From assembly GCA_021018995.1 (NCBI GenBank), contig CM037587.1, forward strand, positions 15,625,366 through 15,689,365: a DNA stretch of 64,000 nt, read 5' to 3'. Below the pieces are notes generated by a model, which worked only from the letters and a program-made list of their open reading frames with translations, had not been told where the DNA came from and made no database searches. The position numbers were made by a program, and so were the translations under genes. Origin of the DNA: Chloranthus sessilifolius. Its lineage: Eukaryota; Streptophyta; Magnoliopsida; Chloranthales; Chloranthaceae. Below are positions 1-64,000 of the stretch, piece by piece; positions within the stretch are counted from its first letter, which is position 1, and the number at the start of each line of letters is the position of its first letter.

Positions 1-2472
1 CATTGTAAAACGGCTTTTAGAACACGGTATGGACACTATGAATTTTAGTGATGCCATGATGCCATTTAATGCACGTTTATGGACTTGATGAATCGAGTGT
101 TTAAACCACACTTAGACTCCTGTGTGGTAGTATTTGTTGATGACATCCTAATCTACTCAAAATCAAAAACGGAGCATGAAGAACACTTACGTGTCGCTCT
201 ACGAACCTTGCGTGAACACCAGCTGTATGCCAAGCTCAGCAAATGTGAGTTTTGGCTAGAAAAGGTTAGCTTTCTGGGACATGTCGTCTCCAAGCATGGT
301 GTCACTGTAGATCCCGCTAAGATGGTGAGATCGGGAACAACCAAAAACCGTGACAGACATCCGAAGTTTCCTCGGACTGGCAGGTTATTATCGACGCTTC
401 GTAGAAGGATTTTCAAAAATATCAGGACCTCTTACGAGACTTACAAGAAAGGACTCAAGATTTGAGTGGAGTGAGGCGTGTGAGAAGAGTTTTCAAGAAC
501 TCAAGAAGAGGCTCACCTCAGCTCCAGTTTTAGCCATTCCATCAGGCAGTGGAGGATTCGCAGTTTATAGTGATGCTTCATATAACGGTTTGAGTTGTGT
601 ACTAAATCAATATAAAAAGGTAATAGCTTACGGCTCCAGACAGTTGAAAGAGCACGAAAGGAACTACCCAACACACGATCTGGAGCTAGCAGCAGTCATA
701 TTCGCATTAAAGATATGGCGACATTATCTATACGGAGAAACATTTGAAATCTTCACTGACCACAAAAGCCTCAGATACCTGTTTACACAGAAGGAACTGA
801 ATATGAGGCAGCGTAGGTGGATGGAATTCCTCAAAGATTACGATTGTTCTATACAGTACCATCCAGGCAAAGCTAACGTAGTGGCTGACACCTTGAGTCG
901 AAAGAGTTCGGCCCAGCTGGCTAGACTAATTTCGGGTATACGTCGATGGAAGATGTTGGAGGATCTAGCGTTATGTGGTGCAGACATACAACCACAAGCC
1001 ACAGGAGCCTTCTTAGCCAACATATCAGTGAAGCCAGTGATATTTGAACACATACGAGAACTACAGATGAAAGACCCGATTCTAACAAGGATACATTGAA
1101 ATGTAATTGAAGGTACTACCTCTGAATTTTCAATCAAAGAAGACGGTTCCTTAACATTCAAGGGGCGGCTTTGCATTCCGGACAATGCGGAGTTACGATG
1201 AACGATTCTTGATGAATCCCACAGGTCAAGCTATGCGATTCATCCAGGAAGCACAAAGATGTATCATGACCTGAAAAAGAACTGCTGGTGGAGAGGTTTG
1301 AAACAAGATGTGGCAGAGTACGTGTCACGATGTTTGACGTGCCAACAAGTGAAAATCGATCATAGACACCCCGCAGGCCTATTACAACCTTTACCCATAC
1401 CGGAATGGAAATGGGAATCTATCTCAATGGATTTCATAGTCGGTTTACCGCGAACTGCAAGGAGGCATAACGCCATTTGGGTAGTAGTTGATAGATTGAC
1501 TAAGTCAAGATTTCTTCTTGCCGCATAACACGATGTACACGGCGGGAAGATTAGCAGAACTTTATATGAAGGAGATCGTCCGGTTACATGGGATTCCAAG
1601 TAGCATTGTTTCAGACCGAGACCCATTATATACATCAAAGTTTTGGAGGAAATTCCAAGAAGGAATGGGAACTAAGTTGGATTTCAGTACGGCATTTCAC
1701 CCACAAACAGACGGACAGACTGAGAGGGTCAACCAAGTCATTGAAGACATGCTTAGGGCATGTATGTTAGAATTGCAAGGATCATGGGATCAACATCTAC
1801 CATTGATTGAGTTCGCTTATAATAATAGTTTTCAGACGAGCATTGGGATGGCACCGTATGAAGCCTTGTACGGAAGACGATGTAAGTCCCCAATCAATTG
1901 GGAGGAAATTGGTGAGAAATTCGTTTTGGGACCGGAGCTACTTGAAGATAACGCTGCCATCGTCCGCATGATCAGGGAAAGACTAAAGGCGGCTCAGAGC
2001 GCATGTAAAAGTTATCGACATCAAGCGGACTAGTGTGGACTTTAAAGTGGGTGAACATGTATCGAAAGTACCACCGATGAAGGGAGTGATGAGATTTGGG
2101 AAGAGAGGGAAACTAAGTCCCCGCTATCTTGGACCGTTTGAAGTTTTGGGTCGAGTGGGAGAAGTAGCCTACCGCATTGGTTTGCCACCATTGTTTGATC
2201 AGGTACACAACGTGTTCCACGTATCTATGCTTAGAAAATATCTCAATGACCCTGATCACGTGCTGAGCGGCCAATCATTCGAAATGCATGAAGATATGAC
2301 CATGATTGAAGAACCCGTAGAAATTTTAGATCGGAAGGAACAGGTGTTGCGAACAAAAGTGATTCCCTTAGTGCTTGTCCGATGGAAGAACCATCCGGCC
2401 GAAGAGGCAACGTGGGAACGTGAGGCGGATGTTAAAGAACAACATCCCAAATTGTTCGAAATTGCCAACTAA
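1..2472 (+). pseudogene. pol: E1 pol remnant: RT, RNase H, integrase, chromodomain
   Basis: Replication and integration polyprotein of a chromovirus, broken. The RT catalytic FVDD is near 138-149. RNase H lies at about 550-900, with conserved YSDAS, DHKSL and [10 protein letters not shown] segments. The integrase zinc finger with CLTCQQ is near 1340. The integrase core has D in MDFIVGLP (about 1428), D in SDRDPLYTS (about 1615) and E in TERVNQ (about 1725). The GPFEVLGRVGEVAYR segment (about 2130) is the C-terminal integrase motif, followed by a chromodomain (about 2310-2460) with VRWKNHPAEEATWE. The frame shifts near 325 and near 1510, and in-frame stops occur near 1097, 1199 and 2031. Compared with E6, the stop near 1199 is a CGA-to-TGA change. 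Confidence 0.92.
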
Positions 2473-2869
2473 ATGTTTTCATTCGTTTGAGAATATGTAA
2501 TTACGGGTACTATGAAGGCTATGTATGTTTTCTTTTTTTTGAGATATTTAGATTTCAAACAATATTTGAGCAACTTTTCGCTGAACTCTTGATTGATGAA
2601 ACTAGGGATGTATGGAAACCTAAACGAGCAAGAAGGTACCCAGAAACATCTCTGGTCTCGCTCGAGCGACCACTTGTGTTCGCTCGAGCGAACTACATAA
2701 AATTCAAATCTTCTTCTCGCTTGAGCAAGGTCTAGTGACCGCTCGAGCGAGGTCTTGAACCGCTCGAGCGAGGCATTATAACCGCTCAAGCGAGGATATA
2801 GTATATGATAAAAACTAGTTCTGTTCTCGCTCGAGCGAGAACAGATGACCGCTCGAGCGAGGCGGAACT
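2473..2869 (+). repeat. TCGCTCGAGCGA palindrome array between pol and accessory gene (E1)
   Basis: From 2650 to 2866 there are about eight copies of a palindrome with core TCGCTCGAGCGA. Some keep longer symmetry (TTCGCTCGAGCGAA) and some have decayed by C-to-T (GCTTGAGC, GCTCAAGC). The rest of the stretch is unremarkable A/T-rich spacer after the pol stop. The array stops a few bases before the TATA box of the accessory gene. The same motif forms the LTR array of this element (5177-5430) and both equivalent arrays in E6, so it is family-specific. Confidence 0.9.
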
Positions 2870-2876
2870 ATAAATA
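2868..2876 (+). promoter_or_regulatory. TATA box of E1 accessory gene
   Basis: CTATAAATA lies directly after the last palindrome and about 200 bases before the accessory ATG at 3076. E6 has CTATATATAG at the equivalent place (minus strand, 48268-48277). Its position in both copies suggests the accessory gene has its own promoter, separate from the LTR. No transcript evidence is available here. Confidence 0.6.
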
Positions 2877-3075
2877 TGGCAGAGGCAATGGCGCCTGTTC
2901 ATCTTCAAGCGAAAGGAAGAAGAGACGAACAAGGGGGTTAGGGCAAGCAATTTTCAATCTTTTCGATCCGTTTCCAGCCGGATTTCGACCATCTGATCCG
3001 TTAAGACTACTCTTTTAGGTAAAATCTACTCATCCCTAAAATTTTTCTTGTCTCTTTAAACCCTTTAAATACCAA

Positions 3076-4338
3076 ATGGCTTCAAGCCCAAACCCCCAAC
3101 CTAAGAGGCGTCAAAGAACAAAGCGCCACAAACCTCGCAACCATCATCAAACCCGCCCTCTGCTCCAATCACACTGGATGATTGGTGGGGAGCAAAAATT
3201 TTTGAAGCCGAATGGGAAATACATCCCTCTTGTTTCGGAGATCCGGCGTCCACCCAGTGGACATCGGACTTTATCACCAACAATCAGCTCAAGACCCTGC
3301 TTACGCCGTTCGGGGATCGATACTACCCGAGGCTAGTGAAACTGTTCTACCAGACCTTAAACATGAGCATCGATGAGGACGCCATACTTGTTACCATCGA
3401 TGGTAATGAGTTAATTTTCAGATGTGCCGACATTTCCTCAATCATGAAGTGTCCCCACATCTACACTCCTAGCCCACTCATCCTACCACCTTTTTCTGGG
3501 AACGTAGATTTCCCAACGATCATCTCCGACATCACTGGCGGTAGGTCCGCCTCGGGACAATCTATCACCCGGTCACAACTACCGCCGCGCATGTGGCTTT
3601 TAGACATTATCTTTAAAAAGAATTTGCACCCAACCGGCCATGACCAAGAACGCCGAGATGCGTTTTTGCGAGCACTACATACCGCATTTCACAATAGGTG
3701 GATCAACGCACCTATGGTTGTCATAAAAGGCATGGCGCATGCCTACAAAAGGAATGTAAGGGGTGCTGTCCCTCCACCAATCAACCGATTACCGTATGCA
3801 CGGTTGATTTCCCGACTTTTAGACTCACGAAATGGGAAGGGAGGATTTAGGATCCGGGAGGACGAGTTATTCCTCACCGACAACGTCGTCCCATACCTCG
3901 CCCAAGACTGGAGCCGAAACCTTAAGAGCCTCCAAACCCGGCGTCCGACAAGAAGAGAAGCAGGTCTCCCGATTAGCCACCCATCAAGCACCGGTAGGAC
4001 CGACTACCCCCTCTACCTCAGTTCCGCAGCCTATACCCACTACAGACACGGGCATGATGCGGGAGATCCTCCAGCAAGGGCGGGCGATCAGGTTGCATCA
4101 GAGGTTCCAGGAGGCGCTACTCATAGACCTCATGGGCCAGGCATACCCGCAGTCTTACATGCAGCGCGTAGGTGCCATGAGGGACGCTATTTTTGGAGCA
4201 TCTAGCTCCGGCCCGACTATGAGGAGCGCCACAGTGGGTACCACAGCCGTCACGGTGGACAATGGCGATGATGATGGCGAGGACGACGATGGCGAGGACT
4301 ACGACGACGACAACGACTATGAAGAGGATGAGGATTAG
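3076..4338 (+). pseudogene. E1 accessory gene, putative plant transposon protein type, acidic tail
   Basis: Extra gene of roughly 410 codons between the chromodomain and the 3' LTR, in sense orientation. It starts MASSPNPQPK with a basic, proline-rich N-terminus. After an early frameshift (about 3110) it continues with LDDWWGAKIFE and a globular region (3330-3930) containing KLFYQ, DEDAILVTIDGNE and HIYTPSPLILPPFSGN. This resembles the domain usually named putative plant transposon protein (my recollection of PF20167), often found as an extra gene in plant LTR elements. A second frameshift near 3940 leads to a C-terminal part ending in about 25 mostly Asp/Glu residues. E6 has a homologous copy on the minus strand (46803-48068). 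The biochemical function is unknown. Confidence 0.8.
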
Positions 4339-4658
4339 ATAGTAACAAACATTTGAACACTTGGCATGTAATATTTTGAAACTTTTGATATGTAGGTTAA
4401 AATTTTCTTCAAACTATCGTGACATGAATGTCACAAGGTTTTGTTTGGGTAGATGATAAATATTTATGGGATGAGATATCGATAATAATTTGGTTAATTG
4501 TTTTGTTTTTGTTGTATGAAAAATTGTGGGCATGACCAACACTCAAAATGCGCAATTTATGTAAATTTCGATTTGATATGCTAGTATGACGTAAGTGGTA
4601 CCTGGTTAAGAAAATAATATCGATTTTCGAGGGCGAAAATCTTATAAGTTGGGGTGAT
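4339..4658 (+). other. E1 3' untranslated region and polypurine tract
   Basis: A/T-rich stretch between the accessory stop and the LTR. It ends in ATAAGTTGGGGTGAT (4644-4658), the likely polypurine tract for plus-strand priming, placed directly before the TG of the LTR. A matching tract lies in E6 at 46454-46468 on the other strand. A short inverted pair, GTGACATGAATGTCAC, occurs near 4419-4434 and is partly kept in E6. Confidence 0.75.
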
Positions 4659-4798
4659 TGTCACAACCCAGATTTTTCACTGATTTGTGCACGGCACGCA
4701 TACACACATAGGTATATGTGTTTCACAAAGAGACCAAAACGACCCAAATACTTTAAGTGTGTACGTGGGAAACACACCAGTATATCCCAAAAATTTTA

Positions 4799-4808
4799 GA
4801 TATAAAAG
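4799..4808 (+). promoter_or_regulatory. Probable LTR TATA box (E1)
   Basis: GATATAAAAG about 140 bases into the LTR. The equivalent place in the E6 LTR has AGTATATAAGTG (minus strand, near 46310). If this is the promoter, U3 is very short and the palindrome array of the LTR lies downstream of the start site, in the transcribed leader. Confidence 0.5.
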
Positions 4809-5176
4809 TGAAGAAGAGAGAAAGGAGCCCTTACATAAATCTATTCTAACCTAAATAGAGAGAAGGAGAATATAGAGAGAAAGAAGAAAAGAGCCTGGTA
4901 GAGAACTAGGGTTCGTTGAGACTTAGGTCGGCAAAGGAGATCAGAGGAAACGACGGGAGGACGAATCAGGGAGGCCGGATATCCGAGTAGATATTCAAAT
5001 CATAAATCAGACCGGTGCGGTTTCATCGTCAGAGGTACGTTAAGGACATGATAGATGCCTAGGAATGTTTTAAGTAGTAGGAAAGAGGTTGGCTAAATGT
5101 TTCCTTGTATAAGATAAAGGGTAAATGATGAGTGGAAGCATATTCTCGATCTTGATCGAGGGACAAATCGTTGTTC

Positions 5177-5430
5177 CTCGCTCGCGCGGTCTAAAAAGGC
5201 TCGCTCGAGCGAGGATGAACAGATATAAGCATGACTCTAGGCTCGCTCGAGCGGTCCCTAAAACTAAAGGGGAGCTCGCTCGAGCGAGGGTCCACAGTCA
5301 TATTTCGAAAACTCATTTTAACCGCTCGAGCGACCTCAATTTAACCGCTCGAGCGAGGTCAATAGACCGCTCGAGCGAAGTCAAGTGACCGCTCGAGCGA
5401 GGATAATTGACCGTGCGAGCGAGGTCTGGT
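5177..5430 (+). repeat. Palindrome array in E1 LTR
   Basis: About nine copies of a near-palindrome with core CGCTCGAGCG. The first four have the form CTCGCTCGAGCGGT. The last five are its reverse complement, ACCGCTCGAGCGAGG, so the array is itself arranged as an inverted repeat. Spacing in the second half is about 22-24 bases. One copy has decayed to GTGCGAGCG. Confidence 0.9.
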
Positions 5431-6346
5431 GACCACTCAGATCTTGGTTTTTGTCGAATATGAGAACTTGGGGGTCATACACCCCAATGACTTTAGATTA
5501 TTCTAAAACTATTTTTAAAAAAATGTAGGTTGATGCGTTATAACCCTCTACGAGCAGGCATGCCTTGAGATTCGTCGAGGTAGGGAATATTCTCGAAACA
5601 TGTGCATTATTCTGTGAACTCATATGTGTAGTATAGTCTATTTAAATAGTGTATTCCATAAACCCTCATGATAAGGGCGTGTGTGTGTGTTCCAATGTGG
5701 AAAATCCTGAGGTCCCCAGGGGACGAAAGATAATGTGGTTCAATCAAAGAAAGGTGAAATAGAACCATGGGGCATCCCAGGGATGCGTAAGAAAACAAAC
5801 AGAGAAACAAAAATAACGTGATAAGGCCTAATGGGATATATTTAGCACAATCACGGTGAATAACTATATGTAAAGCACATTGATATTTTTATTATTTAAG
5901 GTTGATTAGAATACCCCACCGACGTAGCGGGATAACCACATCGACTCGGCGGATATCCGTGACTGCACGTGACCAATCATACATTTATAACACATCCGGG
6001 GATGTAGATTGAGAATAGACCCCACCGCCTATGAGAAATGGGTTGGCAAGATTCTAGGAATACACATAACAACTGTCTAGTTAGACGACGATTGTGGGTA
6101 TTCCATCGGGGCTCGATGCTATATTGCTCGAGGATTACTTAAGTTAAAATTTAAGTGATTAGGCCAAGTTCACAACCAAACTCATAAAGAGATGAAACAA
6201 AACTATGCTAAGTAGTGGTCGGAACCATTGGGTTACCCCTATTACTCAAATTGTTGTACATAAGTGTTTTCTTGAGAATTTTATGTTTGTTAAGTTACTG
6301 ACCTATGTGTGAAGGATGATCTATATGTTCTTTTGTTTTCCCTATG

Positions 6347-6388
6347 GAGCTAGGATGTAGCTCACCCCTTAGACTATACGTCGCAGGT
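6347..6388 (+). promoter_or_regulatory. Conserved LTR stem-loop block (E1 copy)
   Basis: GAGCTA-GGATG-TAGCTC can fold as a 6-bp stem with a 5-base loop. It is followed by CACCCCTTAGACTATACG and TCGCAGGT. The same block occurs in E2, E6 (both LTRs), E7 (both LTRs), E8 and, diverged, E9, always about 410-475 bases before the 3' end of the LTR. The role is unknown; a 3'-end, packaging or other RNA signal would fit its constancy. Confidence 0.7.
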
Positions 6389-6839
6389 CCAGGACTAGCG
6401 GCAGCAAGGACTTCGGGTGAAGTTAATCCAAGGGCATCGGTGTCCCTGCCCACAGAAGAGTCAGAACCTCCTCTTGAGGAATTTTTTTAGGAAACCCGCT
6501 GCATACTCAGAGAGTGAGTTGAGAGAATACTATGTATGGCTGGTATATCGAGCCTCTTTATTTAGAGTGTTTTAAATTTCTGCCTCTTGATAAGACGTCT
6601 AGGATGAATAATTTCAATTAAACATTTGGGTAAGTTCTTATGTCCATGAATTGGCATGGGACAAGGACAGCCTTGCGAGATCAACTATATTGTCTTTTAT
6701 TTCGATTTAGAGTAGTCGCATGTGCTTAAATTATAGTTTGGCTGTATATATCGACGAGTTATGATATGAAGTTAAGGCACGGCCTTGGAGGTCGTGCAGA
6801 TGGCACGGATTTCGGGATGCCGAATTTCAGGCTGTCACA

Positions 6840-8157
6840 ATCGGCTTCCTTGCTTGTATAGGTCATGGCATAGCAACTGAAGCCGTCTTCCCTTTGTTCA
6901 CCTAAGGGCAATCTTTGATCAGGTGGCCCACCTTTAAACATTTGAAATAGCCTCGAGTTCCCTGCCTATAATCCGATGTCTTGTGAGACTTACCACACTT
7001 AGCATAAGTCTCTCGCGGTGTGGAAGATGCAGCTCGTGAGAAACTCTGTATAACTGTAGCTCCAGTAGTGATAACAGGGCTCTCATATCGTATCGGCCTC
7101 CCCGACGTGAGCAATGGAAATCTCTGCTGGTTGGTGTGCTGCGCCGGTCTTTGATACCGTCCTTGGAATGGTGGTCTCTGATTGTGGGCTACAAATCTTG
7201 ACTTTTTGTTCACCGGCTCGTAGTTCCCCGTTCTACTCTGATTTGTGTTTCCTCTTCCCTGCTGCTCCCTCTGGCGATATTTATTATTATTTTCTTCTTC
7301 TACTACTAGCCCTTGCTCATGACCTCTCCATAGGTCCTCATCTGGAATGGTGCTACTCCTCCCCTCACGTCCGGTCTCAACCCTTGTTGAAACCTCTTCA
7401 CTCTTGTCATCTCTGTGATAACATAGTCGAGCGCGAAGCGAGCAAGTCACATGAATTCCACTCCATACTCTCTAATAGTCATCTTCCCTTGCATGAGTTG
7501 CAAACTGTATTTCCATTTGATTCCTCATCACTTCTAGGAAATACTGTTTGTTGAACTCCTCAACGAACTCCTCCCACGTCCAGGGCAAATCTGGGGTCTC
7601 CTGAGCCTTAGTCCGTGAAACGGACTTCCACCAAAGCCCAGCTCCCCCATCTAACATGTAGGCTGCCCAATGGACGCTCTCGTCCTCTATGCACATGAGC
7701 ACACAAAACACTTTCTCCATCTCACTTGGTTAATTTTTAGCCGTCATGGGCTCCGCCTGCCCTGAAAATCTAGGAAGTCTCATCCTCCTAAACTTCAAAA
7801 TCAGAAGACATCGGCGATTCGAGCCATTGGAGGTGTAGGTGGTCGCCGTGGCGTATGAGCTGCCAAGGATGCTGCCTATTGTGCCATGGTAGTCACCATG
7901 GTTTCCATAGTGTGCATCATCCTCTGAAGCTTATCTCTATCTTCATTTCGTTCTCTGATTCTCTCCTGTTCCCTCTGATCTCGATCCTGACAATCTCGAT
8001 CCCGATTCTCTGCCTAATCTTGGCTCTCTTGGCCACCACTGCCTGAAGCCCCTCTATCTCCCAAAGTCACTTGATTGGTATCTGAGATGAAATCATCTTG
8101 ACTACGCAAATTCCTATTATGACTGCCCCTAGGTCGGCCTCTTCCTCTAGAAAACAT
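6840..8157 (-). pseudogene. gag: E2 gag remnant
   Basis: Capsid/nucleocapsid gene. The likely start is ATG at 8157, giving a short Arg/Gly-rich N-terminus like that of E6 and E7. The capsid core is readable at 7472-7720 with AAYMLDGGAGLWWKSVSR and EEFNKQYFLEVMRNQMEIQF. A second piece (6902-7450) holds EEENNNKYRQREQQGRG and a degenerate double zinc knuckle, with CAKCGKSH at about 6990. Frameshifts separate the pieces. The 3' end is lost where E1 inserted, at a point matching about 52335 of E6, before the protease. Confidence 0.85.
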
Positions 8158-8246
8158 CACAGTCTGCACGTAAAACCAAAGTTTCATTAGCAGAAGTCCC
8201 TATGCTCTGACAAAAATAATGATTGTCAAAATTTCCAAACGAAAAT

Positions 8247-8260
8247 GCTCTGATACCAAC
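8247..8260 (-). other. E2 primer binding site, initiator Met-tRNA type
   Basis: On the minus strand the sequence directly after the LTR is GTTGGTATCAGAGC. TGGTATCAGAGC is the standard complement to the 3' end of plant initiator Met-tRNA used by chromoviruses. This fixes the LTR edge at 8261. Confidence 0.9.
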
Positions 8261-8729
8261 TGTGACAGCCCGAATTTCAGTGCCCTGATACCCGTGCCAT
8301 TAGCACGATCCTCCAGACCGTGCCCCATAGATCTGAGCGAAACATTGGTATAGCAAGCAACATTTAAACAAGATAAGACAAATAACTGCACGATATGGAA
8401 ATAAATATGCTAATCTAGGCATAAACTCAAAAGACAGTTCTACTTTCATGCCGATGCATGAACAGAGAACTGATTCGAACCATCGGTGATAAACAGATCA
8501 CCTCAGATGGTTCACCAAAAGAATTATATCATTTAAATACATTGTTTCTCAAAATAAAGGCTTAACATACCAAGCCGCACAAAATGCTCTCAAAACTCTC
8601 CCTATCAAAGTACATAGTGAAGTCTCCTAGAAGAAGTCCTCGAGAGGAGGCTCTAGCTTGCCTCCGAGCACGAAGTCTAAATCCCTCGGATCAACATCTC
8701 CCGAAGCCTCTACGGCTACAAGCAAAGGA

Positions 8730-8771
8730 CCTGCGACGTATAGTCTAAAGGGTGAGCTACATCCTAGCTCA
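8730..8771 (-). promoter_or_regulatory. Conserved LTR stem-loop block (E2 copy)
   Basis: Reverse complement of the E1 block, with the stem GAGCTA/TAGCTC and GGATG loop intact, followed by CACCCTTTAGACTATACG and TCGCAGGT. It starts 469 bases from the LTR 3' tip, against 451 in E1. Confidence 0.7.
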
Positions 8772-9746
8772 ATAGGGAACAACACACTGAACATATAAGT
8801 CACATCCTCACATATATTTCATGATATTATTAACATGATGTATTTATGAACTTGCTGGGAAACAGTTTAAATGATTACAATATGCATTGAAGTTTTACTG
8901 GTGGTTTACATGTTACATTTATTATCAACTATTCATGAATTACACTGAATAAGCCTAAAGAAACTTAAATCTTCAACTTAAGTAATCCCAGAGCAATATA
9001 GCATCGAGCCCCGATGGAATACCCTCCATCATTGTCTAAATAGACAGTTGTCATGAATATATCACTTTGAATACTATCCAGGTCCCTTTCTCAAAGGCGA
9101 TGGGGTCTAATCTCATCTCAACATCCCTGGGATGTGCTACTGTGTATGGATAGACCGCCGTACCGGTGTACGAATTTGCCGCCGTACCGGTCACAGATAT
9201 TCTGCCGAGTCAGTCATGGGTATCCCGCCACGTCGATGGGGTATTTTGTTCAAACCTTGAATAACAAAAATATCAGGTGCTTTACATATAGTTATTCACC
9301 GTGTAGATGTGCTACTTTATATCAATTAGACCTTATCAGTCTTTGTTCAATCTTACTTTACAATCTCACTTACATCCCTGGGATGTCTAACTTACTCGCA
9401 TCACACTGATGCCTTTATCACTGTCTCATCCCCTGTGGATGTCTCATTTTCATATGCTTACTTGGTGTCACACACACACACTTGGAGATTATATGATTCA
9501 TTTCATTTTTATATCACTACATACATGCTCTTGTAATCAAAGTACATGTTCAAGGTGTTCTCTACCTCAAGTGTCTGATTGTCCAAGCATCATGGTCCCA
9601 CACGGCTCCTTATGCTTGCCTTAGCTAGTACCACCTATGGTACATCATAACGTATGCACAACATTAATAAGAATGCAATAGAAAAGGTCCAAGACCCTCC
9701 ATGAACCACAATGTTCAACTAAGAAGTCAACTCAAACTGCCAAAAT

Positions 9747-10142
9747 TGATTAATCGATCTCCAAAATCGATTAATCGAAACCCTAAATTGATTAATAGAT
9801 TCTCAATTTGATTAATCAAAATCCAAAATCGATTAATCGATCCCAAATCGATTAATCGAAAGTCCACAATCAATTAATCGATTCCCAAATCGATTAATCG
9901 AAATCCACAATCGATTAATCGATTCTCAAATCGATTAATCGATTTTTCAAAGCCTTATTTCTCCAGCCACTGGAGGTACTCAGTCGATTAGTCGAATTCT
10001 AAATCGATTAATCGAATTTCTAAATTGATTAATCGATTTCAAGATCGATTAATCGAACTCGGGCTTTTATGCTTTTTCAACTTCCAAACTAAAATCGATT
10101 AATCGATTCTCCAAATCGATTAATCAATCGATTAATCGATTT
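9747..10142 (-). repeat. TCGATTAATCGA palindrome array in E2 LTR
   Basis: About 17 copies of the perfect palindrome TCGATTAATCGA or one-base variants, roughly every 20 bases, interrupted near 9950-9985 and 10060-10090 by unrelated sequence. Variants (TTGATTAATCGA, TTGATTAATCAA) are mostly C-to-T or G-to-A. It lies about 600-990 bases from the LTR start, a place like that of the arrays in the E1/E6 and E8 LTRs, but the motif is different. Confidence 0.92.
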
Positions 10143-10738
10143 GGCCATAACTCAGCCCCTTTTCGGGTTGTTCGTCCAAATCTTTTTCTTCTTATTTTTC
10201 TATCATTTTCATCATTTTAATTCATCATTTACATCATCTATTGACTGAATTTAATCATCAAAACTCATGCATTTAAATCTAACAAAACTCATCTTAAATC
10301 AATCTCTTATAGAATGGATTGGTTAGTCTAATGGCTAGGGTTCCAGATGTTGCTCCAGTGATTCCAATCACGTTGAATCCGGCATTTATTGCTTGATCCC
10401 GTCTTAAATTCGCAATGTGCCACAACCTCCTTAGCATTCACCCTTCTCCTCTCTCTCTCTCTCTCTTCTTAACTTCTATCACCAACCAAACAAGAGAAAT
10501 AACTTCTCTTTAGGTTATTAAACCTTAGAACTCCTCTTGCTTTGGTGTTGAGCAGATACACCAGAGATAGGTATACGTGACCCTTAACTAACACCATACA
10601 CTATGCTTAGGGTCATACTACATCACAAAATACTTTCTTTCTTAAGTCTACTATTTGATCATCACTTGGTCAACCTACGACCAATCGGGCATGAATCCCA
10701 AGGTCACTGTTCATCGCTCAATTTTCGAGGATATTACA

Positions 10739-11991
10739 ACCAAAGCCAAAGGCAAGTCCCGTCATGATCTCAGACACCATTCCAACTTACTCCAACCCAT
10801 CACATAACCAAGATCTTCCAAAGAAAGAAATACGCCATCATTATCCCATCAAGACGTCAAAATAGCCAAGGAGTCATCAAACAGAAATGCCCCATCGCAT
10901 AACCACCAAGGCCCGTTGCAACCCACCACGACACACAACCAAGAGGGGAGACTCAACCAATGTCCCATCGTTAAATGCAGTGAGCCGAACCCCCCAAATG
11001 TCCCATCATATAATAGTCGCCAGACTCCATCACAACAGAAACATATGATCACCAACAGAAGAAAAGAGAAATTTCTTCGACGTCCCATTGCTCCCAACAA
11101 ATATCAAGTCTCGTCGCGAATATCTCATCAGGCGATCCGGACATCCCACTGTGCAATGAATTAGGAAAGTATCACCCCTTTGTTTTCTACTCGATATTCC
11201 TCATAAACTATAGTTAGCTAATATTAAGTCAAATATTTTCAAAACCCGTCTCTCTCGACTCGTGAATCACTATAGTCCTCCCACAAGAGACAATCATCAG
11301 TATTCACGAGAAGGTTAGACGGAGTATCCGACATACCAAGCATTATCTTGATAACCACACAAATGGTCGGGTCCACAAATCTCATTCCGGTGGATCTGCT
11401 CAACGATATCTTGGAAGCTACATTTGCCATTATTTTACCACAGAATTAATCCTAAGTTGAAAATCTCAAACTTTGGAAAAATGATAATAAATAAACCTCC
11501 TATCTATCAAAAATCTATCTCTCATCACCCCAATCCGTTCTCTCTCCTAGGAAATCGAATACTAAGTATACTCAACTTTGAGAAATCACTAGTGTCCACT
11601 GGAAAGGGACCCCTGACGCGCCATTGGTGTGAGCAATGACGCGGCCGATCTGACATGACTTGCGAAAGACTTCGCCACCATATTATATCATATTATCTGG
11701 TCACTTGACCTTATTTTTGGACATTCGTATGATGCCCCCCGGTACCTCAATTGCATCAATATCCCTCTATTTGACTGCCCCTTCCAGCAGGTCACGATAT
11801 GCGGAGGAATGCCACTTGCACCCTCATATTATCCATTAGCTTGTGCTAATGGATAACAAAGCCAAGCATTTTATGTCAGGTCTCCGGTTCATACTTGTGA
11901 TTTCCAAAGAAACAAGAAGGCACCTCAGAAGAGGGGTGTCTACTTCTTCGACGCATCCTTATTCCGCAAGGATGCACCGAAGAGGGGCATT
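10739..11991 (+). other. E3 internal 3' region, no recognisable gene
   Basis: Stretch leading to the polypurine tract of E3. I recognise no protein. From 10850 to 11160 the sequence is rich in CCCATC/CATC words, suggesting an old low-complexity or coding remnant. Near 11830 there is a hairpin, ATTAGC-TTGT-GCTAAT, and a larger one directly before the polypurine tract. It presumably belonged to a Tat-like element because the tract and LTR start match E4. Confidence 0.5.
11953..11991 (+). other. E3 hairpin and polypurine tract
   Basis: A perfect 8-bp stem, GCATCCTT and AAGGATGC around a 7-base loop (11953-11975), is followed at once by CGAAGAGGGGCATT and the LTR start TGTAGACACC. E4 has the same order: CGATCA/TGATCG stem (34521-34536), then CCAAAGAGGGGCATC, then TGTAGACACC. 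The hairpin sequence differs but the layout is kept. Confidence 0.7.
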
Positions 11992-13115
11992 TGTAGACAC
12001 CCCGATTTTGCCCTCTCGGAGTATGCAAACATGTTCAGTCAACTCTTAAACTTTCCCATAACTTTTGGAAAGGGACCAATCTTCTCTAAAGTTATAAAAT
12101 CTTGAAAACCTCATAATCTAGAAATTATGCACCATAACAACAGTATATATAGTTAAGCCCCAAGCCCTGTTGACCGTAGGTCAAAGGTCGAGCTAGAACC
12201 CTCGTAATATATTCCCCATTTGAAAGCCCAGATGTGAACTTGTTTAATCGAACTTTGGTATTTTAGTAATACTTTGATATGATAGAATTTATGGGCTTTA
12301 AAGTTTCACAAAAAGGATTGCTATTTGCAAGTTAGAAAATTGACCAAATTACAAAAAATTAGATTTTATTCTTGAACTAGAAAGGTGACTTGTTATTCTT
12401 TTAGATTTTTGATCTGAAACTAATTTTATTAAATCCAAATGGACGGTATTTCGTTATTTACATGTAATATCTTAAATAATTTACTTAAATGATATTACAT
12501 GTAAATATATATGCCTATATATCTTGACCTGCTACCTGCCTGCCTGAAATCTTAACCCACAGACCCGGACCCGACCAAGCCCGGGAAGTTTCTGAATTCC
12601 ATGCATGAACCAATGTGCAAAATTGATTAAGCATAGGACCCCCTGTGCGGAATTGGTCCACAAGTTGGACCTAAACTTGAATTCATCGAACCGCATGTAG
12701 CCCTGAATTCCGTATAGATCAGCTTGCGTGTAATTCAATTACGTGCGTGACCCATTATGCAGAATGAGGTTCTTGATTCTGCGCATCACCTGCGTAGAAT
12801 TGATTCCACGTGTCATTCCACACACGAAATTTGTCTAGACTTGGACTGGGACTTTAATTCCCTTGACTGCTTGAACTCCCCAATCTCGCGCAAATCCCTC
12901 TATGTGGAATTGGATTCCATGCATACACACATGTGCAAAATTAGTTTCGAAGATTACTAGAACTAGGACACATGCTCAGTCGGTCACTCCCTAGTTAGTG
13001 ATCGACTCAAAGTGAATTAAATGCCAACACACTTGCGTGGAATTCAAGTAAGGACCACCGGTCACGCGTGGAATTTACCAATCTTGCACATTCCCACATA
13101 CACAAAATTAGCCTG
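11992..13115 (+). repeat. E3 3' LTR, left part (split by E4)
   Basis: Begins TGTAGACACCCCGATTTTG after the polypurine tract and is interrupted at 13115 by E4, continuing at 36200. The join is supported by GCCTG on the left and GCCTA on the right of E4. The left part carries a diffuse palindrome array (12590-13110). Confidence 0.75.
12590..13110 (+). repeat. Degenerate GTGGAATT/AATTCCAC palindrome array in E3 LTR
   Basis: About ten loosely conserved inverted units of the type TGTGGAATTGGATTCCA, GCGTAGAATTGATTCCACG and CGTGTAATTCAATTACGTG. Stems of 6-9 bp have the form GTGNGGAATT opposite AATTCCNCAC. Copies differ in both arms together at several places, which would be expected if pairing or symmetry rather than exact sequence were kept, but decay is advanced. 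Confidence 0.6.
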
Positions 13116-14664
13116 TGTAGACACCCAAATTTGGCCCAAGGCCCGATCGAAACACATTTTGAGAGAGGTGCATTAGGAATCACCCTAAACCCTTAGGAAT
13201 CACCCTAGATCCCCTAGGAACCTACCTCGAACCGTTAGAAACCAACCCTGACCCTTAGAACCCTTTTCGAACCCTAACCTAACCTTCCCAGGCAATAAGG
13301 AGGAGGGGTGCACCAGAACTAGCTACGACCCTCTACAGTGACCAACTCTTATACCATTGAAGAGTAGAGGTCGTCAGCTTTCCAACGGTCCAATAATTGC
13401 CCCAATCAGAGGTATATATCAGAAGATATGGCAGTCCAAACCTGGAGGGTAGGAAGGTAATTTCGGGTAGGCCCCCTAGGGATTTGGCGCGACTATTAGT
13501 TGCGCCAGGCTATTTCTCCCCAGAAATGGCCTGGCACAACTAATAGTTGCGCCAAGGTTAAAAGGTGGCCCCCACCCCGCGAGCTAACTTCCAGGCAATG
13601 TCCTTCACTATTTTACTGTGCATTTGCCTGGCGCAACTATTAGTTGCACTAGGCATATGAACAGTAACTCTGGGAATTTATCCCAAAAATCGTGACTGGG
13701 GTTTGACTTGTTGACCGCCTCGACCTTTGGGGTGTATTTTGATAGTTTTGGTACACCCATTCTTTACCTATTTGCAACCCTCCAAGTGACCTAAAGCCTC
13801 ACCCCATCATCTACCATTAGAACCACCTTCACACCTTTTGAAGCTCTCAAAATCCTAAGAAACCTTAGATTTGAGATTACCTAATTGCTAACCTCAATTA
13901 GCATCTAAGTAGCCTCCTAATCCACTCTTTTCCTATAAATAGAGCCCCCCACCCCTTGGTTTAGGGGTTGAGAAATTTTCTTAAGAGAGAAAGAGCTCAA
14001 AGTGAGAAGTTCTTCCTCCCTTTTATGCACTATTTTTACCCAAATTTCAGAATCTCCCAACCTCATTTCAAGCTTGTTATTGCATCCAAAACCCTTAGCC
14101 TAGGTGTGTGTGATCCCCTAGCCCACCTTCCCTACTTCTTAGCTTTAAGTCTTAGGGGTTAGAATCCCGTTTTCCACCATACAAGGCTTTCAAGAGCTCA
14201 TCAAAGCAAGCCACGCAAGGCTCCTTTAAGGTGCTACAAGGGCCCGAGGGCTCCGGATCTCCCCTTTCTTCTCTTATCTCTTTTTAGCTCCCTCCATCCT
14301 CCCATTTGTGCCGTTACACCGTTGATTTTTCGGTAGGAACGAAGGGGCATAAATAGGATTCTAAGTCCTTATGGGTAAGAGGAAGCTATTTTCTTTTCTT
14401 TTAGTTCATTTTATTTTTATCCATTAGTAGAGACTGAGTTAAGCGAGTTGATCGGGTGCCTAACACCTTCTCGATTGATAACCGAAGCCCCTACCCAAGA
14501 GCCTTTAGTGTGGACCGGATTCAGAGTCCTATTTTTAGCACTTAGGTGCTCATAAAAATGAACTAGGTATCCCGGGACGCCGAAAGCTCCGGGTGGCGAC
14601 TCTATATTTTTAGTTTGAGAGCGCATCGTCGCAACGGGATCGCATCGATTCCTACGGTTGCACA
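13116..14664 (+). repeat. E4 5' LTR (1,549 bp)
   Basis: Starts TGTAGACACCC and ends GGTTGCACA next to the primer site. A TATA box (CTATAAATA) is at 13933-13941. About 300-440 bases upstream of the TATA box are three palindrome copies. The 3' LTR is about 95 bases longer, mainly from 36 bases near 34611 that this copy lacks and from extra palindrome sequence near 35010-35090. Between these indels the two LTRs align with few differences. Confidence 0.93.
13495..13654 (+). repeat. GGCGCAACTA...TAGTTGCGCC palindromes in E4 5' LTR
   Basis: Three copies at about 13495-13515, 13530-13556 and 13627-13654 of a near-perfect palindrome made of arms GGCGCAACTA and TAGTTGCGCC meeting at the centre. Single-base decay includes GGCGCGACTA and GGCACAACTA. 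The motif recurs in the leader, between the antisense genes, upstream of the second antisense gene and in the 3' LTR. Confidence 0.9.
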
Positions 14665-14666
14665 GA

Positions 14667-14684
14667 TGGCGACTCTGCTGGGGA
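14667..14684 (+). other. E4 primer binding site, Tat/Ogre type
   Basis: TGGCGACTCTGCTGGGGA lies two bases after the LTR. This primer site is typical of the Tat/Ogre lineage, where it is described as pairing with an Arg-tRNA 3' end; I am relying on recall of the lineage, not on a comparison here. Confidence 0.8.
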
Positions 14685-16186
14685 GTAGCTTGTAGAGCTT
14701 CCCCTTGAACTAGGCCTTTTTTTATATTTTTCTAACATTTTATTACTATTTTTTATTTTGTTTTTGCTATTTTTTGTACTCACCCCTCCAATTACGTCAT
14801 TTTACTCACCCCTACGTTTCCGCTTTAAATTTTAGCAATCTTCGCCTAGTCACTTGACTGACACCTTTCTTACTTACTCCTACGATTCGGCTTTAAATTT
14901 AAGCAATTTTTGCCTAGTTGCTTGACTGGCACCTTTTTTTTTACTTACCCCTACATTTCTGCTTTAAATTTCAGTAATTTTTGCCTAGTCACTTGACTGA
15001 CACCTTTTTTACTCACCCCTACGTTTCCGCTTTAAATTTCAGCAATTTTCTCCTAGTCACTTGACTGGCACCTTTCTTACTTCCCTTAACAATTCGGCTT
15101 TAAATTTCAGCACTTTATATTTCCCGCCTAGTCGCTTGACTGGCCCCGTCATTTTTTTTATTATTCACATCCTAACAGTGGACGCCAGCCCGTAGTGGTG
15201 GCATGGGATAATCACCTCCGGTCTTTGAACTAAAGAAAACGTCCAAAAAAAAGAGAAAAGCTTTGAAAAAAATTAAAATTGAACCAAGTTAGGGAACTTA
15301 ATTAATTTATTTTGCGGGGTAGATTTTTTAAAGGGATTGGTTTAGGCACACATACAAACACCCGGGTCTTAGTATGGCGGCAACCCATAGTGGTGATGAT
15401 CTAGAAAAGTCCCAGCCCACCTAGTATTTGAGAAGGCGCTTTCACCGGAGGTATATCGGGTGGGTTCCCATTCCGAAGCTTAAAATCCTTGGGGAGCACG
15501 TTAGCGAGTTACACTGGACTCAATCCTTTAGCTGCGGTGAGGAGAGAATCGATCACCAAAAAAATAGCTCAATTCCCGGAAGCCTAGCTTCCACAAAAAA
15601 CTAAAAAGGAGACTCATTTCGGGCATCAATGGTTGCTATTTTCTGTTCTGGAGAGGCAGTTTTTGCCTGGTGCATGTATTAGTTGCGCTAGGTCTGTTTA
15701 GCAGCACCTAGCCCGAATCCTTGGCCCTTTCCACCTCCCGAGTTCCCCGATTAGTGTGCATAGTGCCTTGTTTAGGCCCCGCCATCTCCGACACCCAATA
15801 CGCCCCCGCCGGTCAAGAGAAGGCAATTTCTTTTTGGCTCATTTCGGGGGATCGGGTCATTTGCCTTGATTTCCATGCCTTCAATAGATCGAAGGTTCTC
15901 CTTCGATTCTTTCAAAGTGCATCAGAGTTCTCGCCACGGGTCTTGAATTAAGGTACAAGAGCCACCCGAAAAGGGAATTTCAAGGCCTCGAAACTTTTAT
16001 TTTTCAAAATTTTTTTTCATAAAATTCAAAAAAATAATAATAAATAAAACACAAAAAGAAATAGATAGTTTGTGGTGCCGGCACAACAACATCATCTTGC
16101 CCTCCGCCGTCCCGTAGGGGAAGAAGGAGGAGGATTTTTGGGCCTTATCCAAGGCACCCTTACCCGACCTGCTCCCGTAGAATGTC
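14685..16186 (+). repeat. E4 long leader with about 75-bp minisatellite
   Basis: From about 14770 to 15140 there are about five tandem units of roughly 70-80 bases containing TTTAAATTTCAGCAATTTT, GCCTAGTCACTTGACTGGC and CACCCCTACGTTTCCGC. At 15181 and 15372 a diverged pair of CCCGTAGTGGTGG / CCCATAGTGGTGA blocks follows. A lone palindrome copy of the element's motif lies at about 15666-15692. I find no credible protein here. Ogre elements can have an extra gene upstream of gag, but none is visible. Confidence 0.75.
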
Positions 16187-19100
16187 GTGGGTAGTGGACC
16201 CGGCTTACGCCGATCCCAACTCATCCCCACCACATTCTCCAACCCACTCCCATTCGGGAGAAGTCTTTTCCACCATCCCCCTCACCCAACCCCCTTTATC
16301 GTTACCGGCCCATTTGGTACCCCCATTTTCCCAACCGATACCCCCCAAAATATCCAAAATCCAACCCCCCATTCTCCATCTTTTGCCCAAACCATGCCCA
16401 TGCCAAACCCATTTTTCCAATTCACATCCATGCCCCAATTCCCATCATCCCCCTATAGACCCGATCCACCCACATTCACATACACCACTTCCACCCTATC
16501 CAACCCCCCACAAAATCCTCCATCCATCCGGGTCATGCCCATTTTTATCAGGGCCATGCCCAATTTTCCTCATCCTTCCTCATCATGCCCCCCATCATCC
16601 CAAAATATACCCAATACATCCCCTCATCCACCCCATACACCCCCACCTACCGTGGCCATGCCTAATTATACCGGGGCCATGCCCAAATTTTCCACCACCT
16701 CCATCCCATCTATACCCCATCACCCCTTAAATCCAGCATCCACATCCCACCCCCCTTCCATAGCCATGATGGAGGAGATGTTCCAAGCATACTCCTCATG
16801 GAGGGCTTCCCAAGACATCTATCCTCCACACCCCACATCCATGAATCCATCTCATACCTTAGCAAACCTCCATGGTTCACTCCGCCATGACTCCCATCAA
16901 CCTCCCGTAATCCACACCATCCAAACCCCCATCACCCACATACCCCAAGGCCCTATGGCCCAACCTCCCACCATCCATACACCCCAAGGCCAAATGGCCC
17001 AACCTCCAAACGCCTACATACCCCAAGGCCCATTGGCCCAAACCCCCTTTTCCCACATATCTCAGGGCCCCATGGCCCAATACCCCACCATCCATGATCT
17101 CCAGGGCCCCATGGCCCAATACCCCACTACCCATCATCCCCAAGGCCCATTGACCCAAACCCCCATTACCCATATCCCCCAGGGCCCATTGGGCCAAACC
17201 CATCAAATCCAAACCTATCAGGGGCCCATGGCCCAAATCCACCAATGGCCCATGGCCCAGACCCATCAAGGGCTCATGGCCCAGACCCATCAAAGCCCAT
17301 TGGGCCAGACCCATCAAGGGCCCATAGCCCAGACCCATCAAGACTCATTGGGTAAGACCCACTAAGGGCCCATGGCTAGACCCAACAAGGCCCATTGGGC
17401 CATACCCCCAATAGGACCATTGGGCCAAACCCACCAAGGCCCATTGGACCAGACCCATCAAGGCCCATTGGCCCAAACCCATCAAGGCCCATTGGGCCAA
17501 ACTCACCAAGGGCCCATGGCCCAAACCTACCTAGGCCCATTGGCCCAAACCTATCCAGGGCCCATGGCCCAAACCTACCAAGGGCCCATGGCTCAAACCC
17601 ATAAGTGGCCTATGGCCCAAAATGATCAAGGGTTCATGGCCCAAATCCAAACCCCACACTCATACCATCCATAATACCTCCAACATTTAACCCAACCTTC
17701 ACATCTAGGTCAAACCCATGTCATACCTCAAACCCATTTTCCCCATGGCCCCACACCCCAAGGCCATCCTCAAACCTTCCCTCACACCCAATGGCCCTAT
17801 CTGGCCCCCCCTCAAAGCCAAATGCCCTTCACCCAACAAACCTTTCCTCACCCACAATGGGCTCACCCAGCCCCCATTTATGTTATTCCAGTCCAACCCA
17901 TGCAAGAACAATAGGAGAATCCCACCTTCACTGCACAGTACGCCGACCAGCAGTATGAAGAGGACGAGATTAGAAACAGTGGGGCCTATGCTGGGGCTTT
18001 GACCAACCTTAACCCCCCTCCAGTAATTGCCCACCCCCTGGTAGCCCAAAGTGAAGTCCAGCTGACGGCCGAGAAAGTGACCCCTGTATCGAAAGAGTCA
18101 GAGCAGCTGAAAGAATAGCTAGACAAAATACAAAAACAGCTGATGAAAATGGGTAGTGCTGAAATCCACACCACGGACTTCACAGAATTATGTCTGTTCG
18201 CTGAGGTCCCCTTGCCCCCCAAATTTAAAATGCCAGTATTCGACAAGTACAATGGCACAGGCAACCCGATCGCACACCTCAAGTCCTATTGTGGGGACAT
18301 GTGCCAGTACGGGGGGGACGAAAGACTGCTAATAAAAGTCTTTCAGAAAAGTTTGACCGGACCGACCCTGAGGTAGTTCACATCTCTTGAACCATCCATG
18401 ATGAAGACATGGAAAGATTTAGCGCATTTATTCCAGGAACAGTATGTCTATAATACTGATATTGAACCGCGCAAGTCTGATTTGGCCCGTTTGAAGTAAA
18501 ATCCAAATGAGACCTCCAGTGACTACTTAGGGCGATGGAGAGCACTGGTAGCTCAAGTCAGAAATAGAATACCTGATGATGAGCAGATAGAGATGATTTC
18601 AAAGAACACACTGCCAGTGATCTCTGATTTTCTTGTATACCAACAGCAGTCTAGTTTTGCTGATTTGGTGAGGAATGTCAACCGCTGTGAGGATGCCATC
18701 AGGGAAGGGCGGTGAGTAAGAATACTTCAGGGGGCCCTAGCGGGGTCAAAAAATTTTCTGAGTAGAGGAACGAGAAGAGAACAGGGGTCGATGTCCAAAA
18801 CATAGCCAACACCAGGCCCAATAATAATACTGCTCCATTTTAATTTTAGGTGGCCCCACCAGCACCTGTTAGGCCTGAGCAGATGCAAAGAATGGGGAAT
18901 GGGCAAGGAATGCAAATGACCCCGGAACAGAGGAGAGCCCGCTACGATCGAGTCTTTACACCTCTGGGGCAATCTTTGAGTGTACTTTTGCCCCTGTTAG
19001 TAGAAAAGGGATTAGTGGCTATCTGCCAACCGCAACCTCCTCCTCACCCAATCCCAAAGAACTATGACCCAAATAGCCACTGCAATTTTCATCAGGGTCT

Positions 19101-21480
19101 GGGTCACCCTACTGATCGCTGCTTCCCATTGAAGCATGCCATCCAGGATTTGATCGATGTCGGGAAAATCATTCCCCCTGCACCTTCTTAGCATGCTAAT
19201 ATTCATCAAGTACCACTACCCCTACATCCTACCGGAGGAGCAGGTCCTAGACCCACCATCGGAATGATAGAAGATGAGAAGGAGTTTGAATTAGACCCAT
19301 CCAATTACATCAGTGATCGGGAGAGTTATGTAGCACCGCTGTTAAGAAACATTGAAGATAGGAATATAGGGGTAGTTAAACCCCTAAATTTGTCAGATTA
19401 TTTCCTCAACCCGACTCCACAAATTGAACCCTTGGATCTCAGGGCATACTTTCCATTGCCCACACCCATCAATTGTGTGAATATCAATGCATACCAAACA
19501 TACACCACAACCCCCATCGATTACCCTTTAAACCACCAGGCCCCTAATCCAACACCTGCACCCATCAGTTATCAATGGCATGCGCCAACTCTATCACCCC
19601 CAATTCAACCACCGGCAAGTTCCACCACCCCGGTCAATTACCTAACGGCCCATCGGATCCCCCATCTGTCGCCAGCACTCACTAGCTATCAATGGCCTAC
19701 TTTTACCTCATTCCCTTCAATGCCACCACCCTCAAGGTTCACCACCCCCATTTGGCCCAATCTTTCCACTCAACCCACTGCCACCGGGGTGAATCAAGTA
19801 TTTCCCACACCTCTTGAACCGACAATACAAGTACCTCAAGCACCAGCTGCCACACCAGTCTAGCTCTCAGGACCAACCTATGATCCTCATCAGGTCCCGT
19901 TAAGCTACGAACAAACAGATGTCAATACCGACAGTAGCAACAGAGATGGGGCAGTAGATTTTATTACCAGGTTAGGGAGGATATCAAAGCAGCCAAAAGC
20001 ACCAGCGGCAGCACAGGCCCAACCCAAAGGAAAGAAAGAGAGCACTGTGAATCCGTTTGAGAAGATGAGTCGAGAACATATACTGGAGACTCAACTGAAA
20101 AGAATGCCGGCCCATATTATTGTATGGGATTTATTGATGACATCCCCACTCCATTTCCAAGCATTAATGGGGCCATTAAAAAATGAGCATGTATCACTCC
20201 AAGTTAGCCCAGATGAAGTTGGGCAGATAATTGGTCAAGTGATGGCTCTAAATGCCATTTCATTTTCTGATACCGATTTACCTGAGGAAGGATGTAGTCA
20301 CTCAAAATCTTTGAATATAATTGTTGAGTCCGGAAATATGGTTATCCCCTTGGTACTAGTTGATAATGGATCTGCATTGAATATATGCCCGTTAAGAACC
20401 GCCACCAAGATCCGGGTTGATCCATGCATGTTAAGGCCCACCAGAACCAACGCTAGAGGGTTTGACAATACCAGGAGAGAAATAATGGGAGAAGTTGATC
20501 TTGAGCTATTAATAGGGCTAATGACCTCCATCTTGTTTCAACTCATGGATATCAAATCCTCATTCAATCTATTGTTGGGGCGCCCGTGGCTACATGAAGT
20601 CGGAGTCATACCTTCCACATTGCACCAGAAACTCAAATTTGCATCTGGGCATAAGATCATCACAATCATTGGAGAGGGGCACAGTGAGAAAGAAAAGGCT
20701 GCCAATAGCGTTGAAAAATCCAATATGCTGGATGTACCACACACCGCTGAGGACGTCGACCTCCACAGTTTTGAGTATGAGGTGTCAGCTATACTCCCAG
20801 AACCCATTGAGGGCATCATGTCTAAAACGGGAGGCGGTATGGTAGCGGCAGTAGCAATGCTCCAAAAGTGGGGCTATCAGAAAAGAAGGGGTCTGGGACC
20901 CAAATTACAAGGCAGAAGAGAGCCAGTTGTGGCTAAGGGACAGAAAGTAAGATTCGGGCTAGGATACAAGCCCACGGAGCAAGAGGTCCGAGAGGCCAAA
21001 GAGAAAGCCAGGGTCACCGCGGCTACAAAAGCTCGAGGAATCACCATAGAAGAGAAACCTCGCCCTAGGCTGCACATCAGGGATTCCTTTGTCAGCATAG
21101 GGGTCGTAAAGATCGATCAAAATGGGGCAACCCATTTAATCCCACACAGATCCACAGCCCCAATACGTCCCACCAATTCCCAGATCTCCCTTCCCAGCTT
21201 GGAGATAGATTTGGCCGCGTTGTCCCTTTTCGAGGAACGACGGTCGGTACCTGAACAAGCCCCCCCTGTGGTGAATCACCACAAAACTGAGTTATCATTT
21301 GAGGACATGATCTCAGACGAAATGGGGATCAATATGATGGAGGATGACTCCAATGAGCCATATCAGTCACCGCCCTCCATCCCAATAGGTAAAGAAGCGG
21401 CCCCTCAGGTACGCAACGGGGCATCTTTGCCCCAAACCCTAGAAGTGGGGAGTGGCCTAACATTTGGCACCCATTTCTAA
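16187..21480 (+). pseudogene. gag-pro: E4 gag-protease with G-patch, broken
   Basis: Structural and protease polyprotein. It opens with a Pro/His/Gln-rich region containing a long peptide repeat (16930-17650), then the capsid domain at 18220-18715 (VFDKYNGTGNPIAHLKSY, then WRALVAQ and ISDFLVYQQQSSF). A zinc-binding segment, CNFHQGLGHPTDRC, is at about 19081. The aspartic protease core LVDNGSALNICP is at about 20355 and its LLGRPWLHE partner near 20575. A G-patch-like segment follows (20830-20985, GGGMVAAVAMLQKWGYQKRRGLG). One frameshift near 18712 joins two frames. Stops at 17363, 17912, 18115, 18374, 18496, 19189 and 19861 are TAG or TAA and fit CAG, CAA or TGG decay. The stop at 21478 ends the frame. 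Confidence 0.9.
16930..17650 (+). repeat. Coding minisatellite in E4 gag
   Basis: About 25 tandem units of 24-30 bases encode variants of QGPMAQTHQGPLGQTH. The DNA units centre on GGGCCCATGGCCC or GGCCCATTGGGCC, which are themselves palindromic, so the coding repeat is also an array of short inverted repeats. Unit length is always a multiple of three, so the frame is kept apart from one CAA-to-TAA stop at 17363. Confidence 0.85.
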
Positions 21481-21724
21481 AAAAAAAATAACCTATAAAA
21501 AGTGAGATAAGCCCTTGGCAGGCAATACCTTGTATATACACAAACCCGCCTTGCCAAGGGTCCGTCTCCGAAGAAAACAAAAATCTCAAAAACATGAAAA
21601 AAATATAAAATCTCAAAAACATGGAAAAAACACAAAATCCCAAAAACTTTGAAAAATCCAAAATGAAAAAATATTGTCATTTAAAATTCCAGAAAATATC
21701 CCATAAAAGGATGCCTTAATCAAG
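21481..21724 (+). other. E4 spacer between gag-pro and pol
   Basis: A/T-rich noncoding gap of 244 bases with a CCAAAAACATGGAAAA-like repeat (21590-21660). Ogre elements are known to separate protease from reverse transcriptase by an intron. This gap is in the matching place, but I cannot assign splice sites with confidence. Confidence 0.5.
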
Positions 21725-24700
21725 ATGCCCGTCCCACGTGAAATTGACCCCTTCCCTGTAGAAATACAAGAAGAGGTAGGGATCACGAGTCTGGACAAGG
21801 ATGTCCCCTTCGAGGAACTCCCCAATGAGCTCCTTGACCGATTTGCCGACTTTGAGCATGGCCTTACCCCCATTGTCGAAGAGACCGAAGATGTCAATCT
21901 AGGAACTGAGGAGGTTCCCAGGATAACCAAAATCGGAACGTCACTATCTCCTGAGGAAAGAAAAAGCATGTTCGACTTCCTTCGGTCATACCAAGACATT
22001 TTTGCCTGGTCGTATGAGGACATGCTTTGTTTGGATACTGATTTGGTCGAGCATGAGTTGCCCCTCTACCCTGATATAAAGCCAGTCAAGCAGAAGCTGA
22101 GACGTCTCCGACCCGAGTAGATGTTGAAAGTCAAAGACAAGGTCATCAAGCAGTATGATGCGGGATTTCTCATGGTATCCAAATACCCGCAGTGGCTAGC
22201 CAATATCGTACCTGTTCCAAAGAAGGATGGAAAGGTTCGCATGTGTATCAATTTCCACAATTTGAACAGAGCAAGCCTAAAGGACGATTTCCCATTACCA
22301 CACATCGACATCTTGGTCGATAACACAGCTAAGCACGGGATGCTTTCTTTTATGGATAGATTCTTAGGATACAATTAGATAAAAATGGCAGAGGTTGATC
22401 GTGAGAAGACAACGTTCATTACACCCTGGGGAACCTTTTGCTATCAAGTCATGCCATTCGGGCTGAAGAATGTAGGTGCAACGTACCAGAGAGCTATGAC
22501 TGCACTATTTCATGACATGATGCACAGAGAGATTGAAGTGTATGTCAACGACATGATAGCTAAATCACCAGAGTGAAGCGACCATTTGGTAAACCTTCAA
22601 AAGCTATTTGAAAGGCTGAGGAAGTATCGACTACGTCTGAATCCATAGAAGTACACATTTGGTGCTATGTCAGGAAAACTGTTAGGATTCATCGTCAGCA
22701 GGAGGGGGATCGAGGTCGACCCAATCAAAGTCAAAGCCATCACTAAAATGCCACCGCCGTCTATCGAGACAGAGGTTAGAGGATTTCTGGGCAGAATACA
22801 GTATATCAGTCGGTTCATTGCACAGCTAACTCCAATCTGCACGCCAATCTTCAAGTTACTAAGGAAGAATTCACCCGTTGAATGGAACGACGATTGTCAA
22901 GCAGCGTTCAAAAAAATCAAAAGCTACCTCTTTAATCCACCTATTTTGGTACCACCTGAACCAGGGAGACCACTCTTGATGTATCTCTCCACGACGGAAG
23001 TTTCGATGGGATGTGTCTTGGGGCAGCAAGATGAAATCGGAAGAAGAGAGCAGGCCATTTACTATCTGAGCAAGAAGTTTACTGATTATGAGACGCGCTA
23101 CTCTCATCTTGAGAAAGCATGCCTGGCTCTTGTATGGGCTACTCAAAGGCTCCGCCACTATTTGCTACCTCAGGCGGTTCTACTCTTAGCCCGAATGGAC
23201 CCATTGAAGCACCTGTTCAAGAAGCCAGCTCTCACTGGACAAACCGCACGATGGCAACTTTTATTATCTGAATTCGACATCACGTACGTCACTCAGAAGT
23301 CGATCAAGGGGCAGGCGCTTGCTGATCATCTTGCCGACAATCCTTTACCTGATTATGAGCCTTTGAGGACTGAGTTCCCAGATGAAGATATCTTGTTCAT
23401 GATGGAAGACGATACAGAAGAAGTAGAAGAATCATGGGTAATGCACTTTGACGGGGCAGCAAATGTCGAGGGCCAAGGAGTTGGCACCATCTTGATTTCA
23501 CCAAAAGGATCCCATGTACCAGTCTCTATCAAACTCAACTTCCCTTGTACTAACAATATGGCTGAGTACGAGGCTTGCGCCGCTAGTCTGCAGGTGGCTC
23601 TCGATTTGAATGTAACACACCTTCGAGTATTTGGCGATTCACAGTTAATCATATGCCAGACGAATGGTGACTGGAAGAAGAAAAACGAGAAACTGATCCC
23701 CTATCATGAACACCTCGAGGATCTGATAGCTTGCTTCCAAGATGTGACTTTCTCATACGTCCCCCAGATAAGGAATCGCTTTGCCGACGCATTAGCAACT
23801 TTGGCGTCAATGATTGAAATCCCCTAGGTGGTGAGATGAAGTCGATTGTGATCGAGCAGAGGAATGAGCCAGCCTTCTACCTCCAGATTGAGGAACCTAC
23901 AAAGCCCGATGATGAGCCACCTTGGTTCTCAGATATCAAGAATTTTCTCGAGACCCTAACTTTCCTAGAGGGTACATCCAAGACAGACCGACGAACCATT
24001 CAACATTTAGCGGTAGGTTACATCATTTGTGGGGAATGCCTCTACAAGCGATCATACAATAACATCTTACTCAGGTGCCTCACTGAAAGTGAAGCGGTCA
24101 ATATTATGAAAGAAATCCATGAGAGAGGATGTTGAGCCCACGTCAGCGGTCACATGCTCGCTAAGAAAATTCTGCGACAAGGATACTTTTGGACCACCAT
24201 GGAATCAGATTGCTGTAAACATGTTTTAAAATGCTACAAGTGTCAAGAACACTCTAGTCTGATACACACCCCTGCCATTGATCTTCACTGCATGACCACT
24301 CCTTGGCCATTTGCTACTTGGGGCCTTGACGTTGTCGGAATGATTAATCCGAAAGCATGAAACGGACATCGGTTCATCCTTGTCGCCATTGAATATTTCA
24401 CCAAGTGGGTAGAAGTTGCGTCATATGCCAACATCACTGCTAGTCACGTCGAGAAGTTTCTCAAGAATAATATTGTGTGCCGATTTGGAGTACCCAAAGA
24501 TATCATCACGGATAACGGCAGAAACTTTGCGAATAAGCGCATCCAAAACTTCTGCGAGCAATACAAGATCAAGCACCATCTCTCATCCCCTTATCGGCCT
24601 CAAACTAATGGAGCCGTGGAAGCCGCGAACAGGACAGTCGTCCACATCCTTGAGAAAATGGTCATCACTTATCGAGATTGGAGCGAAATGCTGCCATTTG

Positions 24701-25173
24701 CTTTGTGGGCCTACCGAACGTCGATCCGTTCCGCTATAGGGGCAACACCATTCTGCCTTGTGTATGGAACCGAGGCCGTTCTCCTGGTAGAGGTTGAAGT
24801 ACTCTCGCTCCGAATCCTCATAGAATTAGGCTTACCCGAAGCAGAAAGAGAAAGATTATGCTTTGATCAGCTAAACTTACTGGACAAAAAGAGACTCCTA
24901 GCCTTATGCCACACTCAAGTTTACCAGGGGCGAATCGCACGCGCTTACAATAAGCGTGTCCGCAGTCGAGATCTGAAGGTAGGAGACACTGTGCTGAAGA
25001 AGATCTTCCCATCCCTCCATGCCGATCTAAGAGGAAAATTCAAGCCAAACAGAGAAGGACCTTACGTCATTCGAGAAGTGTTGTCGGGATACGCCATCCG
25101 CCTCGCCACCATGGACGGAGATAATCTTCCTGAGCCCATCAACGCTGGATACGTCCAACAATTCTACTCTTAG
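21725..25173 (+). pseudogene. pol: E4 pol: RT, RNase H, second RNase H, integrase, broken
   Basis: Replication enzymes of a Tat-type element. RT lies at 22121-22900 with VPKKDGKVRMCINFHNLN and PFGLKN; its active site reads YVND (about 22540) where YVDD is expected. A first RNase H (22960-23330) is followed by a second, archaeal-like RNase H (23440-23815) with HFDGAANVEGQGVG, NMAEYEA and FGDSQLI. This dual arrangement is characteristic of the Tat lineage. The integrase has C..C near 24235, D in LDVVG (about 24328), D in ITDNGRNF (about 24511) and E in AVEAANR (about 24617). Stops at 22118, 22376, 22574, 22646, 24131 and 24358, and a frameshift near 23845, break the frame. Confidence 0.92.
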
Positions 25174-26509
25174 TCCATCATGACAAGGTAAGTGTCGGTG
25201 AAACGGATACATGACTGCTTAAAAACTACCCGAAAGAGGCCATCATTCCAGGCACAGTAGCCCAAAAACATCCCAAAAAAAAGATGATATCCTTTGCTAC
25301 CCCCATTTTAGCCTGGGCCTTTCTTTCAATAAACCCATTCCCCGAAAAAAAATATACGTGTACATATACCAAAAAAAAAAAGAGAAAGAGAGAAAAGATG
25401 AAGTAGAGTTATTATTAAAATCCAAAAAAAAAAAAAAAAAAAAAAAAAGCAAAACCTCAAAAATAGATTGCCTGAAATAGAGCAAAAAGAATAACAAAAA
25501 ATGTGTATAAAAGAATCATGGGGCATGAACAGTAAGAACCCCAAGGAAGAAAGTATGTTGAGAAAACTGAAGCCGTATTAAGGAAACCCTGTTAGCCCAG
25601 CATACCTTCAAATCCTAACCTAACCCATGACCAAGCTACACCCTGAAGGAAGCCCTCTTTGTAGTTTCGCAAGCAGTCATAATATCTGTTAAGCCAACAT
25701 GAGCCGAGTCGTGAGACGACACCAGAGACCTATCCAGCCGGCTATGACGGAATCGACGTCTATGTCGTGGCACTTGAGAAAAAAATATATAATGAGAAAA
25801 ATAAAATAAATAAATAAAAATAAAAATAAAATAAAAATACAAGCTCAAAGCAAGATGGACGTATCAAAAACCCGAAAGGGCGCTACGGGTAAAAATAGCG
25901 AGTTTGTGCGGACCAGGTGAAAACCCGAAAGGGCGTTGGGGTAAGAGAGCTAAACCCATGGACGTGGTGAAAACCCGAAAGGGCGCCACGGGTAAAAAAA
26001 GGGGGGAGATAAAAAAGAAGAAAAGAAAAAGGAAAGGTTTGGACTGATAAAAATTATTGAAGAGCCCCCTTGGTTACTACCCCTGCCCCCTTGTTTTTTG
26101 GGGGCCGCTCATGCTAATTCAAATCAGGCCTCGACAAGAATTGTCTTTGTGAAACCCGCACCGTCAAACGTATGACCCAAGGAAAGGAGAAAGGTTTAAC
26201 CCAATCTAAAGGGATCAATATTCCGGCCTTGGCAAAATTCGGAAACCCATCCAGGTCCGACTCCAAAAAATGGGGTCGACCATGCTCAAAGGTGGACCCA
26301 GGGTTTCCCAAAGTATCACCCAATGATTAAGGCACAAAAAAAAAGAGAAAGAGGAGATAATACATAAACCAAAAAAAAATTATATATATATATAGATCTA
26401 TATAGATGTATATAACTGCCTTTTGTATCATTTGCACCACACCTCAAAAATGGTCGGTGTGATGACTAGCGTGTTTTCCTTTTTACAAGTATAGAAAAAA
26501 ACAAAATAA

Positions 26510-26541
<32 letters not shown>

Positions 26542-26640
26542 TACCAAAAATGTGTGTGTATCTATCTGTAAAGGGGTTTTTCTACGCCCCTTCTTTCTGT
26601 GTATATGATCTGTGCAAAAAGTTCTGTGTGCAGGAAGGAG
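25174..26640 (+). repeat. E4 noncoding stretch after pol, low-complexity and short tandem repeats
   Basis: No gene seen. It holds an A-rich block (25340-25450), a 3-copy tandem repeat of 55-60 bases with AAACCCGAAAGGGCG cores (25870-26000) and TA microsatellites (26376-26410, 26513-26540). The CCCGAAAGGGCG unit contains CCCGAAAGGG-type partial symmetry. Repeats like it are, as I recall, common in the 3' half of Tat-type elements. Confidence 0.7.
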
Positions 26641-28145
26641 TTAATGGCCCAGCTCGCGCTTCAAAGCACTAATCTCGGCATAAAGATCATCCTCTCGGAC
26701 ATTCCTCTCAGTCAGCCAACGACCATGCCGGCTTTTGAACTTCTTTCGAGAAGAGTCGGTGGCTCCAAAACCAACGCTCAGTGATTCCTTCAAGCGGAGA
26801 ACCTCACTCTCCGATGTGTCTGCTCTAACCAGCTCGCATGCCAAGAGTTCTTGCAGGACCCTCTTCTCATCCACCAATAGCTAGATACGGGTTCGGAGCG
26901 CCGCCTCTTTCTTTGGCTAGGGGCCTCCAGTATCAATGATCTCTGGCAAATCCAGGCAATCAGCGGCAGGCCGCTCAGTCAACAGCCAGGCCTCGTAATC
27001 AGGAGAAGTTCTAACTGAGTCTCCCTGCTCAAAATCACACATCAATGTCGACTAATGCATCTCCCAAAGAGTAGCAATCCGGTCTATGTCCCCAGAGGAT
27101 CCCCTAGAAAAGATCAAATCACATAAAGGGGGGTCTGGCCTCACAATGCACCTGCTGAGGGCAGCCAAACTGACGCAACACCTGGAATGGGAAGTAGAAG
27201 GTGCTGCCAATCAGTCTTAGGAGGGTGATGCCCTCATGGTCTCTAGAACGAATCACTGGGAAGGTCCGGTCCAACCAAGGAAGCCTCCATGTCAGCTCAA
27301 CATCGACCAACCAAAGTTTCAGAGCCGACGTATCACCTTGAGGGAGTAAGTGGCATCTACCCAAAAAACATAAGGCCACCTCACCTCGAGCAACATAGAA
27401 GCAAGGCACGGGTCTCAAAACGGCAAAATTCTCACCCAGCCAGACCTGGAGCAGCAAGGGGCATCCCCGAAGGCCCTCCACCTTACCCAAAGCAAAAGAA
27501 TCAAGGCATCGGTATAGCTCGGCAAGCACCAAGTGCATCATGGACCAGCCCGCCTCCAACTCCATCAAAATATCACAAACTACCAATGAGAAGCTCTCTC
27601 TCCCGGGGTAGAAGAGGATTTCAGAGATGAGACCAAGTGCTAGAGCTTTCATGTTAAAGACACTCCTAACCAGTAATCTTCGGAGGCTTTCATCACCGAA
27701 AAGTTCCTTGAGGAATTTCAGCGAACACCTTGTGGGCCCCCCGACGAGGCTCTTCTCATACTCAGATTTCTTCAAACCGAGAGTAAGGTGAACGGATCTG
27801 GAATACCTCGGCCTAGGCATAACTCTTGCAAAGTTCCTATGAAGCTTCAGGCCAGATAGATTGGATAGCTCCTCAAGGGTTGGGGTCAGCTCCTGCTTCC
27901 CAAAGCGGAATACATGGAGGTTCACATCCCAGCACGAAGCGGTGGCATGAAGGAGTTCCCACCGAAGAGGAATCTCTAGGAAGGAAGGAAGGAAGGCGAG
28001 ATAGACCAAGGCGCTCCAAGTCAGCGAGCTCACTCTCATTCAGACTCCCAAACCAAGCCACCAGGAACTTGGGCCCCAAGCCCAACAAAGAGGATACATT
28101 GGCTCTGGGCCCTTCACGTAAGGGAGGGTTAGGAGGTGGATCCAT
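26641..28145 (-). pseudogene. E4 antisense gene 2, DUF7745-like with C-terminal coiled coil
   Basis: Antisense gene of about 500 codons. ATG at 28145 opens MDPPPNPPLREG, then LVAWFGSLNES. After a one-base frameshift near 28035 the main part (27119-28030) reads SALVYLAFLPSFLEIPLRWELL, HVFRFGKQELTPTLEELSNLSGL and later LVLAELYRCLD. The pattern fits the plant transposon-associated domain I know as DUF7745, related in style to the plant mobile domain. A second frameshift near 27125 leads to a coiled-coil-like tail ending ALKRELGH. Three in-frame TAG codons (about 26881-27060) each fit CAG decay. Four palindrome copies lie just upstream (28305-28480). Function unknown. Confidence 0.75.
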
Positions 28146-28304
28146 GAACGTACAAGGATATTTTAGGAAGATAAGAATCAATGTAGGAAGATGGACCCGC
28201 CTTGGAAAAACAAGAGCTAAAGATGCCGGTCAAAGGAGCCAAGTCAAACAAAAAAGAAACAATTTTTGGGTCAATTCGGGCATATAAGGCCCCACTGCCC
28301 GCAG

Positions 28305-28480
28305 GCCAAACCTGGCGCAACTAATAGTTGCGCCAGCGCATTGCTATCCCCATTTTGGCCTGGCGCAACTAATAGTTGTGCCAGTGCATTACATCCCCAG
28401 TTTAGTCTGGCGTAACTATTAGTTGCGCCAGTGAAATTTCCCTGGCACTTTAGCCTAGCGCAACTAATAGTTGCGCCAGA
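28305..28480. repeat. Four E4 palindromes upstream of antisense gene 2
   Basis: Copies at about 28313-28335, 28361-28383, 28408-28430 and 28454-28476, spaced about 47 bases, each GGCGCAACTA/TAGTTGCGCC or one to two changes from it. On the minus strand they precede the antisense ATG by 165-335 bases, and a TATAT-like word lies between (about 28284). This resembles a promoter-proximal position. Confidence 0.88.
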
Positions 28481-28920
28481 CTAAAATCCCCCTCCACAGC
28501 CATCTCAAGACCAAATCGAGGAGGGGACTTCTGCCCTTTTTGTTGATTTTATATATGTCGGCACTTCCGACCATCAATGGCTTGTGAATTACTTTGTTAT
28601 GTGCAGGATTGACCCTACATTGAGGCATGCGACCCAAATGCCCCCCCTCTACAGCCGTCTCAGAGCTACTTGAGGATTGATCCTACATTGAGGCATGCAA
28701 CCCAAAAGACCGCTTTTTTTTCAAAAAAGGGGGGCAATGGGCAGACACATCCTACGAAGAAACAAATATAGAAGGCAAGGAAACCATGACATAAACTCAA
28801 AACAAAGGCATTAAAACAATGAATATTTTCAAAAGATACATGTCCAAAGAAATAATATATCATCCATCCCATAATGCTGAATCCAAAATACTGAGTTTTA
28901 AAAAGCAAAAAACTGAAAGC
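28481..28920 (-). other. E4 spacer between antisense genes
   Basis: Noncoding. It contains a direct repeat of about 35 bases (AGGATTGACCCTACATTGAG at about 28613 and its variant at about 28674) and a GTCGGCACTTCCGAC inverted pair at 28558-28572. The remainder is A-rich. It would hold the 3' untranslated region of antisense gene 1. Confidence 0.6.
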
Positions 28921-31385
28921 CTATTCCTTGCTCGCCCCCTTGGACTTCTTGCGATGGCCAGAAGAGCTCTGATAAGTCCTCATGTCCCCCACTCTAGACC
29001 ACGCCTGCGAAATCCTACTGAGAAGGGAACGTGACTCCTTAGCCCGAGCACGCTGCAAGGCACAGTCAAGGACAAGATCAGTCAAGGGGCCAATGATAAT
29101 GAAAAAAAAAGAGAGGAGTTGAGCAGCCAAGTACTCACTGTCTCCACCTCCCGAAGCTCTGCCAGATGGCGATGGTACTCTACATATTCCATAGCCGAGT
29201 TGAAGTCCTATGATACAGTATTCAATTGTTAGAACACCCCTGAAAGCATGTACCGAAGGAAACCAAAATAAAGGAGAAGAGGCTCATCTGAAAACTCACC
29301 CCAGGGGCCACCTCAGGAGGAGGAACGCTGGCCTCCTCGACAGATTGCCGTGCCTGTCGGTCTACGTCAGCACAGAGGTCTGAGAGGAAGCCATCATCAA
29401 GACGTCGAAAGGTCCCATAAGCTACAGATGGACCCCCACCAGGGACACCCTCCTGAGAGGTACCTGACGGACCAGCACCTGATGAACCCTCGCCCGAGGG
29501 ACCCGCACCAGAAGGACCAGCACCAGAGGGATCTACCCCTGACATGTCAGCAGCACTCGGCCCACCTTCACCGTTCGAACCATCTCCCGGAGCAAACTAT
29601 GAACCAGAGAAGAATCTATTCAGATAAGACTGAGGCCGAGTAAAAGTGAAAGAGAAACTAATCCAAGCTGAGAAGAAGTTACCTGACCAAGTGGGCTCCC
29701 GAACGCAAGGAAATTAGCGCTAGGAATAAAACGCGACAAGATGAACCGGTAGGGTAGGCACTCGTACCAGGCATGATAATCCCCAGGCACATGGAGAGCG
29801 CGAATAGGGAACCCATTGTTGAAAAAGGCCGCTGTCAACTCCTCAATACTGTCGACAGGACTCCAAACGTCAGCCAGTGGGTCCACGGGTATGGCGTAGT
29901 AGCCCTGAAACTGATGCACCACACGCTCCCCCAAATAGTAGCATTTGGTCCACGCTCCATAGAAGAAGACAACGCGGCGATTATTGAATAGGTGGGAGGC
30001 ACCCATGGCTGCCCGGTCTTAGAAGGGGGATGTCAGGTACGGATCGGGGAGGATCTGCTCAAAATCAAAAGGCAAGAGAGACCAAGTAAGCAACACCTCA
30101 ATCAAAAGAAATGCCCAAGCTGAAAGTGAACAAAGGTTGAAAAGTTATCACCTGCTCAGGCACCATCAAATCAAGCTAGGACCTTAGGCCCATTTCCAGG
30201 TGCTTTAGGGCAACGTCATGGCGTCGGGTCTGATGCCAGTTGCTGAGGAGGGGATAGGTGAGCACCTCAAAGAAAAAGAGCGGGCGCCCTGGGTGAAAGT
30301 GGTGATATCCCCATACCTGAAAAAGGCGCATGGCACGAGAGCAGGTCAATAATATAAATGGATCAGTCAGAAAAGAAAAATGATGAGTAGATGATAGCGA
30401 TAACAAAAGCAAAGGGTGAGGAATTATCTCCAGGATGGCCCAAAACCCCACGGCAGACTTCGAGTCCCTGGTCGTGACTCGAGATAAGTTGTACATCAGC
30501 CAGGCGTATCCCGTCCCTCCCCAGTCATGCCTGAGAACATCACCCCAATTATCCATCACACTCAACAGGGCCAGGCTGAACCGTCCCCCACTGGCATTTG
30601 TAAAAAGGGTCTTGCCCAGCAGGAGTAGGAGGGTGATGCGAGCTAAAACGATCGCTCGCTCTGGCGCGATGTAAAGCACCCGATCTGGCTGGCCCAGGTC
30701 AACCAACTCATCAGCAGAAAAGAGGGAGGTCAGCCAGGACATCTTGACCTCTGTACCATGGGTCTGCCCACAAGGAGGATAGGCCCCGATAAACCGAATG
30801 ATGTCCTCCCAGCTCGATACTGCCAAGGTAGATATCGGGACTCCGCCAATCCTAATGCCAGTAATCATGGCCCAATCAACAGGCGTCAGCATCAGCTCGG
30901 CGTACGACATGTGGAACGTCATGGTATCAGGATGAAACCTCTCAATAAGGGCCTTCAGGTAGGCGGCATCAGCCCTCATGGCAGGGGAGGACAAGAACTC
31001 CCCAAAGCCCACCTGCTCTAACAAAACTTTCACCACAGGAGGGACATAAAGGTAGAACTCGTGGAAGTCAAGCCACCCCCCGCAGAACACAATGTTGGGC
31101 AGCTCCTGAACCCAAAGAAATACACATCAGATGGCAGAGGTAAAGAAAAAAAATGTGCAAAGGAAAGAAACTGAACCTATCTTTTACCTTGCCTGCTATT
31201 CCGAAATTGGAGATATGGGTGTGCTGCTGATGGAGGAGGCCGACCCGGGCAGCCTCACCCTGCATCTCGAGCCATGGGCCCGCTCTCCACTCCACCCAGA
31301 GGAACTGCTCTCCCCGCGGACCATACACTATCTCGGGCCCCTCCTTGTGGCCATCCTCGGGAACGTACTCATCACCGCCCGACAT
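28921..31385 (-). pseudogene. E4 antisense gene 1: seven-exon plant-mobile-domain-like gene
   Basis: Antisense gene that fits seven exons: 31385-31188, 31105-30428, 30316-30152, 30054-29683, 29596-29300, 29207-29139, 29052-28921. Every exon is a multiple of three (198, 678, 165, 372, 297, 69, 132 bases), giving 636 codons before the stop. Introns have GT and AG ends except the second, whose donor reads AT (30427-30426). Exon 2 holds the plant mobile domain signature ALIERFHPDTMTFHMSYAEL and LTPVDWAMITGIRIGGVPI, and exon 3 continues HHFHPGRPLFF. Exon 5 is Gly/Pro/Ser-rich (GAGPSG repeats), exon 6 helical, exon 7 basic (GHRKKSKGASKE). Stops in exon 3 (30176) and exon 4 (about 30019) disable it. 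Function unknown. Confidence 0.82.
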
Positions 31386-32760
31386 GCTGGAGCAACAAAG
31401 CAATCACGTCAGAACAGATCAATGATAAAGAGCCATGATACCCTATGCTGCAAAAGGGAGGTAAGTATGCTCATCTTTCCCCTTTCTTTTCATATATTTA
31501 AAAAAAAAATGAGAGATACACATGCCAAACAAAAAAATCCCCTTTTTAGGTTGAAAATGCAAAAATTCTTTTCTTCAGAAAAAGATAATGAATAAAATTT
31601 TCCTTTCCTATCTTTGAAAATAAAGCAAGTTAGAAGCAAATAGAATCGTTCTTTTATCAGTTTAAAAAGAAAAAAAGAGGAGAAGAGGCCCTTCTTTTAC
31701 ACTTAGAAAAAGAAATCCTCCCTTTATGTCTAGGGAAACAAAAAGCAAAAAAATGTTTTTCCTTTGTATTCACAAAAATAAAAAATAAAAAAATGTGTGC
31801 TCCCTTCACAAAAAAAGCAAACAACAAAAAATGTGTTTCCTTCAAAAAAATAAAACAAAAAAAATACATCGTTTCCTTCATATTTACTTAAAATATATAT
31901 ATAAAGGAATCCTTTGCTTTACTCTGATAAAAACAAAAAAAAATCCTTTACTTTACTAACAAAAAATAAAAAGAGTCCTTTGCTTTATTTTGATAAAAAA
32001 AAAAAAAAAAAAAAACACAAACAAACAACAAAAAACAAAAATTCTTTACAAAAAATATAAACCCAACAAAAAAATCCCTTTCTCTTATGTCCATAAAAAC
32101 AAAAAGATCAACAACAAAAAAGATATATAAAATAAATTCCTTAGTTAGTTTTTGATAATAAAAACCAAAAATAAAAATCCCGTTTTCTTAATTAATCTTC
32201 AAAAATAGAGATGAAGAATCCTCTTTCATTAGTTAGTTTTCAAAAAATAACAAAGACCAAAAATATCCTTGCTTTACATTCAAAAAAAACAAAACAAAAC
32301 AAAAACAAAAACCTAAAATAGAGCCCTTTCTATGTGCACAAATAAAAACAAAAAAATTATATATATATATATATGTACATTAGGCACCCATAAAACCCAT
32401 AAAACCACAAAAATAAGGCATTAATCCTTTCACACATCATCAATCAACATGCTTACGACAGAAATAAACCATTTTTCATCTAGAAATGCAAGATCATGAT
32501 CATATTTGCATAACAAAAAGTAAGAAAAATAAAGAAAAAAAGAGTTTAAATGATTACCCTATGAAGAAAAAGGGGGTTTTTGGTCTAAGCATAGGCTCGC
32601 GATCGATCCGCAAGCAAAACAACGGCAAAGGGCACGCTAGAGGCAACGTAAAGGAACCCTAAGGGGAGGGGAAACTATTTTTTGGTTTCAAAGAGGAAGA
32701 GGGGGTGGGGGGGGGGGAGAATTCGAAATGAGGCCCCACGCCGAAGTTGAATTTTTAACT
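31386..32760. other. E4 A-rich low-complexity stretch
   Basis: No gene. 31500-32350 consists of many ACAAAAAAATCCTTTGCTTT-like words, long A runs and a TA microsatellite (32357-32375). The run is strongly strand-asymmetric (A on +, T on -). It lies upstream of antisense gene 1 and could contain its promoter, but I cannot point to one. Confidence 0.6.
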
Positions 32761-32764
32761 ACCA

Positions 32765-32885
32765 AAACTGGCGCAACTAATAGTTGCGCAAATGTTTGTT
32801 ACCTTCCTTTGGCTTGGCGCAACTATTAGTTCGCCAGCTATTCCCCAGGATAATGGCTGGCGCGCAACTAATAGTTGCACGGGCA
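32765..32885. repeat. Three E4 palindromes upstream of antisense gene 1
   Basis: Copies at about 32769-32791, 32815-32836 and 32858-32881, again about 45 bases apart, all variants of the GGCGCAACTA/TAGTTGCGCC palindrome. The spacing and copy number resemble the group upstream of antisense gene 2, but here the array is about 1.4 kb from the ATG. Confidence 0.88.
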
Positions 32886-34540
32886 CTCAAAGTCTTAGGT
32901 CTTAGGCCGGGCGGATGGGAAGACCGGTCCCCCCCACTTCCTTTTGTTTGTTTGTTCGGTCACTTCCAATAGATGCACGCGCTCCCAAGGCGGCTTTTCG
33001 GTCATCCTTCGACTTGCCAAGGAAGCCGTGCTAAAATAAGGACGGGCCGAGGTCAACGAGCACCCCGGTCCTACACACAAGGAAAATCCAAAAAACTATA
33101 ATCCCCACAAAGAAGCCAGAAATATTCACCCAATAAATTCACATAAAATAATAACTCTAAAATTCCAAAAAATTCACACAAAATAAAAACTCCAAAATTC
33201 CAAAAACATTCACATAAGATAGTAGCTTCAAAATTCAAAAAAATCCCACGAAATAACAGTTGAAAAATCGCATAAAATGATAGAAAAATCAAACACAGAT
33301 ATGAACTCCCCGCATAGCGCACAAGCATAAAGCGGTAAAACGTTAATATTTTATCAGCAATGCAGCTGTGCCACATCAAAGTCCTAAAGTCGGGAGCTCG
33401 CCTCAGATCTCTGGATCCTGCCTTAAGGCAGGAGCAACAGTGTCGCTCTCGGTCAAACAATCAATATTTCGATCAGGTCAACTCCACTGCTAAATCTTTG
33501 CGACAAGCGCTTGGACTCATGTGAACTTAAGTGCTTTAAGCTTTAGATTCTCCGTTGAAAAAGGTCAATCGTTGGTTAAAACCAACCTGTCGAGAATGAG
33601 ATTATGTGTCAATCAAACTATGTGCAACCATGCATCCAGAACGGTTCATTTCCCTTTTATTTTCAACAGGCTTAAAACCTGTGCGAGTAGCGGTATCACT
33701 ATAAAGTGTACGCCATGCATCTGGTTATCCGTATGATGGTCGTTTGTCCCCGTAAATTGTACCTGGGCGGGTCCGGGTCGGGGCTTCCATCACCTTTGTT
33801 GTTGCTTATTGCCCCTAATAGGTGCATGTTTATGCATAGTTAATTAATGTTTATGATCATTGTTGGCAGAAACCAAGATTGGATGTCCCTTTTGGGTTAG
33901 CACCCGGTAACTGGTTGGATCTATTTAGTGGTATTTGAAGCTGGACGCTCTGGGTCATGTGGATCTGAGGCGCGTTTTGAAAAATGGCATGCACTCCTAA
34001 AAAACGTTGTGACATCTATTCACTTCGCTCAGGTGGTCATGCTAAATAAACTTTGGGATCGATGGGTTCGCCCAAAGATCTCGAACCCTGCTTTCTACAA
34101 GAGCACTCGCGGATAATCAAATGAGGTCATCAAATGCCTTGTAGGATCAGACGCAAACTGTGGAGCCTTGCATATGTTTACTTCGCGCCTATCTTTGGAT
34201 GTGGGTGGATCACCCCTCTTACTTACGAAGCTGTTGCATTTAGAATGAATCTCGAACATCAATCACCTTCAAAACATCTCGAGAGGCGAACATTTTTCCC
34301 AGCTATTGGGATTTCGCAACTCATTCCACCTCGGTTATGCTCAGTAATGTCGCTAAGCGCTTGGGAACCGATTACCTCGAGAAATGAATGATTAGCCTGG
34401 CACTCCAGGGCTTTCGTTTTCTCACCGTGTTACTCACCTGATGTTTGAAGTTCATTCTAAATACAGTAGACCCATCAGTAATGCGTTGGGCCCCTTCGGA
34501 TGTCTCTTTTCTTTGGCATTCGATCATTAGTGATCGGATA
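32886..34540 (+). repeat. E4 3' region with about 45-bp tandem repeats and small hairpins
   Basis: From 33100 to 33280 there are about four units of roughly 45 bases (AAATTCCAAAAA plus ATTCACATAAAATAATAACTC). After 33460 come several small inverted pairs, for example GTTGGTTAAAACCAAC (33572-33587) and AGGCTTAAAACCT (33668-33680). No gene recognised. Confidence 0.6.
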
Positions 34541-34555
34541 CCAAAGAGGGGCATC
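34521..34555 (+). other. E4 hairpin and polypurine tract
   Basis: CGATCA-TTAG-TGATCG (34521-34536) then CCAAAGAGGGGCATC (34541-34555), which abuts the TGTAGACACC of the 3' LTR. It would prime plus-strand synthesis. The order hairpin then tract is shared with E3. Confidence 0.8.
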
Positions 34556-36199
34556 TGTAGACACCCAAATTTGGCCCAAGGCCCGATCGAAATATATTTC
34601 GAGAGAGGTGCATTTCCGAGCTTTTGATGGCATGTAAGGAACCCTTAGGAATCACCCTAAACCCTTAGGAATCACCCTAGATCCCCTAGGAACCTACCCC
34701 GAACCGTTAGAAACCAACCCCGACCCTTAGAACGCTTTTCGAACCCTAACCTAACCTTCCCAGGCAATAAGGAGGAGGGGTGCACCAGAACTAGCTACAA
34801 CCCTCTACAACAACCAACTCTTATACCATTGAAGAGTAGAGGTCGTCAGCTTTTCAACGGTCCAATAATTGCCCCAATAAGAGGTATATATCAGAAGATA
34901 TGGCAGTCCGAACCCAGAGGGCAGGAAGGTAATTTCAGGTAGGCCCCCTAGGGATTTGGTGTGACTATTAGTCGTGCCAGGCTATTTCTCCCCAGAAATG
35001 GCTTGGCGCAACTAATAGTTGCGCCAGGTAATAGTTGCGCCAGGCCAATCCTCCCTAATTTGAAGCCTGGTGCAACTAATAGTTGCGCCAATGTTAAAAG
35101 GTGCCCCCCACCCTGCGAGCTAACTTCCAACCAATGTCCTTCACTGTTTTACTGTGCATTTGTCTGGCGTAACTATTAGTTGCGCCAGGCATATGAATAG
35201 TAACTCTAGGAATTTGCCCCAAAAATCATGACTGGGGTTTGACTTGTTGACCACCTCAACCTTTGGGGTGTGTTTTGATAGTTCTGGTACACCCATTCTT
35301 TACCTATTTGCAACCCTCCAAGTGGCCTAAAGCCTCACCCCATCATCTACCATTAGAGCCACCTTCACACCTTTCCAAGCTCTCAAAAACCTAGGAAACC
35401 TTAGATTTGATATTACCTAATTGCTAACCTCAATTAGCATCTAAGTAGCCTCCTAATCCACTCTTTTCCTATAAATAGAGCCCCCCACCCCTAGGTTTAG
35501 GGGTTGAGAAATGTGCTTAAGAGAGAAAGAGCTCAAAGTGAGAAGTTCTTCCTCCCTTTTGTGCACTATTTTCACCCAAATTCCAGAATCTACCAACGTC
35601 ATTTCAAGCTTGTTCTTACATCCAAAACCCTTAGCCTAGGTGTGTGTGATCCCCTAGCCTCCCTTCCCTACCTCTTAGCTTTAAGTCTTAGGGGTTAGAA
35701 TCTCGTTTTCCACTATACAAGGCCTTCAAGAGCTCATCAAAGCAAGCCACGCAAGGCTCCTCTACGGTGTTACGAGGGCCCGAGGGTTCCGACTCTCCCC
35801 TTTCTTCTCCTATCTCTTTCTAGCTCCCTCCATCCTCCCATTTGTGCCGTTACGCCGCCGATTTTTCGGTAGGAACGGAGGGGCACAAATAGGATTCTAA
35901 GCCCTTTTGGGTAAGAGGAAGCTATTTTCTTTTCTTTCATTTCATTTTATTTTTGGCCATTAGTAGAGATCGCGTTAAGCGGGTTGATCGGGTGCCTAAC
36001 ACCTTCCCGATCGATAACCGAAGCCCCTACCCAAGAGCCTTTGGTGTGGACCGGATTCAGAGTTATATTTTTAGCACTTAGGTGCTCATAAAAATGAACT
36101 AGGTATCCCGGGATGCCGAAAGCTCCGAGTGGTGACTATATTTTTTTGTTTGAGAGCGCATCGTCGCGACGGGATCGCATCGATTCCCACGGTTGCACA
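34556..36199 (+). repeat. E4 3' LTR (1,644 bp)
   Basis: TGTAGACACCC to GGTTGCACA, with TATA box at 35469-35477 and palindromes at about 34957-35190. It has more palindrome sequence than the 5' LTR: an additional copy and a partial copy near 35000-35045. The right flank GCCTA resumes the LTR of E3 at a TATA-like CTATAAAAAG. Confidence 0.93.
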
Positions 36200-37440
36200 G
36201 CCTATTACCTATAAAAAGACCCCCCTACCTCGCCCAAAAGGGGATCCAACAATCAAAATTTTTAGTTTCTCTCTTCCAAGCTTAGGGATTTTTGAGACTC
36301 TCTTTGGTGCCCGACTTCAGGTAATCTTTCAGGTTCTAGTCTCTAGTTCTTAATTTCTAGTTTCTAGTTCTTAATTCTTAGATTCTAGATCCTAGTTCTC
36401 AATTTTTATGTTAGTTCCTAATTTCTTTGTTCTACTTCTTAATTCTTAGGTTCTAGATCCTAGTTCTCAATTTTTATGTTAGTTCCTAATTTCTTTGTTC
36501 TAGTTCTTAATTCTTAAGTTTTAGATCTTTGTTCTTAGTTCCTAATCCTTAATCCTTAAAATTTCAAATTCTTAGGTTTTAATCCTTCTGCTTTTAATCA
36601 TCAATTTAAACTATCTTTTGAAAATTAACCTTAGCCACAAAATAATTTACTATTCTTCTTTCTTTCAAGCCTCTCCCTTTGAGAAAATTCGAGGTTCTCT
36701 TTGAGGCTTCCAAAAAGAGTTGCCTTTTAGACTTCTAAAAGTATAGACTCTTCCTCGAGAGCCCCAAGTAGTCAACTAGCGGCCCTAGCCCGCTAGTCTT
36801 GACTCTTGAAGAAGTAGTGAAGGAGGAAGCGCTTAGCCTAGAACCAATTAGCTCTCTAAATTCTTCCAGTTTTCAAGCCTTAGCCACCAGATTTGCCCAA
36901 GGGAGCTTACGGAGGGTACTCAACAACGAGGCCGATCCTCCTTAGCATAAGGGGCCACAACCCCTTTTTTAATTAGACTCCTAGTAGGATCAGGAGACCA
37001 GGTCAATTAGACTTCCAGTAAGACTAAGAGATTAGATTCGTTAGAATCCTAATAGAAGTAAGAAGTCAAACTAGTTGGATTAAACGCAACCCAAAGCTAC
37101 CGAAGTTGGCCGACCGACTTTTAGTAAAGGAGTTTAACCTGCAAGCCTTTGCTCTTCTTAAAGTGTGATTAGTGACATGTTGCAGTGTCTATAATTATCT
37201 GCAGCTGGCGATCGCATCAGCCCAGGTATTCTTCATTTAAAATTTACCTTTTCCTTTTAGCAATTTAATATTTCATAGTTTATTATTCCACCGCTCTAGC
37301 CAGAGTCTACTCGGACTGAATTGGATCACTTATTTCGGGGACCGAAAGAAAAGTGTGTACCAACAGGACCGTCCTCGGTCTGCCATGTAGGGGCATGCTG
37401 ATTTGTCATTGATCGAACAAGAATTTCGATCAGTACTAAC
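36200..37440 (+). repeat. E3 3' LTR, right part (end uncertain)
   Basis: Continuation of the LTR broken by E4. A TATA box CTATAAAAAG lies at 36209-36218, as expected for a U3/R border. From about 36330 to 36600 there are two full copies of a 68-72-base tandem repeat (TTCTAGATCCTAGTTCTCAA plus TTTTTATGTTAGTTCC) and related TTCTTAATTTCTAG words. The LTR end is not clear; candidates lie between about 37180 and 37440. Confidence 0.55.
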
Positions 37441-38420
37441 TGTGATAAAATAGGCCCATTATCCTACGAAAATTCGAATCTAAAGCCATATCTTTGATAC
37501 CAAGTGTGAAGACCCGTCTTTCCCGTACATGAAATCTCGGGAAAGCCTGCTCACTGCATCCATATAGTTACAGAAATCAAAGTGGATTTCATACATTAGC
37601 AGATATCTGATATGGCAAGCTAAAGAGATTCTATTTCTATATAAAACATGTGAACAAAAGAAAAAAATAAACCACCGAAGATGGCCGACCATCACCTAAA
37701 CAATGGTATACAAAAGGTATGTATAAAATACTTTTATACAGAACATATGTACCAAAATTCAGTGGACGTACCAAGCCCAAAAATTTAAAAAAAATAAGTC
37801 TATATTAAGTTCAAATCCCAGGTCTATGGGTAGAACTTGTCGGGATGAAGATCTTCCTCTTCTGGCTTATAATCCGAATCGTTCTCAAGCTCTGGTTCCT
37901 TATCAGTATCTACACCTGTGACGTATAGTCGGGGTGACCTAATAGTCTAAGCTCAGTAGAAGAAAAATTCAACATCAATTGCATCTTATCATATCAAGCA
38001 CAGGTACAATGACAAAATTAGTCATTATTAAGCTCTTATTAAGGATGATTGCGATGATGGGAAGCTAAGGATAAAAGATTTGAAATATTTTGAAATAATG
38101 AACATATAATGACTAAATGACTAATTAGTAATATAAAATAATAATAATAATAATTTATTTTATATTTTGAATTTTTAGTTTTGAAAAATCCAAAAATATT
38201 TGAAGTTTGGAGGTAACTTCACTGAAAACCTTCAGGAGACTACAACTCCTCCACTAGGAATCACCTAGGGGTTTAAAGGCTTGTTGCATCTACTAAATAT
38301 AATCGTGCTCCCTATGAAAGTGGCAATTAAATTTAAGTTTTAAATATTTTATGGTTCCTTGTTTACTTGGAGGTGTGATCAGTCACATAATTTACCATTT
38401 TATCACCCGTAACTTAGTGG
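37441..38420 (-). repeat. E9: minus-strand Tekay-like LTR fragment with primer site
   Basis: TTGATACCAAG (37494-37504) followed by TGTGAAGACCCG is, in reverse, an LTR 3' tip next to an initiator-Met-tRNA primer site. The LTR therefore starts at 37505 and runs right. A diverged conserved block (CCTGTGACGTATAGTC) lies near 37915-37940, 410 bases from the tip, as in other families. The far end is lost, probably cut by E10 near 38420. An ATA/AAT microsatellite is at about 38132-38155. Confidence 0.65.
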
Positions 38421-39702
38421 TGTTAGGACTTAATTTGCTACTAACGAGATACTAATATGCAGATATTAAAAATAAGCAATAAAGCATAGCCTAAATAAAA
38501 AGCTTTTTCAAAATAAACTCAAAAATCAATAAGAAAAATGATTGAGCGAAAAAGACGATTTGCCGCTACTGAAAGTCAGAAAATCGTAATTTATGATTCT
38601 TCGAAAGAGATAAAAAGAGAAAAGCGATAAAGCGTTATCTAGAGAATCGTCAACTATGAGGAAGCTTACTGAAAATAGAAAGTTGTGATTAACGATTTTT
38701 TAGAGAAGAAGCTATGAAAGAAGGAATCGCTATTTACGATTTTCTAAGAATATAAGCTTTCCTACTATTATTGTTGTTGCTGATCACGTGAGAACTATCA
38801 TCGTCATATCCAGAATTAGAATACTCCTGCAATTAGAAGTTTGATGAACCACGGATCTGAGAAGATTGATAAAGATCTAATCTGAAGGACTCTACTGCTG
38901 CTCAATAAAGAATACTCTAGGAGCGCATCAACTAAAGGAAGCAAGGAAAGATAAAATTATTAATTAGAGTTATATTAGGATACTTTTATTTTCAGTAGTT
39001 TCTTTTATTAGAACTAGATCTCTGTAAACCTACCCCTTATGATCTATAAATAAGAGGGCTCGGCATAGGAATAAGCATCGAAAAATTTCAGCATCAATTG
39101 ACGCCTGAGGTTGGATTTTCTTTCGATTAGTAGTGTATACTAGTTAGAGTAGATCAGATCAGAGATTTCTCAAGAGCAATTAACAATTATAATTGAGTGC
39201 TGAAGATTAGTGTAGATATCTATAATTTCTCCAGAGCAATTGACGACTGCAGCTGAGGGGTGAAGGATATATTTTACTTTGCTTTTTAGATTAGATTCTC
39301 TTTGCTTTGTAAACATCTCCAAGTTTTAATTTGAATTGACGACTCAAGTTAGAATATGCAGATTAGGGTAACGATACTATTTATTTTCATAAATATCCGA
39401 AAGCTAAAGATTGAGATTGACGACCTTAATCTAAAGAAGGAGGATTAAGATTTATTTTTTATGCACTTTAGTTTAGAAAAGTATTCTTTTATTTATATTT
39501 CTCCAGTAGATTAAGAAATCTTAAAGATAAATAAAAGTTTTTAAGATAAGGATTTAGATAGAATATAGAAATAGGAATTAATAAGATAATGAACTTTCTC
39601 GTGGGAACAATCCTATGCTAGTACTATAATTTCCATTGTGCGCTTGTAATAGGTTAAGACTTGAATTTAATATAATTATAATATACAATATTAGACAAGT
39701 CA
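38421..39702 (+). repeat. E10: Athila-like 5' LTR (start uncertain)
   Basis: Sense LTR judged from its right end, AAGTCA at 39702, followed after six bases by an Athila-type primer site. A TATA box (CTATAAATAAG) lies near 39041. The start is tentative, at a TGTTAGGACTT near 38430. Between 38575 and 38760 are AATCGT/ACGATT inverted units. Three diverged blocks with CAATTGACGACT and AGCTGAGG words repeat near 39110-39440. Confidence 0.55.
38575..38760 (+). repeat. AATCG-type inverted units in E10 LTR
   Basis: AAATCGTAATTTATGATT, GAATCGTCAACTATGA, TTGTGATTAACGATTTT and GAATCGCTATTTACGATTTT occur about 55-60 bases apart. Each is a short imperfect inverted repeat of AATCGN with ACGATT. It is weaker than the arrays in the other families. 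Confidence 0.5.
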
Positions 39703-39708
39703 AGTTTT

Positions 39709-39726
39709 TGGCGCCGCTATCGGGGA
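39709..39726 (+). other. E10 primer binding site, Athila-like
   Basis: TGGCGCCGCTATCGGGGA resembles the TGGCGCCGTTGCCGGGGA primer site usual in Athila and related elements, with three differences. It marks the 5' boundary of the internal region of E10. Confidence 0.75.
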
Positions 39727-40157
39727 AGTGGATTTATCTAATTCTTTCAAATTTTTATCCTTTTAGAAACCAATATTTATCTTTCTTTTTTTATATTTCT
39801 TGATATATATATATATTTTTATCACTTCTTAAGCTTTTGTAGGTTTATTCAGAGCAACGAATCAAAAGTTTCTAAGTTCTACCGGCCATGGAATTTTGAA
39901 ACTCAGATTTATTTCTCTCCCTGCTCTCTAAAATAAAAATCATATAAAGCTAAAAACATAAAAATAAGTAGTTATGCTCAAATTCCTCTCAACACCTTTT
40001 CTATATACATACACTACTAAACAAACACTCTGCTACGGCATCATTACCCATCATATGAACTCTTTGATATCGTCACACATAATAAATCATATGACATTTT
40101 ATATTTATTTCAGCCAACGTCTAATTTATCGCCAACTAACCTCCTGTAGAATCATTA
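39727..40157 (+). other. E10 internal leader, left of solo LTR E8
   Basis: A/T-rich, no gene seen. It ends in CATTA (40153-40157), the left target duplication of E8, and continues at 42535. Confidence 0.6.
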
Positions 40158-40758
40158 TGTAACGTCTTAGAAATTTCAGGCTTTGAATAGTGTACCTCAG
40201 GAAGTGTGCCCGACGGTTCACTTGTTTGACTAGGTAAAAGGTTTACTTGATGGCTTAGGTTAAATGAGCTATATGAACAATGTAGTGTGTATGTGGTATA
40301 AGAGTTGTTTGAATTGGGTCATATGTAACTATGTAGGTGTGTGTGCTTTACACCCAAGACATAAGTGGGTTATAATGAAGACTTTGTTTCTCATTTCATT
40401 TGTGTTGGTTGTTGAGAAAATTGATGAGAAAGTGAATGAGAAAATTGATGAAGTGAATGAGTGGTGTGTGAGGGTGTGTGTATTAAATGTGCATGATTGA
40501 GAGTGGACCGGAAAACATACGGATTAAAGGCCTTGAATCGACAAGAGATCAGAGATTTGAGTTGTGAAACCCTTGTTGTGAAAGGGAGCTTGGGATCAAG
40601 GGATCCGATCGACTATGAAGGTAAGCTTTATTATTCAAGTGAAATTATATCTATTATACTGTGAATCTAACTGGTTAGATATGAAAAATGAGTAAGAAAA
40701 GGGTAGGGATGTTGAAGAGGATGAGTTCTAGAAGTGAGAACTCGATACTATTCTGAAG

Positions 40759-40960
40759 ATGGCAAAACCGATCGAACAAAATTAGTAATCGTTCGATCGA
40801 TTTTGCCCAATTAGGAAATCTATAGAGATGGGTTTCAGGGGAAATCGATCGAACAAAATTAGTGATCGTTCAATCGATTTTATCGAAGAAGAAAATCCGT
40901 GGAATTGTATCTCAGAGGAAATAGATCGAACGAAATTATTTAGTTCGATCAATTTTGGGA
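40759..40960 (+). repeat. CGATCGAAC hairpin array in E8
   Basis: Three units. The first pairs GGCAAAACCGATCGAAC (40763-40779) with GTTCGATCGATTTTGCC around a 13-base loop, with one mismatch. The others are at about 40849-40885 and 40918-40960 with shorter stems. The loop AAAATTAGTAATC is similar in two of the units. The same units appear in both E7 LTRs on the other strand. Confidence 0.88.
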
Positions 40961-42018
40961 AATCGTTCGATGGATTTGGCAAACTATTTGATCAATTTAA
41001 AATTGTTCGATTAGTTTGGGCTGATTCAGGCTTTTATTTGGTTTTATTTTATGAATGGTGATTAGGCTTCCGAACTCCTTGTTTTACACCTTTTATGATA
41101 TGTTGAATGTGTTTTGGCCATGCCTAGGTTTGAGCCGGACCTTGGGTGGTTGAGGTTAGCTCGGCTTGAGGAATTCTAGGAGTAAGTTCGTGTGAGGTAG
41201 GGAATACTTTGAATATGTACACTTGATTACGAAAGTATGTATGTAGTAATGTGATATGTATGTGTGTGTGTTGAGAGCATAGTTATGTGCTTGTATTTGG
41301 ATATTGAGTTAAGCATGTGAAATTAAGATGTATGTGTGTGTACACTAAATGAGAAACCATTAAACATATGAAATGTGACATCCCAGGGATGTATATGTGA
41401 TGTGAGCATGTCGGTGATGCAGATTATTATGATATATTTCTTTTGATGTGAACATTTAGGTGATGTAAAATGATGTGGACAAGACTTGAACAAAGCTTTG
41501 AATTATTTTATTTAGCACAATTTCACGGTGAATAACTATATGTATTTTGTACAATTGATTTGAGGTTCGAAGAATACCCCACCGATGCGGCGGTATAATC
41601 GTGACTGACTTGGCAGGATATCCATGACCAATATGGTGGAATATCCATACATCAGTTTGACATCCCAGGGTTGTATGTGAGTTTTATGTCCCGTTGCCTA
41701 TGTGAAAGGGACTTGGGTTGTGTTACATGAAAGATAGTCTGATTGGACGATGATGGAGGGTATTCCATCGGGGCTCAATGCTATATTGCTCAAAGATTAT
41801 TTAAGTTAATTGATTAAGTCTTGAGACTAGCCTTTCTGGTGTTATGTGAACAAGTTGAGAATAAGATAACATGTGTAGTGTAACAGATGCATTCAGTTCA
41901 TACTTTTAGTAACTTAAACGGTTTTCTAGTTGTTTTTCTATTGATAAATCATGTTTTGCTTATGTCATGGAATATGTGTGAGTAAGATAGCTTTACATGT
42001 TCAGATATATTCCCTATT

Positions 42019-42060
42019 GAGCTATGATGTAGCTCACCCTTATGACTATACATCACAGGT
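42019..42060 (+). promoter_or_regulatory. Conserved LTR stem-loop block (E8 copy)
   Basis: GAGCTA-TGATG-TAGCTC with one loop change, followed by CACCCTTATGACTATACA and TCACAGGT. It ends 474 bases before the LTR end. Confidence 0.7.
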
Positions 42061-42534
42061 TTTGAGATAGCGCCTGCTTCTGGAGACGTTGATCCAGAGG
42101 ATTCAGATTACATTCCTGTGGAGGAGTCGGAGCCCCCTCCTAAGGAGTTCTTTTAGAAGACCCTCTACATACTTTGATTATTTTGTGAGAGTGATTATAT
42201 GGCTTGGTATGTCTAGGCTTATTTTTGAGATAATGTAATTATTGTGAAATATTCTTTCGGTGAACCATTTGGGGTGACCGTTGTATCATCACTGATGGTT
42301 TAGGTTGATTCTTTTGGTCATGTAGTAGCATGAGATTAAAACTATCTTTTGGGCTACATGTTTTGACATTATCTTCTAGAACTGGAGATTTAGTTCAATG
42401 TTAGTCTCTTTTACTTATGTTTTGCTTTCGTGTTTGTGTGGATAAACCAATGTTCCATACATGATTATGGTCATGGCCTCGAGGGTCGTGCTGATGGCAC
42501 GGGATATGGGGGTGTCGAAACCCGGGCCGTCACA

Positions 42535-43905
42535 CATTATGGCAATTAAGTTTGGTAGGATGAGAAAATTTAAAGCAACGATTCGTATTCTACCATTCAA
42601 GCACTTCAAATACAGAATTAAACTACCCTTAATAAAAACATTCCTTCTCGTCCCAACCATCCCATCCTTAACCATGACAAATGATAAAACTAACTATAAT
42701 CTAATAAAGTTCTTTCTAGTATGAGAGGACCCACCACCACCTCCAGAGCCAGACTTTCTGCAGTTCTTGTGGGACAAGTACGAGAAAGTTCAGAAGATTT
42801 TGGCAAAGGAAGAAAAGAAAAAGCACAAAAAGAAGAAAAAGAAAAATAAGAAGACGGAACCACCTACCCCGTCTGACACACCTCCCATCTTCACCTCCTC
42901 TTCCACCCAGCCACCACCCCCTGTTTCTCCCTAATCTCCGATATTCCCCTTCCTAGCCTTCTGTTCCTCTTCCAAATGCAGCAAGAGGAAGACATCCCGG
43001 AGCCAGGAAGGCAAACCATTTTTGACAGGATACATTTTGAAAAAGTCGAAGAATCCTTCTCTCGGACGTTGCTGCCAGTGTCATAGTTTTGTGTGTCTAG
43101 ATTTTTCCTAGGTTTATATTCTTTTATGTAATTAGTTCCTATATTAGATTTTAGTTTTTATTTTTCCTTATGTTCACTATAAATAATAATTTACTTTTTA
43201 CTACCTCTACAATTTTTTTTTTTTACTAATAGCGTCTGTTACTAACATTACTAGGAATTTTGTTTTTCTAATTATTTTTAGCTTCATAAAATCGGAAGTA
43301 TTTTTCTCCTAAGTTTGGGGGAAAGATTTTTATTATTTTTATAGATTATATACCCAGTTACTAACATAGTAAATAAAATAGGTAAATTATTCTGTATATC
43401 CCCTATTTTGCACAATGAGGACATTGTCCCATTTAAGTTTGGGCTGGATACAAACTTTTGTTAGTTTAATTTTTGTTAAAAATTTCTTACTTTATAAAAA
43501 AAAAAAAAATTTCTTTTAGTGAATCATTATATGCAATTTATGAAAAATATATAAAAATCTAAATTTCTTAGCAAACCATCATAGTAGTAGTTCAAAAATT
43601 AAAATAAAGATAGTTACAATTCAAAGTTAAGCATCTCTAAAATACTGTATCAAAGAATGTTTGAAACTATACGATTGATCTAAACTGCATATACTTTAGA
43701 TTATAGTTTCAAAAATTATAACCAGTGAACTATAGAGCCAATTTCCTATTTATTCTGAGAGAAAGAGAGACTATTTTTATTCATGCCTAAATTTTCTTTG
43801 AACTTCTCTACTATCTGAAATCTCATATTGCTGAATTTAGAATCAATATATTCTATGATTATGATAATTTATTTGTTTAGAACTGTCTATAAAATATATC
43901 AAAGC
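42535..43905 (+). pseudogene. E10 internal 3' part, Athila-like remnant
   Basis: A short readable stretch at about 42723-42935 encodes DPPPPPEPDFLQFLWDKYEK followed by a lysine run (KKHKKKKKKNKK) and a Pro/Ser/Thr-rich end. It has no usable start and I cannot name the protein. Further on, TAAGTTTGGGGGAAAG (43312) and AATGAGGACATTGTCCCATTTAAGTTTGGG (in parts, near 43420-43450) are words I associate with the 3' untranslated region of Athila elements. The rest is A/T-rich. Its 3' LTR is missing, being cut by E7 at 43906. Confidence 0.5.
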
Positions 43906-44246
43906 AGTGGCAGCCCAGATTTTCCCAACCTGAATTTTTTGAGATATATATATATATATATATTTATTTGTTTTAAACTAACTTAAACCAAATGAGAAAA
44001 CCTGGACCGTCGGGTCGTAGAACATGATCTGAATACAGAGAATATTGGTACATCCACACACATGCGGAAAATCAAAACAGACAATATATGACATAAATAA
44101 ATCTCCAATTCGAATATCTAATATTATAATAACTCAAACAAACCACTGGTGATGGCCAACCATCACCAAACAGTGGTGTATAAAATTATATACGAGTTCA
44201 AAGAGTACCAAGTACGAACTCACCAAACTCTCCAAAGTACTCAATT
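43906..44246 (-). repeat. E7 left LTR, part left of E6
   Basis: The 3' tip of the 3' LTR, mutated to AGTGGCAGCCC from TGTGACAGCCC. A TA microsatellite lies at 43942-43962. Sequence to CTCAATT (44246) matches the uninterrupted copy at 61643-61983 closely. Confidence 0.85.
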
Positions 44247-46453
44247 TGTGACAGCCCAAATTTTGGCACCCCGAAATCCGTGCCATCAGCACGACCCTCA
44301 AGGCCGTGCCCTGGGTTCTTTACAAAACATTGGTATATACAAGCCAAAACTGTAATTAAGGTGCATGTAGCTACTCTAAATAAATTCTCATATAAAAATA
44401 ATCATGGTATCGAAAGGCAGTCCTTGTCCCATGCCAATTCATGGGCATAAGAACTTACCCAAACCATTGGTGATAACTGTTCATCCTAGACGTTTTATCA
44501 AAAGAAACGGTATTTAAATACATTCGAAATAAAGAGGCTTGACATACCAAGCCGTACCTAATACTCTCAACTCACTCTCAAAGTATGCAGTGGGTTTCCT
44601 AGAAGAATTCCTCAGGAGGAGGTTCTGACTCTTCCGTGGGCACGAAATCCGAATCCCCTGGATCAAGATTCTCCGAAGTCTCTCACGCCGCTAGTCCTGA
44701 CTCGCGACGAGAGTCTAAGGGGGGTGAGCTACATCCTAGCTCCGTAGGGAAACAAAAAGAACATATAGATTAACCTTCACACATATATCAGCAGTTTAAA
44801 AAGCATAATTTGTCGAGTAACACTTATGGAAAACAATTGAAATATCTGGAATAAAAATAATGATTTCGACTGTTACTCTGCATGATTTTGTTTAATCTCC
44901 TTACTAGTTTAGTTGTGAATTTGGCCTAATCACTTAAATCTTAACTTAAGTAGTCCCCGAGTAATATAGCATCGAGCCCCGATGGAATACCCGCCATCGT
45001 CGTCTAACTAGACAGTTGTTATATGTATTCCCTGGGAATACTGCCCAAGCCCCTTTCTCATAGGTGGCAGGGTCTAATCTTAGATCTACATCCCTGGGGT
45101 GTGCTATGAAAGTACGGATTTGCCGCCGTACCGCTCACGGATATCCTGCCGAGTTAGTCGTGGGTATCCCGCCACGTCGGTGGGGTATTCTAATCAAACC
45201 TTAAATAATAAAAATATCAAATGTGCTCTACATATAGTTATTCACCGTGATTGTGCTAATTATATTACATCAGGCTTTATCACATTACTTCCATTTCACT
45301 GTTAGTTTTCATCTGCATCCCTGGGATGCCCCTGATTTCCATCGCATCCTTTAGATGTTAACTTTATAATTTTTCGTCCCCTGGGGACCTCAAGACTATC
45401 ACGTTTGAAACTCACTCACACACCCTTTTTCATAATGATCATGCAGCATTTGACTATTTAAATGGATTACACTACATATATGAATTTGACGGAATAATGC
45501 ACATGTTTCAAGAATATTCCCTACCTCGACGAATTTCAAAGCACGCCTTCTCGTAGAGGTTTACACTTCACGATCATGCGTCAAACCTACATTTCAATGT
45601 AGCATATGCTTAGAAAGGTTACTAGAATCATTGGGGTGCACAACCCCCATGTTTCTTGTACCCATAATTTCAAGAACTGAGTGGTCACCGGACCTCGCTC
45701 GAGCGGTCACTTGACCTCGCTCGAGCGGTCACTTGACCTCGCTTGAGCGGTCACTTGACCTCGCTCGAGCGGTTAAATCGAGGTCGCTCGAGCGGTTAAA
45801 TCGAGCCACTGAAGCATTACTGGGGACCTCGCTCGAGCGAGCTTCCCTCTAGTTTTGGGGACCGCTCGAGCGAGCCTGTAGCTATATTTTTCCTATTCGC
45901 CTCGCCGAAGCGAGCCTTTAGACCGCTCGAGCGAGGAGCGATGATTTTTGCTCCTCGATCAGATCGAGAACACAATTTCTCCCTTCATTCAAACCTTAAC
46001 ATCATTAAAAACATTCAACCAACATTCTTCCTATTATTTAAAACATGCCTAAGCATCTATCATGCCTTTAACATACCTCCGACGATGAGTCTCGCGCAAG
46101 TTTGATTTAAGATTCGAAATTCTACTAGGCTAACAGGCCTCCAAGGTTGCTCCTCCAGCCTTTTCTCCAACTCTTCTGCCGATTTAAGTCCCAACGAAAC
46201 CCTAGTTCTTTACTAGGCTCTTCTTTTCTTTCTCTCTATATTCTCCTTCTCTCTATTTAGGTTAGAATAGAGTTACGCAAGGGCTCTTCTCTCCTCTCTC
46301 TTTCACTTATATACTTATAAGTTAGGGAAATACTAGTGTGTTTCCCACATACACACATAGTGTCTACAGTTTCGTTTTGGTTTCCTTGTGAAACACATAT
46401 ACATGTATATAGTGCATGACGTGCACGTATCCCAAAAATCTGGGGTTGTGACA
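44247..46453 (-). repeat. E6 3' LTR (2,207 bp)
   Basis: In element orientation begins TGTCACAACCC (46453) and ends GGGCTGTCACA (44247). It differs from the 5' LTR at scattered, mainly C/T sites, and visibly in the palindrome array, where one unit here reads CGCCTCGCCGAAGCGAGCC but is a full TCGCTCGAGCGA in the other LTR. Conserved stem-loop block at about 44701-44742. Confidence 0.93.
45690..45945 (-). repeat. Palindrome array in E6 3' LTR
   Basis: Starts with a strict tandem of four 22-bp units (GACCTCGCTCGAGCGGTCACTT), the third decayed at its CpG to GCTTGAGC, then five more spaced copies. Flanking TGACC/GGTCA extends each palindrome to about 20 bases. Confidence 0.92.
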
Positions 46454-46802
46454 ATCACCCCAACTTATAAGATTTTCGTCCTCGAAAATCGACGATATTC
46501 TCGTAACCAGGTACCACTACTATTACCAGGCCATGAATATCTAAAACAGTAATTAAACGGTTTGTCACATTTCTCAACGACATGCGTTGGCCATGTCAAT
46601 TTATTCCCATATAGTTGAAAAGGATCATACAATCTAGAATAATCATTCACAACACTTATTCAATCGTTATGTTAATCATCCACAAAATTTGTGACATTCA
46701 TGTCACGACAGTTTGTAAAAAAAACATTGACCAGGAACCACCTCACCACAAAATGTCTCAACAAAATATTACATATTATTTTTCAAAAATGATGTCACTA
46801 TC
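46454..46802 (-). other. E6 polypurine tract and 3' untranslated region
   Basis: Reverse of ATAAGTTGGGGTGAT at 46454-46468, then an A/T-rich gap to the accessory gene, alignable with 4339-4658 of E1. Confidence 0.75.
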
Positions 46803-48068
46803 TAGTCATCATCCTCCTCATAGTCGTCGTCGTCGTCGTCGGAGCCATCATCATCCTAGTAGTCCTCGTCATCCTCATCCTCGTTGTCCACCCTGATGGT
46901 CGTGGTACCCACTGTGGCGCTCCTCGTAGCAGAGCCGGAGCTAGACACTCCAAAAATAGCATCTTTCATGGCACCGACGCGCTGCATGTATGATTGCGGG
47001 TAAGCCTGGCCCATGAGGTCGATAAGTAGTGCCTCCTGGAACCTCTGATACAATTTGATCTCCTGCCCTTGCTGAAGGATCTCCCGCATCATGCCAGTGT
47101 CGGTAGTGGGTATGGGCTGTGGAACTGAGGTAGAGGGAGTGGTCGGTCCTGCCGGCGCTTGATGTGTGGTTTGTCGGGAGACCTGACGGTCTCTTTTCTT
47201 GTTGAGGCTGGTTTGTAGACTCTTTAGGTTGCGGCTCCAGTCTTGGGCGAGATAGGGGACGACGTTATAGGTGAGGAACAACTCGTCCTCCCGGATCTTA
47301 AATCCTCCCTTCCCATTCCGTGAGTCTAGGAGTCGAGAAATCAACCGAGCATATGGTAGTCGGTTGATGGGTGGAGGAACAGCACCCTTTACATTTCTTT
47401 TATAGGCATGCGCCATGCCTTTTATGATGATCATAGGTGCGTTGATCCACCTATTATGGAATGCGGTGTGTAGGGCCCGCAGAAATGCATCTCGGCGTTC
47501 TTGATCATGGCCGGTTGGGTGTAGATTCTTTTTGAAGATGACGTCTAGAAGCCACATACGCGGCGGTAGTTATGATCGAGTAATAGATTGTCCCGAAGCG
47601 GACATGCCGCCCGTGATATCAGAAATGATCGTTGGGAAATCGACGTTCCCAGAAAAAGGTGGTAGGATAAGTGGGCTAGGGGTGTAGATGTGGGGACATT
47701 TCATGACCGATGAAATTTCGGCACATCTAAAGATTATCTCATTACCATCGATTGTGACGAGGATAGCGTCCTCGTCCACGTTCAAGTTTAGGATTTGATA
47801 AAATAACTTCACAAGCCTCGGGTAATAACAATCCCCGAACGGCGTAAGCAGGGTCTTAAGATTGTTGTTGGTGAGGAAGTTTGATGTCCATTGGGTGGAC
47901 GTCGGATCCCCGAAACAGGAGGGATGTATATCCCATTCGGTTTCAAAAATTTTGGCCCCCCACCAATCATCTAGTGTGATCGGAGTGGAGGATGGGTTTG
48001 GTGATGGTTGTGAAGTTTGCGGCGCTTTGTTGCCGCTTCTTAGGTTGTGGATTTGGGCTTGAAGCCAT
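46803..48068 (-). pseudogene. E6 accessory gene, putative plant transposon protein type
   Basis: Homolog of the E1 accessory gene with ATG at 48068 (MASSPNPQPKKRQ). An early frameshift leads into LDDWWGAKIFE and the same globular domain (KLFYQILNLNVDEDAI, HIYTPSPLILPPFSGN, then MWLLDVIFKKNLHPTGHDQERRD split at a stop). The stop near 47575 is CAA-to-TAA relative to E1. A QTTHQAPAGPTTPSTSVPQP linker and an acidic tail of Asp/Glu follow, with one premature TAG at 46856 before the natural end near 46803. It has no transmembrane segment. The TATA box and palindromes lie upstream (48268-48470). Confidence 0.8.
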
Positions 48069-48267
48069 TAGGTATCTAAAGAGCTTAAAAAAAAAGAAAA
48101 AATTCGGGAATGGGTAGATTTTACCTAGAAGAATATTCTTAACGGATCGGATTGTCTAATTCTGGCTCGAATCAGACGGAAAGGATTGAAGATGACAAGC
48201 CCTAAACCCCTCTCTCGGCTCCACTCCCCTCGCTTGAAGACGAAATGGCGTTTTGTTTTTCCGTCAA

Positions 48268-48277
48268 CTATATATAG
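48268..48277 (-). promoter_or_regulatory. TATA box of E6 accessory gene
   Basis: CTATATATAG on the minus strand, 200 bases before the ATG and immediately downstream of the last palindrome. The position is equivalent to 2868-2876 in E1 although the sequence differs slightly, which favours a kept promoter. Confidence 0.6.
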
Positions 48278-48280
48278 TCC

Positions 48281-48470
48281 CTCCTCGCTCGAGCGGTCGT
48301 TAGTTATCGCTCGAGCGAGCCCAGGACGCTTTCTTTTATATGTTATGGCCTCGCTCGAGCGGTCAAAATGCCTCGCTCGAGCGAGGAATAGCTATCGCTC
48401 GAGCGAGAGGAAGTCGTGATTTTATGTGGTTCGCTCGAGCGAACATAAGTGGTCGCTCGAGCGAGACCAG
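48281..48470 (-). repeat. Palindrome array upstream of E6 accessory gene
   Basis: Seven copies with TCGCTCGAGCGA core, at about 48283, 48305, 48350, 48371, 48393, 48428 and 48451, all intact in the core. One is a 16-bp perfect palindrome, GTTCGCTCGAGCGAAC. A T run (48489-48511) and a TA microsatellite (48595-48619) separate it from the end of pol. Confidence 0.92.
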
Positions 48471-48699
48471 AAACATTTTTCTGGTACCCTTTTTTTTTTT
48501 TTTTTTTTTTGCTCGTTTTCGGTTTCTAATCTCATTACTAGTTTTATTATATAAAAAGTTCAACGAAAAATGGTTCAATCATTGCTTGGAGTCAATATAT
48601 ATATATATATATATATATAATTTTAATCTTTCGAGAAAAAAAAAAACATATAGACTTCATACTACCCGCAATCACATATTCTCAATTGAATAAAACTAT

Positions 48700-51600
48700 T
48701 CAGTTGGCAATTTCGAACAATTTGGGATATTGTTCTCTAACATCCGCCTCACGTTCCCATGTTGCTTCTTCGACCGGATGGTTCTTCCATCGGAGAAGCA
48801 CTAAGGGAATAACTTTTGTTCGCAACACATGTTCCTTTCGATCTAAAATTTCCACCGGCTCTTCAATCATGGTCATATCTTCATGCATTTCGAATGATTG
48901 GCCGCTCAGCACGTGATCAGGGTCATTGAGATATTTCCTGAGCATCGACACATGGAATACATTGTGTACCTAATCAAACAATGGTGGTAATCCAATGCGG
49001 TAGGCTACTTTTCCTACTCGACCCAAAACTTCAAACGGTCCAAGATAGCGGGGACTTAGCTTCCCTCTCTTTCCAAATCTCATCACCCCCTTCATCGGTG
49101 ATACTTTCACAAACACATGTTCACCCACCTTAAAGACTACACTCGTCCGCTTGATGTCAGCATAGCTTTTCTGTCTGCTTTGAGCCGCCTTTAGTCTTCC
49201 CCTGATCATGCAGACAATAGTCGCGTTATCTTCAAGTAGCTCGGGTTCCAAAACAAATTTCTCGCCAATTTCCTCCCAATTGATTGGCGATTTGCATCGT
49301 CTTCCGTACAAGGCTTCATACGGTGCCATTCCGATGCTCGTCTGGAAACTATTATTATATGCGAACTCAATCAATGGTAGGTGTTGATCCCACGATCCTT
49401 GTAATTCTAACATACATGCCCTAAGCATGTCTTCAATGACTTGCACCGTCTGTCTGGTCTGGGTGAAACGCCATTACTAAAATCTAGCCTAGTTCCCATT
49501 CCTTCTTGAAATTTCTTCCAAAACTTTGATGTATATAATGGGTCCCGATCTCAAAACAATGCTACTTGGAATCCCATATAAGCATCGATCTCTTTCATAT
49601 AGAGCTCTGCTAGTCTTCCCGCCGTGTACATCGTGTTGTAAGGCAAGAAGTGTGCTGACTTAGTCAATCGATCGACTACTACCCAAATGGCGTTATGCTT
49701 CCTTGCAGTTCGCGGTAGACCAACTATGAAATCCATGGAGATAGATTCCCACTTCCATTCCGGTATGGGTAGAGGCTGTAATAGGCCTGCGGGGTGTCTA
49801 TGATCGATTTTCACTTGTTGGCACGTCAAACATCGCGACACGTACTTTGCCACATCTTGTTTCAAGCCTCTCCACCAGTAATTCTTTTTCAGATCTTGAT
49901 ACATCTTTGTGCTTCCCAGGTGGATAGCGTAGCTTGACTTGTGAGATTCATCAAGAATCGTTCGCCGCAAATTAGCATTGTCTAGAATGCAAAGTCGCCC
50001 CTTGAATACTAAGGAACCATCCTCCTTGATCGAAAACTCAGATGTAATACCTTCAGTTACATCTTGACGCATCTTTGTTAGAATTGGGTCTTTCATCTGT
50101 AGTTCTCGTATGTGTTCGAATATCACTGGTTTCACTGATATGTTGGCTAAGAAGGCTCCTGTGGCTTGTGGCTGTATGTCTGCGCCACATAGCGCTAGAT
50201 CCTCCAACAGCTTCCATCGATGGATACCTGAAATTAGACTAGCCAACTGGGCCGAACTTTTCCGACACAAGGCGTTGGCCACTACGTTAGCTTTGCCTGG
50301 ATGGTGCTGTATGGAACAGTCGTAATCTTTGAGGAACTCCATCCACCTACGCTGCCTCATATTTAGTTCCTTCTGTGTAAACATATATCTGAGGCTCTTA
50401 TGGTCAGTGAAAATTTCAAATGTTTCTCTGTATAAATAATGTTGCCATATCTTTAATGCGAATATGACTGCTGCTAGTTCCAGATCATGTGTTGGGTAGT
50501 TCTTTTCGTGCTCTTTCAACTGTCTGGAGCCGTAAGCTATTACCTTTTTATATTGATTTAGTACACAACCCAACCCGTTATACGAACCATCACTATAGAC
50601 CGCGAATCCTCCACTGCCTGATGGAATGGCTAACACTGGAGCTGAGGTGAGTCTCTTCTTGAGTTCTTGAAAGCTCTTCTCACACGCTTCACTCCACTCA
50701 AATCTTGAGTCCTTTCTTGTAAGCCTCGTAAGAGGTCCTGATATTTTTGAAAACCCCTCGACGAAACGTCGATAATAACCTGCCAGTCCGAGGAAACTTC
50801 GGACGTCTGTCACAGTTTTTGGTTGCTCCCAGTTTACTACCGCCTCGATCTTAGCGGGATCTACTGTGACACCATGCTTTGAGACGACATGCCCCCAAAG
50901 GCTAACCTCTTCTAGCCAAAACTCACATTTGCTGAGCTTGGCGTGCAATTGGTGTTCACGCAAGGTTTGTAGAGCGACTCGTAAGTGTTCTTCATGTTTC
51001 GTCTTCGATTTTGATTAAATCAGGATGTCATCAACAAACACCACAACGCAGGAGTCTAGGTGTGGTTTAAACACCCGATTCATCAAGTCCATAAATGACG
51101 CCGGTGCGTTCGTCAGTCCGAATGGCATCACTAAAAATTCATAGTGTCCATACCGTGTTCTAAATGTCGTCTTCTGAATGTCCTCGGCCCTGACTCTTAA
51201 CTGATGGTATCCAGATCTTAGATCGATCTTGGAGAAATGTTTTGCTCCCTGCAACTGACCGAACAAGTCATCTATTCTTGGCAGCGGATATCAATTCTTC
51301 ACAGTGACTTTGTTCAATTGACGGTAGTCAATGCACAACCGCATCGACCCATCTTTCTTTTTCACGAATAGAACTGGTGCTCCCCATGGAGACACGCTTG
51401 GTCTTATGAACCCTTTGTCCATGAGCTCTTGCAATTATTCATTCAACTCTTTCAACTCCGCAGGGGCCATCCTATAAGGTGCCTTTGAAACAGGTTCTGT
51501 TCCTGGTGCTAAGTCGATCACAAATTCTACTTCTCTTTCTGGAGGTAACCCTGGAAATTCTTCTGGAAATACATCTGGGAATTCTCGCACTACCGCTATC

Positions 51601-52102
51601 TCGGAGATAATATTTTTTTTCTTCTTTATGTTCTTTCAGGAATGCCAAATAACCGCTACACCCCTTTCTGATTAAACGCTCGCTCATCGACCGCAGAGAT
51701 ATGAGTGGTACTGTCCGATCTCTCCCCTCGAAATCGAAACGATCTCCTCGTGTTAGGACGGAAAACAATAACTTTATCCTTGCAATCCACTGTTGCGCAG
51801 TGATGGGACAGCCAATCCATGCCAAGGATCACGTCAAATCCTTGCATGTCCAACAATATTAAATTTGCGTCTAGTTAGTAGACAATGTGATCCCGAATGC
51901 TTACCACTACTGATTTGCAGACTAACTCTGTGTCCACTAATTCTCCTGTTGGGATAGACATTGAATAACAAAGTCTAGTGTCTCCGGAACAATCTTCATC
52001 TTCTTTGCAAATCTAGGGGCGATGAAGGAGTGGGTAGACCTGGTCTATCAAGACTCGTGCCATGTGCTAGAAAGCACCCTTTTTCATAGATTTGTAACGT
52101 AC
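48700..52102 (-). pseudogene. pol: E6 protease-RT-RNase H-integrase-chromodomain
   Basis: In element order: protease (52102 to about 51650) with THSFIAPRF and GFDVILGMDWLSHH. RT follows (51480 to about 50700) with [29 protein letters not shown] and the FVDD active site near 51035. RNase H is at 50640-50240 and the integrase, with CLTCQQ and the catalytic DDE region, at 49960-49000. The chromodomain (48880-48705) has LRWKNHPVEEATWE. A 470-codon stretch (49551-50963) is open. Defects: a frameshift at the protease D-x-G (about 52035), stops near 51290 (CGA-to-TGA), 51015 and 49460, and a frame change near 49550. Confidence 0.92.
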
Positions 52103-52261
52103 CTATAATGTATACATATACGTACATAACATATACTTTATTTAAATTTTTTTTTTTTCTAACGCGCAACAACGGTTATATATATATTTGTCCTAATGAA
52201 CACACATTCTCTACCTAGAATTGTATTGAAATCGAAATTCTTTATTTAAAAGAAATCTCAC
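52103..52261 (-). other. Intron-like GT-AG segment at the E6 gag-protease junction
   Basis: On the minus strand the coding sequence ...IIQG is followed by GTGAGATTTC at 52261 and the segment ends ACATTATAG at 52103. Removing these 159 A/T-rich bases joins IIQ directly to GTLQIYEKG, which is the usual Tekay-type entry to protease. If it is retained, gag reads a few more codons (EISFK) and stops. The segment also has a T run and TATATATATA. Confidence 0.68.
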
Positions 52262-53608
52262 CTTGGATGATGTCGTACACTTCGCTCTCGGGCAGAATCA
52301 CAGAGACTCTCCCTTGAACAACCGCTTTCGTGATTGAATAGGTTGTGGCATGGAAGTCAGCCGTTTTCTTTAACTGCCTTAGGGCGCCTCTAATCATGTG
52401 GCCTATCTTGTCAGATTTGAAACAAATCGCATTCCCTCGCCTACAATACATTGCTTTGTGGGACTTGCCACATTTAGCACAAGTTTCCCTTGGTGTTGAA
52501 GTAGCAGCTCTCGAAAAACCTTGGGTAGTTGTAGCCCTGCTGGAAATAGCAGAACCCTCATACCTCATCGGTCTCCCTGATGCTAGCAACGGAAAACTTT
52601 GATGAGTAGCTTGTTGTGCAGCTCTCCCATACCCTATCTAATTCAGTGCTACAAACCTCGATTTCTTATGTACCGTTTCATAACTCCCTGTCCTGCTTGG
52701 ATCAATGCTTCCTCTTCCCTATTGTTCCCTCTGACGGTATCGGTTATTGTTTTCTTCTTCGACTACTAATGCCTTACTCATTACTTCTCCATATGTCTTC
52801 AGCTGGAAGGGCGCAACTCCTCCTCGGATGTCCGACCTTAAACCCTGTTGGAACCTCTTCGCTTTCATCACGTCTGAAACCACGTAGTCTGGGGCAAAAC
52901 GAGCCAGTCTCATGAATTCTACTCCGTACTCTCTCACGGTCATCCTTCCTTGCGCTAGTTGTAAAAATTAGGTCTCCATCTGATTCCTCACAACTTCAGG
53001 AAAATATTGCTTATTGAATTCTTCTACGAATTCATCCCAGTTTTGTGCTCTTGTTCGCGAAACAGATTTCCACCAAGGTCCAGCTTCTCCATCTAGCATA
53101 TATGCCGCCCAACGGACGCTCTCATCCTCCGTGCATGTCAGTACGCTAAACACCTTTTCCATTTCACCCAGCCAGTTTTTGGCTGCCATTATGTCTCGTC
53201 TTCCGAAAAGTTTGGAGGTCTCATCCTTCTGAACTCGGTGAATGCTGAAGCCACTGGTGGTGTAGGTCCCACTGGAGGTGTAGGTGTTCGTTGTGGTTCT
53301 GGTGTTGTATGCGCTGCTAAGGACGCTTTGTCGCATGGCGGCTTGCCATTGTCTCCATTGTGTGCATCATCCTCTGACGCTCTTCTCTTTCTTCATTTCT
53401 CTCCCTCACCCTATCTTGTTCCCTCTGATTTCGATCCTGTCGATCTAGATCTTGATCCTCTGCTTGATTTTGGTTTCCTCCCTGGCCACTTCCCTCGGGA
53501 ATCTCCTGCTTCCCAATGGTACCTGTTTGTAGGTGAGATAACCCATCTCTCGTCACAGAAATTCCTATCATGACCACCCCTGGGTCGACCACTTCCTCTA
53601 GGAAACAT
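52262..53608 (-). pseudogene. gag: E6 gag
   Basis: Starts at ATG 53608 (MFPRGSGRPRGG). An Arg/Glu/Gln-rich segment (DRVRERNEEREERQRMMHTM) is followed by the capsid core at 53340-52970 (ESVRWAAYMLDGEAGPWWKS, EEFNKQYFPEVVRNQMET) and GRMTVREYGVEFMRLARFAP. A linker EEENNNRYRQREQ comes next, and a degenerate zinc knuckle CAKCGKSHKAMYC at about 52455. In-frame stops near 52967, 52720 and 52640 fit CAA or CAG decay. There is one frameshift in the N-terminal part. The last codons run into the intron-like segment. Confidence 0.88.
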
Positions 53609-53728
53609 AACGGTCTGCATGAGAATCCATAGTCTCGTTAGCAAAAGTCCCTATATTCTGACGAGATGATAGCCAGAACTAGAAAGAAAGGCTTTGATAA
53701 AATTTCGACCCCAAAATTCATAATCAAG
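53609..53728 (-). other. Damaged E6 leader and primer site
   Basis: The expected primer-LTR junction is missing. GGCTTTGATA (about 53689-53698) is a remnant of the primer site complement, followed by about 30 bases that replace the last roughly 45 bases of the LTR before alignment resumes at 53729. The 3' LTR keeps this tip, so the damage happened after insertion. Confidence 0.7.
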
Positions 53729-55889
53729 ACGACCCTCAAGGCTGTGCCCTGGGTTCTTTACAAAACATTGGTATATACAAGCCAAAACTGTAATTAAGGT
53801 GCACGTAGCTACTCTAAACAAATTCTCATATAAAAATAATCATGGTATCGAAAGGCAGTCCTTGTCCCATGCCAATTCATGGGCATAAGAACTTACCCAA
53901 ACCATTGATGATAACTGTTCATCCTAGACATTTTATCAAAAGAAACGGTATTTAAATACATTCGAAATAAAGAGGCTTGACATACCAAGCCGTACCTAAT
54001 ACTCTCAACTCACTCTCAAAGTATGCAGTGGGTTTCCTAGAAGAATTCCTCAGGAGGAGGTTCTGACTCTTCCGTAAGCATAAATCCAAATCCTCGGATC
54101 GCTCCTGAAGTCTCCACGCCGCTTAGTCCCGGACTCGCGACGTATAGTCTAAGGGGGGTGAGCTATATCCTAGCTCCGTAGGGAAACAAAAAGAACATAT
54201 AGATTAACCTTCACACATATATCAGTAGTTTAAAAAGCATAATTTATCGAGTAACACTTATGGAAAACAATTGAAATATCTGGAATAAAAATAATGATTT
54301 TGACTGTTACTCTGCATGGTTTTGTTTAATCTCCTTACTGGTTTAGTTGTGAATTTGGCTTAATCACTTAAATCTTAACTTAAGTAGTCCCCGAGCAATA
54401 TAGCATCGAGCCCCGATGGAATACCCGCCATCGTCGTCTAACTAGACAGTTGTTATATGTATTCCCTAGGAATACTGCCCAAGCCCCTTTCTCATAGGTG
54501 GCAGGGTCTATTATTAGATCTACATCCTTGGGATGTGCTATGAAAGTACAGATTTGCCGCCGTACCGCTCATGGATATCCTGCCGAGTCAGTCGTGGGTA
54601 TCCCGCCACGTCGGTGGGGTATTCTAATCAAACCTTAAATAATAAAAATATCAAATGTGCTCTACATATAGTTATTCACCGTGATTGTGCTAATTATATT
54701 ACATCAGGCCTTATCACATTACTTCCGTTTCACTGTTAGTTTTCATCTGCATCCCTGGGATGCCCCTGATTTCCATCGCATCCTTTAGATGTTAACTTTA
54801 TAATTTTTCGTCCCCTGGGGACCTCAAGACTATCACGTTTGAAACTCACTCACACACCCTTTTTCATAATGATCATGCAGCATTTGACTATTTAAATGGA
54901 TTACACTACATATATGAATTTGACGGAATAATGCACATGTTTCAAGAAGATTCCCTACCTCGACGAATTTCAAAGCACGCCTTCTCGTAGAGGTTTACAC
55001 TTCACGATCATGCGTCAAACCTACATTTCAATGTAGCATATGCTTAGAAAGGTTACTAGAATCATTGGGGTGCACAACCCCCATGTTTCTTGTACCCATA
55101 ATTTCAAGAACTGAGTGGTCACCGGACCTCGCTCGAGCGGTCACTTGACCTCGCTCGAGCGGTCACTTGACCTCGCTTGAGCGGTCACTTGACCTCGCTC
55201 AAGCGGTTAAATCGAGGTCGCTTGAGCGGTTAAATCGAGCCACTGAAGCATTATTGGGGACCTCGCTCGAGCGAGCTTCCCTCTAGTTTTGGGGACCGCT
55301 CGAGCGAGCCCAGAGCTATATTTTTCCTATTCGTCCTCGCTCGAGCGAGCCCTTTAGACCGCTCGAGCGAGGAGCGATGATTTTTGCTCCTCGATCAGAT
55401 CGAGAACACAATTTCTCCCTTCATTCAAACCTTAACATCATTAAAAACATTCAACCAACATTCTTCCTATTATTTAAAACATGCCTAAGCATCTATCATG
55501 CCTTTAACATACCTCCGACGATGAGTCTCGCGCAAGTTTGATTTAAGATTCGAAATTCTACTAGGCTAACAGGCCTCCAAGGTTCCTCCTCCAGCCTTTC
55601 CTCCAACTCTTCTGCCGATTTAAGTCCCAACGAAACCCTAGTTCTTTACTAGGCTCTTCTTTTCTTTCTCTCTATATTCTCCTTCTCTCTATTTAGGTTA
55701 GAATAGAGTTACGCAAGGGCTCTTCTCTCCTCTCTCTTTCACTTATATACTTATAAGTTAGGAAAATACTAGTGTGTTTCCTACATACACACATAGTGTC
55801 TACGGTTTCATTTTGGTTTCCTTGTGAAACACATATACATGTATATAGTGCATGACGTGCACGTATCCCAAAAATCTGGGGTTGTGACA
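53729..55889 (-). repeat. E6 5' LTR, 3' tip lost
   Basis: Aligns with the E6 3' LTR from ACGACCCTCAAGG onward and ends (5' tip) at 55889. The palindrome array is at 55125-55375 with the same four-unit 22-bp tandem. The stem-loop block is at about 54135-54177 with one loop change (GGATA). The few differences between the LTRs suggest a fairly recent insertion. Confidence 0.92.
55125..55375 (-). repeat. Palindrome array in E6 5' LTR
   Basis: Same arrangement as 45690-45945. Two units here decayed (GCTCAAGCGG, GCTTGAGCGG) that are intact in the other LTR, while one that is broken there is intact here. The differences fall mainly at CpG positions. Confidence 0.92.
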
Positions 55890-56089
55890 CAATCTATGAT
55901 CTCGAACATCATAGCACTCTTCAATTTCCCAATCTGCAAGCCCCGTGTCCAAATAAAAGCTATACCTGTGACGTATAGTCAGAGGGTGAGCTACATCCTA
56001 GCTCATCAGAGGAAAATTCAATACTACTTCACATCTTATCATAAGGAAACATAGATTCAATGCTAAAATCAAACGTTTTCATATTAAAA

Positions 56090-57025
56090 AGCTGAAACTA
56101 ACTTCCAAGACACTTTTCTTATCAAACAGAACTGATTCAAATACATTTTCTTATCATGTCAAGCTGATTTCCAAAACACTACCTTATTCAACAAAATGGA
56201 TTTCAAAGACATTTCCTTAACACACCAAAACTGATTTCAAATATATTTTCATATCACACAACTGATTTCAAAATACTTCCTTATTACACAACACTGTTTT
56301 CATACACACATCCTTATTTCACAAAACTGATTTTGAAAAAACTTCCTTATTACACAAAATTGATTTCGAAAACACTTCCTTATTACACAAAACTGATTAT
56401 AAAAACACTTCCTCATCACACCAAAACTGATTCCAAGATATTTTCTTATAAAAATACTTCGCCTCAAAACACTTCCTTAACACACCCAAACTGATTCGAT
56501 TTCCGCCCCAGCGGCCCACTTAGTACTTATACTCCGCCCATAGCCGCTCACAACACACATAATCCGCCCATAACGGTCCACATACATATAATCTGCCCAT
56601 AGCGGTCCACATACCCATAATTCGCCCATAGCAGTCTACTTCAATCTCATGACTTATGGCTTGACTCACGAAGTATAATCCGAAAAGTACATAAAATCCC
56701 GTAAAAGCGGTCCAAGGGCATACATAATCACAACGAAGTCCAAAGGCGTACGTAAATCCTGCAAAAGCGGTCTAAGGGCGTACTTGAATCCCACAAAAGC
56801 AATCCAAGGGTGTACATAATCACAGCGAAGTTTAAGGGTGTACGTAAATCTCACAAAAGTTGTCTAAGGGCGTACATAGATACAAGATGTCCAAGGGCGT
56901 ACATGAATCACAACGAAGTCCAAAGGCATACATAAATCCCGCAAAAATGGTCCAAGGGCGTACATGAATCACAACAGAGTCCAAAGGCATACATAAATCC
57001 CGCGAAAGTAGTCCAAGGGTGTACA
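56090..57025 (-). repeat. Three adjacent minisatellites in E7 left LTR
   Basis: Block 1 (56090-56500): units of about 30-35 bases with AAACTGATTTCAAAACACTT and TCCTTATTACAC. Block 2 (56505-56640): about four units with CGCCCATAGCGGTCCACATA. Block 3 (56690-57025): about nine units of about 33 bases with CGCAAAAGCGGTCCAAGGGC and GTACATAAATCC. The other E7 LTR has the same three blocks in the same order (62180-63080). Confidence 0.9.
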
Positions 57026-57959
57026 TTCACGTAGATCTACAAGACTCCAAGATTTCGAGTTCACATTCTAGTTCAGATTCCTAAATCACAGTCCAAAGCT
57101 CACATTCCTGGTTCAAAGGTTTCAAAACTCACAATTTAAAGATCAAATTTAATTCAAATACCATAGTAAAAATTCTAGATTAAGTTCATAGTTCAAAATT
57201 CACATTTCGGACTCAAAAGATTTCAAATGCTAATTTACAAGGAGTTCAAGTTCTAATTTAAATCACTACCAAACTTATCATTTTTCATGCAAACATATTA
57301 AAAAACTATGAATCAAAGTCAAACATGTAAGTTTGTGTTGAAGTTTCCGTACACGTCCAATTAGATTCAAGCATCAATTTTAAATAACAACACTTCAAAT
57401 CACACTTATCATTTTCATTTGATTAAATAAAGGCATCTATGAATCAATTTCAAAAATATAATCGGATATTAAATTTCTCCTAACTTAACCCTTAAAGTTA
57501 TGCAAAACCAAGCAAAGTCCTATCGATGGCCACCGCCCTTAATCTACATCACAAGCACACAATGATTCATAAAGAATTAACTCTAATAATTGAATTTGAT
57601 GTAACTTCCTCCAAAATCTTGACTGTCAAAATTTTAGATTTGCAAAATTATTAATTCATAAAAGTTGTAGGTCTCATTGTTCTCTTTCCAACACCTCAAG
57701 AATCATATAAATTGTAGTTCAAAGTAAGTAGTTATGGCAAAAATACCGATGCCGTTTTGGCACTTCAGTCAAATATGTTAACTTAGAACTTGACTAACTT
57801 ATTACTACATGTTAACCTTTAAAATGATTGATTCACTAGTTTGTCAATTCATAAAAGTTGTAGAACATTCTGTCCTCTTTCCAACACCATAAGAATCATG
57901 GCAATCAGAGATCGGAGCGGAAAGTTATGATCAAAATACCAACATAATGTCGGCAAGCA

Positions 57960-58140
57960 TAGCCAAAATCGACGGAACGATTTCAAACCGATCGAACGGT
58001 TACTAATTTTGTTTGTAACGGTTTTTAAAACTGATCGAACGATTTTCAAACTGACTAGAAACATTTAGATTTCACTCTTGACAAAATCGTTCAATTGGTT
58101 ACTAATTTCGATCGGACGGTTTCGTCAGATTCTGCCCAAA
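57960..58140 (-). repeat. CGATCGAAC-type inverted units in E7 left LTR
   Basis: Two decayed units built from ACCGATCGAACGGTTACTAA and its inverse, like those in E8. The spacer CTAATTT is kept. A matching block lies at 63840-64000 in the other LTR. Confidence 0.8.
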
Positions 58141-59075
58141 CTCAGGTTTTAACTTCTTAAAGCTCATTTTTCCTCAAATCTAACTCATTTTCTTCAAATA
58201 TTTCACTCATATCATCACTAAAAACTAACACAACTTTGAATCACAACTTAACATAAATTTTCCTACCTTTAATCCAATGATTTACTCCCCTATCGGATCG
58301 TCTTCTTCGTTGCACAAAATTTCAAAAACCCACATCGATCTCTTACGAGCTCCATGATCACAACCAAGCCAATGTAATCGTAGGCAATCCTTTCACACAT
58401 ACTTCAGCCAACTCTCACTACGATTAGCGCTCAAACACACAACTCTTTGTGAGAAGAATGGGTTTTCAAAACGCCATTCGGCTCCAAATCTCACCAAACC
58501 ACAACCAAACGTCGAAATCGACAGCGATCCTCCCCTTACACGATCTCACAAACCTTCTTCACGCAAATCTAAGGCTCGGTGCACAACCCCATGAGTTCGT
58601 CTCCTTCTTCCTCTTTCTCTCTTCCCTTTTCTCTCTCTCTAAACCCAAAACCCTTTCTCTTGCAAACCGGGTAGCTTCCAAAGGAAGCATTTCCTTTCTT
58701 TAACTCAATGGGACTAGTTCCCATACAAAACACATATACTCCACTTTGGTTATATTAATTATCATCCCAAGGACCTAGCTTCCTTGTGAAACAAACGTGC
58801 CTAGTTAGGTGTTATCTCATAATAAAATGATCTTTGATTTGGTGTGGGCCTACACACCCAAACCATCCATCAATCAGACACGGTGTCGGGCCAACATACC
58901 AAGGTTTGATGTATATGAAACCATCAAATGGTTAACACACAATCTAAATCAGTCATCTTTCACTTAAGATTTAACCTGAAGTAACTTAATTAATTTCATA
59001 AAAATCAGGCACGTGACCAATCAGGCACGGACATCGAGGTACACTATTTAAAGTAAAAAAATTTAGGATGTTATA

Positions 59076-60130
59076 TTTTTCCCTCCTTATAAAATTTTTG
59101 CCCTCGAAAATTGCCCTAAGTAACCAGGTCTTACCATGCACTTTAAGTTGAACACTCACGTCCAGATATGAATCGATTTATGCACAATAAATTTGGGGTT
59201 ATTATATTCTTCCCTCCATAAGAATTTTCATCCTCCAAAATTGACGACGACACTTCCGAGCACTAACTCACCAACAACGATTACCGTTGACAAGAACTTA
59301 CCCACAACGATGAACCGACTCACGCACCTGAACGAAAGAAATGAATTTCTCATAATCATTCAATTAACTATCCACATTGAGTTGACAACGAAAGACTTAA
59401 TTTATCCCCAACCAAATTATCCATCATTCTGAAAATAAACATACCCCTAGCAAGGTATCCATCACACATTTCCCTAATTCGCCACACTTACGTTAACCAC
59501 CATTTATCGTATACATAGAACATTACCCTGCGTATTGATTACTATTTCACATTGATATACAACTAATTTATCAAAAAGGGCTTTAATAAAGCCATTTGCA
59601 TACACACCCATAATTTATTTACCAATGTGAATAATAAAGTTTGATTGACCTGCAACACATATCTCATTATCTGTGTGATTTGCCACAGCTACACAACCAC
59701 AACGAATATGGACTCACCCCCCCGTAGTATACACCTGGACACAAGTCACATTGACACAAATCATACACATACTTGTATGAAAATCCACACCTCACTAGAT
59801 TGGTGAACCACTGAGTAAAACCTCCTAAGTGACGATTATCCAATGAAGTAATCATATTTCTACACAACAACTGCAACATATACCATCAATGAAATTGTTA
59901 ACCCACGACTAATCATATGAATCATAATTGAAATTTAACCATCGCCATAAAGGAAAAGAAAACCTTCCAACCATTAATTGCCAAATTGTACCATTAATTA
60001 CAATAAAGATCCCCACATGCATACATAAAAAAATGAGCTAATAGCATCGATCATACACCCACAATACAATATTAACCTTTTCTGAGATTAAACACACACA
60101 TTATGGTCTACACAATAGTTTGCATTGATC
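59076..60130 (-). other. E7 internal 3' region with two polypurine-LTR junctions
   Basis: No gene seen where pol should be. In element orientation ATAAGGAGGGAAAAA abuts the LTR start TATAACATCC at 59075. About 130 bases before that, TTATGGAGGGAAGAA abuts TATAATAACCCCAAATTT (ending at about 59209), which resembles the start of an E1/E6-type LTR. The remaining sequence is A/C-rich and unrecognised. Confidence 0.6.
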
Positions 60131-61328
60131 GATGACCTCTCACACCGAAGTCATCCTGGCCTTCATCGGCTCTGGGTAGTCCTTTACCTGATGTCCTAGC
60201 TGACCACAATTGAAACATGCACCCGTTCTCCACTTACACTTGACTGCACGATGTCGTCCCCCGCACCTTGGGCATGATTTGCCTGTCGCAAGTAAAGATG
60301 TGGGTTGAGCCTATTGTGTTTGTGGCACTCCAGTTGTAATAAGATTCGAAGGATGAAAGGTCACTGCAGGCACAGACGTAGGTGGTCCTGCATAAACAGT
60401 CGGAGTAGACTGAGGGAGTACTGGCAATAAGAGTCTTGGTGTCTCGGTTGCCTGCTCATTGGCATATGACTGCATTTGACTTGCTCTATCTCTACGTTGT
60501 TGGTCACTCCTTTTGTACAGGTTTTCGATATCCCTCTTGGCAACAACGGCTTTCCCTATCACTTCTGTATAGGTCTCTAGCTCGAAAACAGAGATCCTTT
60601 CTCTCACATTCGGCCTTAGGCCCTCTTCGAACTTACTGGCCTTCATGAATTCCGTGGCCACTAATTCCGATGCAAATCTCAATAACCTTGTAAATTCATT
60701 ACCATACTCTCGTACGATCATATTCCCTTGCTCAAAGTTAGCAAAATCTCTCTTCATCTAATTTCTCACTTCCTTGGGGAATATTCTTTGTGGAACACTT
60801 CAACAAACTTCGCCCAAGTCTATAAACTATAAGGATTTTCAACCTCTCTCTTCCTTAGCACTAATTTCCACCACGGATCGGCATCACCCACAAGTTGGAA
60901 GGAAGCCCATCCAACCTTCTCGTCCTCAGTGCTCTGAAGTCTCTGTAGAAGCTTCTCAATTTGATTTAATCATTTTTTTGCCTCAAGTGGATCCGTCTGC
61001 CCATAGAAACTAGGAGGTCTCAATCTCCTAAAGTAATAAATGATGAGGGCAATAGTATTGGAGGAGGTGGTGGTGGTGGTTGATGATCATTCACATTATT
61101 GGAAGCCAGTAGTGCGGTCTGCTCAGCCAATAGTGCAGCCTGCTGAGACTAATGGGCCATGGCAGTGGCCACAGCCTCCATGGCATGCGCCATCCTAATC
61201 GCTGCCTCATCTCTCTGATCTCTCTCATCAGGAGGGTTCCTCTGATCTCTACTTAAACCCGTAGGGATCTCATCCCCACTTCTCAAAATTTTCTCACGAC
61301 CGCCTCTAGGTCGTCCTCTACTAGACAT
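60131..61328 (-). pseudogene. gag: E7 gag remnant
   Basis: Start at ATG 61328 (MSSRGRPRGG). The capsid core is readable as VGDADPWWKLV and TWAKFVEVFHKEYSP (about 60940-60780), then KRDFANFEQGNMIVREYGNE (from 60757) and a Thr/Pro-rich linker. It has two zinc knuckles: CPRCGGRHRAVKC (about 60265) is complete, CFNCGQLGHQVKDY (about 60215) has Tyr in place of the last Cys. Several stops (for example near 60309 and 60760) break it. An Ala-rich stretch and a run of GGT codons lie near 61060-61170. It is diverged from the E2/E6 gag. Confidence 0.82.
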
Positions 61329-61642
61329 GATGATCTGTTACAATAAAATAAAAATTTCTATTAAGAACCAATCACTATATTGGAGCAGAACTCCTAACAT
61401 ATCATAGCTTATCCTCTGATAGAATATAATGTTACATCTCTTGACAAATGACCAAATTCCCGCATCTACAGATAAGGCTCTCAATCTCTCATAAGACCCA
61501 AAGCCTAAGTTTCGACAAAACTAATGTCATCGCGTATGATACCAACTGTGACAGAGTCACAGTTGGGTCTCCTATGTCCTAGTAGAATCTACTGCCATAA
61601 CATAGCCCCAATAAGACCTAATACTTAAGCTTTGATACAAAC
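61329..61642 (-). other. E7 leader with duplicated primer-LTR junction
   Basis: GATACCAACTGTGACAG occurs at 61539-61555 and a decayed copy, GATACAAACTGTGACAG, at 61634-61650. The second adjoins the real LTR tip at 61643. The first creates a perfect inverted repeat, CCAACTGTGAC-AGA-GTCACAGTTGG (61542-61566). The 88 bases between look like a diverged repeat of the leader. Confidence 0.65.
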
Positions 61643-64000
61643 TGTGACAGCCCGGATTTTTTCAACCTGAATTTTTTGAGATATATATATATATTTTTTT
61701 TATTTTTTTTAAACTAACTTAAACCAAATGGGAAAATCCGGACCATGAGGTCGCAGAACACGATCCGAATATAAAGAATACTTGGTACATCCACACATAT
61801 GCGAAAAATCAAAGTAGACAATATATGACATAAATAAATCTCCAATTCTAATATCCAATATTACAATAACTCAAATAAACCATCGGTGATGGCCAACCAT
61901 CACCAAACAATGGTGTACAAAATTATATACGAGTTCAAAGGGTACCAAGTCCAAACTCACCAAACACCCCAAAGTACTCAATCTAAAATCCCGAACATCA
62001 TAGCACTCCTCAATTCCCCAATCAGCAAGTTCGGTGTCCAAATAGAAGCTATACCTGTGACGTATAGTCGAAGGGTGAGCTACATCCTAGCTCAGCAGAG
62101 CAAATTTCAATACTACTTCACATCTTATCATAAGGAAACGTAGATTCAATGCTAAAATCAAACGTTTTCATATTAAAAAACTGAGACTAACTTCCAAGGC
62201 ACTTTTCTTATCAGATAGAACTAATTTCAAATATATTTTCTTATCATACCAAGCTGATTTCCAAAACACTACCTTATTGTACAAAATGGATTTCAAAGAA
62301 ATTTCTTTAACACACCAAAACTAATTTCAAATACATTTTCTTATCACACAACTGATTTCAAAACACTTCCTTATTAATAAAACTGGTTTCATACACATCC
62401 TTATTTCACAAAACTGATTTCGAAAATACTTCCTTATTACACAAAACTGATTTAAAAAACACTTCCTTATTACACAAAACTGATTATAAAAATACTTCCT
62501 CATCACACCAAAACTGATTTCAAGACATTTTCTTATTAAAACACTTCACCTCAAAACACTTCCTTAACACACACAAAAACTGATTTGATTTTCGCCCCAA
62601 CGGCCTACTTAGTACTTATACTCCACCCATAGCGGCCCACAACACGCATAATCTGCCCATAACGGTCCACATACACATAATTCGCCCATAGCGGTCCACA
62701 TACCCATAATCCGCCTATAGCGGTCCACTTCAATCTCATGACTTATGGCTTGACTCACGAAGTATAATCCGAAGAGTACGTAAAATTCCGTAAAAGCGGT
62801 CCAAGGGCGTACATAATCACAATGAAGTCCAAAGGCATACGTAAATCTCGCAAAAGCAGTCTAAGGGCATACATGAATCCCGCAAAAGCAGTCCAAGGGT
62901 GTACATAATCACAACGAAGTTCAAGGGCGTCCGTAAATCCCACAAAAGTGGTCCAAGGGTGTACATAGATACAAGGTGTCCAAAGGAGTACGTAAATCTT
63001 GCAAAAGCGGTCTAAGGGCATACATGAATGACAACGAAGTCCAAAGGCGTACGTAAATCCCGCAAAAGTAGTCCAAGGGAATACATTCACACAGATCTAC
63101 AAGACTCCAAGATTTCGAGTTCACATTTTAGTTTAGATTCCAAAATCACAATCCAAAGCTCACATTCTTGGTTCAGAGGTTTCAAAACTCACAATTTAAA
63201 GATCAAATTTAATAAAAATACCATAGTAAATTAGATTCAAGCATCGATTTTAAATAACAACACTTCAAATCACACTTATCATTTTTTATTTGATTAAATC
63301 AAGGCATCTATGAATCAATTTCAAAAATATAATCGGATATTAAATTTCCCCTACCTTAACCCTTGAAGTTATGTAGAACCAGAAAAGTCCTATCGATGGC
63401 CACTGCTCTTAATCTACATCACAAGCACACAATGATTCATCAAGAATTAACTCTAATCATTGAATTTGATGTAACTTCGTCCAAAATTTTGATCGTCAAA
63501 ATTTTGGATTTGAAAAATTGTGAATTCATAAACATTGTAGGTCTTATTGTTTTATTTCCAATGCCTCAAGAATCATGTAAATCAGAGTTCGGAGTAAATA
63601 GTTATGGCAAAAATACGGAAGCCGTTTCGACAATTCACTCAAACATGCTAACTCAGAACTTGACCCCAACTTATTAATAAATTTTGACTTTTAAAATGAT
63701 TGATTCACAAGTTTATCAATTCATAAATGTTGTATCACTTTCTATCCTTTTTCCAATGCCATAAGAATCATGGAAATCGGAGATCGGAGCAAAAAGTTAT
63801 GATCAAAATACCAATGCAGTGTCGGTAAGCACAGTCAAAATCGACTGAACGATTTCAAACCGATAGAACGGTTACTAATTTCATTCGATCGGTTTTTTAA
63901 ACCAATCAAATGATTTTCAAATTGACCAGAAATCTTCAGATTTCACTCTTGACAAAATCGTTCAATTGGTTACTGATTCCGATCGAACGGTTTCGTTAGA
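61643..64000 (-). repeat. E7 right (5') LTR, incomplete at window edge
   Basis: Begins at the 3' tip TGTGACAGCCCGG and matches the left LTR: stem-loop block at 62052-62093, minisatellites 62180-63080 and inverted units from 63840 to the edge. It lacks the 185 bases present at 57172-57358 in the other LTR. It shows the uninterrupted E6 target site (CAATC near 61979). Confidence 0.9.

What the first reader, a model, noticed from the sequence alone, without database searches (positions are those of the whole stretch)
2650..58140. Every LTR family carries its own short-palindrome array
Different LTR families in the window hold arrays of short palindromes whose sequences are unrelated: TCGCTCGAGCGA (E1/E6), TCGATTAATCGA (E2), GGCGCAACTA/TAGTTGCGCC (E4), CGATCGAAC hairpins (E8/E7), GTGGAATT/AATTCCAC (E3) and AATCGT/ACGATT (E10). 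In the Tekay-like LTRs they start about 500-950 bases from the LTR 5' end, so the position is kept while the motif changes. Palindromy and repetition look like the conserved property, as if each family had its own recognition sequence. Known parallel: VANC anti-silencing proteins of VANDAL transposons in Arabidopsis act through family-specific short repeated motifs. That such a system exists here is inference.
Basis: partly seen in the sequence, partly recalled or inferred. Interest (0 to 1): 0.9.

Follow-up and report, generated by a model that had tools for sequence, protein, structure and literature searches.

The report
Palindrome arrays at retrotransposon promoters
In this plant genome several kinds of LTR retrotransposon carry rows of short mirror-symmetric DNA sites in their LTRs, and two of them carry the same sites again just before their extra genes, which suggests that one DNA-binding switch controls both, although the sites are not as private to each family as first thought.

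Summary
Partly right, with a stronger pattern behind it. Arrays are real in E1/E6, E2 and E4. E7/E8 repeat a near-palindrome; E3 and E10 are not supported.

Each supported motif also stands before an accessory gene. In E1/E6, and in an E2-family copy elsewhere (L025), the array ends 9 bp before a TATA box ahead of a Transposase_32-like ORF. In E4 it precedes two antisense plant-mobile-domain ORFs. Between E1 and E6, motif cores are 93-98% identical, spacers 71-79%. The ORF is under purifying selection (dN/dS 0.12).

Genome-wide exact counts against reversed controls: 30,274 vs 141 (E1), 241,617 vs 55 (E2), 9,336 vs 0 (E4).

Two claims fail. The Tekay motifs look like variants of one class, TCGNTNNANCGA. 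The E1 motif also occurs in repeats unrelated to E1, in 22 of 27 clusters 64-142 bp from a TATA box, so it is not private. Arm changes are not compensated.

Best reading: promoter operators for a dimeric activator, linking LTR and accessory-gene promoters. Closest known: Sirevirus repeats (Copia), reported as Sirevirus-specific; this extends the plan to Ty3/gypsy Tekay and Ogre-like elements.

The parts
2658..2860 (+). E1 internal array: 8 sites TCGCTCGAGCGA (up to 2 mismatches) upstream of the accessory ORF
2869..2876 (+). TATA box (TATAAATA) 9 bp after the last palindrome core
3105..4202 (+). E1 accessory ORF, weak Transposase_32 match (31 bits, cutoff 45); the ATG at 3076 lies in another frame
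4659..6839 (+). E1 3' LTR (Tekay-like)
5178..5400 (+). E1 LTR array, 8 sites
8261..10739 (-). E2 LTR (5' end inferred)
9746..10139 (-). E2 LTR array, 17 sites TCGATTAATCGA (up to 2 mismatches)
13116..14665 (+). E4 5' LTR (Ogre-like Tat element, 13116-36200)
13486..13650 (+). E4 5' LTR array, 3 sites of the 21-bp dyad, 284 bp upstream of TATAAATA at 13934
27122..28039 (-). E4 antisense accessory ORF A, plant mobile domain (54.3 bits, cutoff 34.9)
28314..28477 (-). E4 array A, 4 sites at 47-48 bp spacing, upstream of ORF A; TTATATG at 28281-28287
30179..31126 (-). E4 antisense accessory ORF B, plant mobile domain (66.8 bits)
32770..32881 (-). E4 array B, 3 sites (up to 4 mismatches), about 1.6 kb upstream of ORF B; intron between them and ATG at 31385 in another frame are inferred by eye
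34556..36200 (+). E4 3' LTR with array 34958-35186 (5 sites) upstream of TATAAATA at 35470
40768..40975 (+). E8 LTR array, near-palindrome YCGATCGAACGR, 7 copies
44247..46453 (-). E6 3' LTR with array 45695-45934 (8 sites)
46859..48067 (-). E6 accessory ORF, interrupted by one in-frame stop
48285..48464 (-). E6 internal array, 7 sites; TATATATA at 48269-48276, 9 bp after the last core
53696..55889 (-). E6 5' LTR with array 55129-55370 (9 sites)
57969..58120 (-). E7 LTR near-palindromes, same class as E8

Best explanation
The arrays are promoter operators: clusters of dyad binding sites for a dimeric, sequence-specific DNA-binding activator. Within an element the same site is placed at the LTR and at the promoter of the accessory gene (sense Transposase_32-like ORF in Tekay E1/E6 and the E2 family; two antisense plant-mobile-domain ORFs in Ogre-like E4), so one factor controls both. 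Shown: repetition, position, conservation of the sites, a 9 bp gap to TATA at the Tekay accessory promoters, and a motif that differs in step at LTR and accessory promoter between the E1 and E2 families. Inferred: promoter activity, protein binding, activation or anti-silencing, and who makes the protein.
For: Sites of the same motif in LTR and in front of the accessory ORF in E1, E6, E4 A and B. In blastn E4 A, B and LTR match each other within the arrays. E1 versus E6: core 93-98% identical, spacers 71-79%, CpGs inside the motif 92-100%, outside 58-79%. E2 versus L025 LTR: motif 94-96%, spacers 71-72%. An E2-family copy, L025, has 18 E2-motif sites (up to 2 mismatches) ending 9 bp before a TATA ahead of a Transposase_32-like ORF 38% identical to E1's over 192 residues, while its promoter flank is 85% identical to E1's and E6's over 321 bp. 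I expected this from the cluster positions listed, but did not note it down before fetching. 12 of 12 best-scoring E1-family loci (one is E1) carry the internal array, and 3 of 3 fetched at 75-76% identity. A 26-bp array-TATA junction occurs 419 times, reversed control 0; 20 of 30 accessory-ORF hits in the listed range have it 253-295 bp upstream. Both ORF A homologues in the listed range have an exact 21-mer 298 and 304 bp upstream. E1-motif clusters in other repeats: 23 of 27 have TATAWA within 180 bp, 37% for random placement. Accessory ORF dN/dS 0.118 (0.08-0.16), pol 0.102 (0.05-0.18).
Against: No binding, expression or methylation data. In Tekay LTRs the array is not next to a clear TATA; its place relative to the LTR start site is unknown. 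Of three E2-motif LTR pairs looked at, one has the internal array; L027 has the ORF but no array (a deletion relative to L025), L028 has neither. 10 of 30 ORF hits lack the exact 26-bp junction (at least L033 and L042 have altered versions). E7/E8 symmetry is imperfect. 4 of 27 clusters have no TATAWA near.
Confidence: 0.72

Rival explanations
1. Refinement A (VANC-like): the reader is the element's own accessory protein (Transposase_32-like or PMD), which binds its own promoter and the LTR in an autoregulatory or anti-silencing loop; families diverge by co-evolution of protein and site. Compatible with the best explanation.
For: Motif goes with the ORF lineage: ORFs 75-100% identical keep the E1 motif (15 of 15 loci), an ORF about 36-38% identical has another motif (1 locus). 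No ORF, no internal array in L028. ORF under purifying selection. Genes that lose expression in Arabidopsis mutants of the PMD proteins MAIN/MAIL1 are enriched for a promoter motif (PMC7156037, passages). VANC proteins act through short tandem motifs (PMC5735166, passages).
Against: The E1 motif clusters in repeats where no Transposase_32-like ORF was found (0 of 20 loci by tblastn; stretches of 9.9 kb, not whole elements). No DUF1985 match in these ORFs. The one structure model was unusable (mean pLDDT 37).
Confidence: 0.35
2. Refinement B (host factor): the readers are host transcription factors with a TCGNT...ANCGA site (and another for the E4 dyad); unrelated repeats converged on them or captured the module. 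Compatible with the best explanation.
For: Same motif in unrelated flanks; homologous flanks with different motif: E1/E6 vs E2 LTR, E1/E6 vs L025 promoter, L013/L019 vs L029, L022 vs L012. Near a TATAWA in 23 of 27 clusters.
Against: 241,617 exact E2 sites might titrate a host factor (inference); the 21-bp E4 dyad is long for an ordinary plant factor (recalled). No host factor with this site was identified or searched for in a motif library.
Confidence: 0.4
3. RNA hairpins: symmetry serves a transcript structure or is a source of small RNAs (a link discussed for maize Sirevirus LTRs, recalled).
For: Hairpin-forming arms are strongly over-represented in many of the same bins.
Against: No compensation between arms in 31, 17 and 14 sites, though much of this variation may be decay after insertion. 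Internal arrays lie upstream of the TATA and would not be in an accessory mRNA started there.
Confidence: 0.1
4. Neutral tandem-repeat expansion by slippage, with palindromy by chance.
For: Arrays are partly regular (20-22, 47-48 bp); for E1/E6 the repeat unit alone is only marginally more palindromic than a shuffled unit (P 0.03-0.07).
Against: Spacers diverge while motif cores and their CpGs stay; same motif at non-homologous promoters. In one search the E2 unit (P 0.0015) and E4 unit (0 of 2000) are exceptional, the 18 other units are not (P 0.18 or more).
Confidence: 0.05

Closest known systems
Repeated motifs (RM) of Sireviruses, Ty1/copia (Bousios et al. 2010, PMC2829016; sections 9 and 19 read, other passages seen)
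   Same: Per-element palindromes of 10-20 bp, many copies, in the upstream half of the LTR and again upstream of the extra (ENV) gene, absent there in elements without the gene; TATA shortly after the LTR cluster.
   Different: Copia, CGG-CCG core in 12 of 13, reported as Sirevirus-specific and absent from classic elements. Here Ty3/gypsy Tekay and Ogre-like elements, core TCGNT..ANCGA or a 21-bp dyad, antisense genes in E4, and one motif shared by unrelated repeats of one genome.
VANC anti-silencing proteins and motifs of VANDAL (PMC5735166, PMC10398659; passages)
   Same: Short repeated motifs in non-coding parts of an element that also carries an extra gene; motifs differ between families.
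   Different: VANC21 motif YAGTATTAY is described as arrayed in one orientation and is not palindromic; DNA transposon; VANC binding is proven, here it is not; no DUF1985 match.
Extra ORFs of plant Ty3/gypsy elements: PMD in Ogre, Transposase_28 in Retand (PMC6317226 passages, PMC11963269 section 11 part 1 and passages, PMC7264820 passages)
   Same: E4 has antisense PMD ORFs between pol and 3' LTR; an own promoter was reported for such an ORF (maize Grande gene23, as told in PMC7264820).
   Different: None of the passages seen links a shared palindrome to the LTR and the extra-ORF promoter; 'palindrom' occurs in PMC11963269 only in a reference title and not at all in PMC7264820.

Membership tests
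Sirevirus RM system | palindromic repeats clustered in the LTR | tested here: met
   for E1/E6, E2, E4
Sirevirus RM system | further copies upstream of the extra gene, none if the gene is absent | tested here: met
   E1, E6, E4 A/B, L025, L028 without gene and without array; exception L027, gene without array, a deletion relative to L025
Sirevirus RM system | CGG-CCG core | tested here: not met
   motif sequences
Sirevirus RM system | Ty1/copia Sirevirus host element | tested here: not met
   E1 chromodomain; E4 RT-type RNase H plus second RNase H, then integrase downstream
VANC/VANDAL anti-silencing | tandem short motifs in non-coding parts, diverging between families | tested here: met
VANC/VANDAL anti-silencing | VANC protein with DUF1985 | tested here: not met
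   Pfam scans of the window's accessory ORFs (to E 5) and of L025/L027 (to E 1): Transposase_32, PMD, DUF7745 (ORF A) and chance-level matches, no DUF1985; DUF1985 as the VANC domain is recalled, named once in PMC5735166 (one search counts it, passage not shown)
VANC/VANDAL anti-silencing | protein binds the motif and removes DNA methylation | not testable with these tools
   needs bench data
Ogre/Tat lineage (E4) | aRH between RH and INT, PMD extra ORF | tested here: met
   criteria from PMC6317226 passages; no tree was built
Tekay chromovirus (E1, E6) | chromodomain at integrase C-terminus | tested here: met
   E1 1987-2469 Chromo E 2e-7; not seen in the E6 ORF tested; Tekay rather than another chromovirus not tested by tree

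The most novel reading that the evidence does not exclude
Ty3/gypsy retrotransposons of this plant encode self-recognising regulators: each accessory protein reads a dyad code placed at its own promoter and at the LTR, the code is switched in step at both places, and other repeat families live off the same readers by carrying the sites. It would be a retrotransposon counterpart of VANC, reached in Tekay and Ogre-like lineages besides Sireviruses.
Probability: 0.28. Interest if true: 0.92.

Novelty: new variant of a known kind. Interest (0 to 1): 0.72.

Why it matters
Why plant LTR retrotransposons keep extra genes of unknown function is an old question. A site shared by the LTR and the extra gene's promoter gives a direct test: does the extra protein bind it? 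It also extends an arrangement reported as Sirevirus-specific to two Ty3/gypsy lineages, and the sharing of one site among unrelated repeats points to cross-family regulation or parasitism on a very large scale (241,617 exact E2 sites in 2.17 Gb).

Tried and rejected
Rejected: private unrelated motif per family; compensatory arms; E3 and E10 as palindrome arrays; E7/E8 as true palindromes. Led nowhere: protein searches for both accessory ORFs (no hit at E 0.001); PDB sequence searches (none, and one hit at E 0.17); viral contigs (no relative); PMD structure model unusable; a literature search for motif strings returned 447 papers, and the 15 listed looked unrelated by title; searches for palindromes in Tekay/Retand and for extra ORFs listed no paper that by title and abstract start makes this link, listings only. 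Never answered, so not known: how many sites of TCGTTNNAACGA the genome has and the DNA search with E1's leader.

Limits of the samples: L005-L024 come from one chromosome end (first listed hits, 0.28-5.12 Mb of C1), not a random sample; a random sample could not be fetched. The ORF search scored 112 of 47,551 first-look candidates, so it favours close relatives; the PMD search scored 129 of 11,840. Place lists are cut to the first places. In one search, 31 of 40 E1/E6 sites were used (E6 5' LTR left out) and 14 of 15 E4 sites. In one search the script read a wrong TATA for L036; the sequence shows 9 bp there too; L032 and L037 end in altered sites (10 and 8 bp). The single-linkage groups may chain distinct families. 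A repeat was taken as an LTR family only where a direct-repeat pair of 0.6-0.95 kb holds clusters in both members (L009, L014, L021, L024).
Full report
OBSERVATION. The window is nested plant LTR retrotransposons. E1 (7-6840, +, cut by the window edge) and E6 (44247-55889, -) are one Tekay-like family; E1 has a chromodomain. E2 (-, LTR 8261-10739) is a related family. E4 (13116-36200, +) has an RT-type RNase H, a second RNase H and an integrase in that order and two antisense plant-mobile-domain ORFs (66.8 and 54.3 bits, cutoff 34.9), which fits Ogre (criteria in PMC6317226). The arrays of E1/E6, E2 and E4 are real. The weaker points: E4 5' LTR is at chance in a plain count of perfect palindromes (79 of 200 shuffles), though its bin is listed and the 21-bp dyad never occurs in its 300 shuffles; E4 array B was not listed. 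E7/E8 repeat a near-palindrome without excess symmetry. E3 and E10 exceed shuffles for the stated motif but have no excess palindromes, and E10 is matched by the best k-mer of 16 of 300 shuffles.

SECOND PLACE. In E1 eight sites end 9 bp before TATAAATA, then a short leader and an ORF with a weak Transposase_32 match (31 bits, cutoff 45). E6 repeats this in mirror image with seven sites. In E4 array A lies 275 bp before PMD ORF A, and array B about 1.6 kb before PMD ORF B, across a likely intron (by eye); in blastn the E4 arrays match each other inside the arrays. E4's LTR arrays end 284 bp before a TATAAATA.

SELECTION. Between E1 and E6 the 10-bp core is 93-98% identical, spacers 71-79%; CpGs inside 92-100%, outside 58-79%, with motifs defined in one element only. 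Across 12 copies compared with E1's promoter, motif columns average 0.90, spacers 0.68, TATA 0.975 (Mann-Whitney P 0.004). E2 against L025 LTR: 94-96% versus 71-72%. The accessory ORF has dN/dS 0.118 (0.08-0.16), pol 0.102. Arms do not compensate.

TEST IN THE GENOME. Exact counts versus the reversed pattern: 30,274 vs 141, 241,617 vs 55, 9,336 vs 0. The listing for the E2 motif showed three clusters at C1:54.7-63.8 kb, so I expected an E1-like layout with the E2 motif (not noted before fetching). It was there: 18 sites, a 9 bp gap, TATATATATAAA, a splice-donor-like GTAAAA, and a Transposase_32-like ORF 38% identical to E1's over 192 residues. Of three E2-motif LTR pairs looked at (pairs inferred from the places), one has this internal array; L028 has no accessory ORF and no internal array in the 5.4 kb fetched; L027 has the ORF without array, by a deletion relative to L025. 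For E1's ORF, 12 of 12 loci fetched (the best-scoring; one is E1) have 3-9 internal sites and 3 of 3 at 75-76% identity have 7. The gap from last core to TATA is 9 bp in 11 of 13 promoters, E6 included. The 26-bp array-TATA junction occurs 419 times, control 0, and lies 253-295 bp before 20 of 30 ORF hits in the listed range. For E4, both ORF A homologues in the listed range have an exact 21-mer 298 and 304 bp upstream.

AGAINST PRIVACY. The first 20 places taken from the listing of the E1 motif hold 27 clusters of 2 or more sites; none has a blastn match over 150 bp to E1/E6/E2/E8 LTR or the E6 promoter, or a tblastn match to the ORF. With motifs masked, flanks fall into five groups: Tekay LTR, Tekay accessory promoter and three others, the E1 motif being in all five. 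In 23 of 27 clusters a TATAWA lies within 180 bp, in 22 of them at 64-142 bp; random placement 37%. Homologous flanks carry different motifs in four comparisons. In 286 kb the class TCGNTNNANCGA occurs 118 times, reversed control 0, and the 2-bp spacing of half-sites stands out, 118 against 3-17; most of this sequence was fetched because it holds two of these motifs, so the excess is largely built in, while the variety of half-sites (TCGCT, TCGAT, TCGTT) is not.

MECHANISM. Best: operator arrays for a dimeric activator that couple LTR and accessory promoters (0.72). Reader element-encoded (0.35) or host (0.40) is undecided; both are refinements. The Sirevirus repeats of 2010 have the same plan in Copia elements and were called Sirevirus-specific, so this is a new variant of a known kind. 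VANC is a functional analogy; DUF1985 was looked for by Pfam scan and not found.

Noticed in passing
E1 3105-4202 vs E6 46859-48067; pol E1 329-1096 vs E6: Synonymous divergence between E1 and E6 is 0.76 in the accessory ORF but 0.27 in pol: the 3' module is older, as if exchanged between families.
   Followed up: partly
L032, L037 internal arrays: Some sites read CGCCGGCG instead of CGCTCGAGCG, a shorter but still palindromic form; recombination, a motif shift or an assembly error.
   Followed up: no
L012:6278-6484: An array of TCGATCGATCGA sits where the homologous repeat L022 has TCGCTCGAGCGA.
   Followed up: partly
L014:4841-5161 and other sources: Another palindrome, CGATACGTATCG, occurs 9 times in 5 of 21 sources; not studied.
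   Followed up: no
window 33201-33800: Local excess of palindromes without a repeated motif, among them an 18-bp one at 33416.
   Followed up: partly
window 38580-38740: Short hairpins AATCGY..RCGATT recur in the E10 region by eye; 16 of 300 shuffles reach the count of the stated 6-mer.
   Followed up: partly
genome-wide accessory ORF hits: Many of the Transposase_32-like ORFs listed are open for about 420-440 codons with no stop inside, unlike the window's frame-shifted E1 copy.
   Followed up: no
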